Positions 1-48,785 of a stretch of DNA of 48,785 nucleotides are shown here, piece by piece. Position 1 is the first letter of the stretch, and each line of letters opens with the position of its first letter. The position numbers and the translations under genes are program-made. The notes under the pieces were generated by a model, which worked only from the letters and a program-made list of their open reading frames with translations, did not search any database and was not told the origin of the DNA. Origin of the DNA: Bacteroidota bacterium (GTDB lineage Bacteria; Bacteroidota; Bacteroidia; Chitinophagales; Chitinophagaceae); assembly GCA_013289065.1 (NCBI GenBank), contig JABDAP010000005.1:1-48785 (forward strand), written 5' to 3'.

Positions 1-719
1 TTGAGATCATCTGTTAATGAATAGCCATATAAAGCAAGCAATTTATTTTTTTCTTTGTCCCAGTTACGGATGCTGTCGAAATAATTTGGCCCGTAATTAT
101 GCAACAGCTGAAGCAACACAATATTTTTATGAACACAGAGCGGATGTTCCGTATCGCTTTGGCAGGTGCAGCTGGTATCAAAATTCCGTTCTTCATTTTT
201 CTGGATCACCACTTTGAACTGTTCGCCTTCAAATTCCAGTTCAGCCAATACACGTTCATCTTTTGCTTCAATGATATTACTTCGGGTACTGCGTAAATAA
301 TTTTCTGCTGTTTCAAAATTTTCCTGTGCCGATAACATGCGTATCAGTTTCAGCTCAAGCTGTTTCATTTTCACAACGGTGTGGCGCTGGTCGTAAATAG
401 TTTCTTTATCACCCAGTAAGTTTTTGTCGAGCATATCCTGCAGGTGAAACAATGCGCCTGCTTTATGGCGGCAGATCTCAGAAAGGTTATATGGACAACT
501 GCAGCGAAGTGATAATGTTTTTGGGTCTTTAAACTGGTTGATATGCACTTTATAAAAAGTTGCATAACCATCATCTTTTACACGAAAGATAACAGATGCC
601 ATCAGGTCATCATATTCTATCAGCTCCACATTGCCCAATGCATGGATCTTTTTTCCCCGACGGATCACTTCCTCGGTACCGCTGTTATAGATATGTTTTA
701 CGAGATAAGGTAGCGCCAT
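1..719 (-). CDS. SWIM zinc-finger protein, N-terminus (probable SNF2-family helicase), partial
   Basis: The reading frame is open from an ATG at 719 to the window edge (about 239 residues), so the gene continues to the left. Two SWIM-type zinc fingers (CxC...CxH) are visible: Cys73, Cys75, Cys83, His85 and Cys184, Cys186, Cys195, His197. In Bacteroidota, an N-terminus of this kind usually precedes a long SNF2-type DEAD/DEAH helicase, where SWIM domains bind DNA or protein. The helicase motors themselves lie outside the window, so that part is inference. A TACTTTTG -7 box at 823-830 would give a leader of about 95 bases that contains the inverted repeat at 726-805. It could also be a stand-alone SWIM protein. 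Confidence 0.75.
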   Translation of the reverse strand, partial: MALPYLVKHIYNSGTEEVIRRGKKIHALGNVELIEYDDLMASVIFRVKDDGYATFYKVHINQFKDPKTLSLRCSCPYNLSEICRHKAGALFHLQDMLDKNLLGDKETIYDQRHTVVKMKQLELKLIRMLSAQENFETAENYLRSTRSNIIEAKDERVLAELEFEGEQFKVVIQKNEERNFDTSCTCQSDTEHPLCVHKNIVLLQLLHNYGPNYFDSIRNWDKEKNKLLALYGYSLTDDL

Positions 720-725
720 ACATTT

Positions 726-805
726 AGTCTGAAGCCTGGAGTTAGAAGTCTGGAGTCAAGAGATCAGGATCAATACTTCAGACTCCAGTCTTCTAACTTC
801 AGACT
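726..805. repeat. Inverted word-repeat, TCTGGAGT family
   Basis: The left arm (726-757) is built of variants of AGTCTGGAGTTAGA. The right arm (781-805) is close to its reverse complement, so the region can fold into a hairpin. The same words recur at 1765-1803. It lies between the end of comB and the start of the SWIM gene. Confidence 0.8.
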
Positions 806-822
806 CATTCAAGGGCAATTTG

Positions 823-830
823 CAAAAGTA
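823..830 (-). promoter_or_regulatory. -7 box TACTTTTG, SWIM gene
   Basis: A perfect match to the Bacteroidota -7 consensus TAnnTTTG on the minus strand, 104 bases before the ATG at 719. No good -33 TTG is seen at the right distance, so this is a moderate call. Confidence 0.4.
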
Positions 831-953
831 AAGGAAAGAGGGCCGGTTTCCGAAAAGAAATAAAAAAATAATCCCCGAAAAGTGTAGAAATCAGGTTGTC
901 TTTTATGGAATTTAACCAGCTGTTGGGAAATGTGAAGTAGCCATCTGTTCAAA

Positions 954-1682
954 TCAAACCGTTTCAACAACCAGGTCGCCGTTTTTATAAAACGGAAGCG
1001 TATTCGCTACATCTTTTGTAACACAATATTCAAGATCAGATTCCAGCCCGTATGATGCCAGCCGGTGCCAATGTGTAGTATTACGTATAAAGCTGAACAT
1101 ATCTTTTTTATGCAGCCCATACATATTTGATGCCATCAGGCTGCTGTCGCAATGGATCGTAAAATGATCTTTCACTTCATCGATCACAGCGCCTGCAAAC
1201 AATGTGTCTTCGAGGTTAAACCTGTCTTTCCAGGCAGAGCAACCCAGTATCACATTTTTATCCTGCGAAACAAGATGATCACAAACAGCCGACAGGTTTG
1301 GGAATGAACCGGTAACTACTTCAGCGGCGCCGTTGTTAAGCGCCATATGTAATAACCTGGTGCCGTTAGTAGTGGTAAGCACTAATGTTTTTCCCTCAAT
1401 AAATGAACGTGGGTATTCAGCGGGTGAGTTTCCGTATGACAAACCCGGTATTATTTTACCATCACGTTCACCCGCAGTAATGCCACCGGTATTTTTTCCG
1501 ATCTGGATACATTGTTCTACCGAATCAACCGGTATCACTCTTGCAGCTCCATTATACAAAGCAGTGGCGATCGTAGATGTTGCACGGAACACATCGATGA
1601 TCACTACTACGCTGTTGGTAATATCATAGATATCCAACAACCGTGGCGACAGAACGGTATGAAGTACAGGTTTTTGTTTCAT
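954..1682 (-). CDS. comB: 2-phosphosulfolactate phosphatase ComB
   Basis: A 242-residue protein of the ComB family, which hydrolyses 2-phosphosulfolactate to sulfolactate (first characterised in coenzyme M synthesis; also present in many bacteria that make no CoM). Family motifs are visible: DVFRATST near residue 30, GERDG in the middle and TTTNGTR. Length is normal. The start is ATG 1682: a TTG nine bases upstream in frame lies inside the -7 box TATCTTTG (1689-1696) and so would not be in the mRNA. The leader is nearly absent. The next gene downstream is the SWIM gene, beyond a hairpin repeat. Confidence 0.9.
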   Translation of the reverse strand: MKQKPVLHTVLSPRLLDIYDITNSVVVIIDVFRATSTIATALYNGAARVIPVDSVEQCIQIGKNTGGITAGERDGKIIPGLSYGNSPAEYPRSFIEGKTLVLTTTNGTRLLHMALNNGAAEVVTGSFPNLSAVCDHLVSQDKNVILGCSAWKDRFNLEDTLFAGAVIDEVKDHFTIHCDSSLMASNMYGLHKKDMFSFIRNTTHWHRLASYGLESDLEYCVTKDVANTLPFYKNGDLVVETV

Positions 1683-1688
1683 GCACCG

Positions 1689-1696
1689 CAAAGATA
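1689..1696 (-). promoter_or_regulatory. -7 box TATCTTTG, comB
   Basis: Perfect TAnnTTTG on the minus strand, only 6 bases before the comB ATG (1682). Transcription would begin at or next to the start codon. Confidence 0.7.
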
Positions 1697-1723
1697 AATG
1701 CTGCGGGTGAATATTGAACAGAG

Positions 1724-1751
1724 AATGGTGAATAGTGAATGGTGAATAGTG
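1724..1751. repeat. Two tandem copies of a 14-bp unit
   Basis: The unit AATGGTGAATAGTG occurs at 1724-1737 and again at 1738-1751 without interruption. It lies between ssb and comB and shows the same word-repeat style as the other intergenic elements. Confidence 0.85.
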
Positions 1752-1764
1752 AGACTTTCTAATG

Positions 1765-1803
1765 TAACTCCAGACTCCAGACTTCTAACTCCAGACTTTT
1801 GAC
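1765..1803. repeat. Single arm of the TCTGGAGT repeat family
   Basis: ACTCCAGACT and TTCTAACTCCAG words, matching the right arm of the 726-805 element. No mirror arm is present here, so this looks like a half-copy. It abuts the 3' end of ssb. Confidence 0.7.
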
Positions 1804-1809
1804 TGTTCA

Positions 1810-2145
1810 TCACTTTTTCGTCAATATCAACAACTCGTTCGCATGTATTTCAGTAACATAACGCTTGATACCTTGTTTATCTGTATAATTTTTATTGATC
1901 AGTTTTCCTTCAATGGCCACTTCTGTTCCTTTTACGAGATATTTTTCAGCGATCTCCGCCAGTTTACCCCAGGCCGTTACATTGTGCCATTGCGTATCTG
2001 TTACTTTTTCGCCCTGGGCATTTTTGTAGCTTTCATTGGTAGCTACACTCAGGTTAGCTACTTTTTTTCCATCGGCAATGGTTTTTATTTCAGGCATTTT
2101 TCCAAGATGGCCGATCAGTTGCACTTTGTTTTTAATTGCGTTCAT
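1810..2145 (-). CDS. ssb: Single-stranded DNA-binding protein, short form
   Basis: An 111-residue OB-fold Ssb that begins MNAIKNKVQLIGHLGK and includes the typical WHNVTAWGKLAEIAEKYL segment in which conserved aromatics stack on ssDNA. It ends just after the OB fold at ELLILTKK. It therefore lacks the Gly/Gln-rich linker and the acidic Asp-Asp-Ile-Pro-Phe type tail by which canonical Ssb recruits repair proteins. It is likely a secondary Ssb paralogue that coats DNA without docking partners. A weak -7 box, CATATTTG, lies at 2203-2210. It stands alone with comB downstream. Confidence 0.92.
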   Translation of the reverse strand: MNAIKNKVQLIGHLGKMPEIKTIADGKKVANLSVATNESYKNAQGEKVTDTQWHNVTAWGKLAEIAEKYLVKGTEVAIEGKLINKNYTDKQGIKRYVTEIHANELLILTKK

Positions 2146-2202
2146 AGCAGTTCAGTTATAATAATTAAATAAGTACGATAAAAAATATCGCTGTTAACTG
2201 AA

Positions 2203-2210
2203 CAAATATG
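2203..2210 (-). promoter_or_regulatory. Weak -7 box CATATTTG, ssb
   Basis: One mismatch to TAnnTTTG on the minus strand, with a TTG-like -33 triplet (CAA at 2228-2230 on the plus strand) 17 bases further upstream. It would give a leader of about 50 bases. Confidence 0.35.
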
Positions 2211-2283
2211 ACTTTGCCAAAAGACGACAACAGGTAGTTAAGCGTTTACTTTCGTATGTAAGTATTTGTAAACGGGTAACCAT

Positions 2284-2347
2284 CTCTCCGCGCCATCTGC
2301 TTTTTTTTACCGCAGAGGCGCAAAGAGCGCGGAGATTATGCAGAGAG
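2284..2347. repeat. GC-rich CCGCAGAGGCGCAAAG family element
   Basis: TCTCCGCGC at 2284-2292 can pair with GCGCGGAGA at 2327-2335. The right part carries the CCGCAGAGGCGCAAAG words seen again at about 5898-5988, 12231-12264, 26791-26865, 32261-32326 and 42023-42106. It sits in the divergent gap between ssb and the GNAT gene. Confidence 0.75.
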
Positions 2348-2385
2348 GGGGGTGTATAAAATGGTTGTTTCAATATAACTTCTTT

Positions 2386-2393
2386 TAACTTTG
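2386..2393 (+). promoter_or_regulatory. -7 box TAACTTTG, GNAT operon
   Basis: Perfect TAnnTTTG with a TTG -33 element at 2365-2367 (18-base gap). The ATG at 2400 is 6 bases further on, which places the start codon at or beside the transcription start. Confidence 0.75.
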
Positions 2394-2399
2394 TTCTCC

Positions 2400-3017
2400 A
2401 TGAAAAAACAATGGATCCCACATCCAACAATTTTACAAGGGCAGCTGGTTGACCTGATCCCATTGGAAAAAGAACATTTTGCAGAATTATTTCTCGCATC
2501 ATCCGATAAAGAACTTTGGGAATTTGTTCCAACCAACTGTTCTGTTAAAGAAACATTTGATGCCGCTTACTCAACTGCATTGGCCGAAAGGGAAAAAGGA
2601 AATGAATACCCGTTTATCATCATTCACAAAAAAACAAACAGGATCATCGGCTCCACAAGATTGTTTGAAATATTCGCTGAACACAAAAAACTGGAGATCG
2701 GGTGGACCTGGATAACCCGCGAATACTGGGGCACATCTGTAAACCTCGAATGCAAATTATTATTACTCGGTTTTTGTTTTGAAAAATCAGGCGCTGTCCG
2801 TGTTCAGCTAAAAACAAAAGATACCAATTTACGTTCACGAAAAGCCATTGAAAAGATCGGTGCAAAGTTTGAAGGCATATGGCGGAAAGACAAGATCCAG
2901 GATGACGGAACATCCCGCAACGCAGCCTACTACAGCATTCTCGACGATGAATGGGCGGACGCAAAAAATAAGATCCTTTTTGAAATTACTGAAAAAGAAA
3001 AAGCCACACATACATGA
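2400..3017 (+). CDS. GNAT N-acetyltransferase, RimJ/RimL type
   Basis: A 205-residue GCN5-related acetyltransferase. The RimJ/RimL signature is visible: LIPLEKEHFAELF near the start, the central strand IIGSTRLFEI, then VQLKTKDTNLRSRKAIEKIGAKFEG, where the acetyl-CoA pocket and 'N-S-r-a-ek-G' motif sit. The acceptor is unknown; relatives acetylate ribosomal proteins, amino sugars or drugs. ATG 2400 is chosen over an in-frame TTG at 2391 because that TTG lies inside the -7 box. The stop overlaps the next gene by 4 bases (ATGA), which implies an operon. Confidence 0.85.
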   Translation: MKKQWIPHPTILQGQLVDLIPLEKEHFAELFLASSDKELWEFVPTNCSVKETFDAAYSTALAEREKGNEYPFIIIHKKTNRIIGSTRLFEIFAEHKKLEIGWTWITREYWGTSVNLECKLLLLGFCFEKSGAVRVQLKTKDTNLRSRKAIEKIGAKFEGIWRKDKIQDDGTSRNAAYYSILDDEWADAKNKILFEITEKEKATHT

Positions 3018-4144
3018 TCATACCCAATCAAAAACACCTCTTCACCATTCCCGGCGATGTTAGTTATATGAACTGCGCTTATATGTCGCCATTACTGAAA
3101 AAAGTAAATGAAGCCGGTATTGCCGCGATCAATAAAAGAAATGGCCCGTGGCAATATAAAATAATGGAAGACTGGTTCGGCCCCGGCGAAGAGTTGCGCC
3201 AGTTGTTTGCAAACATCATCGGGGCAGGCAAGGAAAATATTGCATTGATCCCGTCTGTCAGTTATGGAATTGCAGTTGCTGCAAATAATATTACACTTAC
3301 ACCTCAACAAAAGATCATTCTGCTCGATCAGCAATATCCTTCCGATGTATATGCATGGCGCGAATTGTGCAACAGAACCGGCGCTGAGATCATTACGGTA
3401 AAAAATAAAGCCGGTGAAAACTGGACGGATGCGATCTTGTCAAAAATAGACAGCAACACCGGCCTCGTTAGCGTTCCGAACTGTCACTGGACCGATGGAA
3501 GTTTTATTGATCTTGAAAAAATAAGTGCGGCAACAAAAACTGTGCATGCAAAACTGGTGGTTGATGCGAGCCAGTCGCTTGGCGCATTTCCGCTGAATAT
3601 AAAAAAGATAGACCCGGATTTTTTAATAACCGTCGGTTATAAATGGTTAATGGGGCCATACGGGCTCGGCTATTTATATGCAGCGGATCAGTATTGCGAA
3701 ACAGGCAAGCCGATCGAATTTTCGTGGCTGAATAAAATGGGCAGCGAAGATTTCAGCGGGCTGGTTGAATATGTTGATGAATACAAACCCGGCGCGAGAA
3801 GATTTGACGTGGGCGAGTTTCCCAGCTTTACAAATGTGCAGATGGCCATTGCTGCTTTAACGCAGATACTGGATTGGGGCGTAGAAAATATCCAGGAAAC
3901 GATCGCCGTATTAACCGGTGAGATCGAAAACAAAGCAAAAGCGATGGGATTTGAAACACCTGAAAAAACCAGCCGCACAGGGCATATCATCGGCATCCGT
4001 TTCCCCGGCAAAAACGTAGCTGACTTAAATAAAAAATTGATTGAAAATAAGATCAGCATCAGCATTCGTGGAAACAGTATGCGCGTTGCGCCGCATTTGT
4101 ATAATGGCCGGGAAGATATTGAGAAGTTGTTTTCGTTTTTATAA
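3014..4144 (+). CDS. Aminotransferase class V-fold PLP enzyme
   Basis: A 376-residue protein of fold-type I class V (cysteine desulfurase / isopenicillin-N-epimerase-like). The Schiff-base lysine is in VGYKWLMGPYGLGYLY and the PLP-phosphate/ring motif is VVDASQSLGAFP; the N-terminus YMNCAYMSPL is typical of the epimerase-like branch. The substrate cannot be read from sequence. It overlaps the GNAT gene by 4 bases and the next gene by 1 base, so it is the middle gene of a translationally coupled operon. A Tat-exported relative lies at 46368-47663. Confidence 0.85.
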   Translation: MIIPNQKHLFTIPGDVSYMNCAYMSPLLKKVNEAGIAAINKRNGPWQYKIMEDWFGPGEELRQLFANIIGAGKENIALIPSVSYGIAVAANNITLTPQQKIILLDQQYPSDVYAWRELCNRTGAEIITVKNKAGENWTDAILSKIDSNTGLVSVPNCHWTDGSFIDLEKISAATKTVHAKLVVDASQSLGAFPLNIKKIDPDFLITVGYKWLMGPYGLGYLYAADQYCETGKPIEFSWLNKMGSEDFSGLVEYVDEYKPGARRFDVGEFPSFTNVQMAIAALTQILDWGVENIQETIAVLTGEIENKAKAMGFETPEKTSRTGHIIGIRFPGKNVADLNKKLIENKISISIRGNSMRVAPHLYNGREDIEKLFSFL

Positions 4145-5358
4145 TGATCAACATGAAATACCTGCAAATATTTTTGGGGATCCTACTCATCAGCAGCTGC
4201 CGCGAACCAGCTAAGAATACTATTGCTTCCATCCGGCATGCTGTTATTTCTGATCAGTCTGTATCATTAGGAAATGACAATAATCTTTTCAGGGCCGTAC
4301 AAAAAAACGCAGACGGCAATTATCTTTTACAGTTAAGAGTTATGCCGGACAGCGGCAGCAAGGAAGAAAAGCAGTATGGGGTAAATTATTTTTTAAAAAT
4401 GTCTCCCAACGGTGAGGTCCTCGGTAAAAAACGCATCTCACCGGATAATTTTCCTGAACAGTACGTTGAAACAGCAGATGGGTTTTACGGTGTTACCCAC
4501 GACTTTGATACAATGATCCCGGATGGCGATAACTATTTAAAAAAATATGATAAAGACTGGAATGTTATCTGGAGTAAAAAGATCAGCAAGCCGGGATCGC
4601 CGGATGCAACCATTTTATTGGCATTGACAAACAAAAAGGAATTGTTGATCGTTACAAATGAAATACAGCTTCCGCGTAAGCCGGTACTGCAATACGGAGT
4701 AGCCATAAGAAGGTACACACCTGATGGAAAAATGATCGCTGAAAAATTTTATGCTAAAAAAGGCCTCATCAATTCCGTTTCACTAATAGAGGTTGCTGAT
4801 CATAATTACCTCCTGTCAAACTTATACCTGCCGGGCAAATTGACGGAAGACATGTGGTTATTGAAAATAAATAATGAAGGAGATACATTATGGACAAAAA
4901 CATATGCTTCTTTTTCTCCCGGCCAATCGCTCCGGTTAAAAGATTCCGGCTTTCTGTTTTATGGAACCGGTTACGATTGTTCTGATAAAAAAACGGACAG
5001 CTGCCGATTTCTCACAATCACAAAAACAGACAGGTATGGAAATATTCTCTGGAAAAAAGAAATGAGGCAGAATTCTTCTGAAAAAGATGGCAATGTAATT
5101 GAACTGGCCAATCATCATTTCTTTTTTGCGGCCGTTATACAACCTGCAAAAGATAAGATTGCCACAAATTATATTTTTGAATTGGATACAGACGGTAAAA
5201 TGGTGTACGATAAAAAGTTTGACTTTCCCACAAATGGCTACTTTGTTCCGCTGCTTATCCAGGGAAATAAACAGGTTATCATGGTTTCAGAAAAAAATAT
5301 TTCAAAGTTTGGCGATCGCTTTCATGATGTGATCGTAATAACGAAGCTGGCAGAATAA
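4144..5358 (+). CDS. Lipoprotein with beta-propeller-like repeats
   Basis: The protein has 404 residues from the ATG overlapping the previous stop (TAATG), or 401 from the ATG at 4153. A lipoprotein signal ends at LISSC, so it is probably anchored in the outer or inner membrane facing the periplasm or surface. The body holds about four repeats with a 'D..G..lW.K' core (NVIWSKK, DTLWTKT, NILWKKE, KMVYDKK), which resemble propeller blades. No enzyme motif is seen. Cotranscription with the PLP enzyme suggests a linked role, but the function is unknown. Confidence 0.75.
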   Translation: MINMKYLQIFLGILLISSCREPAKNTIASIRHAVISDQSVSLGNDNNLFRAVQKNADGNYLLQLRVMPDSGSKEEKQYGVNYFLKMSPNGEVLGKKRISPDNFPEQYVETADGFYGVTHDFDTMIPDGDNYLKKYDKDWNVIWSKKISKPGSPDATILLALTNKKELLIVTNEIQLPRKPVLQYGVAIRRYTPDGKMIAEKFYAKKGLINSVSLIEVADHNYLLSNLYLPGKLTEDMWLLKINNEGDTLWTKTYASFSPGQSLRLKDSGFLFYGTGYDCSDKKTDSCRFLTITKTDRYGNILWKKEMRQNSSEKDGNVIELANHHFFFAAVIQPAKDKIATNYIFELDTDGKMVYDKKFDFPTNGYFVPLLIQGNKQVIMVSEKNISKFGDRFHDVIVITKLAE

Positions 5359-5487
5359 GCACAAATAGTCTATGTGTGCATAGAATACCACGTTAAAAAA
5401 CTTACCAATAGTTATAAATACGCTATCCCATTTTTCACTATCCGCGTACATTAGCATTGTTTGTAACCCGCATCTAAAAATTATTTT

Positions 5488-5862
5488 ATGATAGAGGTAA
5501 CAAGAGCCTGCTTAAGTTGCAATGATCATCTTCGCGGAAGAACAGATAAAAAATTCTGTAACGATTATTGCCGTAATGCGTACAACAATTCTCTCAACAG
5601 CGATGGTAATAAAAACGTACGCAATATCAATCACATACTGCGAAAGAACCGGCGCATATTGGAAAGCATGTTGCATCCCGGCAGGCATATCGCTAAAATG
5701 TCAAAGCAAAAATTAAATGCAAAAGGTTTTTCTTTCCTTTATTTCACACATATAACCACCAACAGAAAAGGAAGCCGTTATCATTTCTGTTATGAATATG
5801 GTTACCTGATTTTGGATGGGGACGGTGTGATAGTTATAAAACGCAATGCAAAGACTGAATAA
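5488..5862 (+). CDS. Zinc-ribbon protein of unknown function
   Basis: A 124-residue protein. The N-terminus has CLSCNDHLRGRTDKKFCNDYC, a CxxC...CxxxC zinc ribbon (Cys8, Cys11, then two near residues 24 and 28), followed by RNAYNN and a basic region NINHILRKNRRILE. I recognise the pattern as a conserved Bacteroidota hypothetical (DUF2116-like ribbon) but know no function. The C-terminal half is beta-rich (YHFCYEYGYLILDGDGVIVIKR) and may be membrane-proximal or a small-ligand domain. It stands alone, with no clear -7 box. Confidence 0.75.
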   Translation: MIEVTRACLSCNDHLRGRTDKKFCNDYCRNAYNNSLNSDGNKNVRNINHILRKNRRILESMLHPGRHIAKMSKQKLNAKGFSFLYFTHITTNRKGSRYHFCYEYGYLILDGDGVIVIKRNAKTE

Positions 5863-5897
5863 AACATATGCTGTGAAATCTCAGTCACTCTTTGAGC

Positions 5898-5988
5898 TCT
5901 CTGTGCGCATTCCTTCGTGCCCTCTGTGGTTAATAGCCGCAATCGATAACCGCAGAGGGCGCAAAGTTTTGCACAGAGGTTCGCAGAG
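5898..5988. repeat. GC-rich CCGCAGAGG inverted element
   Basis: The left arm (5898-5934, CTCTGTGCGC...CCCTCTGTGGTTAA) is largely complementary to the right arm (5948-5988, AACCGCAGAGGGCGCAAAG...GCAGAG). It lies between convergent genes (zinc ribbon and rlpA), where it could also act as a two-way terminator. Confidence 0.75.
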
Positions 5989-6043
5989 TTTTAATAGCAG
6001 AATGCTTTGAATAATAATAAACCATGATTCACTGGTGATCGAT

Positions 6044-6424
6044 TCAATAACTGATCTTCACTTTTACAACTCCGGCATTTACCATATCAATTTTTCGGGC
6101 CGCTGTTCGTGTAAGATCAATGATGCGCCCTGAAACATATGGCCCACGGTCATTCACCCGTACTTTTACTGTTTTGCCATTGGTGAGATTGGTCACTTTT
6201 ACTTTCGTGCCAAACGGAAGTGTTTTATGTGCAGCGGTAAACTCCGATGAATTATATATTTCACCATTCGCTGTTTTTTTCCCGTTATAACTTTCAGAAT
6301 AGAATGATGCCAGGCCCGTTTCCGATCCGCTCACATACACAGAAGATGATGAGACAGTTTTCCTGTGGCAGGAAGTTGCCAGTATTAACAGCAGGAGAAA
6401 AAAAGGCAGTGTTCTTTTCAACAT
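6044..6424 (-). CDS. rlpA: RlpA-like septal-ring lipoprotein
   Basis: A 126-residue lipoprotein (lipobox ATSC near residue 19) with a single double-psi beta-barrel (DPBB) domain: GLASFYSESYNGKKTANGE, then AAHKTLPFGTKVKVTNL and VRVNDRGPYVSGRIIDLT. RlpA proteins act as lytic transglycosylases on peptide-stripped peptidoglycan; the catalytic Asp (NDRGP) and the GlyLysLysThr-Ala region are present. There is no C-terminal SPOR domain, as is common in Bacteroidota. A TAGATTTG -7 box at 6429-6436 ends 4 bases before the ATG. Confidence 0.88.
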   Translation of the reverse strand: MLKRTLPFFLLLLILATSCHRKTVSSSSVYVSGSETGLASFYSESYNGKKTANGEIYNSSEFTAAHKTLPFGTKVKVTNLTNGKTVKVRVNDRGPYVSGRIIDLTRTAARKIDMVNAGVVKVKISY

Positions 6425-6428
6425 TCCA

Positions 6429-6436
6429 CAAATCTA
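6429..6436 (-). promoter_or_regulatory. -7 box TAGATTTG, rlpA
   Basis: Perfect TAnnTTTG on the minus strand, 4 bases before the rlpA ATG at 6424; a near-leaderless arrangement. Confidence 0.65.
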
Positions 6437-6522
6437 TCCCGTAGTATCTGCAGAAGAAAGGATTTATTATTAACAATGATCGCGTATTGTTAATAATGGT
6501 GGCTATTTTAATGACGAAGTAA

Positions 6523-7608
6523 TTACGCAAAAGGCGCTTTGACCACTTTTGCTTTTACCAATGTATTGCGGATATCAATAAATATATCGCTATCCAGCGC
6601 TGCATCAGAAACAGCTACATAGCCTAACCCGATCGCTTTTGCAAGCGAAGGGGATTGTGTACCGCTGGTTACTTTGCCAATGGTATTTCCTGCTGCATCT
6701 TTAATTAAATAATCATGGCGCGGAATGCCGCGGTCGATCATTTCAAAACCAACCAGTTTGCGTGTAACGCCTTCGGCTTTTTGTTTTTGTAAAATTTCTT
6801 TCGCAGTAAAATCTTTGGTGAATTTGGTGATCCATCCAAGCCCGCCTTCCAATGGCGAAGTAGTATCATCAATATCATTTCCATATAAACAATAACCCAT
6901 TTCCAAACGAAGCGTATCCCTTGCTCCAAGCCCGATCGGTTTCAAACCCTGTGGTGTACCGGTCTCAAATATCGCATCCCATATTTTATCTGCGTCGCCG
7001 TCTTTGTCTTCAAAATAAATTTCAACACCGCCCGATCCTGTGTAACCGGTTGCACTCACCACTACATTATCAACGCCTGCAAATTTTCCTTTGGTAAAAG
7101 TGTAGTATTTTAAATTCATGATATCGGTATCAACCAATGGCTGCAATATTTTGGTAGCATTGGGCCCCTGTATCGCAAGCAAACATGTTTTGTCGCTGAT
7201 ATTATGCATCTCAACATTTTTCGTGTTGTATTTGCTGATCCAGTTCCAGTCCTTCTCGATATTCGAAGCATTCACTACGATCATATATGTTTTATTCTGC
7301 TCAAGGCAATACACGATCAGGTCATCAACGATCCCCCCCTGTTCATTCGGCAGGCAACTATACTGCGCCTGGCCATCTGTAATTTTTGATGCATCATTCG
7401 AAGTAACTCTTTGGATCAGGTCCAGTGCATTCTCTCCTTTTACTATGAACTCGCCCATATGGCTCACATCAAACACACCGGCATTTTTGCGAACGGCTGC
7501 ATGTTCATCATTGATACCTGTATAACTGATGGGCATATTGTAACCGGCAAACTCGGCCATTTTTGCGCCAAGTGCAATGTGTTTCTGTGTAAAGGGAGTT
7601 GATTTCAT
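6523..7608 (-). CDS. gcvT: Aminomethyltransferase, glycine cleavage T protein
   Basis: A 361-residue GcvT. It moves the methylene group from aminomethyl-lipoyl H protein to tetrahydrofolate and releases ammonia. Diagnostic segments are [40 protein letters not shown], then [22 protein letters not shown], which carries the folate-site Asp/Arg cluster. ATG 7608 gives the normal N-terminus ([10 protein letters not shown]); the 25 extra in-frame residues upstream contain the -7 box at 7631-7638 and are not conserved-looking. The H protein gene is 15 kb away at 23183, so the system is not one operon here. Confidence 0.96.
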
Positions 7609-7630
7609 CTGGCAATCTTTATTGATGCCG

Positions 7631-7638
7631 CAAAAATA
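7631..7638 (-). promoter_or_regulatory. -7 box TATTTTTG, gcvT
   Basis: Perfect TAnnTTTG on the minus strand, 22 bases before the gcvT ATG (7608). It supports the shorter start. Confidence 0.6.
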
Positions 7639-7710
7639 GGTGAAGGATGAGTGACGGAAAAATAAAAAGCAGCAGGTCCGCACCTGCTGCTCCCTGTTTT
7701 GAGCGATTGA

Positions 7711-8106
7711 TCAATTCTCTGTTAGTTTTTGTTTCAGCCTTTCACCCAGTTCTTTGATCCTGTAATAAGAATGAAAATCATTTTCGTTCTTATCCAGTTT
7801 GATAAACAAAGCGCCGGGTGTTGTTTTGATATAAAAATTTGTTTTGTCGTCCAGTGTAACCAATGCATTCATATCTGCATTGGTAAAAAAATGTTTCATG
7901 TGCAGCTGGTCATCAATGTATTTCTGTACACGGTATGTTTTGCTCCTCGCAAATGTGGCCGACAATTGATAAGCATTATCCGTTTCTCTCACATTGAACG
8001 ATAAATTATGATCGTGATGAAACCAATAGATCCTGCGCACTGCAAAACCAACAAAACAAACCGCGAGAAACATTACTGCGATAAAGATTACAGATTCTTT
8101 TTTCAT
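7711..8106 (-). CDS. Small single-pass membrane protein after PspC
   Basis: A 131-residue protein from ATG 8106 (MKKESVIFIAV). One membrane segment (about residues 5-25) is followed by a soluble region with SKTYRVQKYIDDQLHMKHFF and TLDDKTNFYIKTTPGALFIKLDK. I do not recognise the family. It is the last gene of the small protein - PadR - PspC run on this strand, 93 bases after PspC, and may share its function in envelope stress. A longer in-frame start at 8193 would add a non-hydrophobic N-terminus in front of the signal anchor and is less likely. Confidence 0.65.
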   Translation of the reverse strand: MKKESVIFIAVMFLAVCFVGFAVRRIYWFHHDHNLSFNVRETDNAYQLSATFARSKTYRVQKYIDDQLHMKHFFTNADMNALVTLDDKTNFYIKTTPGALFIKLDKNENDFHSYYRIKELGERLKQKLTEN

Positions 8107-8199
8107 AATAGCAGGTTTTTGTAAAATGATTGTGTGATAAGGGAAGAACCCCATCCTGTGATCAAGACAGGGTTCTTGTTGTCCCAACTTCAACCGAGT

Positions 8200-10434
8200 T
8201 TAAAATACCATTTGCATAAATCTTGAATAATCTAAAACAGAACCGTTCTCATCACTGTCATTTGTTTTAACTGTTTCCGACGGTTTGATAATTTCGGGCG
8301 CCAGGTTATAAGAAGTTACTTTCTTGTAATGGTACTTGCTGCTGTCAATTGGTTTTTCCAGTTCCTTTTTCAGATTGTCCAGTTCTTTTTGTTTTTTATC
8401 TGCTTCTTTTTGTAACTCTTCTTTGCTCTTCTTGAATTTTTCTACCGCATTGCTCTGGTCTTCTTCATCATCATTATCGGTATGCTTATCTTTTTTATCC
8501 ACCCTTTCCAGCCCGCCCGGTGTCATGATATATTCAACATCAGAACTCCAGCTATCATAATGTGTGCTCCAGTCCTCTTCTTCAAAATCCCAATCGTTCC
8601 TGCCTGTATTGAAGTGAAAATAATTGAGCGACCGGTTTACACTCCGTGTGATCACGATCCTTTTTCCAACGGGTACCTGAATGGTTACCGCAACACTCTG
8701 GTTACGGAAACGGGTACCGCGTTTCAGTGAAAAACCGCGGTCGAGCCATATCGTACTATCCTGCTGGTTAATACCATAACTGATCTCTTTTACATTATTC
8801 AGCGCTACAGCCTCATTGCTGCCGTTACTGTATTTAAATGCTGAAATATGAAAAACCGAATCAGTGCTTTTTGTTATCTGCAGTTTAACGTTATTAAGGA
8901 ACAGGCTGTCATCCGTCATGTTCATGATGCCATCCATCTTGAACCAATGGCCACGCCCGTATACCTGTACTTTGCTATCCGGAACTTTTACAATGATCTT
9001 ACCTGTAGCAGGCTGAACTATTGAATATTCCTGTTTATCTCTCGCCCTTGTATCAAAATTGCGTGCAATGGAAACAGCAAGTATACCGGCGCATATCAAT
9101 CCAATGAACCACAGCCCGCCGAATGTAAACCCAAGATATCTGTTACCTGATTTAACACCCATGATCCTGCGGATGATCCAGGTAATAAAAGCTACTACGG
9201 GAACTGCGAGGAATAATAATAGTGTTGACCATGCAAAGAAATTCTGCCAGAATCCTTCAAGGAAAAAATCTTTAAGTGGAAATACACCTACGCCCGCCGC
9301 CATAAATGCTAAAAGCGTAACAAGTAATGCGAAAGCGATCACACCGGCAATAAATAAAAAGAACGCTTTGAACATGATCCCGAATGCTCTCAAGATGCGG
9401 CTGCCGCCTCTTCTTGCCGCGCCACCAACTTCACTGCCGAACTGTTGCCCTTTGTGGCTAAAGGTTTGCCCGAATTCCTGGCCAAACTGTTGTGCCCTGT
9501 CTTTTACTTCACCACCCCATTTTTCTGCGCGGGTCTTGAATCCTTCAAGGTCTTCCTGGATAGTATTTTTAATTGTGTTGAGGTCAACTTTCTCACCACG
9601 CATTTCTAATTTTTCTGAAGCGCTTTTTGCTTCAGGTATTACAGCCCATAACACAGCATACACAACAAAGAGTGTTCCGCCGAATGAACCGAATACAATT
9701 CCCGGGAAGTTGTCTCCATCCCACATCATATTTCTGAATATGGATAAAATAATGCCTGAGATCAATGGAAGCGCGAATATTAAACGCGGTATCCATACGG
9801 CAATATCAAAATAAGAAGCGATACCGCTCGCTACACCTGCTATCACTTTCTCATCCGGGTTGCGATACAAACGTTTGGTTGAAGAAGTATTGGTTAATGG
9901 TTTTGACGGAAGGATGATCCATAACAGGATGTACAAAAGAAAACCTGTACCTCCTGCAAAAACGATCAATGCAAATACCAGTCGCAGAATGGTAGGATCA
10001 ACACGTAAGTAACTGGCCAGCCCGCTGCATACGCCACCTAAGATCTTGTCATTCTCATCACGGTACAAACGGCCGCGTGGAGGAGCGTCTGTAGCCGATT
10101 CGTAATTGCGCCCACCGGTACTTTGTTGTTTTTGTCCGTCGCCACCTAATTGCGACTGTACTTTTCCTTCATCGCCTTCAAAGTCTTCGGGGCGTCCCAT
10201 ACTGGCTATGATATGATTTACATCGTCATCTGTAATACAGGTGCTGCCTTTTTTCAGGCTCTCGCCAAACAGTTCTGCAATACGTCCTTCAATGTCGTTG
10301 ATGATCTCATCACGTCCCTCCTCATCTGCGAAAAACCTGCGCAAACTTTCTACATACTGTTTCAGCATGTCGTAAGCAGACTCCTCGATCGGGATCACCC
10401 TGCCCTGAAAGTTTATATTAATTACCTTTTTCAT
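8200..10434 (-). CDS. Large double PspC-domain membrane protein
   Basis: A 744-residue protein. Residues 1-90 form a conserved cytoplasmic lead (MKKVININFQGRVIPIEESA). Two PspC domains follow: about 121-178 (RLYRDENDKILGGVCSGLAS) and about 187-275 (KRLYRNPDEKVIAGVASGIAS). Next are a linker with ValLysAspArg-type charged helices, further membrane segments around 350-470, a beta-rich domain with KIIVKVPDSKVQVYGRG, and a highly charged coiled coil near 640-690 (KFKKSKEELQKEADKKQKEL). PspC proteins sense and answer membrane stress. It lies 23 bases after a PadR repressor gene, the usual pairing in Bacteroidota, so PadR probably controls it. Confidence 0.85.
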   Translation of the reverse strand: MKKVININFQGRVIPIEESAYDMLKQYVESLRRFFADEEGRDEIINDIEGRIAELFGESLKKGSTCITDDDVNHIIASMGRPEDFEGDEGKVQSQLGGDGQKQQSTGGRNYESATDAPPRGRLYRDENDKILGGVCSGLASYLRVDPTILRLVFALIVFAGGTGFLLYILLWIILPSKPLTNTSSTKRLYRNPDEKVIAGVASGIASYFDIAVWIPRLIFALPLISGIILSIFRNMMWDGDNFPGIVFGSFGGTLFVVYAVLWAVIPEAKSASEKLEMRGEKVDLNTIKNTIQEDLEGFKTRAEKWGGEVKDRAQQFGQEFGQTFSHKGQQFGSEVGGAARRGGSRILRAFGIMFKAFFLFIAGVIAFALLVTLLAFMAAGVGVFPLKDFFLEGFWQNFFAWSTLLLFLAVPVVAFITWIIRRIMGVKSGNRYLGFTFGGLWFIGLICAGILAVSIARNFDTRARDKQEYSIVQPATGKIIVKVPDSKVQVYGRGHWFKMDGIMNMTDDSLFLNNVKLQITKSTDSVFHISAFKYSNGSNEAVALNNVKEISYGINQQDSTIWLDRGFSLKRGTRFRNQSVAVTIQVPVGKRIVITRSVNRSLNYFHFNTGRNDWDFEEEDWSTHYDSWSSDVEYIMTPGGLERVDKKDKHTDNDDEEDQSNAVEKFKKSKEELQKEADKKQKELDNLKKELEKPIDSSKYHYKKVTSYNLAPEIIKPSETVKTNDSDENGSVLDYSRFMQMVF

Positions 10435-10457
10435 GGTCTGTTCAATTTTATGGTTGG

Positions 10458-10823
10458 TTAAGGTTGGGATTGGTTTTCATCAGATGTTGCAGTGGCTGCC
10501 GGTTGTGTGAGTGTGTGAACCGCATCGGCCAGTTCCTGCCAGGTTCTTTCAAGTTCGCTGTAGAACTCGAGGCCCTTGTCAGTCATCACGAAATATTTGC
10601 GTGGCGGCCCGCTGTTACTTTCTACCCAACGATAAGTAAGCAGTCCTGCATTTTTTAACCGCGTAAGCAAAGGATACAGTGTGCCCTCCAGGATATGGAG
10701 GTTCGCCGACTTCATCCGCTCAACCAGGTCACTGGGATAAACCTCTCCCTGGCGAATAATGGACAAAATGCAAAACTCCAATACACCCTTTCGCATCTGA
10801 CTTTGTGTGTTCTGAATATCCAT
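10458..10823 (-). CDS. PadR-family transcriptional repressor
   Basis: A 121-residue winged-helix protein: MRKGVLEFCILSIIRQGEVYPSDLVERM (helices 1-2), ILEGTLYPLLTRLKNAGLL (recognition helix region, with the PadR hallmark GTLYP-L-RL) and the wing GPPRKYFVMTDKG. It is followed by a C-terminal dimerisation helix and a short polar tail. It is 23 bases before the PspC gene and probably represses its own operon through the palindrome at 11214-11236. The inducing signal is unknown. Confidence 0.92.
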   Translation of the reverse strand: MDIQNTQSQMRKGVLEFCILSIIRQGEVYPSDLVERMKSANLHILEGTLYPLLTRLKNAGLLTYRWVESNSGPPRKYFVMTDKGLEFYSELERTWQELADAVHTLTQPAATATSDENQSQP

Positions 10824-10912
10824 AACCGGAGTTTTTTGCCTGCCAACCTAAAAAAAATTATCAGGGATGGCAAGCGTTGTGATTGAAATTATTTTCTGCT
10901 GTTCAGTTTCGC

Positions 10913-11104
10913 TTATGCGAAATGTCTTCTAACAATCCTGTTTTTTCTGGCACGTTCGAGGTTCCAGAGATCCACCACACCAAATGCGGTTTTGTGATTT
11001 ACTTTAGGAGCGGTGGTTGCTACAGTTTCTTTTACTTCTTTCACTAAATTTTCTAACTGGCTTTTTCCCAGGTTTTGAAAGAAGGTTGTGTTTTGCGTTT
11101 TCAT
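10913..11104 (-). CDS. Small basic protein leading the PadR-PspC operon
   Basis: A 63-residue protein, MKTQNTTFFQNLGKSQLEN..., ending in LWNLERARKNRIVRRHFA. It is soluble; its N-terminal half is helical with KEVKETVATTAPKV. No known family is recognised. Support for it being real: an ATG just after the operator/promoter at 11195-11236, 89 bases ahead of padR on the same strand, with no opposing gene. It may be a small regulator or partner of the PspC system, which is inference. Confidence 0.6.
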   Translation of the reverse strand: MKTQNTTFFQNLGKSQLENLVKEVKETVATTAPKVNHKTAFGVVDLWNLERARKNRIVRRHFA

Positions 11105-11194
11105 GATCTTTTTATTAAAGTGTTTTACAATTTTCTTTTAAGGATTTAAGAGAACCGCTTTGAGGCTTTCCTCCGTTCTCTTCCTTTGACAACA

Positions 11195-11202
11195 CAAAGA
11201 TG
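11195..11202 (-). promoter_or_regulatory. -7 box CATCTTTG, PadR-PspC operon
   Basis: One mismatch to TAnnTTTG, on the minus strand, about 90 bases before the small first gene. The palindrome at 11214-11236 covers where the -33 element would be. Confidence 0.5.
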
Positions 11203-11213
11203 GGGGTTTATTT

Positions 11214-11236
11214 GGTACTATGCAACACATGGTACC
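11214..11236. promoter_or_regulatory. 23-bp operator-like palindrome
   Basis: GGTACTATG at 11214-11222 mirrors CATGGTACC at 11228-11236, with one mismatch in the arms and a five-base centre. An inner perfect palindrome ACATGGTACCATGT overlaps its right end (11228-11241). It begins 12 bases upstream of the -7 box, over the -33 position, which is ideal for repression. The likely binder is the PadR protein encoded in the same operon (inference). Confidence 0.65.
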
Positions 11237-11410
11237 ATGTTTTTTTTAGTAACGGGTAAGGGCTAATATTGTATTTATTAATTAACTATTTGATATTCAT
11301 TTACTTATTACTATTTTGGGACCTGAAAAAATATTTTAAGTTATTACCAACGGTTCATTTTTAGTGCCGAACGGCGGCAATTCAGGGATAAATTGCTCAG
11401 AAATCGCCAG

Positions 11411-11418
11411 TAATTTTG
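11411..11418 (+). promoter_or_regulatory. -7 box TAATTTTG, arsC-like gene
   Basis: Perfect TAnnTTTG; the ATG is 4 bases further on (11423). A leaderless or near-leaderless transcript is expected. Confidence 0.65.
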
Positions 11419-11422
11419 TTCA

Positions 11423-11818
11423 ATGCAAAAAAAGAAAGTACTATTTGTTTGTGTTGAGAACAGTAACCGCAGCCAGATGAGCCAGGCTTTTGCCATTATT
11501 CATGGCGGAGAAAATATTGAAGCATTCAGCGCCGGCAGTAAACCCAGCGGTATCGTAAACCCCAAAGCGATTGCTGCGATGAAAGAACTGGGATATGACC
11601 TCAGCAAACATGAAAGTAAATCTCTGCAACAGGTAGAATCATTCGCCCCGTTTGATGCTGTGGTAACAATGGGTTGCGGCGATGCATGTCCGTGGATGCC
11701 TGCAAAAAAATTTATCGACTGGCAGATACCCGATCCAAAAAATATGGAGCCTGCAGAATTTAATTCTGTGAGAGATATGATCAGCAAAAAAGTGAAACAA
11801 TTGGTTGCAGAACTATGA
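11423..11818 (+). CDS. Arsenate reductase-like low-molecular-weight phosphatase
   Basis: A 131-residue protein of the ArsC/LMW-PTPase fold. The P-loop is CVENSNRSQ (Cys10, Arg16, Ser17; CX5R). The later TMGCGDACP holds Cys85 and Cys89, which could relay the disulfide as in thioredoxin-linked ArsC, and IPDPKN supplies the general-acid Asp. The second P-loop cysteine of classical ArsC (NSCRS) is Asn here. Arsenate reduction is therefore likely but not certain; a tyrosine-phosphatase role is the alternative. No ars operon surrounds it. Its last 6 bases overlap the convergent gene. Confidence 0.85.
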   Translation: MQKKKVLFVCVENSNRSQMSQAFAIIHGGENIEAFSAGSKPSGIVNPKAIAAMKELGYDLSKHESKSLQQVESFAPFDAVVTMGCGDACPWMPAKKFIDWQIPDPKNMEPAEFNSVRDMISKKVKQLVAEL

Positions 11819-12175
11819 GCGTTCCTTATCTCCGCCTGTTCCGATCAATCCTTCTATAATAGAAGAAACAAAACTTACCACGAGGCTGAACAATAAAGCA
11901 GATAACCATCCATCAACCGTAAACCCAGGTACGAGATTGGCTGCGAGTTTTACTATGATGATATTGATCACTAACAAAAAAAGGCCGAGTGTAAACAATG
12001 TGATCGGTATAGTGAGAATGATGAGAATGGGTTTGATAAAACTATTCAGCAATCCGAGTACTACTGCCACGAGCAATGCAGTTACGTTACTGTCAACATG
12101 CACGCCTTTCAAAACATATGCGGCAAATAACACGGCTAATGCAGTAGCAACTGTTTTCGCAAAAAACTTTCCCAT
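11813..12175 (-). CDS. YvlD/phage-holin superfamily IV membrane protein
   Basis: A 120-residue protein with four predicted membrane helices (about 5-25, 30-48, 50-70 and 85-110). It has the family pattern NSFIKPILIILTIPITLFTLGLF and a loop with LVPGFTVDGW. YvlD-type proteins are often found with PspC in envelope-stress regulons; here the PspC gene lies about 1.4 kb away on the same strand. Function at the biochemical level is unknown. Its 3' end overlaps the convergent arsC-like gene by 6 bases (11813-11818). Confidence 0.85.
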   Translation of the reverse strand: MGKFFAKTVATALAVLFAAYVLKGVHVDSNVTALLVAVVLGLLNSFIKPILIILTIPITLFTLGLFLLVINIIIVKLAANLVPGFTVDGWLSALLFSLVVSFVSSIIEGLIGTGGDKERS

Positions 12176-12230
12176 GGCGTTTTATTTGTGATTCAAGTTA
12201 CTATTTATTTTTCTTCCGGGAACGCTGTAA

Positions 12231-12264
12231 AAAATGCACGCAAAGGCGCGAAGGCGCAGTTTTG
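12231..12264. repeat. Half copy of the ACGCAAAGGCGC element
   Basis: AAAATGCACGCAAAGGCGCG then AAGGCGCAGTTTTG: nearly identical to the right arms of the elements at 26791-26865 and 32261-32326, but without the left arm. Confidence 0.8.
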
Positions 12265-12312
12265 TTTTCTTTTATTTTTTCAATATTCAGGCACCAATAG
12301 CTTTTATGCGAA

Positions 12313-13593
12313 TCAGATCACCAATAATTCGTAAAACTCCTGCGGCTGTAAATATTTATTGGCAAGCGCCTGTATTTCTTCTGCTGTGATCGTTCTTACG
12401 GTTTGTATGCTGTTATAAAAATATTCGTCGGTAACATTATTGAGGATATAATTTTTCCACCGGGCAATTATCTGGAACGGGCCATCCAGGTCGCCGAGAA
12501 GTGAGCCGATCATGTAATTGCGAACGAGATCGAGTTCATCAGCTTCTACCGGTTCGTTGCAAAGGATAGCCATCTCTTTATATACTTCTGCAATGGTTGC
12601 TTCGCATACATCGCGGCCCGCTTCGGTACTGATCATCCATGCACTTTCATGGATATGGTTCTGCATATAACTATGTATCCCGTATGTGTAACCTTTCTCT
12701 TCACGGATATTACTCATCAGCCTCGACCCGAAAAATCCACCGAAAATATTATTCAATACCTGCGCCTTTGCAAAATCGGGATGATGCCTGTTGGGAAATT
12801 CGCGCGCAATACGGATAGCGCCCTGCACACCTTCCGCATCATTGATGATGTTATATTTTTTGGTTTCGGCCGGCTTCGGTTTGTAATCAATCTGCGGTAT
12901 ATCGTTTTGATGAAAAGGAAGATGCCCGAAGTGTTTGTTTAACTGCAGTTCCACATCAGCCGGTGGTTTGCCGGCTACAAATACCAGGCACTTGCCTTCT
13001 GTATAGAATCTTTTATAAAAAACATCCAGTTCTTCGCGCTCCAGTTTCTCATAATCAAGTGTAGAAGTATAGCGCCCGTATGGATGATGAAAACCATACA
13101 CATATTCATCGATCAAACGGTTGGCAACAAAATCGCATTTCTTCAGGTTTACTTCCAGGCGTTGTTTTTGATTTTGTTTGTAGATGGCCAGTTCTTCTGC
13201 AGGAAAAATGCTTTCGGTGATGAGCTCCGCAACAACGGGTAATAATTCAGACAAATGTTTACTGAGACAATGCAGCGTGATGATCGCAGTTTCATTATAA
13301 CAGCTCCTGTTCAGGTATGCGCCGTAATATTCAAAATATTCGTTAATGGCAAAAGCATTTTTTTGTTTTGTGCCATTCTTCAACATAAAATTTGTGGTGG
13401 CTGCTACAATATTTTTTTCTTCATACCAGTTACCTGCATAAAAGACCCATTCGATCAGCAACACTTCCTGTGCACCTGCATCGATGCTGTAAACAGGAAC
13501 GCCGTTATCCAATATAAAATGATCGCACGGCTTCAACTGCAGCTTCATATCTACCGCGTCAATTATTCCGGGTGCAGTTTTTCGATTTAGCAT
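12313..13593 (-). CDS. M16 peptidase-fold protein, inactive partner
   Basis: A 426-residue protein of the insulinase/processing-peptidase fold. The zinc motif HxxEH is absent: the equivalent stretch is IVAATTNFMLKNGT near residues 62-75. The C-terminal half keeps the substrate-binding Arg/Tyr pattern (SNIREEKGYTYGIHS). That is the division of labour seen in heteromeric M16B pairs, with the catalytic partner encoded just upstream (13751-14986). It is probably cytoplasmic or periplasm-facing; no signal peptide is seen. An alternative start is the ATG at 13548. Confidence 0.88.
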   Translation of the reverse strand: MLNRKTAPGIIDAVDMKLQLKPCDHFILDNGVPVYSIDAGAQEVLLIEWVFYAGNWYEEKNIVAATTNFMLKNGTKQKNAFAINEYFEYYGAYLNRSCYNETAIITLHCLSKHLSELLPVVAELITESIFPAEELAIYKQNQKQRLEVNLKKCDFVANRLIDEYVYGFHHPYGRYTSTLDYEKLEREELDVFYKRFYTEGKCLVFVAGKPPADVELQLNKHFGHLPFHQNDIPQIDYKPKPAETKKYNIINDAEGVQGAIRIAREFPNRHHPDFAKAQVLNNIFGGFFGSRLMSNIREEKGYTYGIHSYMQNHIHESAWMISTEAGRDVCEATIAEVYKEMAILCNEPVEADELDLVRNYMIGSLLGDLDGPFQIIARWKNYILNNVTDEYFYNSIQTVRTITAEEIQALANKYLQPQEFYELLVI

Positions 13594-13647
13594 AATTAAT
13601 TTTATTTGGGGTATCGTATCACTTCAATTAAAATGCAGAAAACATTG

Positions 13648-13702
13648 GCCGCAGATTCACAGATTAGCAGAGATAATCAGTGCTAATCTGTGAATCTGTG
13701 GC
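13648..13702. repeat. GCAGATTC inverted repeat between the M16 genes
   Basis: A 22-base arm at 13648-13669 (GCCGCAGATTCACAGATTAG...) is complementary, apart from one position, to 13681-13702; the loop is 11 bases. The same word family forms the 20-bp hairpin at 48230-48288. Confidence 0.88.
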
Positions 13703-13750
13703 TAAACAGGTTTTATTGATTTCAAAGTGATGCAATTATTTTTTTAGTTT

Positions 13751-14986
13751 TTATTTTGCGTAATACAATAATGTATTGCTGTTCTCATTGCTGAAAACAT
13801 TTGTACAATACTGTTGAATTTCTTCTGTTGTAACGGCGTGGTATTTTTCCAGTTCGGTATTCATCAATTCTGCATCGCCCAATAATTCATACATAGCGAG
13901 GCTGTTGGCGCGGCTCATCACACCCATGTCTTCGAATGCAATTACACTTTCTGTTTTGTTCTTTACTTTCTGTAATTCTGTTACAGATACGGATGTTGAT
14001 TGCATTTTTTCAATTTCTTCTTCCACTGCTTTTTCTGCTGCCTGCATGCTCACACCTTTTACCAGCTTGCCTTCTACCGCTATCAACCCTTTATCTACAC
14101 TGCCAAAATGATAACAATCGATCCCTGAGAATAATTGTTTTTCTTTTACCAGTGATTGATATAAACGCGAAGATCCGCCGCCACCCAGAATTTCTGTAGC
14201 GAGGTCGGCAACATAATACCCTTTTTCCAGGCGCGCATCCATGTGCCAGGTTTTGATAAATGCATCCAGCGGAACATTGGCCTGTACCTCTGATCTTCTT
14301 GCGGCAGTTTGTGCCGGCTCCTGTGGTAAGTTGCGGTTATATTTTTCTCCCATCGGAATATTGCCGAACCATTTTTCCGAAAGCTGTTTTACATTTTCCA
14401 GTTCCACATTTCCTGCCACAACCAATATGGCATTTACTGGGCGGTAATGTTTGAAGAAAAAATGTTTCACATCATCCATATTTGCATTTTCTACATGGCT
14501 GAGATCCTTCCCGATCGTCATCCAGCGATAGGGATGCACTTTATAAGCCAGCTCGCGCATTTTATGCCATACATCGCCATACGGTTTATTGATATAATGC
14601 TCTTTGAACTCTTCTATCACTACCTTCTTTTGTACGGAAAGGCTTTTTGCACCAAAGGCAAGGCTCAGCATGCGGTCGCTTTCGAGCCAGAAAGCAGTTT
14701 CAATATTTTCTGACGGCAGCTGGCAATAATAATTGGTAAGGTCATTGGTGGTATAGGCATTATTCTCGCCACCCGCCCGCTGCAACGGCTCGTCATAATC
14801 AGGAATATGGATACTTCCACCAAACATCAGGTGTTCAAATAAATGCGCGAAGCCGGTTTTGTCCGGGTTCTCATCACGTGCACCAACATCATACATAATA
14901 TTTACCACTGCCATTGGTGTGGAATGATCCTCATGTACCAAAACGCGTAAGCCATTATCTAAAACAAAACGATTGTATTTGATCAT
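13751..14986 (-). CDS. M16 zinc peptidase, active subunit
   Basis: A 411-residue metallopeptidase with a complete inverted zinc motif FAHLFEHLMFGG (His48, Glu51, His52) and the distal Glu ligand in KKVVIEEFKEHY (Glu125/126), plus AGGENNAYTTNDLTNYY. It lacks the C-terminal Arg/Tyr pattern, which the downstream M16 protein keeps, so the two probably form a heterodimer that degrades or processes peptides. No signal peptide is visible. The -7 box TAATTTTG (15009-15016) lies 22 bases before the ATG; the partner gene follows after a hairpin repeat. Confidence 0.93.
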   Translation of the reverse strand: MIKYNRFVLDNGLRVLVHEDHSTPMAVVNIMYDVGARDENPDKTGFAHLFEHLMFGGSIHIPDYDEPLQRAGGENNAYTTNDLTNYYCQLPSENIETAFWLESDRMLSLAFGAKSLSVQKKVVIEEFKEHYINKPYGDVWHKMRELAYKVHPYRWMTIGKDLSHVENANMDDVKHFFFKHYRPVNAILVVAGNVELENVKQLSEKWFGNIPMGEKYNRNLPQEPAQTAARRSEVQANVPLDAFIKTWHMDARLEKGYYVADLATEILGGGGSSRLYQSLVKEKQLFSGIDCYHFGSVDKGLIAVEGKLVKGVSMQAAEKAVEEEIEKMQSTSVSVTELQKVKNKTESVIAFEDMGVMSRANSLAMYELLGDAELMNTELEKYHAVTTEEIQQYCTNVFSNENSNTLLYYAK

Positions 14987-15008
14987 ACTGATAATTAAAA
15001 AGAAGATG

Positions 15009-15016
15009 CAAAATTA
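15009..15016 (-). promoter_or_regulatory. -7 box TAATTTTG, M16 pair
   Basis: Perfect TAnnTTTG on the minus strand, 22 bases before the ATG at 14986. Confidence 0.6.
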
Positions 15017-15059
15017 ATGCATTGCAGAAGACGGGCGCGGAATATTTGGGAAGTAAATC

Positions 15060-15130
15060 AGATGTTAGTTGGCAGATGACAGATGACAGGATTTGAACTT
15101 CTGTCATCTGTCATCTAACATCTGTCAACT
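15060..15130. repeat. Inverted word-repeat, CAGATGACAGATGACAG family
   Basis: The left arm 15060-15089 is built of CAGATGA words; the right arm 15101-15130 is close to its reverse complement. A half-copy with the words TTAGTTGACAG and GATGACAG is at 33851-33875. It lies between the retropepsin-PDZ gene and the active M16 gene. Confidence 0.85.
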
Positions 15131-16321
15131 TTAATGCCGGATGTCTTTCACATCAATAGTTAACACGATCGGTTGCTGGTTACGGAAAATAACCACGCGC
15201 ATTTTTCCGATACTGTTCTGGAAAAGATTTTTGTATGCCTGGATATTCTTTGAAATATTGCTTTCCACAGAAAAAATGATATCGCCGGCCTGAAAACCTG
15301 CTTTGTCGCCGGGTGAATTGGGCATTACATCGATCACCCTGATCTCTCCATCGATCTGGTAAATACCCAGCCCGGTATACGAGTAATCAAAATTTTCTGT
15401 AAAGTGCGTATTGGGTTTGATATGAGTGCTTTGCTCCGGATAATTGAGTACTACATTAAAACGGCGGAGTATATCGTTACCGATCAAACCACCGAGCAAT
15501 GGATAAGAGGTAACATTATACTCATCATCAAAAACATGCACCGGAACTTTTCTGAATTTGTACGGGCCGATCTTTACTTCGTTGGCAATGGACAGGCTCA
15601 TCAGTTTTTTTCCACCCAACCCTTCGGCCTGTGTGGGATAAGATTTGCGGTTCTTTTTAAACACCGTGCTGTCATCAACAAAATCTTTCGACAGGAGGAA
15701 ACTCAATCCTGCGCCCGTATCAAAAATAAAACGGCTTGTGATGATGCGGCCATCATCGATCGATGCGGTCTGGAGAGGAAGCGTGGAGAAATTTGGTTTT
15801 AATAAATAACCACCACGCGGATATTTATAAATGCCCGGTGTAAATACTTCTATAAAAAGATTGTCATAATCTATCCGTACAATATACCTTCGAAAAAAAC
15901 TGTAACCCACAATACCATCGATCCTTACGCCATATACACTGGTAAGCAATTCATAATCGTTGATATGAAAATCGAGGTGTGTTGTTTGAAGGCCGGGTAG
16001 CTTTAATATATGATCGAGTGAGAAATCAACATTCTTGATGCCGGCAATACCACGGATCGTTTTTTCTGTTTTTACAAAATTCAGTTTAAGGTAGTTGGCC
16101 GTGGTAGAATCGAGTGATATACCGCCGCTGCCCGTATCGAAAACAAAGTTGAGCGAATCAGGAAAATTATCAAGCTGCGCTTTTACGATCATGATACCCC
16201 CGCTCAACTGCGTAAACGGGAAACGCGCCAACAGCTTAGCCTGCGGAGGAACGAACTCTTCCTGTCCTTTACCCGTAATTGTGAGGCAAAGCATAGCAAA
16301 TGCAATACAAAATGTTCTCAT
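15131..16321 (-). CDS. Retropepsin-like aspartic protease with PDZ domain, exported
   Basis: A 396-residue protein. A signal peptide (MRTFCIAFAMLCLTITGKGQ) indicates export. Two aspartyl-protease half-domains each carry a catalytic triad motif, FDTGSGG (Asp62) and FDTGAGL (Asp201), so the active site can form within one chain. A C-terminal PDZ domain (about 310-396: IYQIDGEIRVIDVMPNSPGD...GFQAGDIIFSVE) would bind substrate C-termini. It is probably a periplasmic quality-control or processing protease. ATG 16321 is chosen because it puts the signal peptide at the N-terminus; in-frame ATGs at 16345, 16354 and 16378 would precede it. Confidence 0.88.
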   Translation of the reverse strand: MRTFCIAFAMLCLTITGKGQEEFVPPQAKLLARFPFTQLSGGIMIVKAQLDNFPDSLNFVFDTGSGGISLDSTTANYLKLNFVKTEKTIRGIAGIKNVDFSLDHILKLPGLQTTHLDFHINDYELLTSVYGVRIDGIVGYSFFRRYIVRIDYDNLFIEVFTPGIYKYPRGGYLLKPNFSTLPLQTASIDDGRIITSRFIFDTGAGLSFLLSKDFVDDSTVFKKNRKSYPTQAEGLGGKKLMSLSIANEVKIGPYKFRKVPVHVFDDEYNVTSYPLLGGLIGNDILRRFNVVLNYPEQSTHIKPNTHFTENFDYSYTGLGIYQIDGEIRVIDVMPNSPGDKAGFQAGDIIFSVESNISKNIQAYKNLFQNSIGKMRVVIFRNQQPIVLTIDVKDIRH

Positions 16322-16435
16322 GCAGGGTTCAAAATACGAATTCATTTTGGGCATTACCTGCAGGGCACAGGCAAACATCCATTCTCATGACAATAAATAA
16401 TCGGTTTTCGATGCAACGGCAATCAAGCTTCCTGT

Positions 16436-16443
16436 TACCTTTG
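16436..16443 (+). promoter_or_regulatory. -7 box TACCTTTG, mqnC
   Basis: Perfect TAnnTTTG, 26 bases before the ATG at 16470. Confidence 0.6.
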
Positions 16444-16469
16444 TTCTCTCTTACTCAATATTTTTGAAT

Positions 16470-17594
16470 ATGCAATTAGCCGGCCTCTACGAAAAAGCTT
16501 TACGGTTCGAGTTCCTCGATATAGCAGAAGGGATGTTTTTATTTGAACATGCGCCGCTAACAGAATTGATGTTTGTGGCCGATGAGATGCGCAAAAAACA
16601 AGTGCCGTATAATAAAGTTACCTGGCAGATAGACCGCAATGTAAATACCACGAATGTTTGTGTGGCCAATTGTAAGTTCTGTAATTTTTACAGGATCCCC
16701 GGGCATGCAGATGCTTATATTACTGACATGCCGACCTACCGGAAAAAGATCGAAGAAACTTTTAAGTATGGCGGCGATCAATTGTTATTGCAGGGCGGCC
16801 ATCACCCGGAACTGGGGCTGGATTTTTATACCAAAACTTTCCGCGCCATCAAGCAGGAATATCCGCATATCAAACTTCATTCACTCGGTCCGCCCGAAGT
16901 GGCGCATATCTGTAAGCTGGAAAAGATGAGCCACCACGATGTGCTGAAAGCCTTGCAGGAAGCGGGCCTTGACTCATTGCCCGGAGCCGGCGCAGAAATA
17001 TTGGTAGACCGTGTAAGAAGATTGATCTCAAAAGGAAAATGTGGTGCAGATGAGTGGCTCGACATTATGCATGAGGCGCATAAATTAAATATTACCACCA
17101 GTGCAACCATGATGTTTGGCCATGTAGAAACATTGGAAGAGCGTTTTATACATCTAACAAGGATTCGGGAAGTACAAAGCCGTAAACCGGAAAATGCAAA
17201 GGGCTTTCTTGCCTTTATTCCATGGACCTTTCAGGATGTTGATACCTTGCTTACACGTATAAGAGGCGTACATAATTTAACCACGCCTGATGAATATATC
17301 CGGATGATCGCTATCAGCCGCATTATGTTACCGAATATAAAAAATATACAGGCCAGCTGGTTAACGGTAGGCAAGGCAACGGCACAGATCTGTTTACATG
17401 CCGGCGCCAATGATTTTGGAAGTATCATGATAGAAGAGAATGTGGTAAGTGCAGCCGGTGCGCCGCATCGCTTTACATACAAAACAATACAGGAAGCCAT
17501 TCGCGAAGCCGGTTTTGAACCACAGCTCAGGAACCAGCAATACGAGTTCAGGGCTATGCCGGAAAGTATACAGGAGCAGGTGATCGATTATTGA
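16470..17594 (+). CDS. mqnC: Cyclic dehypoxanthinyl futalosine synthase MqnC
   Basis: A 374-residue radical SAM enzyme of the futalosine menaquinone route; it closes the ring of dehypoxanthine futalosine. The 4Fe-4S motif is CVANCKFC (Cys64, Cys68, Cys71). LQGGHHPELGLDFY and AGLDSLPGAGAEILVDRVR are closer to MqnC than to the paralogue MqnE. Length is normal. ATG 16470 is used. No other mqn gene is nearby, so the pathway is scattered. It implies menaquinone made through futalosine, as in many Chitinophagaceae. Confidence 0.93.
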   Translation: MQLAGLYEKALRFEFLDIAEGMFLFEHAPLTELMFVADEMRKKQVPYNKVTWQIDRNVNTTNVCVANCKFCNFYRIPGHADAYITDMPTYRKKIEETFKYGGDQLLLQGGHHPELGLDFYTKTFRAIKQEYPHIKLHSLGPPEVAHICKLEKMSHHDVLKALQEAGLDSLPGAGAEILVDRVRRLISKGKCGADEWLDIMHEAHKLNITTSATMMFGHVETLEERFIHLTRIREVQSRKPENAKGFLAFIPWTFQDVDTLLTRIRGVHNLTTPDEYIRMIAISRIMLPNIKNIQASWLTVGKATAQICLHAGANDFGSIMIEENVVSAAGAPHRFTYKTIQEAIREAGFEPQLRNQQYEFRAMPESIQEQVIDY

Positions 17595-17655
17595 GCTGTA
17601 AGCTATGAGCTTTCAATAAAATTACTACATTCGTATACAATTTTAATTTAACCAT

Positions 17656-17868
17656 ATGAGGCCGAAACCTACCTTACTGTTTGTACTGGCCATCGGATCG
17701 ATCGGTTTAATGGCCTTCCTGTTTAATCAAACAACTATCGTCCCAAAGATCGAATGCGGTAAAAAATGCGGTTGCAAAGAACAATTGCCTGTAACCGATT
17801 CAAGCGGCGGCGGTGCTGAAATGTTCAGCGGCTCCCTGAACCACCTGATCGTATCAACCATAAGATAA
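17656..17868 (+). CDS. Small membrane-anchored Cys-rich protein
   Basis: A 70-residue protein with one N-terminal membrane segment (LLFVLAIGSIGLMAFLF) and a short exported part with CGKKCGCKEQ (CxxxCxC), then SSGGGAEMFSGSLNHLIVS. The family is not recognised. Its own promoter may be TACATTCG (17626-17633, one mismatch) and a clear terminator follows at 17876-17902, which supports an independent expressed gene. Confidence 0.65.
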   Translation: MRPKPTLLFVLAIGSIGLMAFLFNQTTIVPKIECGKKCGCKEQLPVTDSSGGGAEMFSGSLNHLIVSTIR

Positions 17869-17875
17869 ACCCCGG

Positions 17876-17902
17876 TCCTGCAAATAATGCAGGATTTTTT
17901 TT
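17876..17902 (+). terminator. Rho-independent terminator
   Basis: TCCTGCA (17876-17882) pairs with TGCAGGA (17888-17894) across a five-base loop, followed by eight T. It ends the small gene at 17656-17868. Confidence 0.88.
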
Positions 17903-17978
17903 CTTTGTATTGTAACATAATACCGCCTGTTACGTATCACTTCTATACAACGCAAGAATTTAGTTATCCCTGCTGTTT

Positions 17979-18464
17979 ATGACTGAGAAAGAATACAATC
18001 AATGTGTGAACGACTACGCCGATAATGTGTACCGCTTTATCGTGAAGAACCTTCGCCATGAAGAAGATGCAAGGGATATTGTACAGACCGCTTTTGAAAA
18101 ATTATGGCGCAACCGGGAAGCTGTGGAAGATGGCAAGTCGAAATCGTATCTTTTTACTGTTGCCTATAACCAGATGATCGATCATATCCGTAAGAACAAA
18201 CGCATACAGCTAAAGGACGAGTTTACAGAGGACGGAAGAACCCAGCACCAGACAAACAGCAACCTGAAAAAAGCATTAATGGAAGCGTTGAACCGCTTGA
18301 ATGAAACACAAAAAAGCCTGGTGATGCTGAAAGATTATGAAGGATACAGTTACGAAGAGATCGGTGAAATCATGGGATTGAATGAGAGCCAGGTAAAAGT
18401 TTACCTCCACAGAGCGCGTTTAACCCTGCGGAATTATTTAGTGAGCCCTGAAAATGTGCGATAA
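17979..18464 (+). CDS. ECF-type RNA polymerase sigma factor
   Basis: A 161-residue sigma-70 region 2 + region 4 protein. Region 2 is seen in YADNVYRFIVKNLRHEEDARDIVQTAFEKLW and SYLFTVAYNQMIDHIR; region 4 in LVMLKDYEGYSYEEIGEIMGLNESQVKVYLHRAR. It is the first gene of a sigma / anti-sigma / outer-membrane protein operon (33 bases, then 17 bases apart). ECF factors answer envelope or extracytoplasmic signals; the regulon is unknown. No TAnnTTTG box precedes it, which would fit self-activation from a different promoter. Confidence 0.93.
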   Translation: MTEKEYNQCVNDYADNVYRFIVKNLRHEEDARDIVQTAFEKLWRNREAVEDGKSKSYLFTVAYNQMIDHIRKNKRIQLKDEFTEDGRTQHQTNSNLKKALMEALNRLNETQKSLVMLKDYEGYSYEEIGEIMGLNESQVKVYLHRARLTLRNYLVSPENVR

Positions 18465-18497
18465 AAAATGAATCAAAAAAATCATATTTAATCATCA

Positions 18498-19634
18498 GTG
18501 AAGCCTGCGATCGATCAATATAATTACGAGGAATTTTTCCTGCTTTATGTAGACGGGGAACTATCTGCAGCAGACAAGCTCGCCGTTGAGCAGTTTATAC
18601 AGGCAAATCCCGGCCTCGCTGTTGAGCTGGAAATGTTGCAACAGGTGCAGCTTACAGATGAATCGATGATATTTGATAACAAGCAAAGTTTATATCGCAA
18701 CGAAGCAGCAGAGATCACACTTAATAATTACGGGGAGCAATTCCTGTTATATGTAGATAACGAACTGGATGCAGCTGCAAAACAGCAAACAGAAACATTT
18801 GTTTTGCAACATCCTTCTTTACAGGAAGCGTTTACACTGTTGAAACAAACCAGGCTGGAACCGGAAACAGTTTTATTTCCAAGCAAACAATTACTCTACA
18901 GGAAAGAAGAAAAAGAAAGGCGCATATTTTATGTAAGCTGGCAACGTGTGGCCGTTGCTGCAGCATTGGCCGGTTTAGTTTTTTTGGTATGGATCTTATT
19001 ACCTGTTCAGCATTCTGACAAACAGATCATTGCCAAACAGCAAAAGCCTTTTGCACCATCAACCCAACCATCAACCCCAAAAAATACGGATGCAGGTTTG
19101 CCGCTTGTTGATAACAATACATCATCAACAAATAAACAAACCTCTCTTAGTAACATTACCGGCAGCAATACCGTTACACCTACTACAACAACTGATAAAA
19201 ATATAACTGTTGAATTGCCGGTTAATAATGCCAATACAGTTGTAGCAAATACTAATGATCTGTCAAACAGGCCCGTTGAAACAACAAGAGCAAACATTAT
19301 TACCGGTTCGCATACCAATGTTGAAACCAATATGGCATCAACACAAAAATTACCGGCGGCACATACTGCTATCGAAAACAGCGATATGGTAAAAGCCGTT
19401 AACGTTGGTGACAACAATACAACTGTAACCGGTATACAGCCTGCAGTATACAAAGAACTTGACACAGACGAAGAAGATGAAAAGAAAAGTTTATTACTCG
19501 GTTCATTGGAAATCAATAAAGACAAGCTTCGCGGATTTTTCAGAAAAGCGGGTAGCATTTTCCGAAGCAAAGCAAAAGTAGATGATGACAAAACAGACAG
19601 CCGCCCATCTACCAGCGCCCGTTCATTAAAATAA
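18498..19634 (+). CDS. Putative anti-sigma factor with duplicated N-terminal domain
   Basis: A 378-residue protein starting at GTG 18498. Residues about 8-40 and 77-110 are copies of a short helical domain (YNYEEFFLLYVDGELSAADK and NNYGEQFLLYVDNELDAAAK), which resembles the anti-sigma zinc-finger fold but has no Cys/His ligands. One membrane segment (about 151-168) is followed by a long Thr/Asn-rich periplasmic part ending in a basic tail. The position after an ECF sigma gene supports an anti-sigma role. The outer-membrane protein next in line may be its signal partner (inference). Confidence 0.75.
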   Translation: MKPAIDQYNYEEFFLLYVDGELSAADKLAVEQFIQANPGLAVELEMLQQVQLTDESMIFDNKQSLYRNEAAEITLNNYGEQFLLYVDNELDAAAKQQTETFVLQHPSLQEAFTLLKQTRLEPETVLFPSKQLLYRKEEKERRIFYVSWQRVAVAAALAGLVFLVWILLPVQHSDKQIIAKQQKPFAPSTQPSTPKNTDAGLPLVDNNTSSTNKQTSLSNITGSNTVTPTTTTDKNITVELPVNNANTVVANTNDLSNRPVETTRANIITGSHTNVETNMASTQKLPAAHTAIENSDMVKAVNVGDNNTTVTGIQPAVYKELDTDEEDEKKSLLLGSLEINKDKLRGFFRKAGSIFRSKAKVDDDKTDSRPSTSARSLK

Positions 19635-19651
19635 AAAGAAAACCGAAATAT

Positions 19652-20545
19652 ATGAAACGCTTACTATGTGCAGCAGCCTGCTTATTGGTTGCAGGAATTG
19701 GTTTTGCCCAAACAGACAGTACTGCAAAAAATACGGATACCGTTAAAGTGGGCAATTTTATTATCATCAAAAAAAGCAAAGGCAACGATGGGCCTGAAAA
19801 TAAAAAAGGTGTATTGATCTCAGACGATACCAAAAGAGATGCGGACAGTTACCGGTATCGCATTGTGCGCCGCCCCAGAAGCAGGCACAACATAAGCACC
19901 AACTGGTGGATCATGGATCTTGGCTTTGCCAATGTTCGCGATAACACTGATTATGCTGCTGCGCAGGCAGGCGGCTACTTTAAAACACTTCGTGCTGCTG
20001 ATGGGCCTGTTACAAAAGACAGTTATAAATTAAACACGGGCAAATCAAGCAATGTGAACATCTGGCTGTTCATGCAGAAATTAAATATCATCAGCCATGT
20101 AGTGAATTTAAAATACGGTTTGGGTTTAGAGATGTATAATTTCCGTTACGATACACGTATCAGTTTTCGCAATAACCCTCAAACGATCGTATTCAACGAT
20201 TCGATCGGTTTTACAAAAAACAAATTGTATGTTGAATATTTAACCGTACCGGTAATGCTGAATTTTAATACAACACCGCATACCCGTAACGGTTTTAGTT
20301 TCAGTGCCGGTATGAGTGCCGGATATTTAACCAACAGCCGCAACAAGCAGATCAGCGGCGATAGGGGCAAACAAAAATATAAGGGCGATTTTAATTTCGA
20401 ACCTTGGCGTATTGCGGCAATCGGTGAATTGGGCCTCGGCCCGGTCAGGTTATACGGAAGCTATAGCATCAACCGGTTACAGCAAGCTGTTACACGTGTT
20501 GAACAATATCCATATACTGTTGGGTTACGTTTCAGTAATTGGTAA
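19652..20545 (+). CDS. Outer membrane beta-barrel protein (PorT-like)
   Basis: A 297-residue protein with a signal peptide ending near AGIGFAQ. The body has amphipathic strands typical of small porin-like barrels (NIWLFMQKLNIISHVVNLKYGLGLEMYNF, split into alternating residues) and ends in an aromatic (GLRFSNW), as outer-membrane barrels do. The sequence WWIMDLGFANVRDNTDY and SAGMSAGYLTNSRNK match the outer-membrane PorT-like group. It is in the ECF sigma / anti-sigma operon. A strong terminator follows at 20577-20606. Confidence 0.8.
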   Translation: MKRLLCAAACLLVAGIGFAQTDSTAKNTDTVKVGNFIIIKKSKGNDGPENKKGVLISDDTKRDADSYRYRIVRRPRSRHNISTNWWIMDLGFANVRDNTDYAAAQAGGYFKTLRAADGPVTKDSYKLNTGKSSNVNIWLFMQKLNIISHVVNLKYGLGLEMYNFRYDTRISFRNNPQTIVFNDSIGFTKNKLYVEYLTVPVMLNFNTTPHTRNGFSFSAGMSAGYLTNSRNKQISGDRGKQKYKGDFNFEPWRIAAIGELGLGPVRLYGSYSINRLQQAVTRVEQYPYTVGLRFSNW

Positions 20546-20576
20546 GAATGATTTTTATTTCTCATGTCAGTTTATA

Positions 20577-20606
20577 AACACCTTTTTTCTAAAAGGTGTT
20601 TTTTTT
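20577..20606 (+). terminator. Rho-independent terminator
   Basis: AACACCTTTT (20577-20586) pairs with AAAAGGTGTT (20591-20600), loop TTCT, followed by a T-run to 20606. It ends the sigma/anti-sigma/barrel operon. Confidence 0.92.
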
Positions 20607-20627
20607 CGTCACTGCGAGGCAGTGACG
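20607..20627. repeat. Palindrome CGTCACTGC/GCAGTGACG
   Basis: A perfect 9-bp stem with a GAG loop, directly behind the terminator. The CACTGCGAGG words resemble a repetitive-extragenic-palindrome type unit; a related ACTGCAAGGAACGAAGCAG is at 36728-36746. Confidence 0.75.
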
Positions 20628-20787
20628 TTTAACAAAATCTAGTTTAAAAATTAAGCGCCCTTTAATTTATTAAATTAAACCTTTCGTTTTTTGCAGATAA
20701 CGCTGCATCAGTTAACTTAATTTTTGGTGAATTAACCCTTACACAACATTTCTAAATGATAGTTTGCTCCCAAAACAAAATCACGCC

Positions 20788-21330
20788 ATGAAAACGCCTT
20801 TGTATCTGTCGTTGCTTGGGATAGCAGCAGTGACAACTACTTCCTTTAAAAAAGCCGTATCCACCAATTACCGTACTGCAACAAAGAACACGTATTGGGT
20901 TAAAATTGAAAAAAGTAAATACGAATTACAGATCTACGATTCAAGCGGTGAATGGCTCATCACATATCCTGTTGTTTTTGGTAACAAGGATCTGGGTGAT
21001 AAAATGATCCAGGGCGACAGAAAAACACCCGAAGGCACATTTCATATTACCTGTAAAAGGAAGCATGAAAAATGGAGCGCGTTTATGGCCATCGATTATC
21101 CCACACAGGAGAGCTATCAGAAATTCAATGAACGGAAAGCAAACGGCTTAATACCTGCCGATGCAAAGATCGGCGGTGATATCGGTATTCACGGAACATG
21201 GCCCCATGAGGATTATGCGATCGATCAATACCAGAACTGGACAGAAGGTTGTATCAGTACAAAGAATGCCTACATCCAGGAAATATTCAACCTGTTACCT
21301 GTTGGAACAAGGGTTGATATAAAACGTTGA
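20788..21330 (+). CDS. L,D-transpeptidase (YkuD domain)
   Basis: A 180-residue protein from ATG 20788, with a hydrophobic N-terminal signal (LYLSLLGIAAVTTTSF). The YkuD catalytic signature is present: DIGIHGTWPHEDY (His) and NWTEGCISTKN (catalytic Cys, followed by the usual Ser/Thr pattern). Such enzymes form 3-3 peptidoglycan cross-links or attach proteins to the wall, acting in the periplasm. It stands alone and is convergent with serS. Confidence 0.9.
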   Translation: MKTPLYLSLLGIAAVTTTSFKKAVSTNYRTATKNTYWVKIEKSKYELQIYDSSGEWLITYPVVFGNKDLGDKMIQGDRKTPEGTFHITCKRKHEKWSAFMAIDYPTQESYQKFNERKANGLIPADAKIGGDIGIHGTWPHEDYAIDQYQNWTEGCISTKNAYIQEIFNLLPVGTRVDIKR

Positions 21331-21380
21331 GTTTTAAATTATGAATGCTGAATAAGAAAAATCCATTCATAATTCAAGAC
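21331..21380. terminator. Bidirectional hairpin between ldt and serS
   Basis: AATTATGAATG (21337-21347) and CATTCATAATT (21364-21374) form an 11-bp stem with a 16-base loop at the convergent gene ends; flanks GTTTTAA and TTCAAGAC extend the imperfect pairing. No strong T-run on either strand, so it is a weak or Rho-dependent stop. Confidence 0.6.
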
Positions 21381-21382
21381 TA

Positions 21383-22651
21383 TCAGATAGTGCCTGCTCC
21401 GAAATAACGATGCAGTACTTCCGGCAATACAATGCCTTCTGCTGTTTGATTGTTTTCAAGTAAACACGCAACAATTCTTGGCAACGCCAGTGAGCTCCCG
21501 TTCAATGAATGTGCAAACTGCATTTTGCCATCGGCATCTTTGTAACGGCATTTCATACGATGTGTCTGAAAATTTTCAAAATTACTTACGCTGCTTACTT
21601 CCAGCCATCTTTCCTGCGCGGCGCTGAATACTTCAAAGTCATAAGTAACAGCGCTGGCAAAACCCATATCGCCGCCACACAAAAGCAAAATGCGGTAAGG
21701 CAACTGTAATGCCTGCAGTAATTTTTCAACATGCAGAACCATTTCGTCTAATACCTCATAACTTTTTTCGGGTTCTGTTATTTGTATGATCTCTACTTTT
21801 TCAAACTGGTGCACACGGTTCAACCCGCGAACGTCTTTTCCAAAACTTCCCGCCTCTCTTCTGAAACAGGGAGAATATGCTGTCATTTTTATTGGCAGTT
21901 CTTCCATCTTCAGAATCGTATCACGGTAAATATTTGTTACGGGCACTTCTGCAGTTGGTATCAGGTAAAAATTATCTGCTGTTGCGTGATACATCTGCCC
22001 TTCTTTATCGGGCAGTTGCCCGGTGGCAAAAGCGCTGGCTTCATTCACCATAAAAGGCGGAAGGTATTCTGTATAACCTGCAGCAGTATTATAATCTAAA
22101 AAATATTGTACAAGCGCTCTTTGCAGCCTGGCGCCCTTGCCTTTGTATAAAGGAAAACCGCTGCCGGTAATTTTAGCGCCGGTTTCAAAATCAACCAGGC
22201 CGTATTGTTTGATAAGATCCCAGTGTGGCACAGAACCCTGTGCCAGTACAGGTTTCACGCCACCTTCTCTCACCACAACATTTTCTTCGGGTGTTCTTCC
22301 TTCGGGCACCAGTGTTGATGGAAGGTTGGGCAATATCACCAGCGTATCAAGCAATTGTTTTTCAACAACTGTCATTTTTTCTTTTAGTGGTTCAAGCGCC
22401 GCTTTCCAGTTGGCCACATCCGTTTTGATCAATTCGGCTTCTTCTTTTTTTCCCTGCGCCATCAGTTTGCCGATCTCTTTCGATGCAGCGTTTACTTTGG
22501 CCTGTGTTCCATCAAATTCTGCCTGCAATCTTTTTCTTTCATCATCCAATGCAATGATCTCATCAACTAACCCGGGTTGATCAAAATGTTTAACGGCCAG
22601 TCTTTTTTTTGTGTCCGCTGTATTGTTTCGCAATACACTCACTTGTAACAT
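21383..22651 (-). CDS. serS: Serine--tRNA ligase
   Basis: A 422-residue class II aminoacyl-tRNA synthetase. Its N-terminal coiled coil (about 25-105) binds the long tRNA-Ser variable arm. Motif 2 is SPCFRREAGSFGKDVRG; motif 3 is LNGSSLALPRIVACLLENNQ. Length is normal. Promoter TATCTTTG at 22669-22676, 17 bases before the ATG. A single essential cytoplasmic enzyme, no operon. Confidence 0.98.
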   Translation of the reverse strand: MLQVSVLRNNTADTKKRLAVKHFDQPGLVDEIIALDDERKRLQAEFDGTQAKVNAASKEIGKLMAQGKKEEAELIKTDVANWKAALEPLKEKMTVVEKQLLDTLVILPNLPSTLVPEGRTPEENVVVREGGVKPVLAQGSVPHWDLIKQYGLVDFETGAKITGSGFPLYKGKGARLQRALVQYFLDYNTAAGYTEYLPPFMVNEASAFATGQLPDKEGQMYHATADNFYLIPTAEVPVTNIYRDTILKMEELPIKMTAYSPCFRREAGSFGKDVRGLNRVHQFEKVEIIQITEPEKSYEVLDEMVLHVEKLLQALQLPYRILLLCGGDMGFASAVTYDFEVFSAAQERWLEVSSVSNFENFQTHRMKCRYKDADGKMQFAHSLNGSSLALPRIVACLLENNQTAEGIVLPEVLHRYFGAGTI

Positions 22652-22668
22652 ATCAGTTCAATTTGCGG

Positions 22669-22676
22669 CAAAGATA
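22669..22676 (-). promoter_or_regulatory. -7 box TATCTTTG, serS
   Basis: Perfect TAnnTTTG on the minus strand, 17 bases before the serS ATG; divergent from the plus-strand box at 22713-22720. Confidence 0.7.
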
Positions 22677-22712
22677 ACTTTTGCGGGGTGATGATAGCAT
22701 GCTTCCACGGTT

Positions 22713-22720
22713 TACCTTTG
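22713..22720 (+). promoter_or_regulatory. -7 box TACCTTTG
   Basis: Perfect TAnnTTTG, 7 bases before the ATG of the small gene at 22728; near-leaderless. Confidence 0.65.
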
Positions 22721-22727
22721 CAGGATT

Positions 22728-23072
22728 ATGTTTATTTCAGACGATTTACAGCAAAGATGGTGGGCGCTTGAAGCAAAACTGGCGGAAAGGTTTGGCAAAA
22801 AACCGGATCTCGAAGCCGTTCTTTTTCTCATTGGTATGCAGGAAACGGGGTTTATGGCAGAAAAGATCTCAAAAGAACAAAAGCAGGATCTGATGCATGT
22901 GGCGGTATGCAAAGTGCTTAGCCAAAGCGGCTATTATGCGCTGGAAGGAAATGATGAAGAAGGCTGGCCGCATTATAAACAGGTAAAAGAATTGCCTGTG
23001 ATGATATCGATGGAACAGGAGAATTTTATCAAAGACCATGTGTTGTTGTATTTTGAACAGGCTGGGTTCTGA
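22728..23072 (+). CDS. Conserved small soluble protein, unknown function
   Basis: A 114-residue acidic protein (MFISDDLQQRWWALEAKLAERFGKKPD...), mainly helical, with no signal or membrane segment. It includes EAVLFLIGMQETGF and KEQKQDLMHVAVCKVLSQSGYY. The pattern is familiar from Bacteroidota hypothetical proteins but I know no function. The promoter at 22713 and the position opposite serS support it being expressed. gcvH follows 110 bases later, after a palindrome at 23074-23098. Confidence 0.75.
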   Translation: MFISDDLQQRWWALEAKLAERFGKKPDLEAVLFLIGMQETGFMAEKISKEQKQDLMHVAVCKVLSQSGYYALEGNDEEGWPHYKQVKELPVMISMEQENFIKDHVLLYFEQAGF

Positions 23073-23073
23073 C

Positions 23074-23098
23074 AATAGTCCATAGACCATGGACTATT
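23074..23098. repeat. Palindrome AATAGTCCAT/ATGGACTATT
   Basis: AATAGTCCAT (23074-23083) mirrors ATGGACTATT (23089-23098) with a five-base loop; further GACTATTAACTATTAAC words follow to 23115. It lies between two plus-strand genes and probably ends the first. Confidence 0.8.
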
Positions 23099-23182
23099 GA
23101 CTATTAACTATTAACTTATAATTAAGTTCATCCGTTACTTCAATCATTTTTTATCTAATATTTGCATACTAAACCACACACT

Positions 23183-23560
23183 ATGAATTTTCCGGCAGAT
23201 GTTAAGTACACCAAGGACCACGAATGGATACGCCTCAACGGCAATGTGGCAACCATTGGCATCACAGATTTTGCACAGCATGAGCTGGGCGATATTGTAT
23301 ATGTAGACATTAACACCACAGGCAAAACGCTTGCTGCCGAAGAGATCTTTGGTACTGTAGAAGCTGTAAAAACTGTAAGCGATCTTTTTCTTCCCGTTGC
23401 CGGTACCGTTACTGAAGTTAATGCAATGCTGGAAAAACAGCCTGAGCTGGTAAATACAGACCCATACGGCGATGGCTGGATGATCAAAATGACAGTTACT
23501 GATACGGCGGCGGTTGAGGCTTTGCTTAGCAAAGACGCCTATGCTGCGTTGGTTGGATAA
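23183..23560 (+). CDS. gcvH: Glycine cleavage system H protein
   Basis: A 125-residue lipoyl carrier ([18 protein letters not shown]). The lipoyl lysine is in [14 protein letters not shown], and [12 protein letters not shown] is the usual C-terminal signature. It shuttles the aminomethyl group between the P protein and GcvT. ATG 23183 is chosen over an in-frame TTG at 23162 that lies in the -7-like region TAATATTTG. gcvT is 15 kb away; the P protein gene is not in the window. Confidence 0.96.
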
Positions 23561-23619
23561 AACTATCGGCAACAGATCATCGTATATCATACTATCAACC
23601 CTGAATCCACAACTAGCTT

Positions 23620-24162
23620 TTGGAAGTAGTTAAAAAATACAGTGAACCTGAACTGGTCCAGTTGTTAAGGCAACGGAGCAGCCATGTATTCAGTTACCTG
23701 TATGATAATTATTCCGGCGCACTTCACTCTGTTATCCTCAACATAGTAAACGAAGAAGAACTGGCCAATGATGTGTTGCAGGAAGTGTTTGTAAAGATCT
23801 GGAGACAGATAGAAAGTTACGACAGCAGTAAAGGCCGCCTGTTTACATGGATGCTGAACATCGCAAGAAATGCATCCATTGATACTGTAAGAAGCAAGGG
23901 CTACCAGAACAGCCGTCAAAACCGCGAGTTGACAGAAGACGTATATACAGCGGGCGGTACCAGTGAAATGAGAACCGACCAGATCGGTTTAAAAAAACTG
24001 GTTTACAGCCTCAGGGAAGAATATAAAGTGCTGGTTGAATTATCTTATTTTCAGGGATACACGCAGGATGAAATAGCTAAGATGCTGAACATTCCTTTGG
24101 GTACCGTAAAAACAAGGTTACGAACTGCACTGATCCAATTAAGAGAAATCATTAAACCGTAA
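23620..24162 (+). CDS. ECF-type sigma factor (SigK-like)
   Basis: A 180-residue sigma factor. Region 2 is VFSYLYDNYSGALHSVIL and NDVLQEVFVKIWRQIESYD; the GRLFTWMLNIARNASIDTVR segment is region 2.4-like. Region 4 is LVELSYFQGYTQDEIAKMLNIPLGTVKTRLRTALIQLR. The start is TTG at 23620; no ATG or GTG is found in the N-terminal stretch. An RskA-type anti-sigma gene begins 2 bases after its stop, so the pair is translationally coupled. Confidence 0.92.
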   Translation: MEVVKKYSEPELVQLLRQRSSHVFSYLYDNYSGALHSVILNIVNEEELANDVLQEVFVKIWRQIESYDSSKGRLFTWMLNIARNASIDTVRSKGYQNSRQNRELTEDVYTAGGTSEMRTDQIGLKKLVYSLREEYKVLVELSYFQGYTQDEIAKMLNIPLGTVKTRLRTALIQLREIIKP

Positions 24163-24163
24163 A

Positions 24164-24946
24164 GTGGATATCAAATCTTACATAGAGAGTGGTGTGATTG
24201 AAAGCTATGTTTTAGGCATGGCCGATACACAGGAAGCAGCAGAACTGGAGCAGCTAAGCCGTCAGCATCCTGAGATCAGGAAAGCGATAAACGATTTTGA
24301 AGCTGCTTTGGAACAACACGCGCTTGCTGCTGCCGTTACGCCCCCTTTTCAGATAAAAGAACAATTACTGATCACACTGGCCGATGAATTTATAAAAGAA
24401 GAAGAATCCAGACCAGTTGCTTTTGGATGGTTCCGTTATATGGCAGCTGCATCGGTTATTCTGCTCGTAGTAAGCGCTGCGCTGAATGTGTATTTTTATA
24501 CACAATTTCGTTCCACATCTAATGCTTACCAGGCTCTGTTAGTGGAAAAAAATACACTGTTTGCAGATAACCAAAACATACAAACAAAAGCGCTCGAACT
24601 GTACAGCAATATGCAGATGATGAGCGACCCTGCTATTCAAAAAATATCTCTTTCAGCAACTAAAGCAGGGGAAAATAATTTGGCCACTATATTCTGGGAC
24701 AGCAAATCGAAAGATGTTTATCTCATGCTGAATAAATTACCGCAAGCCGCTCCAGATAAACAATATCAACTCTGGGCCATCGTAGACGGCAAACCTGTAG
24801 ACGCGGGAATGATCGATGCTTGTGCCGGGCTTTGCAAGATGAAAAACATTCCAAGTGCTTCTATGTTTGCCATTACCCTTGAGAAAAAAGGAGGTGCCGC
24901 CTCCCCAACAATGGATCAGATGTGTGTGGCTGGCAAAGTTGGTTAA
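24164..24946 (+). CDS. RskA-type anti-sigma factor
   Basis: A 260-residue protein starting at GTG. It has a cytoplasmic N-terminal anti-sigma domain (SYVLGMADTQEAAELEQLS, residues about 15-40), one membrane segment (about 90-110) and a periplasmic RskA domain with YLMLNKLPQAAPDKQYQLWAIVDG and AGMIDA. Such proteins hold SigK-like factors until regulated proteolysis frees them. Located 2 bases after the sigma gene. Its 3' end overlaps the next ORF's likely start by 25 bases. Confidence 0.9.
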   Translation: MDIKSYIESGVIESYVLGMADTQEAAELEQLSRQHPEIRKAINDFEAALEQHALAAAVTPPFQIKEQLLITLADEFIKEEESRPVAFGWFRYMAAASVILLVVSAALNVYFYTQFRSTSNAYQALLVEKNTLFADNQNIQTKALELYSNMQMMSDPAIQKISLSATKAGENNLATIFWDSKSKDVYLMLNKLPQAAPDKQYQLWAIVDGKPVDAGMIDACAGLCKMKNIPSASMFAITLEKKGGAASPTMDQMCVAGKVG

Positions 24947-25359
24947 TTGCCGTATTTTTCCATCTAATTGTATTTGCTTTGACTCTCTCCCGTTTTATTC
25001 CGGCTATTATCTTGTTCATTATCAGCCTGGTATTGTTGTGTTTACCGGGCTCAACCATCCCCAAATATCCCTGGCTGGCATTGATACATGCAGATAAATG
25101 GGTACATATCTGTATGTTTTTTATGCTATGTTTTTTATTCGCCCGGCCCTTCCGGGTAAGTAGTTTGGATATCAGCCAACGCAATAAATGGTTCCTGTTT
25201 ATCATGCTTTCAGGCATCGCGTACGGAACCGCTATGGAGTTTGTACAGAAATACTGGATCCCTAACCGTTCTTTTGAACTGGGTGATATTGCGGCTGATA
25301 CTGCAGGCTGTTTCTTTGCTTATCTGGCAAGCCGCAGGTGGTTTACTACAGTTGATTAA
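24922..25359 (+). CDS. VanZ-family membrane protein
   Basis: A 145-residue protein with four membrane segments. The VanZ pattern is present: HADKWVHICMFFMLCFLF, then SGIAYGTAMEFVQKYWIPNRSFELGDIAADTAG. VanZ gives low-level teicoplanin resistance in enterococci; in Bacteroidota the role is unknown. The ATG at 24922 lies 25 bases inside rskA in another frame; a downstream start (in-frame TTG near 24978) would avoid the overlap. It is part of the sigma/RskA operon by position. Confidence 0.82.
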   Translation: MCGWQSWLIAVFFHLIVFALTLSRFIPAIILFIISLVLLCLPGSTIPKYPWLALIHADKWVHICMFFMLCFLFARPFRVSSLDISQRNKWFLFIMLSGIAYGTAMEFVQKYWIPNRSFELGDIAADTAGCFFAYLASRRWFTTVD

Positions 25360-25397
25360 CCATTGATTGTTGAGATGGAGTGGCACCAAAAAAAATT

Positions 25398-25419
25398 GGT
25401 CCCGATAGAAATCGGGACC
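25398..25419. terminator. GGTCCCGAT/ATCGGGACC hairpin
   Basis: A perfect 9-bp stem with an AGAA loop. An A-tract on its left makes it a Rho-independent terminator in the minus direction; on the plus strand, where the vanZ operon ends, there is no T-run, so it may act only as a pause or 3' protecting structure. Confidence 0.6.
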
Positions 25420-25691
25420 GCAACCAAAACTAACTGCTTATGAGAAAATTGTAAACTTTAATTTTAAACTCGTTGTCTATCTATACTAACGCAAATGCTG
25501 TGCCAACGGTTTTCTTTCTTTTGTTAATCCTTTCTAAATAGATACTGCTTCATGTTTCTGCGTTGCCTGAATGCAAATATCTTTTTAATAGATAGAAAAA
25601 AATGTCAACGGTTTAACAATAAAACGTTAAAGCATTTTATTGAATTGGAACCATCTTCAAAGAAACTGTTACACATTCGCACTCCTCAACT

Positions 25692-25699
25692 TACTTTTG
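25692..25699 (+). promoter_or_regulatory. -7 box TACTTTTG, radical SAM gene
   Basis: Perfect TAnnTTTG, 8 bases before ATG 25708. It decides the start codon: longer in-frame starts lie upstream of the promoter. Confidence 0.65.
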
Positions 25700-25707
25700 C
25701 AATTCTT

Positions 25708-26739
25708 ATGCCGTACTTTAACTGGAACGATAGTATTAACTTTTTAAGCAAGCTCCGGCCACGCAGGTTATGGAATGCTGCGAAAGTGTACAGCAGTTAC
25801 CAGTTAACCAAACTAAGCGGCAAACCGTTCCAGTGGGGTTATCCTATTTCTGTTTCATTTGAGCCAACCACATCGTGCAATCTGCGATGCCCTGAATGCC
25901 CGAGCGGGTTGCGCGCTTTTACAAGGCCAACCGGTATGTTGGAAAATAGTTTTTTCAGGCAGACGATCGATGACCTGCACAGGGAATTATTGTATCTTAT
26001 TTTTTATTTCCAGGGAGAGCCCTATCTCAATCCTGATTTTTTGAAGATGGTAAAATATGCACATGATAAAGGTATTTACACTGCTACCTCAACCAATGCA
26101 CATTACCTGACCGACGAGAAAGCAAAAGAAACCGTGGAGAGCGGCCTTGACAGGCTGATCATTTCAATAGACGGAACTACGCAGGATGTTTACCAGCAAT
26201 ACCGCGTTGGTGGTAAACTGGATAAGGTTTTAGAAGGTGCACGGAATATCGTGAAATGGAAAAAAGAAATGAAAAGCAAAACACCTTTCATTTTTTTCCA
26301 GTTCCTTGTTGTAAAACCGAATGAGCACCAGATCGAAGAGATCAAAAAACTGGGTAAAGAAATTGGTGTTGACCAGGTTCGTTTTAAAACGGCGCAGGTA
26401 TATGATTATGAAAATGACCCGCATCAACTTATTCCTGCCAATAATAAATACAGCCGTTATAAAAAAGATGCATCCGGCAAAATGAAAGTGAAAAGCGGTT
26501 TAAGCAATCATTGCTGGAAATTATGGCACGCGAATGTGATCACATGGGATGGCCTTGTTGTTCCATGCTGCTTCGATAAAGATGCCACGCACCAGCTCGG
26601 CAACCTGAAAACACAAAGCTTCAAACAAACCTGGCACAACGACAACTACAAACAGTTCCGCCGCGAACTGCTTACCAGCCGTAAGAATATTGATATCTGC
26701 GCCAATTGCAGCGAGGGCCTGACTGTTTGGGAAGATTAA
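25708..26739 (+). CDS. Radical SAM protein with SPASM domain
   Basis: A 343-residue protein from ATG 25708. The radical SAM motif is CNLRCPEC (Cys57, Cys61, Cys64). The C-terminal SPASM region has CWKLWHANVITWDGLVVPCCFD and DICANC, the extra Cys for auxiliary 4Fe-4S clusters. SPASM enzymes modify peptides or sugars or mature other enzymes; here no precursor peptide or partner gene is adjacent, so the substrate is open. A 395-residue version from 25552 is possible but includes the promoter box. Confidence 0.85.
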   Translation: MPYFNWNDSINFLSKLRPRRLWNAAKVYSSYQLTKLSGKPFQWGYPISVSFEPTTSCNLRCPECPSGLRAFTRPTGMLENSFFRQTIDDLHRELLYLIFYFQGEPYLNPDFLKMVKYAHDKGIYTATSTNAHYLTDEKAKETVESGLDRLIISIDGTTQDVYQQYRVGGKLDKVLEGARNIVKWKKEMKSKTPFIFFQFLVVKPNEHQIEEIKKLGKEIGVDQVRFKTAQVYDYENDPHQLIPANNKYSRYKKDASGKMKVKSGLSNHCWKLWHANVITWDGLVVPCCFDKDATHQLGNLKTQSFKQTWHNDNYKQFRRELLTSRKNIDICANCSEGLTVWED

Positions 26740-26790
26740 AACAGCTTACAGCATGCAGGTAGTATTTCAGTTTTATAATTTTAATATGAC

Positions 26791-26865
26791 TTTATGTATA
26801 ATTACTGCGTCTCCGCGCCTTTGCGTGAGAAAAAATGCACGCAAAGGCGCGGAGGCGCAGTTTTG
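26791..26865. repeat. GC-rich inverted element, copy A
   Basis: The left arm CTGCGTCTCCGCGCC... (26805-26827) pairs with 26838-26860 over 23 bp with one mismatch; the loop is 10 bases. The flanks TTTATGTATAATTACTGCG on the left and GCGCAGTTTTGA on the right are shared with copy B at 32261-32326. Confidence 0.9.
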
Positions 26866-26922
26866 AACATTGGTTAGCTATTTTTAAATATCTTCAAAGA
26901 CTCAACTACCTGCTACCCTGCC

Positions 26923-27375
26923 ATGAGCATTGAAAAAGATATACAGCAACAGCAGTTCAGAAATGAATTTCAGAAAGCGACTGTAAATATTATTTTTTCT
27001 GCCAGCTGGCTGAATGAAAGGATCAAACTTTTTTTTGATGTTGAAGATATCACCCCGCAGCAATATAATATCCTTCGCATATTAAGAGGCAGCAAACAAC
27101 CCCTGAGCACTTTGCAGATCCGCGAACGCATGCTCGACAAGATGAGCGATACCAGCCGCATTGTTGAAAGGCTGCAGAAAAAAAACCTTGTGGAGAAAAA
27201 AACCTGTCCTGCCGATAAACGTTTGGTTGATGTGATCATTTCAAAAAAAGGATTAACACTGCTGGAAAAACTCGATCAAAAAAATGCTGAGCTCGATCGT
27301 ATTATCCAGGGGTTATCGGTTGAGGAAGCAAAGTTGCTTAATGAACTATTGGACAAAATGCGTGAGAGGGCCTGA
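26923..27375 (+). CDS. MarR-family transcriptional regulator
   Basis: A 150-residue winged-helix regulator: FFDVEDITPQQYNILRILRGSKQPLSTLQIRERML, then MSDTSRIVERLQKKNLVEKKTCPADKRLVDVIISKKG (wing with the Asp-Lys-Arg pattern) and a C-terminal dimerisation helix. MarR proteins repress and are released by small aromatic or oxidant ligands. The next gene downstream (GHL10 hydrolase) has its own promoter, so the target is not clear from context. Confidence 0.9.
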   Translation: MSIEKDIQQQQFRNEFQKATVNIIFSASWLNERIKLFFDVEDITPQQYNILRILRGSKQPLSTLQIRERMLDKMSDTSRIVERLQKKNLVEKKTCPADKRLVDVIISKKGLTLLEKLDQKNAELDRIIQGLSVEEAKLLNELLDKMRERA

Positions 27376-27376
27376 A

Positions 27377-27463
27377 GTTAAATTGGGTTAAAAAAGTTAA
27401 ACGCAGTTAAAAAGGTTTTGGCTTACTTTTTTAATCCTAACCTGTTTAACTTGTTTAACCTTC
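27377..27463. repeat. Inverted word-repeat, GTTTAACTTGTTTAACC family
   Basis: The left half (27377-27420) is AAGTTAAA/AGTTAAAAAGG words; the right half (27424-27463) is TTTTTAATCC, CCTGTTTAACTTGTTTAACC, largely complementary. It separates marR from the GHL10 gene and ends 6 bases before the latter's -7 box. Confidence 0.8.
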
Positions 27464-27469
27464 CTTGGT

Positions 27470-27477
27470 TATCTTTA
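27470..27477 (+). promoter_or_regulatory. -7 box TATCTTTA, GHL10 gene
   Basis: One mismatch to TAnnTTTG; the ATG is 4 bases on (27482). The same TATCTTTA-N4-ATG layout is used at 29086. Confidence 0.6.
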
Positions 27478-27481
27478 CGTC

Positions 27482-28960
27482 ATGAAATACATATCCCCGT
27501 TCATTCTTTTTGCATTCATCAGTTTTCAAAAACTCCATGCCCAGGCAGTAGTTCCTAATTATGAATTTCGCGGCGTGTGGGTGGCATCGGTTGAGAATAT
27601 TGACTGGCCGAGTAAAAAAGACCTTTCTGTTGCGGATCAAAAAGCAGAGTTCATTCACCTGCTCGATATGCATCAACGCAATGGCATGAATGTAATGGTT
27701 GTACAGATCAGGCCGGCAGCTGATGCATTGTATGCATCAAAGGTTGAGCCATGGAGCGAATATCTTACAGGCACACAGGGTGTGGCGCCATCGCCTTATT
27801 ATGATCCGCTTGAGTTCATGATCACTGAAACGCATAAGAGAGGTATGGAATTTCATGCGTGGTTAAACCCGTATCGTGCGGTATTCAATCTGACTAAATC
27901 ATCTATTGCTTCAAATCACCTGACCAAAACACATCCTGAATGGTTCCTTGTGTATGGAGATAAAAAATATTTTAATCCCGGCCTGCCGGAAGTACGCGAG
28001 CATACGGCTAAAGTGGTAAAAGATCTTGTGAGCCGTTATGATATTGACGGCATACATATGGATGATTATTTTTATCCTTACCGCATTACCGGCAAAGAAT
28101 TTCCGGATGAAAAGGATTTTGAGAAATATGGCAATGGTTTGAATAAAGAAGACTGGCGGCGAAGCAACTGCGACAGTATTATTTTACTCATTCATAATAT
28201 TATCGGGAACATAAATCCGCGTATCAAATTTGGCATCAGTCCGTTTGGCGTTTGGCGAAACAAAGAAAAAGATCCGATGGGCAGCGATACAAAAGCAGGG
28301 CAAACAAATTATGATGATCTCTATGCAGATATTCTTTTATGGCTGCAGAAAGGATGGATCGATTATGTTGTTCCGCAATTATACTGGGAGCGCGGTTTTA
28401 AAGTGGCGGATTATGATGTATTGCTTGACTGGTGGAACAAACATACTTACGGCAGGCAGCTATATATCGGCCAGGCTATCTACCGCGCAGGCAGCAATGC
28501 CGCATGGAAGAGCCCGGATGAACTGCCAAAGCAGATACAGGAATTGAGAAGTTATCCAACAACACAGGGAAGTGTTTATTTCAGCAGCAAATCATTTGAA
28601 AGAAATCCGAATGGATGGGCCGACAGCCTCCGTAATAATTATTACCGCTATCCTGCACTGGTTCCGCCAATGCCATGGATAGATAATTCTGTTCCTTCGC
28701 AACCGCTTGTTGAAAAGCAGGCAAACAACTTGATCAAACTTGTTTACAAAGGCGATAAGAAGATCAAAGAATTTGCTGTGCTTACTTTGACATTGAATAC
28801 AGAAGAAAAATTTGCATTGACACAGATCGTACAATTAGTAGTTGCTGATAAAACAGCGGTGGTTGATCTCTCTAAAATACCTGATACAAAAGACAAACGC
28901 ATTTTTGTTGTAGCGGTTGACCTGAATAATAATATCAGCCCGATGGTGGAAGTGAAGTAA
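27482..28960 (+). CDS. Exported GHL10-family glycoside hydrolase-like protein
   Basis: A 492-residue protein with a signal peptide (MKYISPFILFAFISFQKLHAQ). The GHL10/DUF187 TIM-barrel is clear: FRGVWVASVENIDWPSK, MNVMVVQIRPAADALY, AWLNPYRAVFN, DIDGIHMDDYFYPY (likely catalytic Asp pair) and YVVPQLYWERGF. A C-terminal beta domain (about 400-492) follows. Relatives are thought to cleave peptidoglycan or other glycans. Promoter TATCTTTA (27470). A nested palindrome behind it (28971-29057) probably terminates it. Confidence 0.9.
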   Translation: MKYISPFILFAFISFQKLHAQAVVPNYEFRGVWVASVENIDWPSKKDLSVADQKAEFIHLLDMHQRNGMNVMVVQIRPAADALYASKVEPWSEYLTGTQGVAPSPYYDPLEFMITETHKRGMEFHAWLNPYRAVFNLTKSSIASNHLTKTHPEWFLVYGDKKYFNPGLPEVREHTAKVVKDLVSRYDIDGIHMDDYFYPYRITGKEFPDEKDFEKYGNGLNKEDWRRSNCDSIILLIHNIIGNINPRIKFGISPFGVWRNKEKDPMGSDTKAGQTNYDDLYADILLWLQKGWIDYVVPQLYWERGFKVADYDVLLDWWNKHTYGRQLYIGQAIYRAGSNAAWKSPDELPKQIQELRSYPTTQGSVYFSSKSFERNPNGWADSLRNNYYRYPALVPPMPWIDNSVPSQPLVEKQANNLIKLVYKGDKKIKEFAVLTLTLNTEEKFALTQIVQLVVADKTAVVDLSKIPDTKDKRIFVVAVDLNNNISPMVEVK

Positions 28961-28970
28961 GCGGAGGTTT

Positions 28971-29057
28971 GAAACACATAGGTACATAGGTGAAGAAAAG
29001 GGCACATAGTTTTTTGCTATGTGCCTTTGGTTTTTATACTATGTACTTATGTGTTTC
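28971..29057 (+). terminator. Nested double palindrome after the GHL10 gene
   Basis: Outer arms of 19 bases (28971-28989 and 29039-29057; GAAACACATAGGTACATAG, one mismatch) enclose an inner hairpin GGCACATAG (29001-29009) / CTATGTGCC (29017-29025) that is followed by T-rich sequence. Also built from repeated ACATAG words. Likely a terminator plus structural repeat. Confidence 0.78.
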
Positions 29058-29085
29058 TAAAAAATGCACGTACGGCGTGATGTAT

Positions 29086-29093
29086 TATCTTTA
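29086..29093 (+). promoter_or_regulatory. -7 box TATCTTTA, helicase gene
   Basis: One mismatch to TAnnTTTG, 4 bases before ATG 29098; decides the start over longer in-frame options. Confidence 0.6.
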
Positions 29094-29097
29094 CTTA

Positions 29098-32000
29098 ATG
29101 GCAAACAAGCTGCAGCAAAAGGAACAATTTCTACAGATCTACGGCAACCTGAACGAGCAGCAAAGACGTGCTGTTGATACGATCGAAGGGCCTGTAATGG
29201 TGATTGCCGGGCCGGGCACAGGCAAGACACAGATATTGGGCGCACGTATCGGTAAAATTTTACTGGATACAGATGCTCGCCCCGAAAATATCCTTTGCCT
29301 CACTTACACCGATGCGGGCGCTGTTGCCATGCGCAAACGGTTATTAAGTTTTATCGGGCCGGATGCATACAAAGTAAACATCTATACTTTTCATGCATTT
29401 TGTAATGATATTATCCAGGAAAATTTATCGCTGTTTGAGAAAACAGTACTGGATCCGATCTCTGATCTTGAAAAGATCGACCTCTTTAAACAACTGATCG
29501 ATGGCTTCCCGAAAAATCATCCGCTGAAAAGATATCGTGGCGATGTATATTTTGAGATCAATAACCTGCAGCAGTTATTCAGTTCCATGAAACGCGAAGG
29601 ATGGACGCCGGATTTTATCAACCAAAAAATCGATGAATACTTACAGGATATCAGAACACGCGATGAATTCGTTTACAAACGTGCGTACAAACAATTCAAA
29701 GCGGGCGACCTGAAAGAAAACAAGATCGAAGAAGCCACTGAAAAAATGGAAAAACTGCGTGCCGCAGTAAATGAGTTCGGCCGTTTTCAAAAACTCATGC
29801 GAAGCCGCAACCGGTATGACTTTGATGATATGATCAATTGGGTGATCAAGGCTTTTGAAGAAAATAAATTATTACTCTCGCGCTACCAGGAACAATTCTT
29901 ATACATTTTAGTTGATGAATACCAGGATACCAGTGGCACACAAAACCGTTTGGTGGAATTACTGATCAGTTACTGGGAACAGCCGAATGTATTCGTTGTT
30001 GGCGATGATGATCAAAGCATTTACCGTTTCCAGGGTGCAAATGTGGAGAATATGATCGGGTTTGCATCGAGCTATCAAAATGACCTGCTCACCATTGTTC
30101 TCACAGATAATTACCGTTCTACCCAACCGATACTCGATGTATCAAAAACATTGATCGACAGAAATGAAGAGCGTTTGATAAACCAGGTAGAAGGGTTGAG
30201 TAAAACACTTGCCTCATCCAATAAACAGATCAGTCATTTAACCAATCAGCCGTTGCTCAGTGAATATGAAACACAGCGGCAGGAGATGATCCATATCACA
30301 CTACAGGTTGAAAAACTATTACAGCAGGGAATCGCACCCGGGCTGATCGGTATCATTTATAAAGAGAACAAATGCGGCGAAGAGCTTGCACAATATTTTG
30401 CACAAAGAAATATTCCCGTGTTTAGCAAACGCAACCTCGACATTCTGGAGATCCCGCTTGCGGGCAAACTCATTTTATTTTTACAATACCTCGCTGCCGA
30501 GCATGATATTTCGTGGGGTGGCGATGAGATGTTGTTTGAGATATTACACTTCGACTGGTTCAATATTGCGCCGATTGAAATTGCCAAACTCAGCGTGGCA
30601 GTAGCCGATAAAAAATTTGGTGAAAACAAAACATCTCTGCGGAAATTATTATTTGAAAAAGTAAATAATCCTGCAACCGATCTTTTTAGCCAACCGGCAC
30701 CCGCCGGCATGAAAGAGGCAAGCGATGCCATTGAAAAACTAATTGCCGATACGCCGAATGTAACATTGGTGAACCTGTTTGAAAATGTGATCCAGGATGC
30801 GGGCGTTCTCCGCTGGATCATGCAAAACCCCGATAAACACTGGCACTTACAGGTATTGACCGGTTTATTCGATTTTGTAAAAGAAGAAGCGCGCCGCAAC
30901 CCGAACCTTGATCTTGAGCAGCTGGTCAACATTTTTATGCTCATGAAAAAAGAAGCCTTACAACTTCCGCTTGTGCAGGTGAGCGGCAGTGATAAAGGTG
31001 TAAATCTTTTAACGGCGCATGGTTCAAAAGGCCTGGAATTTGAATATGTTTTTCTGGTGGGTTGTAATGCCTCGAATTGGGAGAAAAAGAAAAAACCGGG
31101 TGGCGGATATAGTTTGCCCGATACCATGTTCTCTTCTCAACCCAAACAAAGGGATGATGAGGAATTGCGCCGGTTATTTTATGTGGCATTAACAAGGGCC
31201 AAACAACATTTACATATTTCTTACAGCCGTTTTAAAAATGACGGTAAAGAACTCGAGCCGTCCATGTTCATTGCAGAGATACAGGATGCGCATATCATAC
31301 CCGCAGAAAAAGTGATCATAGATACGGAAGTGCTGAGTGAGTTTGCGATGATACAATTCATTACCATACAGGCGCCTGAAATAGAAAAAACGGAAGCGGA
31401 TTTTATTAACCAGTTGCTCGATAAGTTTGTGATGAATGTTACTGCACTGAATAATTACCTGAAGTGCCCGTTGCAGTTTTATTTTCAAAACCTGGTACGC
31501 GTCCCATCAGGCAAATCGGAAGCAACGGAATTCGGTTCCGCTGTTCACCATGCATTACAAAAGCTGTTTGAAAAAATGCAGCAGTCAGAACGTTTCCCCG
31601 GCAAGCCTGAATTCATTCTTGATTTTAACTGGTACATGAACCGCCACCGCGAAAGTTTTACAAAAGAACAGTTTACCAGAAGAATGGAATATGGCGAGCA
31701 GGTACTCGGCAATTATTATGATCAATATATTTCCGGCTGGAACAAAATTGTTGCCGTTGAAAGAACCATACGCAATGTAGTGGTGCAGGGCGTTCCGTTA
31801 AAAGGTAAATTAGATAAACTGGAGTTTGATGGCAAAGAGGTGAACGTGGTGGACTATAAAACCGGAGACATTGACAAGGCAAAAGACAAACTGAAACCGC
31901 CTCATGAAAACAATCCTGATGGCGGCGACTACTGGCGGCAGGCCGTGTTCTATAAAATATTAATAGACCATTACGAACAAAAAAGCTGGAAAGTAGTAAG

Positions 32001-32235
32001 CACCGAATTTGATTTTATTGAACCCGATAAGAAAAAAACATACCGTAAAGAAAAGATCGTGATCTCACCGGAAGATATCACTACTGTTACGCAGCAGATA
32101 AAAACCGTATGGCAAAAGATACAGAGCCGCCAGTTCTATACCGGCTGCGGAAAACCTGATTGCCATTGGTGCAATTTTGTAAAAACGAATAAGATGGCCG
32201 TGGCGCTGCATGATGTTGATGAAGAGGAAGAATAA
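29098..32235 (+). CDS. UvrD-like helicase fused to RecB-type Fe-S nuclease
   Basis: A 1045-residue superfamily 1A helicase. Walker A is GPGTGKT (38-44). Motif II is VDEYQDTSGTQN, followed by VVGDDDQSIYRFQGA, and late helicase motifs include LLTAHGSKGLEFEYVFLVG and RRLFYVALTRAKQHL. The C-terminal 270 residues form a PD-(D/E)XK nuclease (NVVDYKTGD). One Cys (LKCPLQFYF) and three clustered Cys (CGKPDCHWC) can hold a 4Fe-4S cluster as in AddB/RecB nucleases. It is likely a repair or recombination enzyme that unwinds and trims DNA. ATG 29098 is used because the -7 box at 29086 lies just upstream. Confidence 0.93.
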   Translation: MANKLQQKEQFLQIYGNLNEQQRRAVDTIEGPVMVIAGPGTGKTQILGARIGKILLDTDARPENILCLTYTDAGAVAMRKRLLSFIGPDAYKVNIYTFHAFCNDIIQENLSLFEKTVLDPISDLEKIDLFKQLIDGFPKNHPLKRYRGDVYFEINNLQQLFSSMKREGWTPDFINQKIDEYLQDIRTRDEFVYKRAYKQFKAGDLKENKIEEATEKMEKLRAAVNEFGRFQKLMRSRNRYDFDDMINWVIKAFEENKLLLSRYQEQFLYILVDEYQDTSGTQNRLVELLISYWEQPNVFVVGDDDQSIYRFQGANVENMIGFASSYQNDLLTIVLTDNYRSTQPILDVSKTLIDRNEERLINQVEGLSKTLASSNKQISHLTNQPLLSEYETQRQEMIHITLQVEKLLQQGIAPGLIGIIYKENKCGEELAQYFAQRNIPVFSKRNLDILEIPLAGKLILFLQYLAAEHDISWGGDEMLFEILHFDWFNIAPIEIAKLSVAVADKKFGENKTSLRKLLFEKVNNPATDLFSQPAPAGMKEASDAIEKLIADTPNVTLVNLFENVIQDAGVLRWIMQNPDKHWHLQVLTGLFDFVKEEARRNPNLDLEQLVNIFMLMKKEALQLPLVQVSGSDKGVNLLTAHGSKGLEFEYVFLVGCNASNWEKKKKPGGGYSLPDTMFSSQPKQRDDEELRRLFYVALTRAKQHLHISYSRFKNDGKELEPSMFIAEIQDAHIIPAEKVIIDTEVLSEFAMIQFITIQAPEIEKTEADFINQLLDKFVMNVTALNNYLKCPLQFYFQNLVRVPSGKSEATEFGSAVHHALQKLFEKMQQSERFPGKPEFILDFNWYMNRHRESFTKEQFTRRMEYGEQVLGNYYDQYISGWNKIVAVERTIRNVVVQGVPLKGKLDKLEFDGKEVNVVDYKTGDIDKAKDKLKPPHENNPDGGDYWRQAVFYKILIDHYEQKSWKVVSTEFDFIEPDKKKTYRKEKIVISPEDITTVTQQIKTVWQKIQSRQFYTGCGKPDCHWCNFVKTNKMAVALHDVDEEEE

Positions 32236-32260
32236 GGTCATAGTTTACATTCAATAAGCC

Positions 32261-32326
32261 TTTATGTATAATTACTGCGCATTTGCGTAAGAAAAATGCA
32301 CGCAAAGGCGCAGGGGCGCAGTTTTG
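32261..32326. repeat. GC-rich inverted element, copy B
   Basis: Shares both flanks and the right arm (ACGCAAAGGCGCAGGGGCGCAG, 32300-32321) with copy A at 26791-26865 but has lost about 8 bases of the left arm (CTGCGCATTTGCGT, 32275-32288). Confidence 0.88.
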
Positions 32327-32412
32327 ATTTGTTTTGAATTTTAAAACGGAGATACTATAGAATTTTACCCTTCCATTCACAATCCTTTTTTCCATTCAAC
32401 CCTTGGTAGTTC

Positions 32413-32420
32413 TATATTTG
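32413..32420 (+). promoter_or_regulatory. -7 box TATATTTG
   Basis: Perfect TAnnTTTG, 7 bases before the ATG (32428) of the Ig-like lipoprotein. Confidence 0.68.
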
Positions 32421-32427
32421 CGCATAG

Positions 32428-33843
32428 ATGAAACGTTCGTTTACACAGGTTGTTATATTGGTTTGTATTCTGCTGCGCGTGGTGCTGCTGTCTTCCTGCG
32501 CCAATATACTTCCGCCAAGCGGCGGGCCGCGCGATAGTTTACCGCCCAGGCTGGTAATGGCGATACCAAAAGATTCATCGCTGAATGTGAATACAAAAAA
32601 TATCACGCTCACATTTGATGAATATGTGACCTTACAGAACCCGCTGGAGAACCTCATTATTTCGCCGCTAATGAAACAGTTTCCCTTGGTAGATTACAAG
32701 CTGAAAAATGTAACCATCAAACTAAAAGATTCTCTCGAGGCCAACACTACTTACTCTTTTAATTTCGGCGAAGCGATCAGGGATGTGAACGAAAGCAATA
32801 TAGCCAGAGGGTTTACCTATGTTTTTTCAACCGGTAAAACCATCGATTACAATACTTACAGCGGAAAAGTATTGGTAGCAGAAACCGGCAAATCCGACAG
32901 CACATTGATCGTGGTATTACACAAAGACCTTTCCGATTCTTCTGTTATCAAAAACCCGCCCCGTTATTATACACGTCTCAATGGCAAGGGTGAATTTACT
33001 TTTCATAACTTACCGGAAGGTGTTTTTACTGTGTATGTAATACCCGGCACATCCTACTCAAGAAAATATGAGGACACTACCAAACTCTTTGCGTTCCGTA
33101 ATACACCTGTAAAAGTTGGTTCAACCACACAGCGCGATACTTTATATGCTTTTGCCCAATCAAAACCTGCACCCATAAAAACATCAGCAACCTCATCATC
33201 TCCCGTTGCCATATCTGCCGCGAACAGGGATGATAAACGTTTACGGTATACACGCGACCTGGATAACGGCCAGCAGGATCTGTTGAGCAATCTCACACTT
33301 ACCTTCAACCGCAAACTGTTTGGTTTCGACAGTACAAAATTTGTTTTGTATGATTCGAATTATAATAAACTCAGCGGTTATTCTTTTTTGCTCGACAGTA
33401 CCAAAACAAAAGTGATCGTTCAGTATAAATGGAAAGAGGCGAGTTACCTGCGGTTGCTGATCGCGAAAGATGCTGTGGCCGATTCATTGGGTGTAACATT
33501 ACCCAAAGCGGATACGATCCGCTTCAATACAAAAAAAGAAACGGATTATGGAAGTGTCCATATCCGTTTTACCGGCCTCGACCTTTCAAAGAATCCGGTA
33601 TTACAAATACTACAGAGTGATAAACTGCTGGAGTCTGTTCCGCTTACAGGGCCGGATTTCACCAGAAAATTATTTAAACCCGGTTCTTATGAACTGCGCA
33701 TTTTATATGACATAAATAAAAATGGCGTATGGGATACCGGCAGGTTTACGCATGGCAAGCGCCAGCCCGAAATTGTTTACCTCATCCCCAAACAGCTTGC
33801 TATCCGCGCGAATTGGGATAATGATGTGACGATCGGGTTATGA
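32428..33843 (+). CDS. Ig-like domain lipoprotein
   Basis: A 471-residue lipoprotein (lipobox LSSC) with the Bacteroidota signature CANILPPSGGPRDSLPPRL directly after the acylated Cys. Residues about 35-135 form a bacterial Ig-like (Big_5) domain (DSSLNVNTKNITLTFDEYVTL). A carboxypeptidase-regulatory-like stretch follows (GEFTFHNLPEGVFTVYVIPG) and the C-terminus is beta-rich, with YDINKNGVWDTG. It probably sits at the outer membrane. Function unknown; it is conserved in Bacteroidota next to various genes, here between the helicase and recR. Confidence 0.85.
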   Translation: MKRSFTQVVILVCILLRVVLLSSCANILPPSGGPRDSLPPRLVMAIPKDSSLNVNTKNITLTFDEYVTLQNPLENLIISPLMKQFPLVDYKLKNVTIKLKDSLEANTTYSFNFGEAIRDVNESNIARGFTYVFSTGKTIDYNTYSGKVLVAETGKSDSTLIVVLHKDLSDSSVIKNPPRYYTRLNGKGEFTFHNLPEGVFTVYVIPGTSYSRKYEDTTKLFAFRNTPVKVGSTTQRDTLYAFAQSKPAPIKTSATSSSPVAISAANRDDKRLRYTRDLDNGQQDLLSNLTLTFNRKLFGFDSTKFVLYDSNYNKLSGYSFLLDSTKTKVIVQYKWKEASYLRLLIAKDAVADSLGVTLPKADTIRFNTKKETDYGSVHIRFTGLDLSKNPVLQILQSDKLLESVPLTGPDFTRKLFKPGSYELRILYDINKNGVWDTGRFTHGKRQPEIVYLIPKQLAIRANWDNDVTIGL

Positions 33844-33920
33844 GGAGACATTAGTTGACAGTTGATAGATGACAGTGAATGTTCATCAACGTTTCATAAC
33901 TTTATAGTTATACAAATATT

Positions 33921-34037
33921 GTAACAAGTAACAAGTAACAAGTAACAAGTAACAAGTAACAAGTAACAAGTAACAAGTAACAAGTAACAAGTAACAAGTA
34001 ACAAGTAACAAGTAACAAGCAACAAGCAACATCTAAC
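33921..34037. repeat. (GTAACAA)14 tandem repeat before recR
   Basis: Fourteen exact 7-bp GTAACAA units at 33921-34018, then two variants (GCAACAA, GCAACAT) and CTAAC, ending directly at the recR ATG at 34038. The unit is not a multiple of three, and the tract would change promoter spacing or the leader, not the reading frame. A slippage-prone site. Confidence 0.97.
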
Positions 34038-34652
34038 ATGCAACTCCCTTCTTCACTTTTAGAAAATGCAGTAGCGCAGTTTACCAAACTTCCGGGTGTT
34101 GGTAAAAAAACAGCGTTGCGCCTCGTGCTGCATTTATTGAAGCAGGATGTGAATGATGTACAGCATTTTGGTGAAACCATTGCGCGTATGCGGAGGGATA
34201 TAAAATTTTGCCAGCGTTGCCATAATATCAGTGATGGCGATATCTGTTCCATCTGCGCCAATTCTATGCGCAACCAGCGTATGATCTGCGTGGTGGAAAA
34301 TATCCGTGATGTGATCGCGATAGAAAGTACGCAGCAGCTGAGCGGAACCTATCATGTATTGGGTGGCATCATTTCGCCATTGGATGGTATCGGGCCGGAT
34401 CAGTTGACGATCGAATCACTGGTATCGCGCATCAGCAAAGAGGAAACGGAGGAATTGGTTTTTGCACTCAGCCCGAATATCCAGGGCGACACTACTATCT
34501 ATTATATCCAGAAAAAAATAGCGAATCTTCCCTGCCGCATCACTACCATAGCGCGTGGCATTGCGTTTGGCGGCGAACTGGAATATGCCGATGAAATGAC
34601 ACTGGCCCGCAGTCTCGCCAACCGCTTGCCCATCCAGCAATACGTAAAATAG
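34038..34652 (+). CDS. recR: Recombination protein RecR
   Basis: A 204-residue RecR: helix-hairpin-helix KLPGVGKKTALRLVLHLL, Cys4 zinc finger CQRCHNISDGDICSIC, and a Toprim domain (ICVVENIRDVIAIEST ... GGIISPLDGIGPDQL). With RecO and RecF it loads RecA at gaps. The start codon is directly behind a (GTAACAA)n tract, with no recognisable -7 box, which makes its expression sensitive to tract length (inference). Confidence 0.96.
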   Translation: MQLPSSLLENAVAQFTKLPGVGKKTALRLVLHLLKQDVNDVQHFGETIARMRRDIKFCQRCHNISDGDICSICANSMRNQRMICVVENIRDVIAIESTQQLSGTYHVLGGIISPLDGIGPDQLTIESLVSRISKEETEELVFALSPNIQGDTTIYYIQKKIANLPCRITTIARGIAFGGELEYADEMTLARSLANRLPIQQYVK

Positions 34653-34654
34653 CG

Positions 34655-34706
34655 CTCAGTCGCTCGGCTCTGCCGAGTGACAACTATCCCCCAGCCTCCG
34701 GCTGGT
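34655..34706. repeat. Two small hairpins after recR
   Basis: CGCTCGGC/GCCGAGTG (about 34662-34680, one G-U pair) and CCAGCC/GGCTGG (34691-34705) lie side by side after the recR stop. Possible terminator or dispersed repeat; no T-run. Confidence 0.5.
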
Positions 34707-34820
34707 ATCATTTATTGCACGCGTAATTTAACATATCAGGCAACCCATTATTTTATTCCATCGTATCATTTCATATCAATACATTAAATAATTTGCAGCT
34801 TCATCAGCAAATGGCTAATT

Positions 34821-35237
34821 ATGAAAAAATGGTTAAAAATTGTATTGATCATCGTTGCGGTCGGTGTGGTAGCAGCCGGTGGTTTGATCGCCTATGTTTA
34901 CCTGAAACCGCACAGAGATGTAAGTAAAGAACAGGGTGTTCAGCTATCTGCTCAAAAAATATTTGATGCATTCAAAACAAATGAAGCAGATGCCAACACA
35001 AAATATCTTGACAAGGCAATTGAAATGACAGGCGAAGTAAGTGATGTAACAACTAACCAGGATGGAAATGTGGTGGTGAATTTTAAAACCAATGATCCGC
35101 TGTTTGTGATCAATTGTACTTTTAAAACAAATCCCGGACAATTAAAACCCGGGCAGACCATCACGTTCAAAGGCATCTGTACAGGTTATATACCCGATGC
35201 CAATGTAGTGATCAATGAAGGCGTTCTTGTAAAATAA
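34821..35237 (+). CDS. OB-fold (tRNA_anti-like) membrane-anchored protein
   Basis: A 138-residue protein with an N-terminal membrane anchor (LKIVLIIVAVGVVAAGGLIAYV) and an OB-fold domain: ALDKAIEMTGEVSDVTT-like strand, VVVNFKTNDPLFVINCTF, LKPGQTITFKGICTGYI. This is the tRNA_anti-like family, which lacks proven nucleic-acid binding. It is the first gene of a tight cassette with YceI (16 bases on) and DUF5777 (27 bases on), a common trio in Bacteroidota. Confidence 0.82.
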   Translation: MKKWLKIVLIIVAVGVVAAGGLIAYVYLKPHRDVSKEQGVQLSAQKIFDAFKTNEADANTKYLDKAIEMTGEVSDVTTNQDGNVVVNFKTNDPLFVINCTFKTNPGQLKPGQTITFKGICTGYIPDANVVINEGVLVK

Positions 35238-35253
35238 TATAAACCCAACCGTA

Positions 35254-35778
35254 ATGAAAATATTTGTTTCTTTTATTATCGCAGCCTTATTTCTGCTCAA
35301 CACTGCAGAAGCGCAAAAAGTATTTGGCACACGCAATGGCCAGATCAGTTTTTCTTCAGCATCAGATCAGGATGTGAAAGCGGTAAACAATGAAGTAGCG
35401 AGCCGCATTGCAGATAACGGCCAGATCACTTTTAGTTTATTGACCAAAGGGTTCAAATTCAAACTGGCCGAAATGCAGGATCATTTTAATGACCAGTATG
35501 TGGAAAGCACAAAATTTCCACGGGCAGATTTTAAAGGAACCCTTGTGAACCTGGGAGAGGTGAACTTCAGTAAGGACGGGGCTTACAAAACATCTGTAAA
35601 AGGAGATCTTACACTGCATGGCGTTACAAAGAACATTACAGCCAATGGTACCATCAATATCAAAGATGGCAAGCCATCCGTTTCCTGCCAGTTTATTTTA
35701 GTGATGAAAGATTTTAATATCGATGCTGCAAAAGTAACAGACAAAGTAACGGTTGACGTTAGCTGTCAATACCAATAA
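35254..35778 (+). CDS. YceI-family periplasmic protein
   Basis: A 174-residue exported protein (signal peptide ending EAQ). The YceI lipocalin-like barrel pattern is clear: GQISFSSASDQDVKAVNN, QDHFNDQYVESTKFPRADFKG, GDLTLHGVTKNITANGTI and FILVMKDFNID. YceI binds long isoprenoid chains, so a link with quinone or isoprenoid handling is possible. Cotranscribed with the OB-fold and DUF5777 genes. Confidence 0.93.
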   Translation: MKIFVSFIIAALFLLNTAEAQKVFGTRNGQISFSSASDQDVKAVNNEVASRIADNGQITFSLLTKGFKFKLAEMQDHFNDQYVESTKFPRADFKGTLVNLGEVNFSKDGAYKTSVKGDLTLHGVTKNITANGTINIKDGKPSVSCQFILVMKDFNIDAAKVTDKVTVDVSCQYQ

Positions 35779-35805
35779 CCATTCCCAAATATTAAATTTT
35801 ATTTT

Positions 35806-36714
35806 ATGATGATCTTTTCAAAAAGGTTACTGGCCGTGTTATGCCTTGGCCTAATCACACAACAAGGTTTTTCGCAACAGGTAGACCTTTTCAAAATGCA
35901 GGATAGTACCAATGCTGCCAATGCAAAACCTGTAAACGAACCTGTGATCAATACATTTTATTCAACGCGTTTGGTAAATAGCCAGACTGTTGAGATATTA
36001 AGTCCCGGAAGCATGGATCTCAGGGTCAGCCACCGCTTCAGTCCCGTAAACCAGGGAATATATGATATGTTTGGCCTCGACCTGGCCTCCATGCGTTTAG
36101 GGTTTGATTTCGGTATCGTTAAAGATCTTATGGTTGGTATTGGCCGTACAAGCACCAGTAAAGAATATGATTGGTTTGTAAAATACCGCCTGATGCATCA
36201 GAAAACCGGAGCGGGTGCACCCCTATCCATTGATCTGCTTGGAGCGATGGCCATCAAAACGCTTGATTTTGGCCCATCATTCCCGGCAACCACTTCTGAT
36301 AAAACATACTATACTGCTCAGGTATTGATCGCAAGTAAATTAAATAATAATACTTCTATCCAGGTCTCGCCTACCTATAACCGTTATAACAGGATCATTG
36401 GTTTTACAGGCGGCGGCCTGGACATGTTCTCCATTGGTTTTCTTGCCAGGCAAAAGATCAGCAAACGCGTAAGCATCAATGCGGAATATTTCTGGCAGGT
36501 CAACAGGTTCGATAATACCTATGATCCTTTATCGATCGGTGTAGATATCAATACCGGCGGGCATGTGTTCCAGTTGCATTTTACCAATTCAACAGGGATG
36601 AACGAGCATACTTTTATACATGAAACAACAAGTTCCTGGACAGGAAAAAACAGCGGCATCCGCTGGGGATTCAATATCTCGCGCATATTTAATATAGGCG
36701 GAAAGAAGAAATAA
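35806..36714 (+). CDS. DUF5777 beta-barrel protein
   Basis: A 302-residue protein with a signal peptide (LLAVLCLGLITQQGFSQ). The DUF5777 signature is present: PVINTFYSTRLVNSQTVEILSPG, DLRVSHRFSPVNQGIYDMFGLD, MLGIGRTS-like VGIGRTSTSKEYD. Amphipathic strands suggest an outer-membrane barrel. It is the last of the OB-fold/YceI/DUF5777 cassette. Function unknown. A second ATG at 35809 is equally possible. Confidence 0.85.
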   Translation: MMIFSKRLLAVLCLGLITQQGFSQQVDLFKMQDSTNAANAKPVNEPVINTFYSTRLVNSQTVEILSPGSMDLRVSHRFSPVNQGIYDMFGLDLASMRLGFDFGIVKDLMVGIGRTSTSKEYDWFVKYRLMHQKTGAGAPLSIDLLGAMAIKTLDFGPSFPATTSDKTYYTAQVLIASKLNNNTSIQVSPTYNRYNRIIGFTGGGLDMFSIGFLARQKISKRVSINAEYFWQVNRFDNTYDPLSIGVDINTGGHVFQLHFTNSTGMNEHTFIHETTSSWTGKNSGIRWGFNISRIFNIGGKKK

Positions 36715-36736
36715 CCATTATTGCGTTACTGCAAGG

Positions 36737-36796
36737 AACGAAGCAGCCTGTGTCCCGAATAACAGTAATTGTATCGGTTACACAGGCTGCTTCGTT
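36737..36796. terminator. Long hairpin after the DUF5777 gene
   Basis: A 17-bp stem: AACGAAGCAGCCTGTGT (36737-36753) with its complement at 36780-36796 and a 26-base loop, followed by TTTTA. Terminator of the DUF5777 cassette, with an ACTGCAAGGAACGAAGCAG core reminiscent of dispersed extragenic palindromes. Confidence 0.8.
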
Positions 36797-36848
36797 TTTA
36801 TCAAACACTTCATCTCATTCATCCCTTGTTCGTTATTCATCTGTTCCC

Positions 36849-36856
36849 TATCTTTG
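36849..36856 (+). promoter_or_regulatory. -7 box TATCTTTG with -33 TTG, metH
   Basis: Perfect TAnnTTTG; TTG at 36826-36828 gives a 20-base gap. The start of the metH N-terminal gene is 178 bases on, so unlike most genes here it has a long leader. Confidence 0.7.
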
Positions 36857-36862
36857 CATCTC

Positions 36863-37034
36863 TTACACAGGCGGATTTGTTTATTGTTCGGCCTGGTAAT
36901 CCCGCTTTCGGCGGGAACAAATCGAACTAATAAACGTTTTGAAGTGACCTCACATACACCACCCAAAGCGTTTACAGTTCGTTATTAATTTATCCTGCAA
37001 TGGCATGTTCGTTTATGTCAAAGCAGCCATAAAA
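36863..37034 (+). promoter_or_regulatory. Structured leader of metH, candidate bistable RNA switch
   Basis: Three segments can pair in two exclusive ways. Segment 1, GTTTATTGTTCG (36879-36890), pairs with segment 2, CGAAC-T-AATAAAC (36923-36935), 12 bp around an inner TCCCGC/GCGGGA hairpin (36900-36916). Alternatively segment 2 extended to 36941 (AAACGTTTTG) pairs with segment 3: CAAAGCGTTT (36964-36973, all ten positions, one G-U) and GTTCG (36977-36981). No cobalamin box (GCCACTG) or SAM-I core was recognised. Confidence 0.45.
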
Positions 37035-38054
37035 ATGAATTGTATGGATATCAGGAAAGAATTAGAAAAAAGGATTTTGGTGATCGATGGCGCCATGGGT
37101 ACGATGATCCAGCGGCACAAACTCTCCGAAGAAGATTATCGCGGCGAGCGTTTTAAAAACTGGCACTCGGATGTAAAAGGCAATAATGACCTGCTTTGTA
37201 TTACGCAACCGGATATCATCAAAGGCATACACAAACAATACCTCGCAGCAGGTGCAGATATTATTGAAACCAATACTTTCAGCAGCACTGTAATTGCCAT
37301 GGCCGATTATGATATGCAGTCGCTCGCTTACGAATTAAATGTAGCCGCAGCAACATGTGCACGTAATGCCGTTGATGAATTTATCGCAGAAAATCCCGGC
37401 ACTACTCCAAAATTTGTTGCAGGGGCGATCGGGCCGTTAAATAAAACACTGAGTTTATCACCCGATGTAAATAATCCCGGTTTCCGTGCAGTAACATTTG
37501 ATGAAGTGGTGGCTGCCTATTACCAACAGATCAAAGGTTTGGTAGACGGCGGTGTGGATATACTATTGATCGAAACCATTTTTGATACACTCAATGCAAA
37601 AGGCGCCATCTTCGCCGCAAAAAAATATTTCCGCGAATACAAAACAGAATTACCGGTTATGATCAGCGGTACCATCACCGATGCATCGGGCAGAACACTG
37701 AGCGGACAAACACTCGAAGCATTTTATACATCGGTTATGCATGCCAATCCATTAAGTGTTGGATTGAATTGTGCATTGGGCGCTGCAGAAATGAGGAGCC
37801 ATATTGAAGAACTGGCGCAGATCGCGGCCTGCTATACATCAGCTTATCCTAATGCCGGTTTACCAAATGCGATGGGCGAGTATGATGAGCAGCCACATGA
37901 AACCGCACACTTTATTGAAGAGTGGGCAAAGCAGGGTTTTGTAAATATTGTGGGCGGATGTTGCGGTACTACACCTGATCATATCAAACATATTGCGGAT
38001 AACGTGAGGAAGATTAAGCCGAGAGAATTACCGGTATTGGAAGAAATGCTTTAA
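37035..38054 (+). CDS. metH: Methionine synthase, homocysteine-binding half
   Basis: A 339-residue homocysteine S-methyltransferase domain only: [26 protein letters not shown], and the zinc cysteines in GLNCALGA and [11 protein letters not shown]. It corresponds to the first third of full-length MetH; the remaining domains are encoded by 38370-41081. ATG 37035 or 37044 are both plausible. An ASCH-domain gene lies between the halves. It has a long structured leader. Confidence 0.93.
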
Positions 38055-38091
38055 TTATTCATAAAATGATTATTGGCCTCAATCAAAAATT

Positions 38092-38370
38092 ATGAAAACA
38101 CTTGTCATTTTTATTGAGAAAGAACATTTTGATAAAATCGTAAGTGGCATAAAACACATTGAATACAGAGAGGTAAAACCCTTTTGGAAAACAAGGCTTT
38201 TCGATAAAGATGGGGAAAAAAGAAAGTACGATCAAATCGAATTTATAAATGGTATGAGGCCGGATTCGCCGAGGTTAATTGCTGAATATTTAGGGTTTGA
38301 GGAAAAAGATAAATTCTATCACATTAAAATCGGGAAGATTTTAAAAACACTTCATCTGAAGAAAAAATAA
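38092..38370 (+). CDS. ASCH/PUA-like domain protein between metH halves
   Basis: A 92-residue protein: [36 protein letters not shown] and a C-terminal beta strand set. The 'K-i-.-g-.-K--E-R' pattern ([13 protein letters not shown]) is that of ASCH domains, which are PUA-like and suspected RNA or nucleotide binders. Its stop overlaps the metH C-terminal start by one base (TAATG), so the two are probably translated as a coupled pair. Base composition is slightly more A/T-rich than the metH halves. No transposase marks are seen around it. Confidence 0.75.
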
Positions 38371-41081
38371 TGGAAACTTTTATAAAACCATACTTACGTT
38401 TATCAGGCCTTGAACCATTAGTGGTAAGACCCGAAACAAATTTTATTAATGTTGGTGAGCGGACCAATGTAACCGGTTCAAAAAAATTTGCGCGGCTTAT
38501 CCGCGATAATCAATACGAAGAAGCATTATCCGTTGCGCGCCAGCAGGTAGAAAATGGCGCGCAGGTACTGGATGTAAATATGGATGATGCCATGCTTGAT
38601 GGCGTTCATGCCATGACCACCTTCATGAACCTTATACAAAGCGAGCCCGATATTGCGCGTATACCGATCATGATCGACAGCTCAAAATTCGAGATCATTG
38701 AAGCGGGTTTAAAATGTGTGCAGGGACGTTGCATTGTGAATTCGATCTCCATGAAGGAAGGAGAAGAAAAATTTATCGAACAGGCTTTTACCTGTAAAGC
38801 ATTTGGCGCCGCGGTAATTGTAATGGCTTTTGATGAAGTAGGGCAGGCCGATACCAAACAAAGAAAAGTGGAGATCTGTCACCGCGCATATAAAATATTA
38901 ACTGAACAGGTAGGGTTTGCTCCTCAGGATATCATTTTCGACCCGAACATTTTTGCCATTGCAACCGGTATTGAAGAACACAACAATTATGCAGTTGATT
39001 TTATAGAAGCCACACGTGAGATCAAACAACTGATGCCGCTTACAAAGATCAGTGGCGGTGTTTCCAATGTATCTTTCTCGTTCCGTGGCAATGACCATGT
39101 GCGCGAAGCCATTCATTCCGTATTCTTATACTATGCCATCAAAGCCGGTATGGATATGGGTATCGTAAATGCCGGGCAGTTAGTGGTGTATGATGAAATA
39201 GAACCTACTTTAAAACAATTGTGTGAGGATGTTATTCTCAACCATAACAATGATAATAACGAAGCCACTGAAAAACTGATCGCACATGCAGAAACAGTAA
39301 AAGCAAAAGGCAAAGTAGAAATAAAAGATGAAGCATGGAGGAATGATACGGTAGAAAAAAGATTATCGCACTCACTCGTAAACGGCATCACCGATTATAT
39401 CGATGCAGATACGGAAGAAGCAAGATTAAAATATCCCACACCGCTTGAAGTGATCGAAGGCCCGTTAATGGATGGAATGGGAATAGTGGGCGACCTCTTC
39501 GGTGCAGGTAAAATGTTTTTGCCGCAGGTTGTAAAAAGCGCGCGTGTGATGAAAAAAAGCGTAGCCGTACTCACTCCTTATATTGAAGCTGAAAAAGAAC
39601 AACGCAAGCAGGCGCATATCGCTGCAGGTACCGCCAACAGCGAGGCTGCGGGCGCTGCAAAAATATTATTAGCCACCGTAAAAGGCGATGTGCACGACAT
39701 CGGTAAAAATATTGTAGGCGTTGTGCTCGGTTGTAATGGGTATGATATCATCGATCTTGGTGTAATGGTTCCGGCAGATAAAATACTGGAAACGGCACAA
39801 AGAGAGAATGCAGACATCATTGGCTTAAGCGGGCTCATCACGCCATCGCTTGATGAGATGGTACATATCGCCAAAGAAATGAAACGCCGCGGCATGACAC
39901 AGCCCTTATTGATCGGCGGCGCCACCACTTCACGTATTCATACAGCTGTAAAAATTGCACCGGAATACAATGATGGCGTGGTACATGTGCTCGATGCATC
40001 GAGAAGTGTTACCGTTGCCGGTTCTCTTTTAAGCAAAGAACAGAAGCCTGAATTTTTAAATGGCGTAAGAGAAGAATATATCAAACTGAAACATGGTTTT
40101 GATAACAAGAAATCAGTAAAAACATATCTCGCTTATAAAGATGCCTTGCAAAATAAAGTAAAGGTCGACTGGGCCAACCACACCACACAAACACCAACAT
40201 TTACCGGCACAAAAGTGTTTGATAATTTTGACCTCAATACTTTACGCGAATTCATTGACTGGAAACCTTTTTTTATTACCTGGGAAATGCATGGAAATTT
40301 TCCTGAGATCTTAACGGATGGCGTAATTGGCAAAGAGGCAACGAAATTATATAACGATGCCAATAAATTACTCGACCAGATCATCGCAGAAAAATGGCTC
40401 ACTGCTAAAGGCACCATCGGTTTCTGGGAAGCAGGCAGTGAAGATGATGATGTAGAAGTAAAAGCAGGCAATGAATTTGTAAAACTTTCTTTTCTTCGCC
40501 AGCAGATAAAAAAAGCGGCCGACCAGCCTAATTTATCATTGGCAGATTTTATCGCACCGAAGTCGGGCGGCAAAAAAGATTATATCGGCGCATTTGCTGT
40601 TACGTTGCACGGTATCGAAGAACATATAAAAAGATTTGAAGCCAGCCTGGATGATTATAACAAGATAATGTTACAGGCGCTTGCCGACAGGTTTGCAGAA
40701 GCTTTTGCAGAAGCCTTGCATCAGCAGGTAAGAAAGGAATACTGGGGTTATGATAAGGATGAAAAACTGAGCAGCGAAGAACTGATCAAAGAACAATACA
40801 CCGGTATCCGCCCGGCGCCGGGATATCCTGCATGCCCCGACCATACAGAAAAATACAAACTGTTCGATATGCTGAAAGCCACTGATACCATTGGCGTTCA
40901 GCTTACAGAGAGCCTGGCCATGTATCCTGCTTCCTCTGTTTGCGGATGGTATTTTTCAAACCCCAAAAGCCAGTACTTTGGCGTAGGAAAAATTCAGCGC
41001 GATCAACTGGAAGATTACGCGCAGCGGAAAAACATGCCGCTTGATGTTGCAGAGAGATGGTTGAGTCCTGTACTCGAATAA
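38370..41081 (+). CDS. metH: Methionine synthase, folate/B12/activation half
   Basis: A 903-residue protein with the pterin-binding domain (about 20-290: [31 protein letters not shown]), the cap and B12 domain (about 340-570) with the cobalt-ligand motif [15 protein letters not shown], and the C-terminal SAM-binding reactivation domain ([36 protein letters not shown]). It methylates B12 from methyl-folate and passes the methyl to the homocysteine half encoded upstream. Complete, with no internal stop. Starts inside the ASCH stop codon (TAATG). Confidence 0.95.
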
Positions 41082-41101
41082 TACTTTTCCTTTTGCCCCC
41101 G

Positions 41102-41133
41102 CCCCTAAAGGGGAGTTAGAGCCCCTTTAGGGG
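41102..41133. repeat. CCCCTAAAGGGG palindromic repeat
   Basis: CCCCTAAAGGGG (41102-41113) and CCCCTTTAGGGG (41122-41133) are complementary and each is nearly self-palindromic; the loop is 8 bases. It follows the metH stop; a widely dispersed intergenic sequence type in Bacteroidota, probably also a terminator. Confidence 0.85.
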
Positions 41134-41179
41134 TTGGGTAAAAAGATCGATCTGTTTATAAAATGAAATTATTGATACT

Positions 41180-41986
41180 GTGAGAATAATTACCATAATC
41201 ATATTACTCCTCTTAACAACGGCTTCATTTGCACAGGAGAAAAAAAAGAAAGAACGCAAAGGAGAATTTTATTTTTCCTGGGGGTATAACAAAGAATGGT
41301 ATACGCATTCCAATGTAAAAGTGAACCAGCCATCACTCAACAATAATTATACGCTGACCAATGTTCACTCGCACGACCATGTTGGCTGGGATGAAGGGAT
41401 TTTCAATGTTCCCATCAGTATACCGCAATACAATTATCGCCTCGGGTTTTTCTTTAATAAGAAAAAAGGCCTCGCATTCGAGATCAATTTCGACCATACC
41501 AAACACATCATTACAGATGGCCAGCCGATAAAACTTACCGGCACATTAAACGGAAAACAGGCAGATACCACGATCAATTTTTCTGAAGGAAATGGCTTTT
41601 ATTATTACCTGAACAATGGCGCCAATTTTCTTTTGTTCAATATTGTAAAAAGATGGAACTGGTATGAGAGCCTCACCGGCAATATGCGCATCGATGCGTT
41701 GGGCAAAGCGGGCATCGGGCCATTGATACCGCATGTACAGAACAGTTTATTCGGTAAGGCCAACGACCCCGGTTTTCAACTCGGCGGCTGGAACCTTGGT
41801 GCGGAAGCGGGTGTAAAAGCAACTTTTTACAAAACCGTTTTTCTTGAGTTCACTAATAAAGTTGATTACGCACGTTATTCAAACCTCAAAGTTTATCAAG
41901 GCACTGCGAAGCAGGCTTTTGGCACGTATGAGTTGGTGTTGAGTTTAGGAATCACATTTCCTGCGGGAAAGAAAATAAGTAATTAA
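41180..41986 (+). CDS. Outer membrane beta-barrel-like exported protein
   Basis: A 268-residue protein from GTG 41180, with a signal peptide (IITIIILLLLTTASFAQ). The body shows barrel strands (GEFYFSWGYNKEWY, YNYRLGFFFNKKKGLAFEINFD, WNLGAEAGVKATFYKTVFLEFTNKVDYARY). His-rich loop VHSHDHVGWDEG. Family not named. It stands alone after metH. Confidence 0.72.
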   Translation: MRIITIIILLLLTTASFAQEKKKKERKGEFYFSWGYNKEWYTHSNVKVNQPSLNNNYTLTNVHSHDHVGWDEGIFNVPISIPQYNYRLGFFFNKKKGLAFEINFDHTKHIITDGQPIKLTGTLNGKQADTTINFSEGNGFYYYLNNGANFLLFNIVKRWNWYESLTGNMRIDALGKAGIGPLIPHVQNSLFGKANDPGFQLGGWNLGAEAGVKATFYKTVFLEFTNKVDYARYSNLKVYQGTAKQAFGTYELVLSLGITFPAGKKISN

Positions 41987-42022
41987 TAGTAAATATTTAG
42001 TGCCATTAAAATACGCTGCGGA

Positions 42023-42106
42023 TCTCTGCGTAAAACTTTGCGTACTCTGCGGTTTGAAGTTGAGGCTATTAACCGCAGAGGATACGCAAAGGAATGCGCG
42101 CAGAGA
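42023..42106. repeat. GC-rich CCGCAGAGG inverted element
   Basis: The left arm 42023-42055 (TCTCTGCGTAAAACTTTGCG...CTCTGCGGTTT) and right arm 42071-42106 (AACCGCAGAGG...GCGCAGAGA) mirror each other imperfectly. It lies between convergent genes (barrel protein and LOG). Confidence 0.78.
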
Positions 42107-42120
42107 ACACAGAGAATTAA

Positions 42121-42852
42121 TTATCTTTTTTCGAATAACCACCACATCCTTCTTCTCGGTTTTACGGTAAAATTTTTGGCGATGTATGCCTGGATGTATT
42201 GCATTGCTTCATCCATATCATCTGTAAGCAGCAATAATTTTTTATCTATCTCGGAGATCGTTCCGTTAACGGCCATCTCATCGATCGTTTTCATCAATGG
42301 CTCAAAAAATTCCTTACCGTATAATACAATGGGAAAATCAGTGATCGTTTTTGTTTGTGCGAGTGTGATCGTTTCAAAAAATTCATCCATCGTTCCAAAT
42401 CCGCCGGGCATAATGATGAATGCGTACGAATATTTTACCATCAATACTTTCCTTATAAAAAAATAATCGAACGTGAGCCATTTGTTCATGTACGGGTTTG
42501 GCTTTTGTTCAAAAGGCAGTTTAATATTGCATCCTACGGAAACACCGCCATTTTCAAATGCGCCGCGGTTGGCGGCTTCCATGATACCAGGCCCGCCACC
42601 GGTTATGGTAGTAAAACCCAATGCAGCGATACGTTTTCCAAATTCTCGTGCAGCTTCATAATATTTATCGCCTTCTTTAAATCTCGCCGAACCAAATACT
42701 GTAATACATGGGCCTACAAAATGCAGTGTTCTGAAACCTTTGATGAACTGCCAGAAAATATCCCAGGCAAAAAAGAATTCGTTCATTCTGGGTTTGGGGC
42801 CATCTAAATAAACCGATTCTTTGGCGGGTATTATACGCTCATTTTTTTCCAT
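42121..42852 (-). CDS. LOG-family (TIGR00730) Rossmann-fold protein
   Basis: A 243-residue protein from ATG 42852. Signature motifs GGGPGIMEAANRGA and PGGFGTMDEFFE are complete. LOG proteins release ribose-5-phosphate from nucleoside 5'-monophosphates (cytokinin-activating in plants and some bacteria); in Bacteroidota they are general nucleotide phosphoribohydrolases. A longer in-frame TTG start at 42858 is less likely. No operon. Confidence 0.9.
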   Translation of the reverse strand: MEKNERIIPAKESVYLDGPKPRMNEFFFAWDIFWQFIKGFRTLHFVGPCITVFGSARFKEGDKYYEAAREFGKRIAALGFTTITGGGPGIMEAANRGAFENGGVSVGCNIKLPFEQKPNPYMNKWLTFDYFFIRKVLMVKYSYAFIIMPGGFGTMDEFFETITLAQTKTITDFPIVLYGKEFFEPLMKTIDEMAVNGTISEIDKKLLLLTDDMDEAMQYIQAYIAKNFTVKPRRRMWWLFEKR

Positions 42853-42932
42853 AGACAAGTCTTATATTCAAATATTGTATCAAATCAGCACGGATTTTGC
42901 TGGATAAAGATACTATCAACTACTGCTGTATG

Positions 42933-44315
42933 ATGCGGAGAAAATTAATTGTTTGCTCGTTTCTTTTTCTGGCAGCCTGCACAACAGTTGCTGCGCAGAA
43001 AAAGATCATACTGGAGAAACTGCGTTGCTACTCTCTCAACGGGCCGGTAATGAATTACTTCAAAAATGATGAGATCAGAAGAACCATTGCGCTAGAGCTG
43101 AATGAAACATTAAAACTTTATCAGAAAATCTCACTGGTGGATACTTCCAGGCTTATCATCGAGATCTTTCCAAACCGCGAATCGATCCATGCAGGCAACC
43201 CGGATTTTAAGGATGCAGATACTTCGCATTTACATTTATATATCGACCTGTTTGAAGTTGACCCTGCTGTTTTTTTTGCAAAACCGGAAAATGACCCGCA
43301 TGATTCTATGCTTGTAAAAAGAGCAGCAAGTTTATTTTTACTGCAAACCACATTGTTTACTGCGGATAAAAAGGTCACACTCAACGAATCACTCGATGTA
43401 GTGGTCAGCCCTTCCGAAACTCCCGGCATCGGCATTTTATACAGCAACAGTTTTCCATACAGGAATTTATTGCTTACGCCGAAGGGTTTTACAGAAATGC
43501 TGAAAGCCGCTACCAATCTGCTCTTTGATCCAAAGAATGAACTGATCCAGGTAGAAATGAAAGCTGCGCCCGCTTATTTTGCAGATAATTATATCCTTGC
43601 CAAAACAACAGATCAGCCGAGAACATATGTAACTATGAACAAAAACATCAGCACGTACCATTACAAAGGAGAGAATGAAATGATACGGCTCGGCGATGCG
43701 GTCTATGAAGAAATCAAGATCAAAGGAAAAAAAGCAGAGAAGTATCCGGATGATCTTACCAATGCGATCCGGGAGGCAAAAAATTTCGCAAGCTCTGATT
43801 TTGTTTTTCTTCGCCAGGATTGCCGTGATGTATTGCGTGATAAAAATTATCTCATAAAAATGACCGTACAGGTAGACCCTGACAATCCTACACCGATGGG
43901 CGAGCTTTTTACTTTTACTGATTTTTTACCCGGAAGTTTTCATTATTTATTATCAGAAAAAGATACGCTGGCCCGTTTCATTATTCAGAAAAAAGTTCCT
44001 GATAAAGAGAAAAAAATTTATGCGGGGAAAATATCCAATGGTTACGACAGCACTTCTCTTTTTACATTTAATACGGATCCGGGCTGGGCGATCATTTATG
44101 ATTATGTAGTTACGGGTACGATCGGCAGGTATGCATTCCAGATCAAATGCAGCGGGTTCAGGAATACGGTCAAAGAAATATATGTAAATAAAAAACTGGC
44201 CTGTATTGCACAGGGAAAATTTAACCCTGAAAAATTTGTTGTTTTTGATGCATCTTTATCCCCCGAATTATTGAACCAGTTATTGATGATCGGGTTCAAC
44301 CGGTTTTTTGAATAA
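42933..44315 (+). CDS. Exported protein of unknown function
   Basis: A 460-residue protein (ATG 42933; ATG 42930 also possible) with a signal sequence RKLIVCSFLFLAACTTVAAQ. The LAAC segment could be a lipobox, or the AAQ a type I cleavage site; both are plausible. The body has no motif I recognise: YSLNGPVMNYFKNDEIRRTIALEL, many short beta strands. It is 15 bases before xth, so the two may be cotranscribed, though no functional link is obvious. Confidence 0.7.
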   Translation: MRRKLIVCSFLFLAACTTVAAQKKIILEKLRCYSLNGPVMNYFKNDEIRRTIALELNETLKLYQKISLVDTSRLIIEIFPNRESIHAGNPDFKDADTSHLHLYIDLFEVDPAVFFAKPENDPHDSMLVKRAASLFLLQTTLFTADKKVTLNESLDVVVSPSETPGIGILYSNSFPYRNLLLTPKGFTEMLKAATNLLFDPKNELIQVEMKAAPAYFADNYILAKTTDQPRTYVTMNKNISTYHYKGENEMIRLGDAVYEEIKIKGKKAEKYPDDLTNAIREAKNFASSDFVFLRQDCRDVLRDKNYLIKMTVQVDPDNPTPMGELFTFTDFLPGSFHYLLSEKDTLARFIIQKKVPDKEKKIYAGKISNGYDSTSLFTFNTDPGWAIIYDYVVTGTIGRYAFQIKCSGFRNTVKEIYVNKKLACIAQGKFNPEKFVVFDASLSPELLNQLLMIGFNRFFE

Positions 44316-44330
44316 CCAAAATCAAACAGT

Positions 44331-45098
44331 ATGCGCATCATTTCTTATAATGTAAACGGCATCCGTTCTGCTATTAAAAAAGGTTTTATTGACTGGCTAA
44401 AAACAAATCCCGCAGATATCATTTGTTTGCAGGAAACCAAAGCAACAAAAGAGGATCTTGATTATGCCGGGATCGAAGCGCTTGGTTACCAGACATACTG
44501 GTTCTCCGCACAGAAAAAAGGTTACAGCGGTGTGGCCATTTTTACAAAAATAAAACCTGATCATATTGAATACGGGCATGCAATAGAACAAAGCGATTTT
44601 GAAGGGCGTGTGATACGCGCCGATTTTGGCGATATCACTTTGATCAATGCATATTATCCATCCGGAACCAGCGGCGATGAAAGACAGACATATAAGTACC
44701 AGTGGCTCGATGAATTTTTTGAATACTTACAGCAACTGCGGAAGAAAAGGCCAAAGCTGATCGTGGTAGGCGATTACAATATTGCGCATACCGAAGTGGA
44801 TATCCATGACCCGAAGGGAAATAAAAAATCTTCGGGGTTTTTGCCTGAAGAAAGGGAATGGATGACGAAATTTTTACAAAATGAATGGATCGATACTTTC
44901 AGGGAACTGAACCCTACAGCTATTGGCGCTTATTCGTGGTGGAGCCAACGTTTTCCTACGGTTAGATTACAGAACAAAGGATGGCGCATCGATTATATCT
45001 GTGTAACCAAACCCTTAAAAGCACAGGTAAAAGCTGCGTGTATTTATCCTGATGTGAAGCATAGCGATCACTGCCCGATATACGCAGAAATTAGTTAG
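44331..45098 (+). CDS. xth: Exodeoxyribonuclease III
   Basis: A 255-residue AP endonuclease/exonuclease. Motifs: MRIISYNVNGIRSAIKKG, ICLQETKA (catalytic Glu), GDYNIAHTEVD (metal-binding Asp/Asn), WRIDYICVT and the catalytic SDHCPI. It repairs abasic sites and 3' blocks. Normal length. An AT-rich inverted repeat follows at 45091-45185. Confidence 0.96.
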   Translation: MRIISYNVNGIRSAIKKGFIDWLKTNPADIICLQETKATKEDLDYAGIEALGYQTYWFSAQKKGYSGVAIFTKIKPDHIEYGHAIEQSDFEGRVIRADFGDITLINAYYPSGTSGDERQTYKYQWLDEFFEYLQQLRKKRPKLIVVGDYNIAHTEVDIHDPKGNKKSSGFLPEEREWMTKFLQNEWIDTFRELNPTAIGAYSWWSQRFPTVRLQNKGWRIDYICVTKPLKAQVKAACIYPDVKHSDHCPIYAEIS

Positions 45099-45185
45099 TA
45101 ATTAATAATTAGTAGTTAGTAATTATTAAACTATACTAACCTGCTGGTTTCAATTACTAATTATTAACTACTAATTACTAATTAA
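45091..45185. repeat. A/T-rich inverted word-repeat (TTAGTAATTA family)
   Basis: Left arm 45091-45127 is TTAGTTAGTAATTAATAATT words; right arm 45152-45185 is the mirrored ACTAATTATTAACTACTAATT. It ends xth and runs to 5 bases before DUF4286's start. Confidence 0.85.
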
Positions 45186-45190
45186 CCATC

Positions 45191-45496
45191 ATGTTCATCT
45201 ACAACGTAACCATTAAAGTAACCTGGTCCATTCATGAACACTGGGTGAAATGGATGAAAGAAAAGCATATTCCCGAAGTGATGAGTAAAAACTGTTTTAT
45301 TGAAAACCGTTTTGCGCGTTTACTGGATATTGAAGAAGATGACGGCCCAACTTTTTCCATACAATACACGGCAGAAAGCAGGGAACAATATGAACGGTAT
45401 ATTGATCTGTATGCAGCTGAATTAAGAAAGGATCTCATTAACAGCTGGGGCGAAAATTTTGTAGCGTTCCGCTCATTAATGGAACTTGTGCATTGA
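45191..45496 (+). CDS. DUF4286-family protein
   Basis: A 101-residue soluble protein: MFIYNVTIKVTWSIHEHWVKWMKEKHIPEV, RFARLLDIEEDDGPTFSIQY, ELRKDLINSWGENFVAFRSLMELV. This is the DUF4286 (ferredoxin-like, ABM-domain shape) family of Bacteroidota; no function is known. Preceded by a long A/T-rich hairpin. Confidence 0.88.
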   Translation: MFIYNVTIKVTWSIHEHWVKWMKEKHIPEVMSKNCFIENRFARLLDIEEDDGPTFSIQYTAESREQYERYIDLYAAELRKDLINSWGENFVAFRSLMELVH

Positions 45497-45752
45497 GTGT
45501 GGATAGTTTCACTAATTCATTTTGGTAATCACAAATCTTCCTTATATTCCGCTGAAACTCGCTCAGGCATTGAATTTCAGCGATACAATCTCAAAATCCT
45601 TTGCCAGCAAGCATTTCAGCGATTCTGACATAACAGAAGCGTTGTAACAGCTCGGCATAAATTCCTGCCAAATCCTTTGTTCATAGGTGTTTTGCGCGAA
45701 ATAAAGAAATGCAAAAAATAATAAAAATATTTTGTTGATTGAGAAAAGCGAA

Positions 45753-45760
45753 TAAATTTG
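45753..45760 (+). promoter_or_regulatory. -7 box TAAATTTG, hup
   Basis: Perfect TAnnTTTG with a -33 TTTG at 45731-45734 (18-base gap). Predicted leader of about 25-30 bases to ATG 45793. A textbook strong promoter. Confidence 0.78.
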
Positions 45761-45792
45761 TTGCTGTTATTAAAATCATTAAAAACACATCT

Positions 45793-46062
45793 ATGAACAA
45801 AGCTGAATTAATTGCTCAGATCGCTGAAGATGCCGGCGTAACAAAAACACAAGCGAATGCTGCTTTAGATTCTTTTGTAGCCGCAGTAACCAAAACACTG
45901 AAAAAAGGTGACAAAGTTACCTTGGTAGGATTTGGTACTTTTTCTGTGTCTAAACGTGCTGCACGTACCGGACGTAACCCACAAACCGGTGCTGCGATCA
46001 AGATCAAAGCTAAAAAAGTTGCTAAATTCAAAGCTGGTAAAGAATTGAGCGCTAAGCTCTAA
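45793..46062 (+). CDS. hup: HU-family DNA-binding protein
   Basis: An 89-residue [48 protein letters not shown] (the beta arm with Arg-Asn-Pro) and [16 protein letters not shown]. It bends and packs DNA. The 18 extra in-frame residues upstream lie across the promoter and are not part of it. Strong promoter at 45753 and strong terminator at 46084-46109; highly expressed gene. Confidence 0.97.
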
Positions 46063-46083
46063 TTGCCTGGGCAAACCGAATTG

Positions 46084-46109
46084 AACCCCGCATAACGCGG
46101 GGTTTTTTT
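46084..46109 (+). terminator. Rho-independent terminator, hup
   Basis: AACCCCGC (46084-46091) pairs with GCGGGGTT (46097-46104), loop ATAAC, followed by a T-run to 46109. Confidence 0.95.
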
Positions 46110-46116
46110 ATTTCTG

Positions 46117-46124
46117 TATCTTCG
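46117..46124 (+). promoter_or_regulatory. -7 box TATCTTCG, thx
   Basis: One mismatch to TAnnTTTG, 26 bases before the thx ATG (46151). Confidence 0.55.
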
Positions 46125-46150
46125 CTACATTAAATCATAAAAACACAATC

Positions 46151-46276
46151 ATGGGAAGGGGCGACAAAAAAACCGCAAAAGGAAAAAGATTTCAAGGCTC
46201 ATTTGGTAAAAGCAGGCCGGCGAAACCGGCAAAAGCTACCAAAGCTGCAGCACCGGCTGCAGTAAAGCCTGCGTAG
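46151..46276 (+). CDS. 30S ribosomal protein bTHX
   Basis: A 41-residue, very basic protein that begins MGRGDKKTAKGKRFQGSFGK, which matches the bTHX (THX) family pattern MGKGDxxxxxGK...G.yGK.RP; THX binds the head of the 30S subunit. The family is usually about 26-30 residues; here the C-terminus is extended by an Ala/Pro/Lys tail (AKPAKATKAAAPAAVKPA). It lies 41 bases after the hup terminator with its own -7-like box, and ends at TAG 46276. Confidence 0.88.
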   Translation: MGRGDKKTAKGKRFQGSFGKSRPAKPAKATKAAAPAAVKPA

Positions 46277-46294
46277 TAATATTTTGGAAAGTAT

Positions 46295-46347
46295 AATTGG
46301 GAAATTTTGGAATTGAAAGTATAACTCAATTCCAAAATTTCCCAATT
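46295..46347. repeat. Perfect 22-bp inverted repeat
   Basis: AATTGGGAAATTTTGG...TTGA (46295-46316) is exactly complementary to 46326-46347, with a 9-base loop. Between convergent thx and the Tat-exported PLP gene. AATTTTGG words also occur just outside both arms. Confidence 0.95.
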
Positions 46348-46367
46348 CCAAAATTTCAAAATCAATT

Positions 46368-47663
46368 CTATTTCTTTCTTCCGGCAATTTCCTCAATTGC
46401 CAAAACAAGTTTATCCAGATCCTGTAGTTTTGTATATACGTGCGGCGTAACGCGCACGCAGGAAATGTTTTCCCAAACAATAGAAGTTGTATGGATTTTA
46501 TAACTGTTGAATAGTGCAGCGTCCAATTCGCCGGGCGTCATTCCATCAACCGTTACACCACAGATGGCACATGCATATTCGGGTTTGAATGATGTATGGA
46601 TCTTTACTTTGGGAATATCTTTTACTTTTCCCGCCCAATAATTTTTCAGGTAACGGATACGTTCTTCTTTTCGTTTGTTACCGATCGCATTCTGAAAATT
46701 AACCGCTTCGCCAATTCCCTGTTCTATCGGAAAGCTGCGCGTACCAAGGGTTTCAAACTTTCGGATGTCTTCACTATGCGGCTTATCATTACAGGTAAGC
46801 GGCCAGATCTTTCCTATCTTTTCTTTTTTGATCCACATCATTCCGCTGCCGATGGGTGCGCTTAAAAATTTATGCAGGCTCGTTCCAAAATAATCGCAGC
46901 CCAGATCAGGTATTTTAAAATCCAGTAATCCAAAAGAGTGTGCGCCGTCAACAATTACTTCCAGCCCATGCCGCTTCGCCATGTCCGTGATCTTTTTCAC
47001 CGGCATGATCTGTCCCATCCAGTTAATGATATGTGTTACATGCAGGATCTTTGTTTTAGGTGTGATCGCTTTTTCAAAAGCAGCCACGATCTCATCATCA
47101 TTCTCAATGGGAAAATCAAAACTCAGCTGCGTGTACACAATGCCTTCACGCATTGCCCGTTGCCGCCATGCCTGTACCATGTTTGGATAATCCTGTTTGG
47201 TGCCGATCACTTCATCGCCAGCTTTCAGATCCAGCCCATAGATCACTGTATTCAATGATTCGGTTGCATTCCTGTTCACTGCAATTTCTTCGGGCGAACA
47301 TCCTGCCAATACTGCCAGTTTTTGCCGGAGCGGTTCGCGTCCCTGGTCAAGAATACGCCACATATAATAAGACGGCCCTTCATTCGATAATCGATTATAC
47401 CGCTCCACGGCATCCTGCACAACTCTTGGCGAGGGGCTCACGCCGCCATTATTCAATATGATCAGGTTAGAATTTACAGAATACGATTGCTGTATCACGC
47501 TCCAGTAGTCTTCATCCGTTGCCGCTTCCTGTGGAGAAAGATGGTCGATCTTACGCGAAGCATCTTCCCATGATGCCGCATGTAACTGGTTAAACAGGCT
47601 GTTTGCTGAAAATGCGCCTGCCAGTAATCCTACCTGCTGTATAAATTTTCTACGTGGTTCCAC
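46368..47663 (-). CDS. Tat-exported aminotransferase class V-fold enzyme
   Basis: A 431-residue PLP enzyme of the isopenicillin-N epimerase-like branch. An N-terminal twin-arginine signal (PRRKFIQQVGLLAGAF) predicts export as a folded holoenzyme. VDGAHSFGLLDF binds PLP and the Schiff-base lysine is in TSLHKFLSAP. ILNNGGVSPSPRVVQDA is the typical start of the mature domain. The substrate is unknown. A cytoplasmic relative lies at 3014-4144. The 3' end abuts the 22-bp inverted repeat. Confidence 0.88.
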   Translation of the reverse strand: MEPRRKFIQQVGLLAGAFSANSLFNQLHAASWEDASRKIDHLSPQEAATDEDYWSVIQQSYSVNSNLIILNNGGVSPSPRVVQDAVERYNRLSNEGPSYYMWRILDQGREPLRQKLAVLAGCSPEEIAVNRNATESLNTVIYGLDLKAGDEVIGTKQDYPNMVQAWRQRAMREGIVYTQLSFDFPIENDDEIVAAFEKAITPKTKILHVTHIINWMGQIMPVKKITDMAKRHGLEVIVDGAHSFGLLDFKIPDLGCDYFGTSLHKFLSAPIGSGMMWIKKEKIGKIWPLTCNDKPHSEDIRKFETLGTRSFPIEQGIGEAVNFQNAIGNKRKEERIRYLKNYWAGKVKDIPKVKIHTSFKPEYACAICGVTVDGMTPGELDAALFNSYKIHTTSIVWENISCVRVTPHVYTKLQDLDKLVLAIEEIAGRKK

Positions 47664-47691
47664 TTTGTATGATTGAAGAAGTAAGTTAAGA

Positions 47692-47765
47692 ATAGTTCAT
47701 GGGTCATAGTTCATGGCCAATGAAAAAAATCCCGCGATGAACCATGATCTATGAGCCATGACCTA
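47692..47765. repeat. Inverted word-repeat, GTCATAGTTCATGG family
   Basis: Left arm 47692-47716 (GTTCATGGGTCATAGTTCATGG) and right arm 47742-47765 (CCATGATCTATGAGCCATGACC) are imperfect mirrors. Its right end runs into the -7 box TATCTTTG (47764-47771) of the small membrane protein, so the repeat covers the -33 region. Confidence 0.85.
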
Positions 47766-47771
47766 TCTTTG
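47764..47771 (+). promoter_or_regulatory. -7 box TATCTTTG
   Basis: Perfect TAnnTTTG, 17 bases before ATG 47789. Confidence 0.65.
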
Positions 47772-47788
47772 CATTGAAACAGGAACCC

Positions 47789-48031
47789 ATGAGGAAGAGG
47801 TCTATCTACACATTTTTCGTTTTTCTTTCAGCGTTCAGCGTTGAGCTTGTAAAAGCGCAATGTTCTATCTGTACCAAAACGGCTTCTCAATTGGGCCAGG
47901 GCCCTGCAAGCGCATTGAACTCCGGTATTTTATATTTGGCCGCCGCGCCCTTTGCCATCATGGGTTATATCGGATGGAGATGGTGGAAGAATGAAAAAGA
48001 ACTGAATAAAGACGAAACCTCCAATATGTAA
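47789..48031 (+). CDS. Small exported/membrane protein with CSIC motif
   Basis: An 80-residue protein (ATG 47789): signal peptide RSIYTFFVFLSAFSVELVKAQ, then CSICTKTASQLGQGPASALNSG, one membrane segment (ILYLAAAPFAIMGYIGW) and a basic tail. The CxxC after the signal cleavage could bind metal or form a disulfide. The pattern is familiar in Bacteroidota, but no function is known. The next tiny gene follows 9 bases later. Confidence 0.72.
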   Translation: MRKRSIYTFFVFLSAFSVELVKAQCSICTKTASQLGQGPASALNSGILYLAAAPFAIMGYIGWRWWKNEKELNKDETSNM

Positions 48032-48040
48032 ACAGCTTCT

Positions 48041-48214
48041 ATGTCACTCTTCTTTTTCCTGCGTTTTATCCTGATCAATTTTCTCCTGGTGGGTTGGCTG
48101 TTCTATCAACTTTTATACAAAAGAAAAAAATGGCGCGAAATTAAAGATGATGCAATGGCTGTTCTCTTTTTTGTTTGTGTTTGGACAGGGATCGCTTATT
48201 TCTTTACGAGTTAG
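48041..48214 (+). CDS. Tiny two-helix membrane protein
   Basis: A 57-residue ORF from ATG 48041 to TAG 48214. Two membrane segments (FFFLRFILINFLLVGWLFYQLL and MAVLFFVCVWTGIAYFF, each read in part) flank a basic loop YKRKKWREIKDD. Starts 9 bases after the previous gene, same strand, so probably cotranscribed with it. Family not recognised; it is real-looking because of the operon position and clear hydrophobic pattern. Confidence 0.65.
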   Translation: MSLFFFLRFILINFLLVGWLFYQLLYKRKKWREIKDDAMAVLFFVCVWTGIAYFFTS

Positions 48215-48229
48215 TGTTCTCGAAATTAT

Positions 48230-48288
48230 AAGCCGCAGATTCGCAGATTGGATTGATTCTTCAGGAGCAATCTGCGAATCTGCGGCTT
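48230..48288. repeat. Perfect 20-bp GCAGATTC inverted repeat
   Basis: AAGCCGCAGATTCGCAGATT (48230-48249) is exactly complementary to 48269-48288; the loop is 19 bases. Same word family as 13648-13702, 35 kb away. Between the two tiny membrane genes and the convergent meaB. Confidence 0.95.
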
Positions 48289-48311
48289 AATTTTTTAAAC
48301 AGAACAATTAG

Positions 48312-48785
48312 TTATTCAAAGCCATACCGCTTAATAAATTGATACAAATTCACCTCTCCCGATCCCGCCAATTCATTTTTCAATGCATGTTTATTAATAT
48401 CATGCATCCTTTTTTGCTGAATTAAATGATAGGCTTTTTCAGCCATCAGCCAGTATTTTTTGTCGCTGCTTTGTATTTGCTGCTGATGTGCTGTTATCTT
48501 TTCAAACAACTCATCAATTCCTTCTTTCTGTGATGCGATGGTTTTTACGATCGGGATCTCTGCAGTTGATCTGTTGAATGCCGGTGCAAGCATCATCCGT
48601 AAATTTTTTACAAATACATCTGCATCGGGCCTGTCGGATTTATTTACCACAAAAATATCTGCGATCTCCATCAACCCCGCTTTCATCGTCTGCACTTCAT
48701 CACCCGATTCCGGTACAACCACTACCGCTGTTGTATCTGCGAGGCCTGCTATTTCAATTTCACTTTGCCCTACGCCAACTGTTTC
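48312..48785 (-). CDS. meaB: MeaB/ArgK-type GTPase, C-terminal part
   Basis: About 157 C-terminal residues of the G3E GTPase that guards methylmalonyl-CoA mutase and its adenosyl-B12 cofactor; the gene runs off the right edge. Visible: ETVGVGQSEIEIAGLADTT (switch region), the base-recognition motif VVNKSDRP, and the helical dimerisation tail (KKYWLMAEKAYHLIQQKRMHDIN). Supports methylmalonyl-CoA/B12 metabolism, in line with B12-dependent MetH in the window. No partner gene is visible in the window. Confidence 0.93.
   Translation of the reverse strand, partial: ETVGVGQSEIEIAGLADTTAVVVVPESGDEVQTMKAGLMEIADIFVVNKSDRPDADVFVKNLRMMLAPAFNRSTAEIPIVKTIASQKEGIDELFEKITAHQQQIQSSDKKYWLMAEKAYHLIQQKRMHDINKHALKNELAGSGEVNLYQFIKRYGFE

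Follow-up and report, generated by a model that had tools for sequence, protein, structure and literature searches.

Heptamer palindromes in the gene gaps of a Bacteroidota genome as probable non-autonomous copies of an IVS-like element

Introduction

Several intergenic gaps in a 48,785-nt stretch of a Bacteroidota genome (hereafter the window) hold inverted repeats in which one short word is repeated with small variations and then mirrored, raising the question of what generates them. A sequence-only reading of this DNA held that such palindromes fill nearly every gap and share one architecture, which suggested one generating process, with slippage at hairpins or a REP-type transposase (RAYT) as candidates. 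We find that the gap palindromes of this genome are of three kinds; those of the heptamer kind are best read as belonging with IVS-like stem-loop elements and their gene-less relatives, and are probably non-autonomous copies of an element that carries a four-helix-bundle (4HB) gene.

Results

The word palindromes are real: of the 30 gaps called in the window, 9 reached an inverted-repeat (IR) score of at least 18, as did 50 of 202 gaps in 400 kb sampled from the same genome, against 0% of mononucleotide shuffles for the window and 0.7% of shuffles for the sample. Two same-genus genomes contain some inverted repeats too, given that 8 of 84 (G010) and 2 of 65 (G017) gaps reached this score (shuffles, 0%). 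Eight of the ten palindromes originally named were among the 25 inverted pairs listed of 28 from a repeat finder, with arm identities of 88% (733-805), 87% (13645-13705), 77% (15060-15130; inner part 92%), 94% (27386-27460), 91% (28968-29060), 85-90% (45091-45185) and 100% (46295-46347 and 48229-48289). The palindrome at 47688-47770, not among the pairs listed, scored 20 with an arm aligner, and the supposed half-copies at 1765-1803 and 33851-33875 are indeed word arrays with no partner; the second lies within the half-copy GTTGACAGTTGATAGATGACAG at 33848..33880, after the stop of ORF 32428-33843. The claim of nearly every gap was too strong, the share being about one-quarter to one-third of called gaps, and the uniform architecture gave way to a period-7 class, a period 8-10 class and a REP-like class devoid of word repeats.

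The first class consists of heptamer arrays with a purine-rich 5' arm; arms of this type flank all ten 23S_rRNA_IVP 4HB genes fetched from this genome and many 4HB genes elsewhere. In the window, gene-less palindromes of this 4HB type lie at 722..808 (AGTCTGG/AGTTAGA units; lag-7 identity 0.56/0.51; purine-rich 5' arm; arms 733-757 and 781-805) and 15055..15132 (GATGACA units; 0.62/0.66; IR score 22), with a further heptamer palindrome at 47688..47770 (TTCATGG/GTCATAG; 0.53/0.51). Another, at 45091..45185 on the plus strand (TTAGTAA/TTAGTAG; repeat finder and lag), fills a co-directional gap, in phase with the TAG stop of ORF 44331-45098, and has a 27-nt exact stretch in common with the gene-bearing locus L011 and stretches of 20-26 nt with three further gaps. 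The GTTAAA-word palindrome at 27377..27463 (repeat finder) has, by eye, the word of the gene-bearing 4HB element L006; L006 in turn has 16 nt in common with each of two gene-less gaps. Less symmetrical features include two adjoining unpaired arrays at 1720..1803 (GTGAATA/GTGAATG, then ACTCCAG units; lag-7 0.66/0.60; arm score only 5) and a short palindrome at 21325..21385 with a heptamer-like left arm (score 14; lag-7 0.61/0.33). The feature at 23072..23130 stands as a clear 7-nt word array (lag-7 0.73/0.61) but poorly as a palindrome (arm score only 9); the array starts at the stop TGA (23070-23072) of ORF 22728-23072.

The second class is a parallel kind, in which a GxxExxY PD-(D/E)XK-type gene (E30, Y33, D70, E80 and K82 invariant in 15 proteins) is enclosed by arms whose words are 8-10 nt long (CGCAGAGG, CGCAAAGG and others). 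The sequence-only reading had missed the CGCAGAGG/CGCAAAGG palindromes: a degenerate CTCTGCG/CGCAGAGG copy at 2284..2345 (score 10; by eye, the word of L013/L014); CTCTGTGG/CCGCAGAG at 5880..5992 and CTCTGCG/CCGCAGAG at 42020..42115 (both IR score 20, in a family of six joined at 14 nt or more); the half-copy CGCAAAGGCGCGAAGG at 12225..12262 (lag 8/9; by eye, the word of L014); ACTGCGTCTCCGCGCCTTTGCGTG at 26804..26861 (96% complementary; grouped with two further gaps at 14 nt or more); and CTGCGC/GCGCAG at 32270..32330 (score 12; lag-8 identity 0.57 on the right half). Period 8/10 was found by repeat finder and lag for the CAGATTCACAGATTAGCA palindrome between two M16 genes at 13645..13705, absent by eye from the M16-M16 gap in 14 same-genus genomes, and for the ACATAGG-word palindrome at 28968..29060; CACATAG words adjoin the GxxExxY genes L052 and L060 (by eye). 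Period 8 marks the AATTTTGG palindrome at 46295..46362, in a gene-less family of four (repeat finder, lag and family joining), and the perfect CCGCAGATTCGCAGATTG palindrome at 48229..48289 (repeat finder), which has a 25-nt stretch in common with L317:14922. The third class, REP-like CCCCTAAAGGGG palindromes with no word repeats, is represented at 41090..41145 (repeat finder) and in sampled gaps, and fits the RAYT genes present.

A profile search of this genome gave 11 PF05635 matches, and all 10 that were fetched sit between inverted word arms (scores 21-35; mismatched-pair median 13, 95th percentile 19). Of 78 named 4HB loci, 38 had arm scores of at least 20; random positions reached that score in 14 of 780 cases and mismatched pairs in 58 of 1,538. 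The 78 loci are not independent: fadB-fadA supplied three of the six query sequences and is the predominant site among them. The same loci showed a strong 7-nt period (lag-7 z=15.5, lag-14 z=12.2, n=78), with 7 the best lag in 44 of 78 (13 of ~234 random positions). Arm words vary among loci; purine-rich 5' arms were counted in 49 of 54 and 19 of 22 cases, and at 92 of 106 loci the 4HB gene points the same way as the genes on either side. On cyanobacterial plasmids, 8 of 14 4HB loci had arm scores of at least 15. Among 38 order-level 4HB loci, 18 scored below 20, including L023, L026 and L034, as well as L029, L030, L031 and L042, which represent one conserved site and show no arms by eye.

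At 49 of 104 4HB loci the stop codon of the upstream host gene doubles as the opening unit of the 5' array, in phase at period 7 (1-5 loci at other periods), with a sharp onset at the stop; 7-mer identity to the stop unit is 0.51, 0.50 and 0.50 at +7, +14 and +21, relative to ~0.29. By hand count, the fadB stop contains a G at 13 of 16 junctions with a 4HB gene and 11 of 53 without (Fisher p=2e-5). Two observations count against our preferred explanation: by eye, arrays also follow TAA at fadB junctions that have no 4HB gene (L238, L251 and L290), and gene-less CTCTGCGG palindromes mostly have a polarity opposite to that of gene-bearing L013.

Sites of 4HB elements are empty in relatives, although the empty and occupied sites come from diverged genomes, such that no exact boundary or target duplication can be read from the pairs. 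The hisA-hisF gap, for example, measures -7 to 85 nt in 15 same-genus genomes and 449 nt here, where it holds a 4HB gene; G023 has an independent gene-less array at this site. Heptamer arrays occupy 27 of 202 gaps here versus 1 of 149 in G010 and G017 together (same genus, no or one 4HB gene). Of these 27, one adjoins a 4HB gene and 13 also have an IR score of at least 18.

Word families recur in different gaps of the genome, as the sequence-only reading had noted. Among heptamer-type arms, 13 of 465 within-genome pairs have an exact stretch of at least 18 nt in common, compared with 0 of 2,077 between-genome pairs (8 of the latter share at least 14 nt, none at least 16). The 13 pairs fall into four families, and ten of them are contributed by a single family whose five members are L011, window 45091 and three further loci. 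Other arm types share less (8 of 780 pairs within the genome; 2 of 480 with GxxExxY arms of other genomes), and 26 of 71 own-genome arm sets, six of them gene-bearing, found no match within the sample. Exact arm sequence is common to some gene-bearing and gene-less copies of one genome: L011 shares 20-27 nt with four gene-less gaps, and L013 and L014 each share 20 nt with one, whereas L006, L009 and L010 share only 14-16 nt, near the between-genome level.

These patterns bear on whether the palindromes are self-generated slippage hairpins, in which any gap grows a word array that template switching mirrors and the 4HB genes are bystanders. Such an origin is consistent with the degenerate tandem repetition of the words, with arms that resemble each other at a given locus but not across loci, and with the absence of a paired array at IR scores of at least 18 in half of the lag-7 gaps; passages of PMC4679880 report an earlier proposal in which the 7-nt unit corresponds to a contact length of the polymerase. 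Slippage may well have shaped the words, but whole arm arrangements are common to different gaps in some families, which argues that more than independent slippage is at work. For the heptamer type this sharing is confined to gaps within a genome, arms enclose 4HB and GxxExxY genes far more often than they enclose random positions, and arrays are nearly absent from the two same-genus genomes that carry at most one 4HB gene; we therefore regard slippage as an unlikely sole cause. A generating process is at work, but a single process for all is not supported.

That the palindromes are REPs dispersed by the genome's TnpA_REP (Y1 HUH) enzymes is very unlikely. Two RAYT (Y1_Tnp) genes are present, as the sequence-only reading had suggested looking for, and the palindrome at 41090-41145 and several sampled gaps are of REP-like type. 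However, the RAYT genes are flanked by REP-like CCCAGCC/GGCTGGG and GGCTGCGGC repeats, not by word arms, which does not support RAYT as the driver of word palindromes, and the latter have no fixed REP sequence. Moreover, G027 (98% completeness) has six PF05635 matches (two probably one split gene) and no Y1_Tnp, and G010 has a RAYT, yet a heptamer array in only 1 of 84 sampled gaps. Neither RAYT nor reverse transcriptase appears to be required; no RVT_1 match was found in G027 or in the window's own genome (53% complete).

It is also very unlikely that the arrays are RNA-level devices rather than element parts, serving as leaders or attenuators of operons under the control of a host RNA-binding protein (S1, Csr or Csp). 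Arrays are co-directional, lie in operons and adjoin starts and stops, and such a role is proposed for TAACTGA repeats in passages of PMC4679880, but the sites are empty in relatives and the enclosed 4HB genes are left unexplained. In addition, arm mismatches on the gene strand show no excess of G.U over A.C (138 versus 185), and hence no sequence sign that RNA pairing is selected.

Ordinary intrinsic terminators are a highly improbable explanation: a scan of window positions 12000-30000 (GC-rich hairpin then T-run) gave hits at 28998-29028 and at two minus-strand sites, 26851-26838 and 12250-12237, each inside one of three 8-10-nt palindromes, but its 17 terminator-like sites equal the shuffled mean (17.4), none of the heptamer palindromes in that range is listed, and gene-bearing arrays sit between co-directional genes such as hisA-hisF, in keeping with the earlier view that most word palindromes differ from terminators.

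Discussion

Because arrays of the same build flank all ten 4HB copies examined, the gaps probably harbour gene-less kin of a small mobile element. We infer movement of this element within genomes and spread between lineages; no movement was seen in the genomes compared. The element would slot in at stop codons inside operons, where entry could be tolerated because a stop is left in place and because RNase III might cut the hairpin out of the operon transcript, by analogy with rRNA IVSs, whose excision by this enzyme is described in PMC4990558. The arms bear no G.U signature, and the RNase III step is carried over from the rRNA IVSs. The 4HB pentamer may be a nucleic-acid-binding factor that the element itself supplies for its arms, acting alongside host enzymes, and unit slippage and template switching between arms after insertion could keep the arms alike while the word drifts.

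A broader idea, which we offer tentatively and consider possible rather than probable, is a new class of mobile element with ends set by rhythm and not by sequence: any heptamer word, repeated every 7 nt, with a stop-phased start and a mirrored far end, each subunit of the 4HB pentamer reading a single NAG-like triplet, spaced at one per 7 nt. TRAP, which reads GAG/UAG triplets on RNA, is the model for such reading. On this idea, rRNA IVSs, cyanobacterial STRRs (heptanucleotide simple-sequence repeats), Xanthomonas and Beggiatoa heptamer repeats and Bacteroidota word palindromes might be traces of one class, with GxxExxY nuclease elements as its 8-10-nt sister.

Our preferred reading, of IVS-like elements with gene-less copies, would link things described apart: the unexplained 23S rRNA IVS protein, heptanucleotide repeats hitherto treated as free-standing simple repeats and the word palindromes of Bacteroidota. 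It would also make the identity and movement of IVSs testable, given many gene-bearing and gene-less copies and a clear boundary at the host stop codon. Annotators should bear in mind that a short extension at the N or C terminus of a protein may be a translated word array.

Among known systems, the 23S rRNA IVS (PMC4990558) has the same protein family (PF05635, TIGR02436) in a loop between terminal inverted repeats, and a mobile origin has been proposed for it. An IVS lies in an rRNA helix, whereas the loci analysed here adjoin protein ORFs, often at a stop codon, and are therefore IVS-like rather than IVSs; their arms consist of degenerate heptamer arrays whose word is specific to the locus, and many palindromes are gene-less. 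A 23S_rRNA_IVP ORF between inverted repeats characterizes the gene-bearing copies; the window palindromes carry no gene. Heptanucleotide repeats (cyanobacterial STRR; PMC4692102; PMC4679880) likewise have 7-nt units and lie between aligned ORFs; they overlap stop codons and, immediately beyond them, are G-rich on the sense strand. Only our period-7 class has such tandem intergenic units near stops. Passages of these sources describe GGGAATC/GGGGAYT repeats in Xanthomonas and Nostoc, with frequent inverted pairs (70 and 75 cases in two Xanthomonas genomes), generally without association to mobile elements (PMC4692102), and the 7-nt TAACTGA repeats of Beggiatoaceae (PMC4679880); in these passages, no 4HB gene is described and no element is named.

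REPs, REPINs and BIMEs are also many-copy intergenic palindromes; they differ in their fixed REP sequence, their dependence on RAYT and their lack of word arrays or an enclosed 4HB gene, and the CCCCTAAAGGGG class, not the word palindromes, may belong with them. The DGR accessory protein Avd is a related four-helix bundle, and two scanned 4HB proteins gave weak NF033474 (Avd) matches (E 2e-5 and 8e-5); a DGR Avd identity was rejected (score 24.6, cut-off 80; no RVT_1 in this genome or G027). Unlike in MITEs, ends here vary by locus and no transposase gene lies between the arms of the loci read; as in MITEs, short gene-less inverted-repeat copies stand beside gene-bearing relatives with the same ends, and terminal inverted repeats common to both were found for L011, L013 and L014.

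Palindromes in the window

Inverted repeats are present in the window as the sequence-only reading had described: eight of its ten palindromes were displayed directly by an inverted-repeat finder, and in the arm aligner the element at 47688-47770 scored 20 and the word array at 23072-23130 only 9. With gaps defined by simple ORF calling and a threshold score of at least 18, inverted repeats occurred in 9 of the 30 window gaps (0% of shuffles) and in 50 of 202 gaps when the genome was sampled as 20 stretches of 20 kb (0.7% of shuffles). Their density is therefore real, but the claim that they fill nearly every gap is too strong, as about a quarter to a third of gaps hold one.

By autocorrelation, the window elements fall into three classes. 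A period of 7 nt was found at 722-808, 1720-1803, 15055-15132, 23072-23130, 45088-45188 and 47688-47770, more weakly at 21325-21385, and in a half-copy at 33848-33880; a period of 8-10 nt was found in the elements at 12225, 13645, 26800, 27375, 28968, 32270, 46275 and 48225. A CTCTGCG group without clear period lies at 2284, 5880 and 42020, and the class without word repeat is represented by CCCCTAAAGGGG (41090-41145). Among the 59 inverted-repeat gaps of window and sample, the 5' arm was purine-rich in 20 of the 21 with a lag-7 identity of at least 0.55 (pyrimidine-rich in none), and polarity was split 19:19 in the remaining 38. Rfam returned no match at gathering score over the window. Directly before the recR start, at 33925-34036, lies a long unpaired heptamer array of TAACAAG units, each holding the stop codon TAA, which resembles the TAACTGA arrays described in PMC4679880.

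Four-helix-bundle genes between word arms

At 2.44 Mb and 53% completeness, the genome contains 11 matches to PF05635, the four-helix-bundle (4HB) family known from 23S rRNA intervening sequences. The ten that were fetched (the eleventh was left out) are all enclosed by degenerate word repeats, with a word upstream, mostly peculiar to each locus, and its reverse complement downstream; their arm scores were 21-35, and mismatched flank pairs had a median of 13 and a 95th percentile of 19. One stretch of this genome (G000:C3:1-7820) carries 4HB elements at L003, L004 and L012, each with a word of its own, alongside arginine-biosynthesis-like genes (argD-like and N-acetylornithine-carbamoyltransferase-like, both just below cut-off).

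Including relatives in the order, arm scores reached at least 20 in 20 of 38 4HB loci, 33 of which entered the periodicity, orientation, stop-codon and mismatch analyses (L011, L019, L020 and L032 were omitted for inner stops or a weak partial match, L021 for a short flank). Among the low scorers were L023, L026 and L034, together with L029-L031 and L042. The last four are divergent 4HB genes, armless by eye, from four same-genus genomes, and share one conserved site preceding a gene that we take to be dapF-like; they are possibly domesticated.

Named genomes supplied 80 4HB loci (the best 80 of at least 584 confirmed). Judged by title, the matches listed came mostly from Bacteroidota, and some from Omnitrophota, Nitrospirae, Clostridia and other groups. 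In 78 of these best 80 (L092 was omitted for a short flank, L133 for N in its flanks), 38 loci reached arm scores of at least 20, a level also reached by 14 of 780 positions drawn at random from these loci and by 58 of 1,538 mismatched flank pairs. Flank periodicity had z = 15.5 at lag 7 and z = 12.2 at lag 14, and 7 was the best lag at 44 loci. Plasmid records with 4HB numbered 29, 23 of them cyanobacterial by name. Fourteen of the 23 were scored (at least 15 in eight loci, 7-12 in the other six), and by eye all except L300 and the doubtful L301 had 7-nt arrays on at least one flank (AGTAGGG, GGGAACA, GGGAAAA, AGTCAGA and other words), both in the same orientation at L298. At the cyanobacterial plasmid loci L298, L306 and L307, the 4HB gene has CRISPR genes on both sides: cas6 and cas4 in two of the records, cas10 and cmr3 in the third. 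At L109, L110, L113, L047 and L066, word arrays are apparently translated as N-terminal extensions of adjoining or enclosed proteins.

Many arrays start at the host stop codon

At 92 of the 106 loci for which both neighbours were found, the 4HB gene ran in the same direction as the two of them. Across the 104 of 111 loci with a usable upstream stop, the heptamer beginning at the stop codon recurred with 51, 50, 50 and 42% identity at +7, +14, +21 and +28 nt (about 29% at other distances), periodicity climbed at the host stop, and a fixed in-phase threshold was passed by 49 loci at period 7 and by 1-5 at periods 5, 6 and 8-11. The array unit approximates TAGNNNN, and the host stop was TAG in 47 of the 104 loci versus 68 of 270 background ORF ends. 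A strict count of the units in phase within the 5' array gave 0 at 53 of the 104 and mostly 2-6 at the others, which does not prove a five-unit (pentamer) rule. At 59 of the 104, the first 45 nt held a stop in every frame, versus 37 expected from shuffles, which is no more than suggestive of all-frame stops as the reason for the 7-nt unit.

Junctions were compared between an acetyl-CoA acyltransferase gene (fadA) and the gene upstream, presumably fadB. Of 197 genomes of the class, 154 had a FadA match; 90 junctions were taken among the best and 71 parsed. G-containing stops ended 13 of 16 junctions with 4HB versus 11 of 53 without (two lacking FadB-like ends were left out). Because fadB orthologues end mostly in TAA without 4HB and mostly in TAG or TGA with it, the comparison points to an array that would supply the last base(s) of the host stop. 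Eight junctions without 4HB carried TAG, four with arrays by eye (L264, L275, L292 and L294); arrays by eye also followed TAA without 4HB at L238, L251 and L290. Seeding of the word by host sequence, as the end of hisA (a name we assume) had seemed to indicate, is made less likely by the difference between fadB stops with and without 4HB.

GxxExxY genes and longer-period arms

Two GxxExxY (PF13366) genes of the same genome lie between CGCAGAG and CGCAAAGG arms. Arm scores were at least 20 in 17 of 27 GxxExxY loci (of 28; L067 and L068 overlap), and best lags in 23 were mostly 8, 9 and 17. The GxxExxY and D...ExK residues were invariant in 15 proteins, the latter presumably the PD-(D/E)XK nuclease active-site pattern, and the gene was co-directional with both neighbours in 11 of 19 loci with both found. 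Gene-less CTCTGCGGTT...AACCGCAGAG palindromes (window 5863-6043 and 41987-42120; L324 and L325) have polarity opposite to that of the gene-bearing L013 element, and at L044 a gene-less palindrome and a gene-bearing element abut.

Empty sites and shared words

The gap between hisA and hisF (the latter identified by profile match) spans 449 nt with its 4HB gene in this genome, -7 to 85 nt in 15 same-genus genomes (by script) and is short in six more (by eye); in genome G023 the gap is occupied by an array without a gene, built from a different word. At L319:13587-14923, a 4HB element separates hisA from hisF, and hisF is followed directly by a gene-less palindrome whose word is not that of the element. 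The window palindrome between two M16 genes is missing, by eye and for that gap only, from 14 same-genus genomes. PF05635 had one or two matches in 4 of 24 same-genus genomes, and heptamer arrays occupied 1 of 149 gaps in G010 (no PF05635) and G017 (one divergent match) versus 27 of 202 in this genome, where one of the 27 lies next to a 4HB gene and 13 score at least 18 for inverted repeats as well.

Arm sharing was compared like type with like, using unpadded arms of gaps scoring at least 18. Exact stretches of at least 18 nt linked 13 of 465 heptamer-type pairs within the genome versus 0 of 2,077 with 4HB arms of other genomes (all types, 25 of 2,485 versus 2 of 5,609). Ten of the 13 pairs belong to one five-locus family comprising the gene-bearing L011 and, all gene-less, window 45091, L312 and two sites in L326; the gene-bearing L013 and L014 have 20 nt in common with one gene-less gap each, and L006, L009 and L010 only 14-16 nt. 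Alongside the observed architecture, stop-codon boundary, orientation, word families and empty sites, we consider it probable that these are IVS-like mobile elements, with 4HB gene-bearing members and gene-less relatives. That word arrays are self-generated by slippage, with 4HB genes as bystanders, seems improbable. Sharing is weaker for non-heptamer arms (8 of 780 within the genome versus 2 of 480 with other genomes' GxxExxY arms). Ordinary intrinsic terminators are a very improbable account of the palindromes, two further terminator-like sites within them notwithstanding.

Mechanism and known systems

Enzymes would mobilize the elements, the 4HB pentamer may recognize the arms, RNase III could make the element tolerable to its host, and slippage with template switching might homogenize the arms. 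Relatives with a solved structure are 2GSC and 2RLD. On the gene strand, arm mismatches showed no excess of G.U but the opposite trend; selection on the stem at the RNA level is therefore not claimed. The sequence-only reading had named a REP-type transposase as one possible driver. The presence of a RAYT does not follow 4HB genes, nor does that of reverse transcriptase, and both were rejected as mobilizers. Both appear not to be required: in genome G027 PF05635 matches six times, two of the matches probably being one split gene, with neither enzyme present. At G039:C24:2609-4667 (L352 and L024), two 4HB genes side by side have a reverse transcriptase gene close by on the opposite strand, in what may be a DGR-like or related arrangement. 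Searching for the family around G034 yielded a single genome.

No publication linking heptamer arrays to the 4HB gene appeared among the matches listed; most subscription papers and all preprints lay outside this scope, and the missing link is therefore no proof of absence. PMC4692102 reports that heptamer repeats lie between aligned ORFs, are rich in G downstream of stops, occur in inverted pairs and generally lack an association with mobile elements. PMC4679880 reports TAACTGA repeats with stops in all frames by a mechanism not evident there. In PMC4990558, IVS mobility is hypothesised only, the Xanthomonas homologue is a homopentamer, and the Coxiella IVS combines a 28-bp inverted-repeat stem with an S23 ORF and RNase III.
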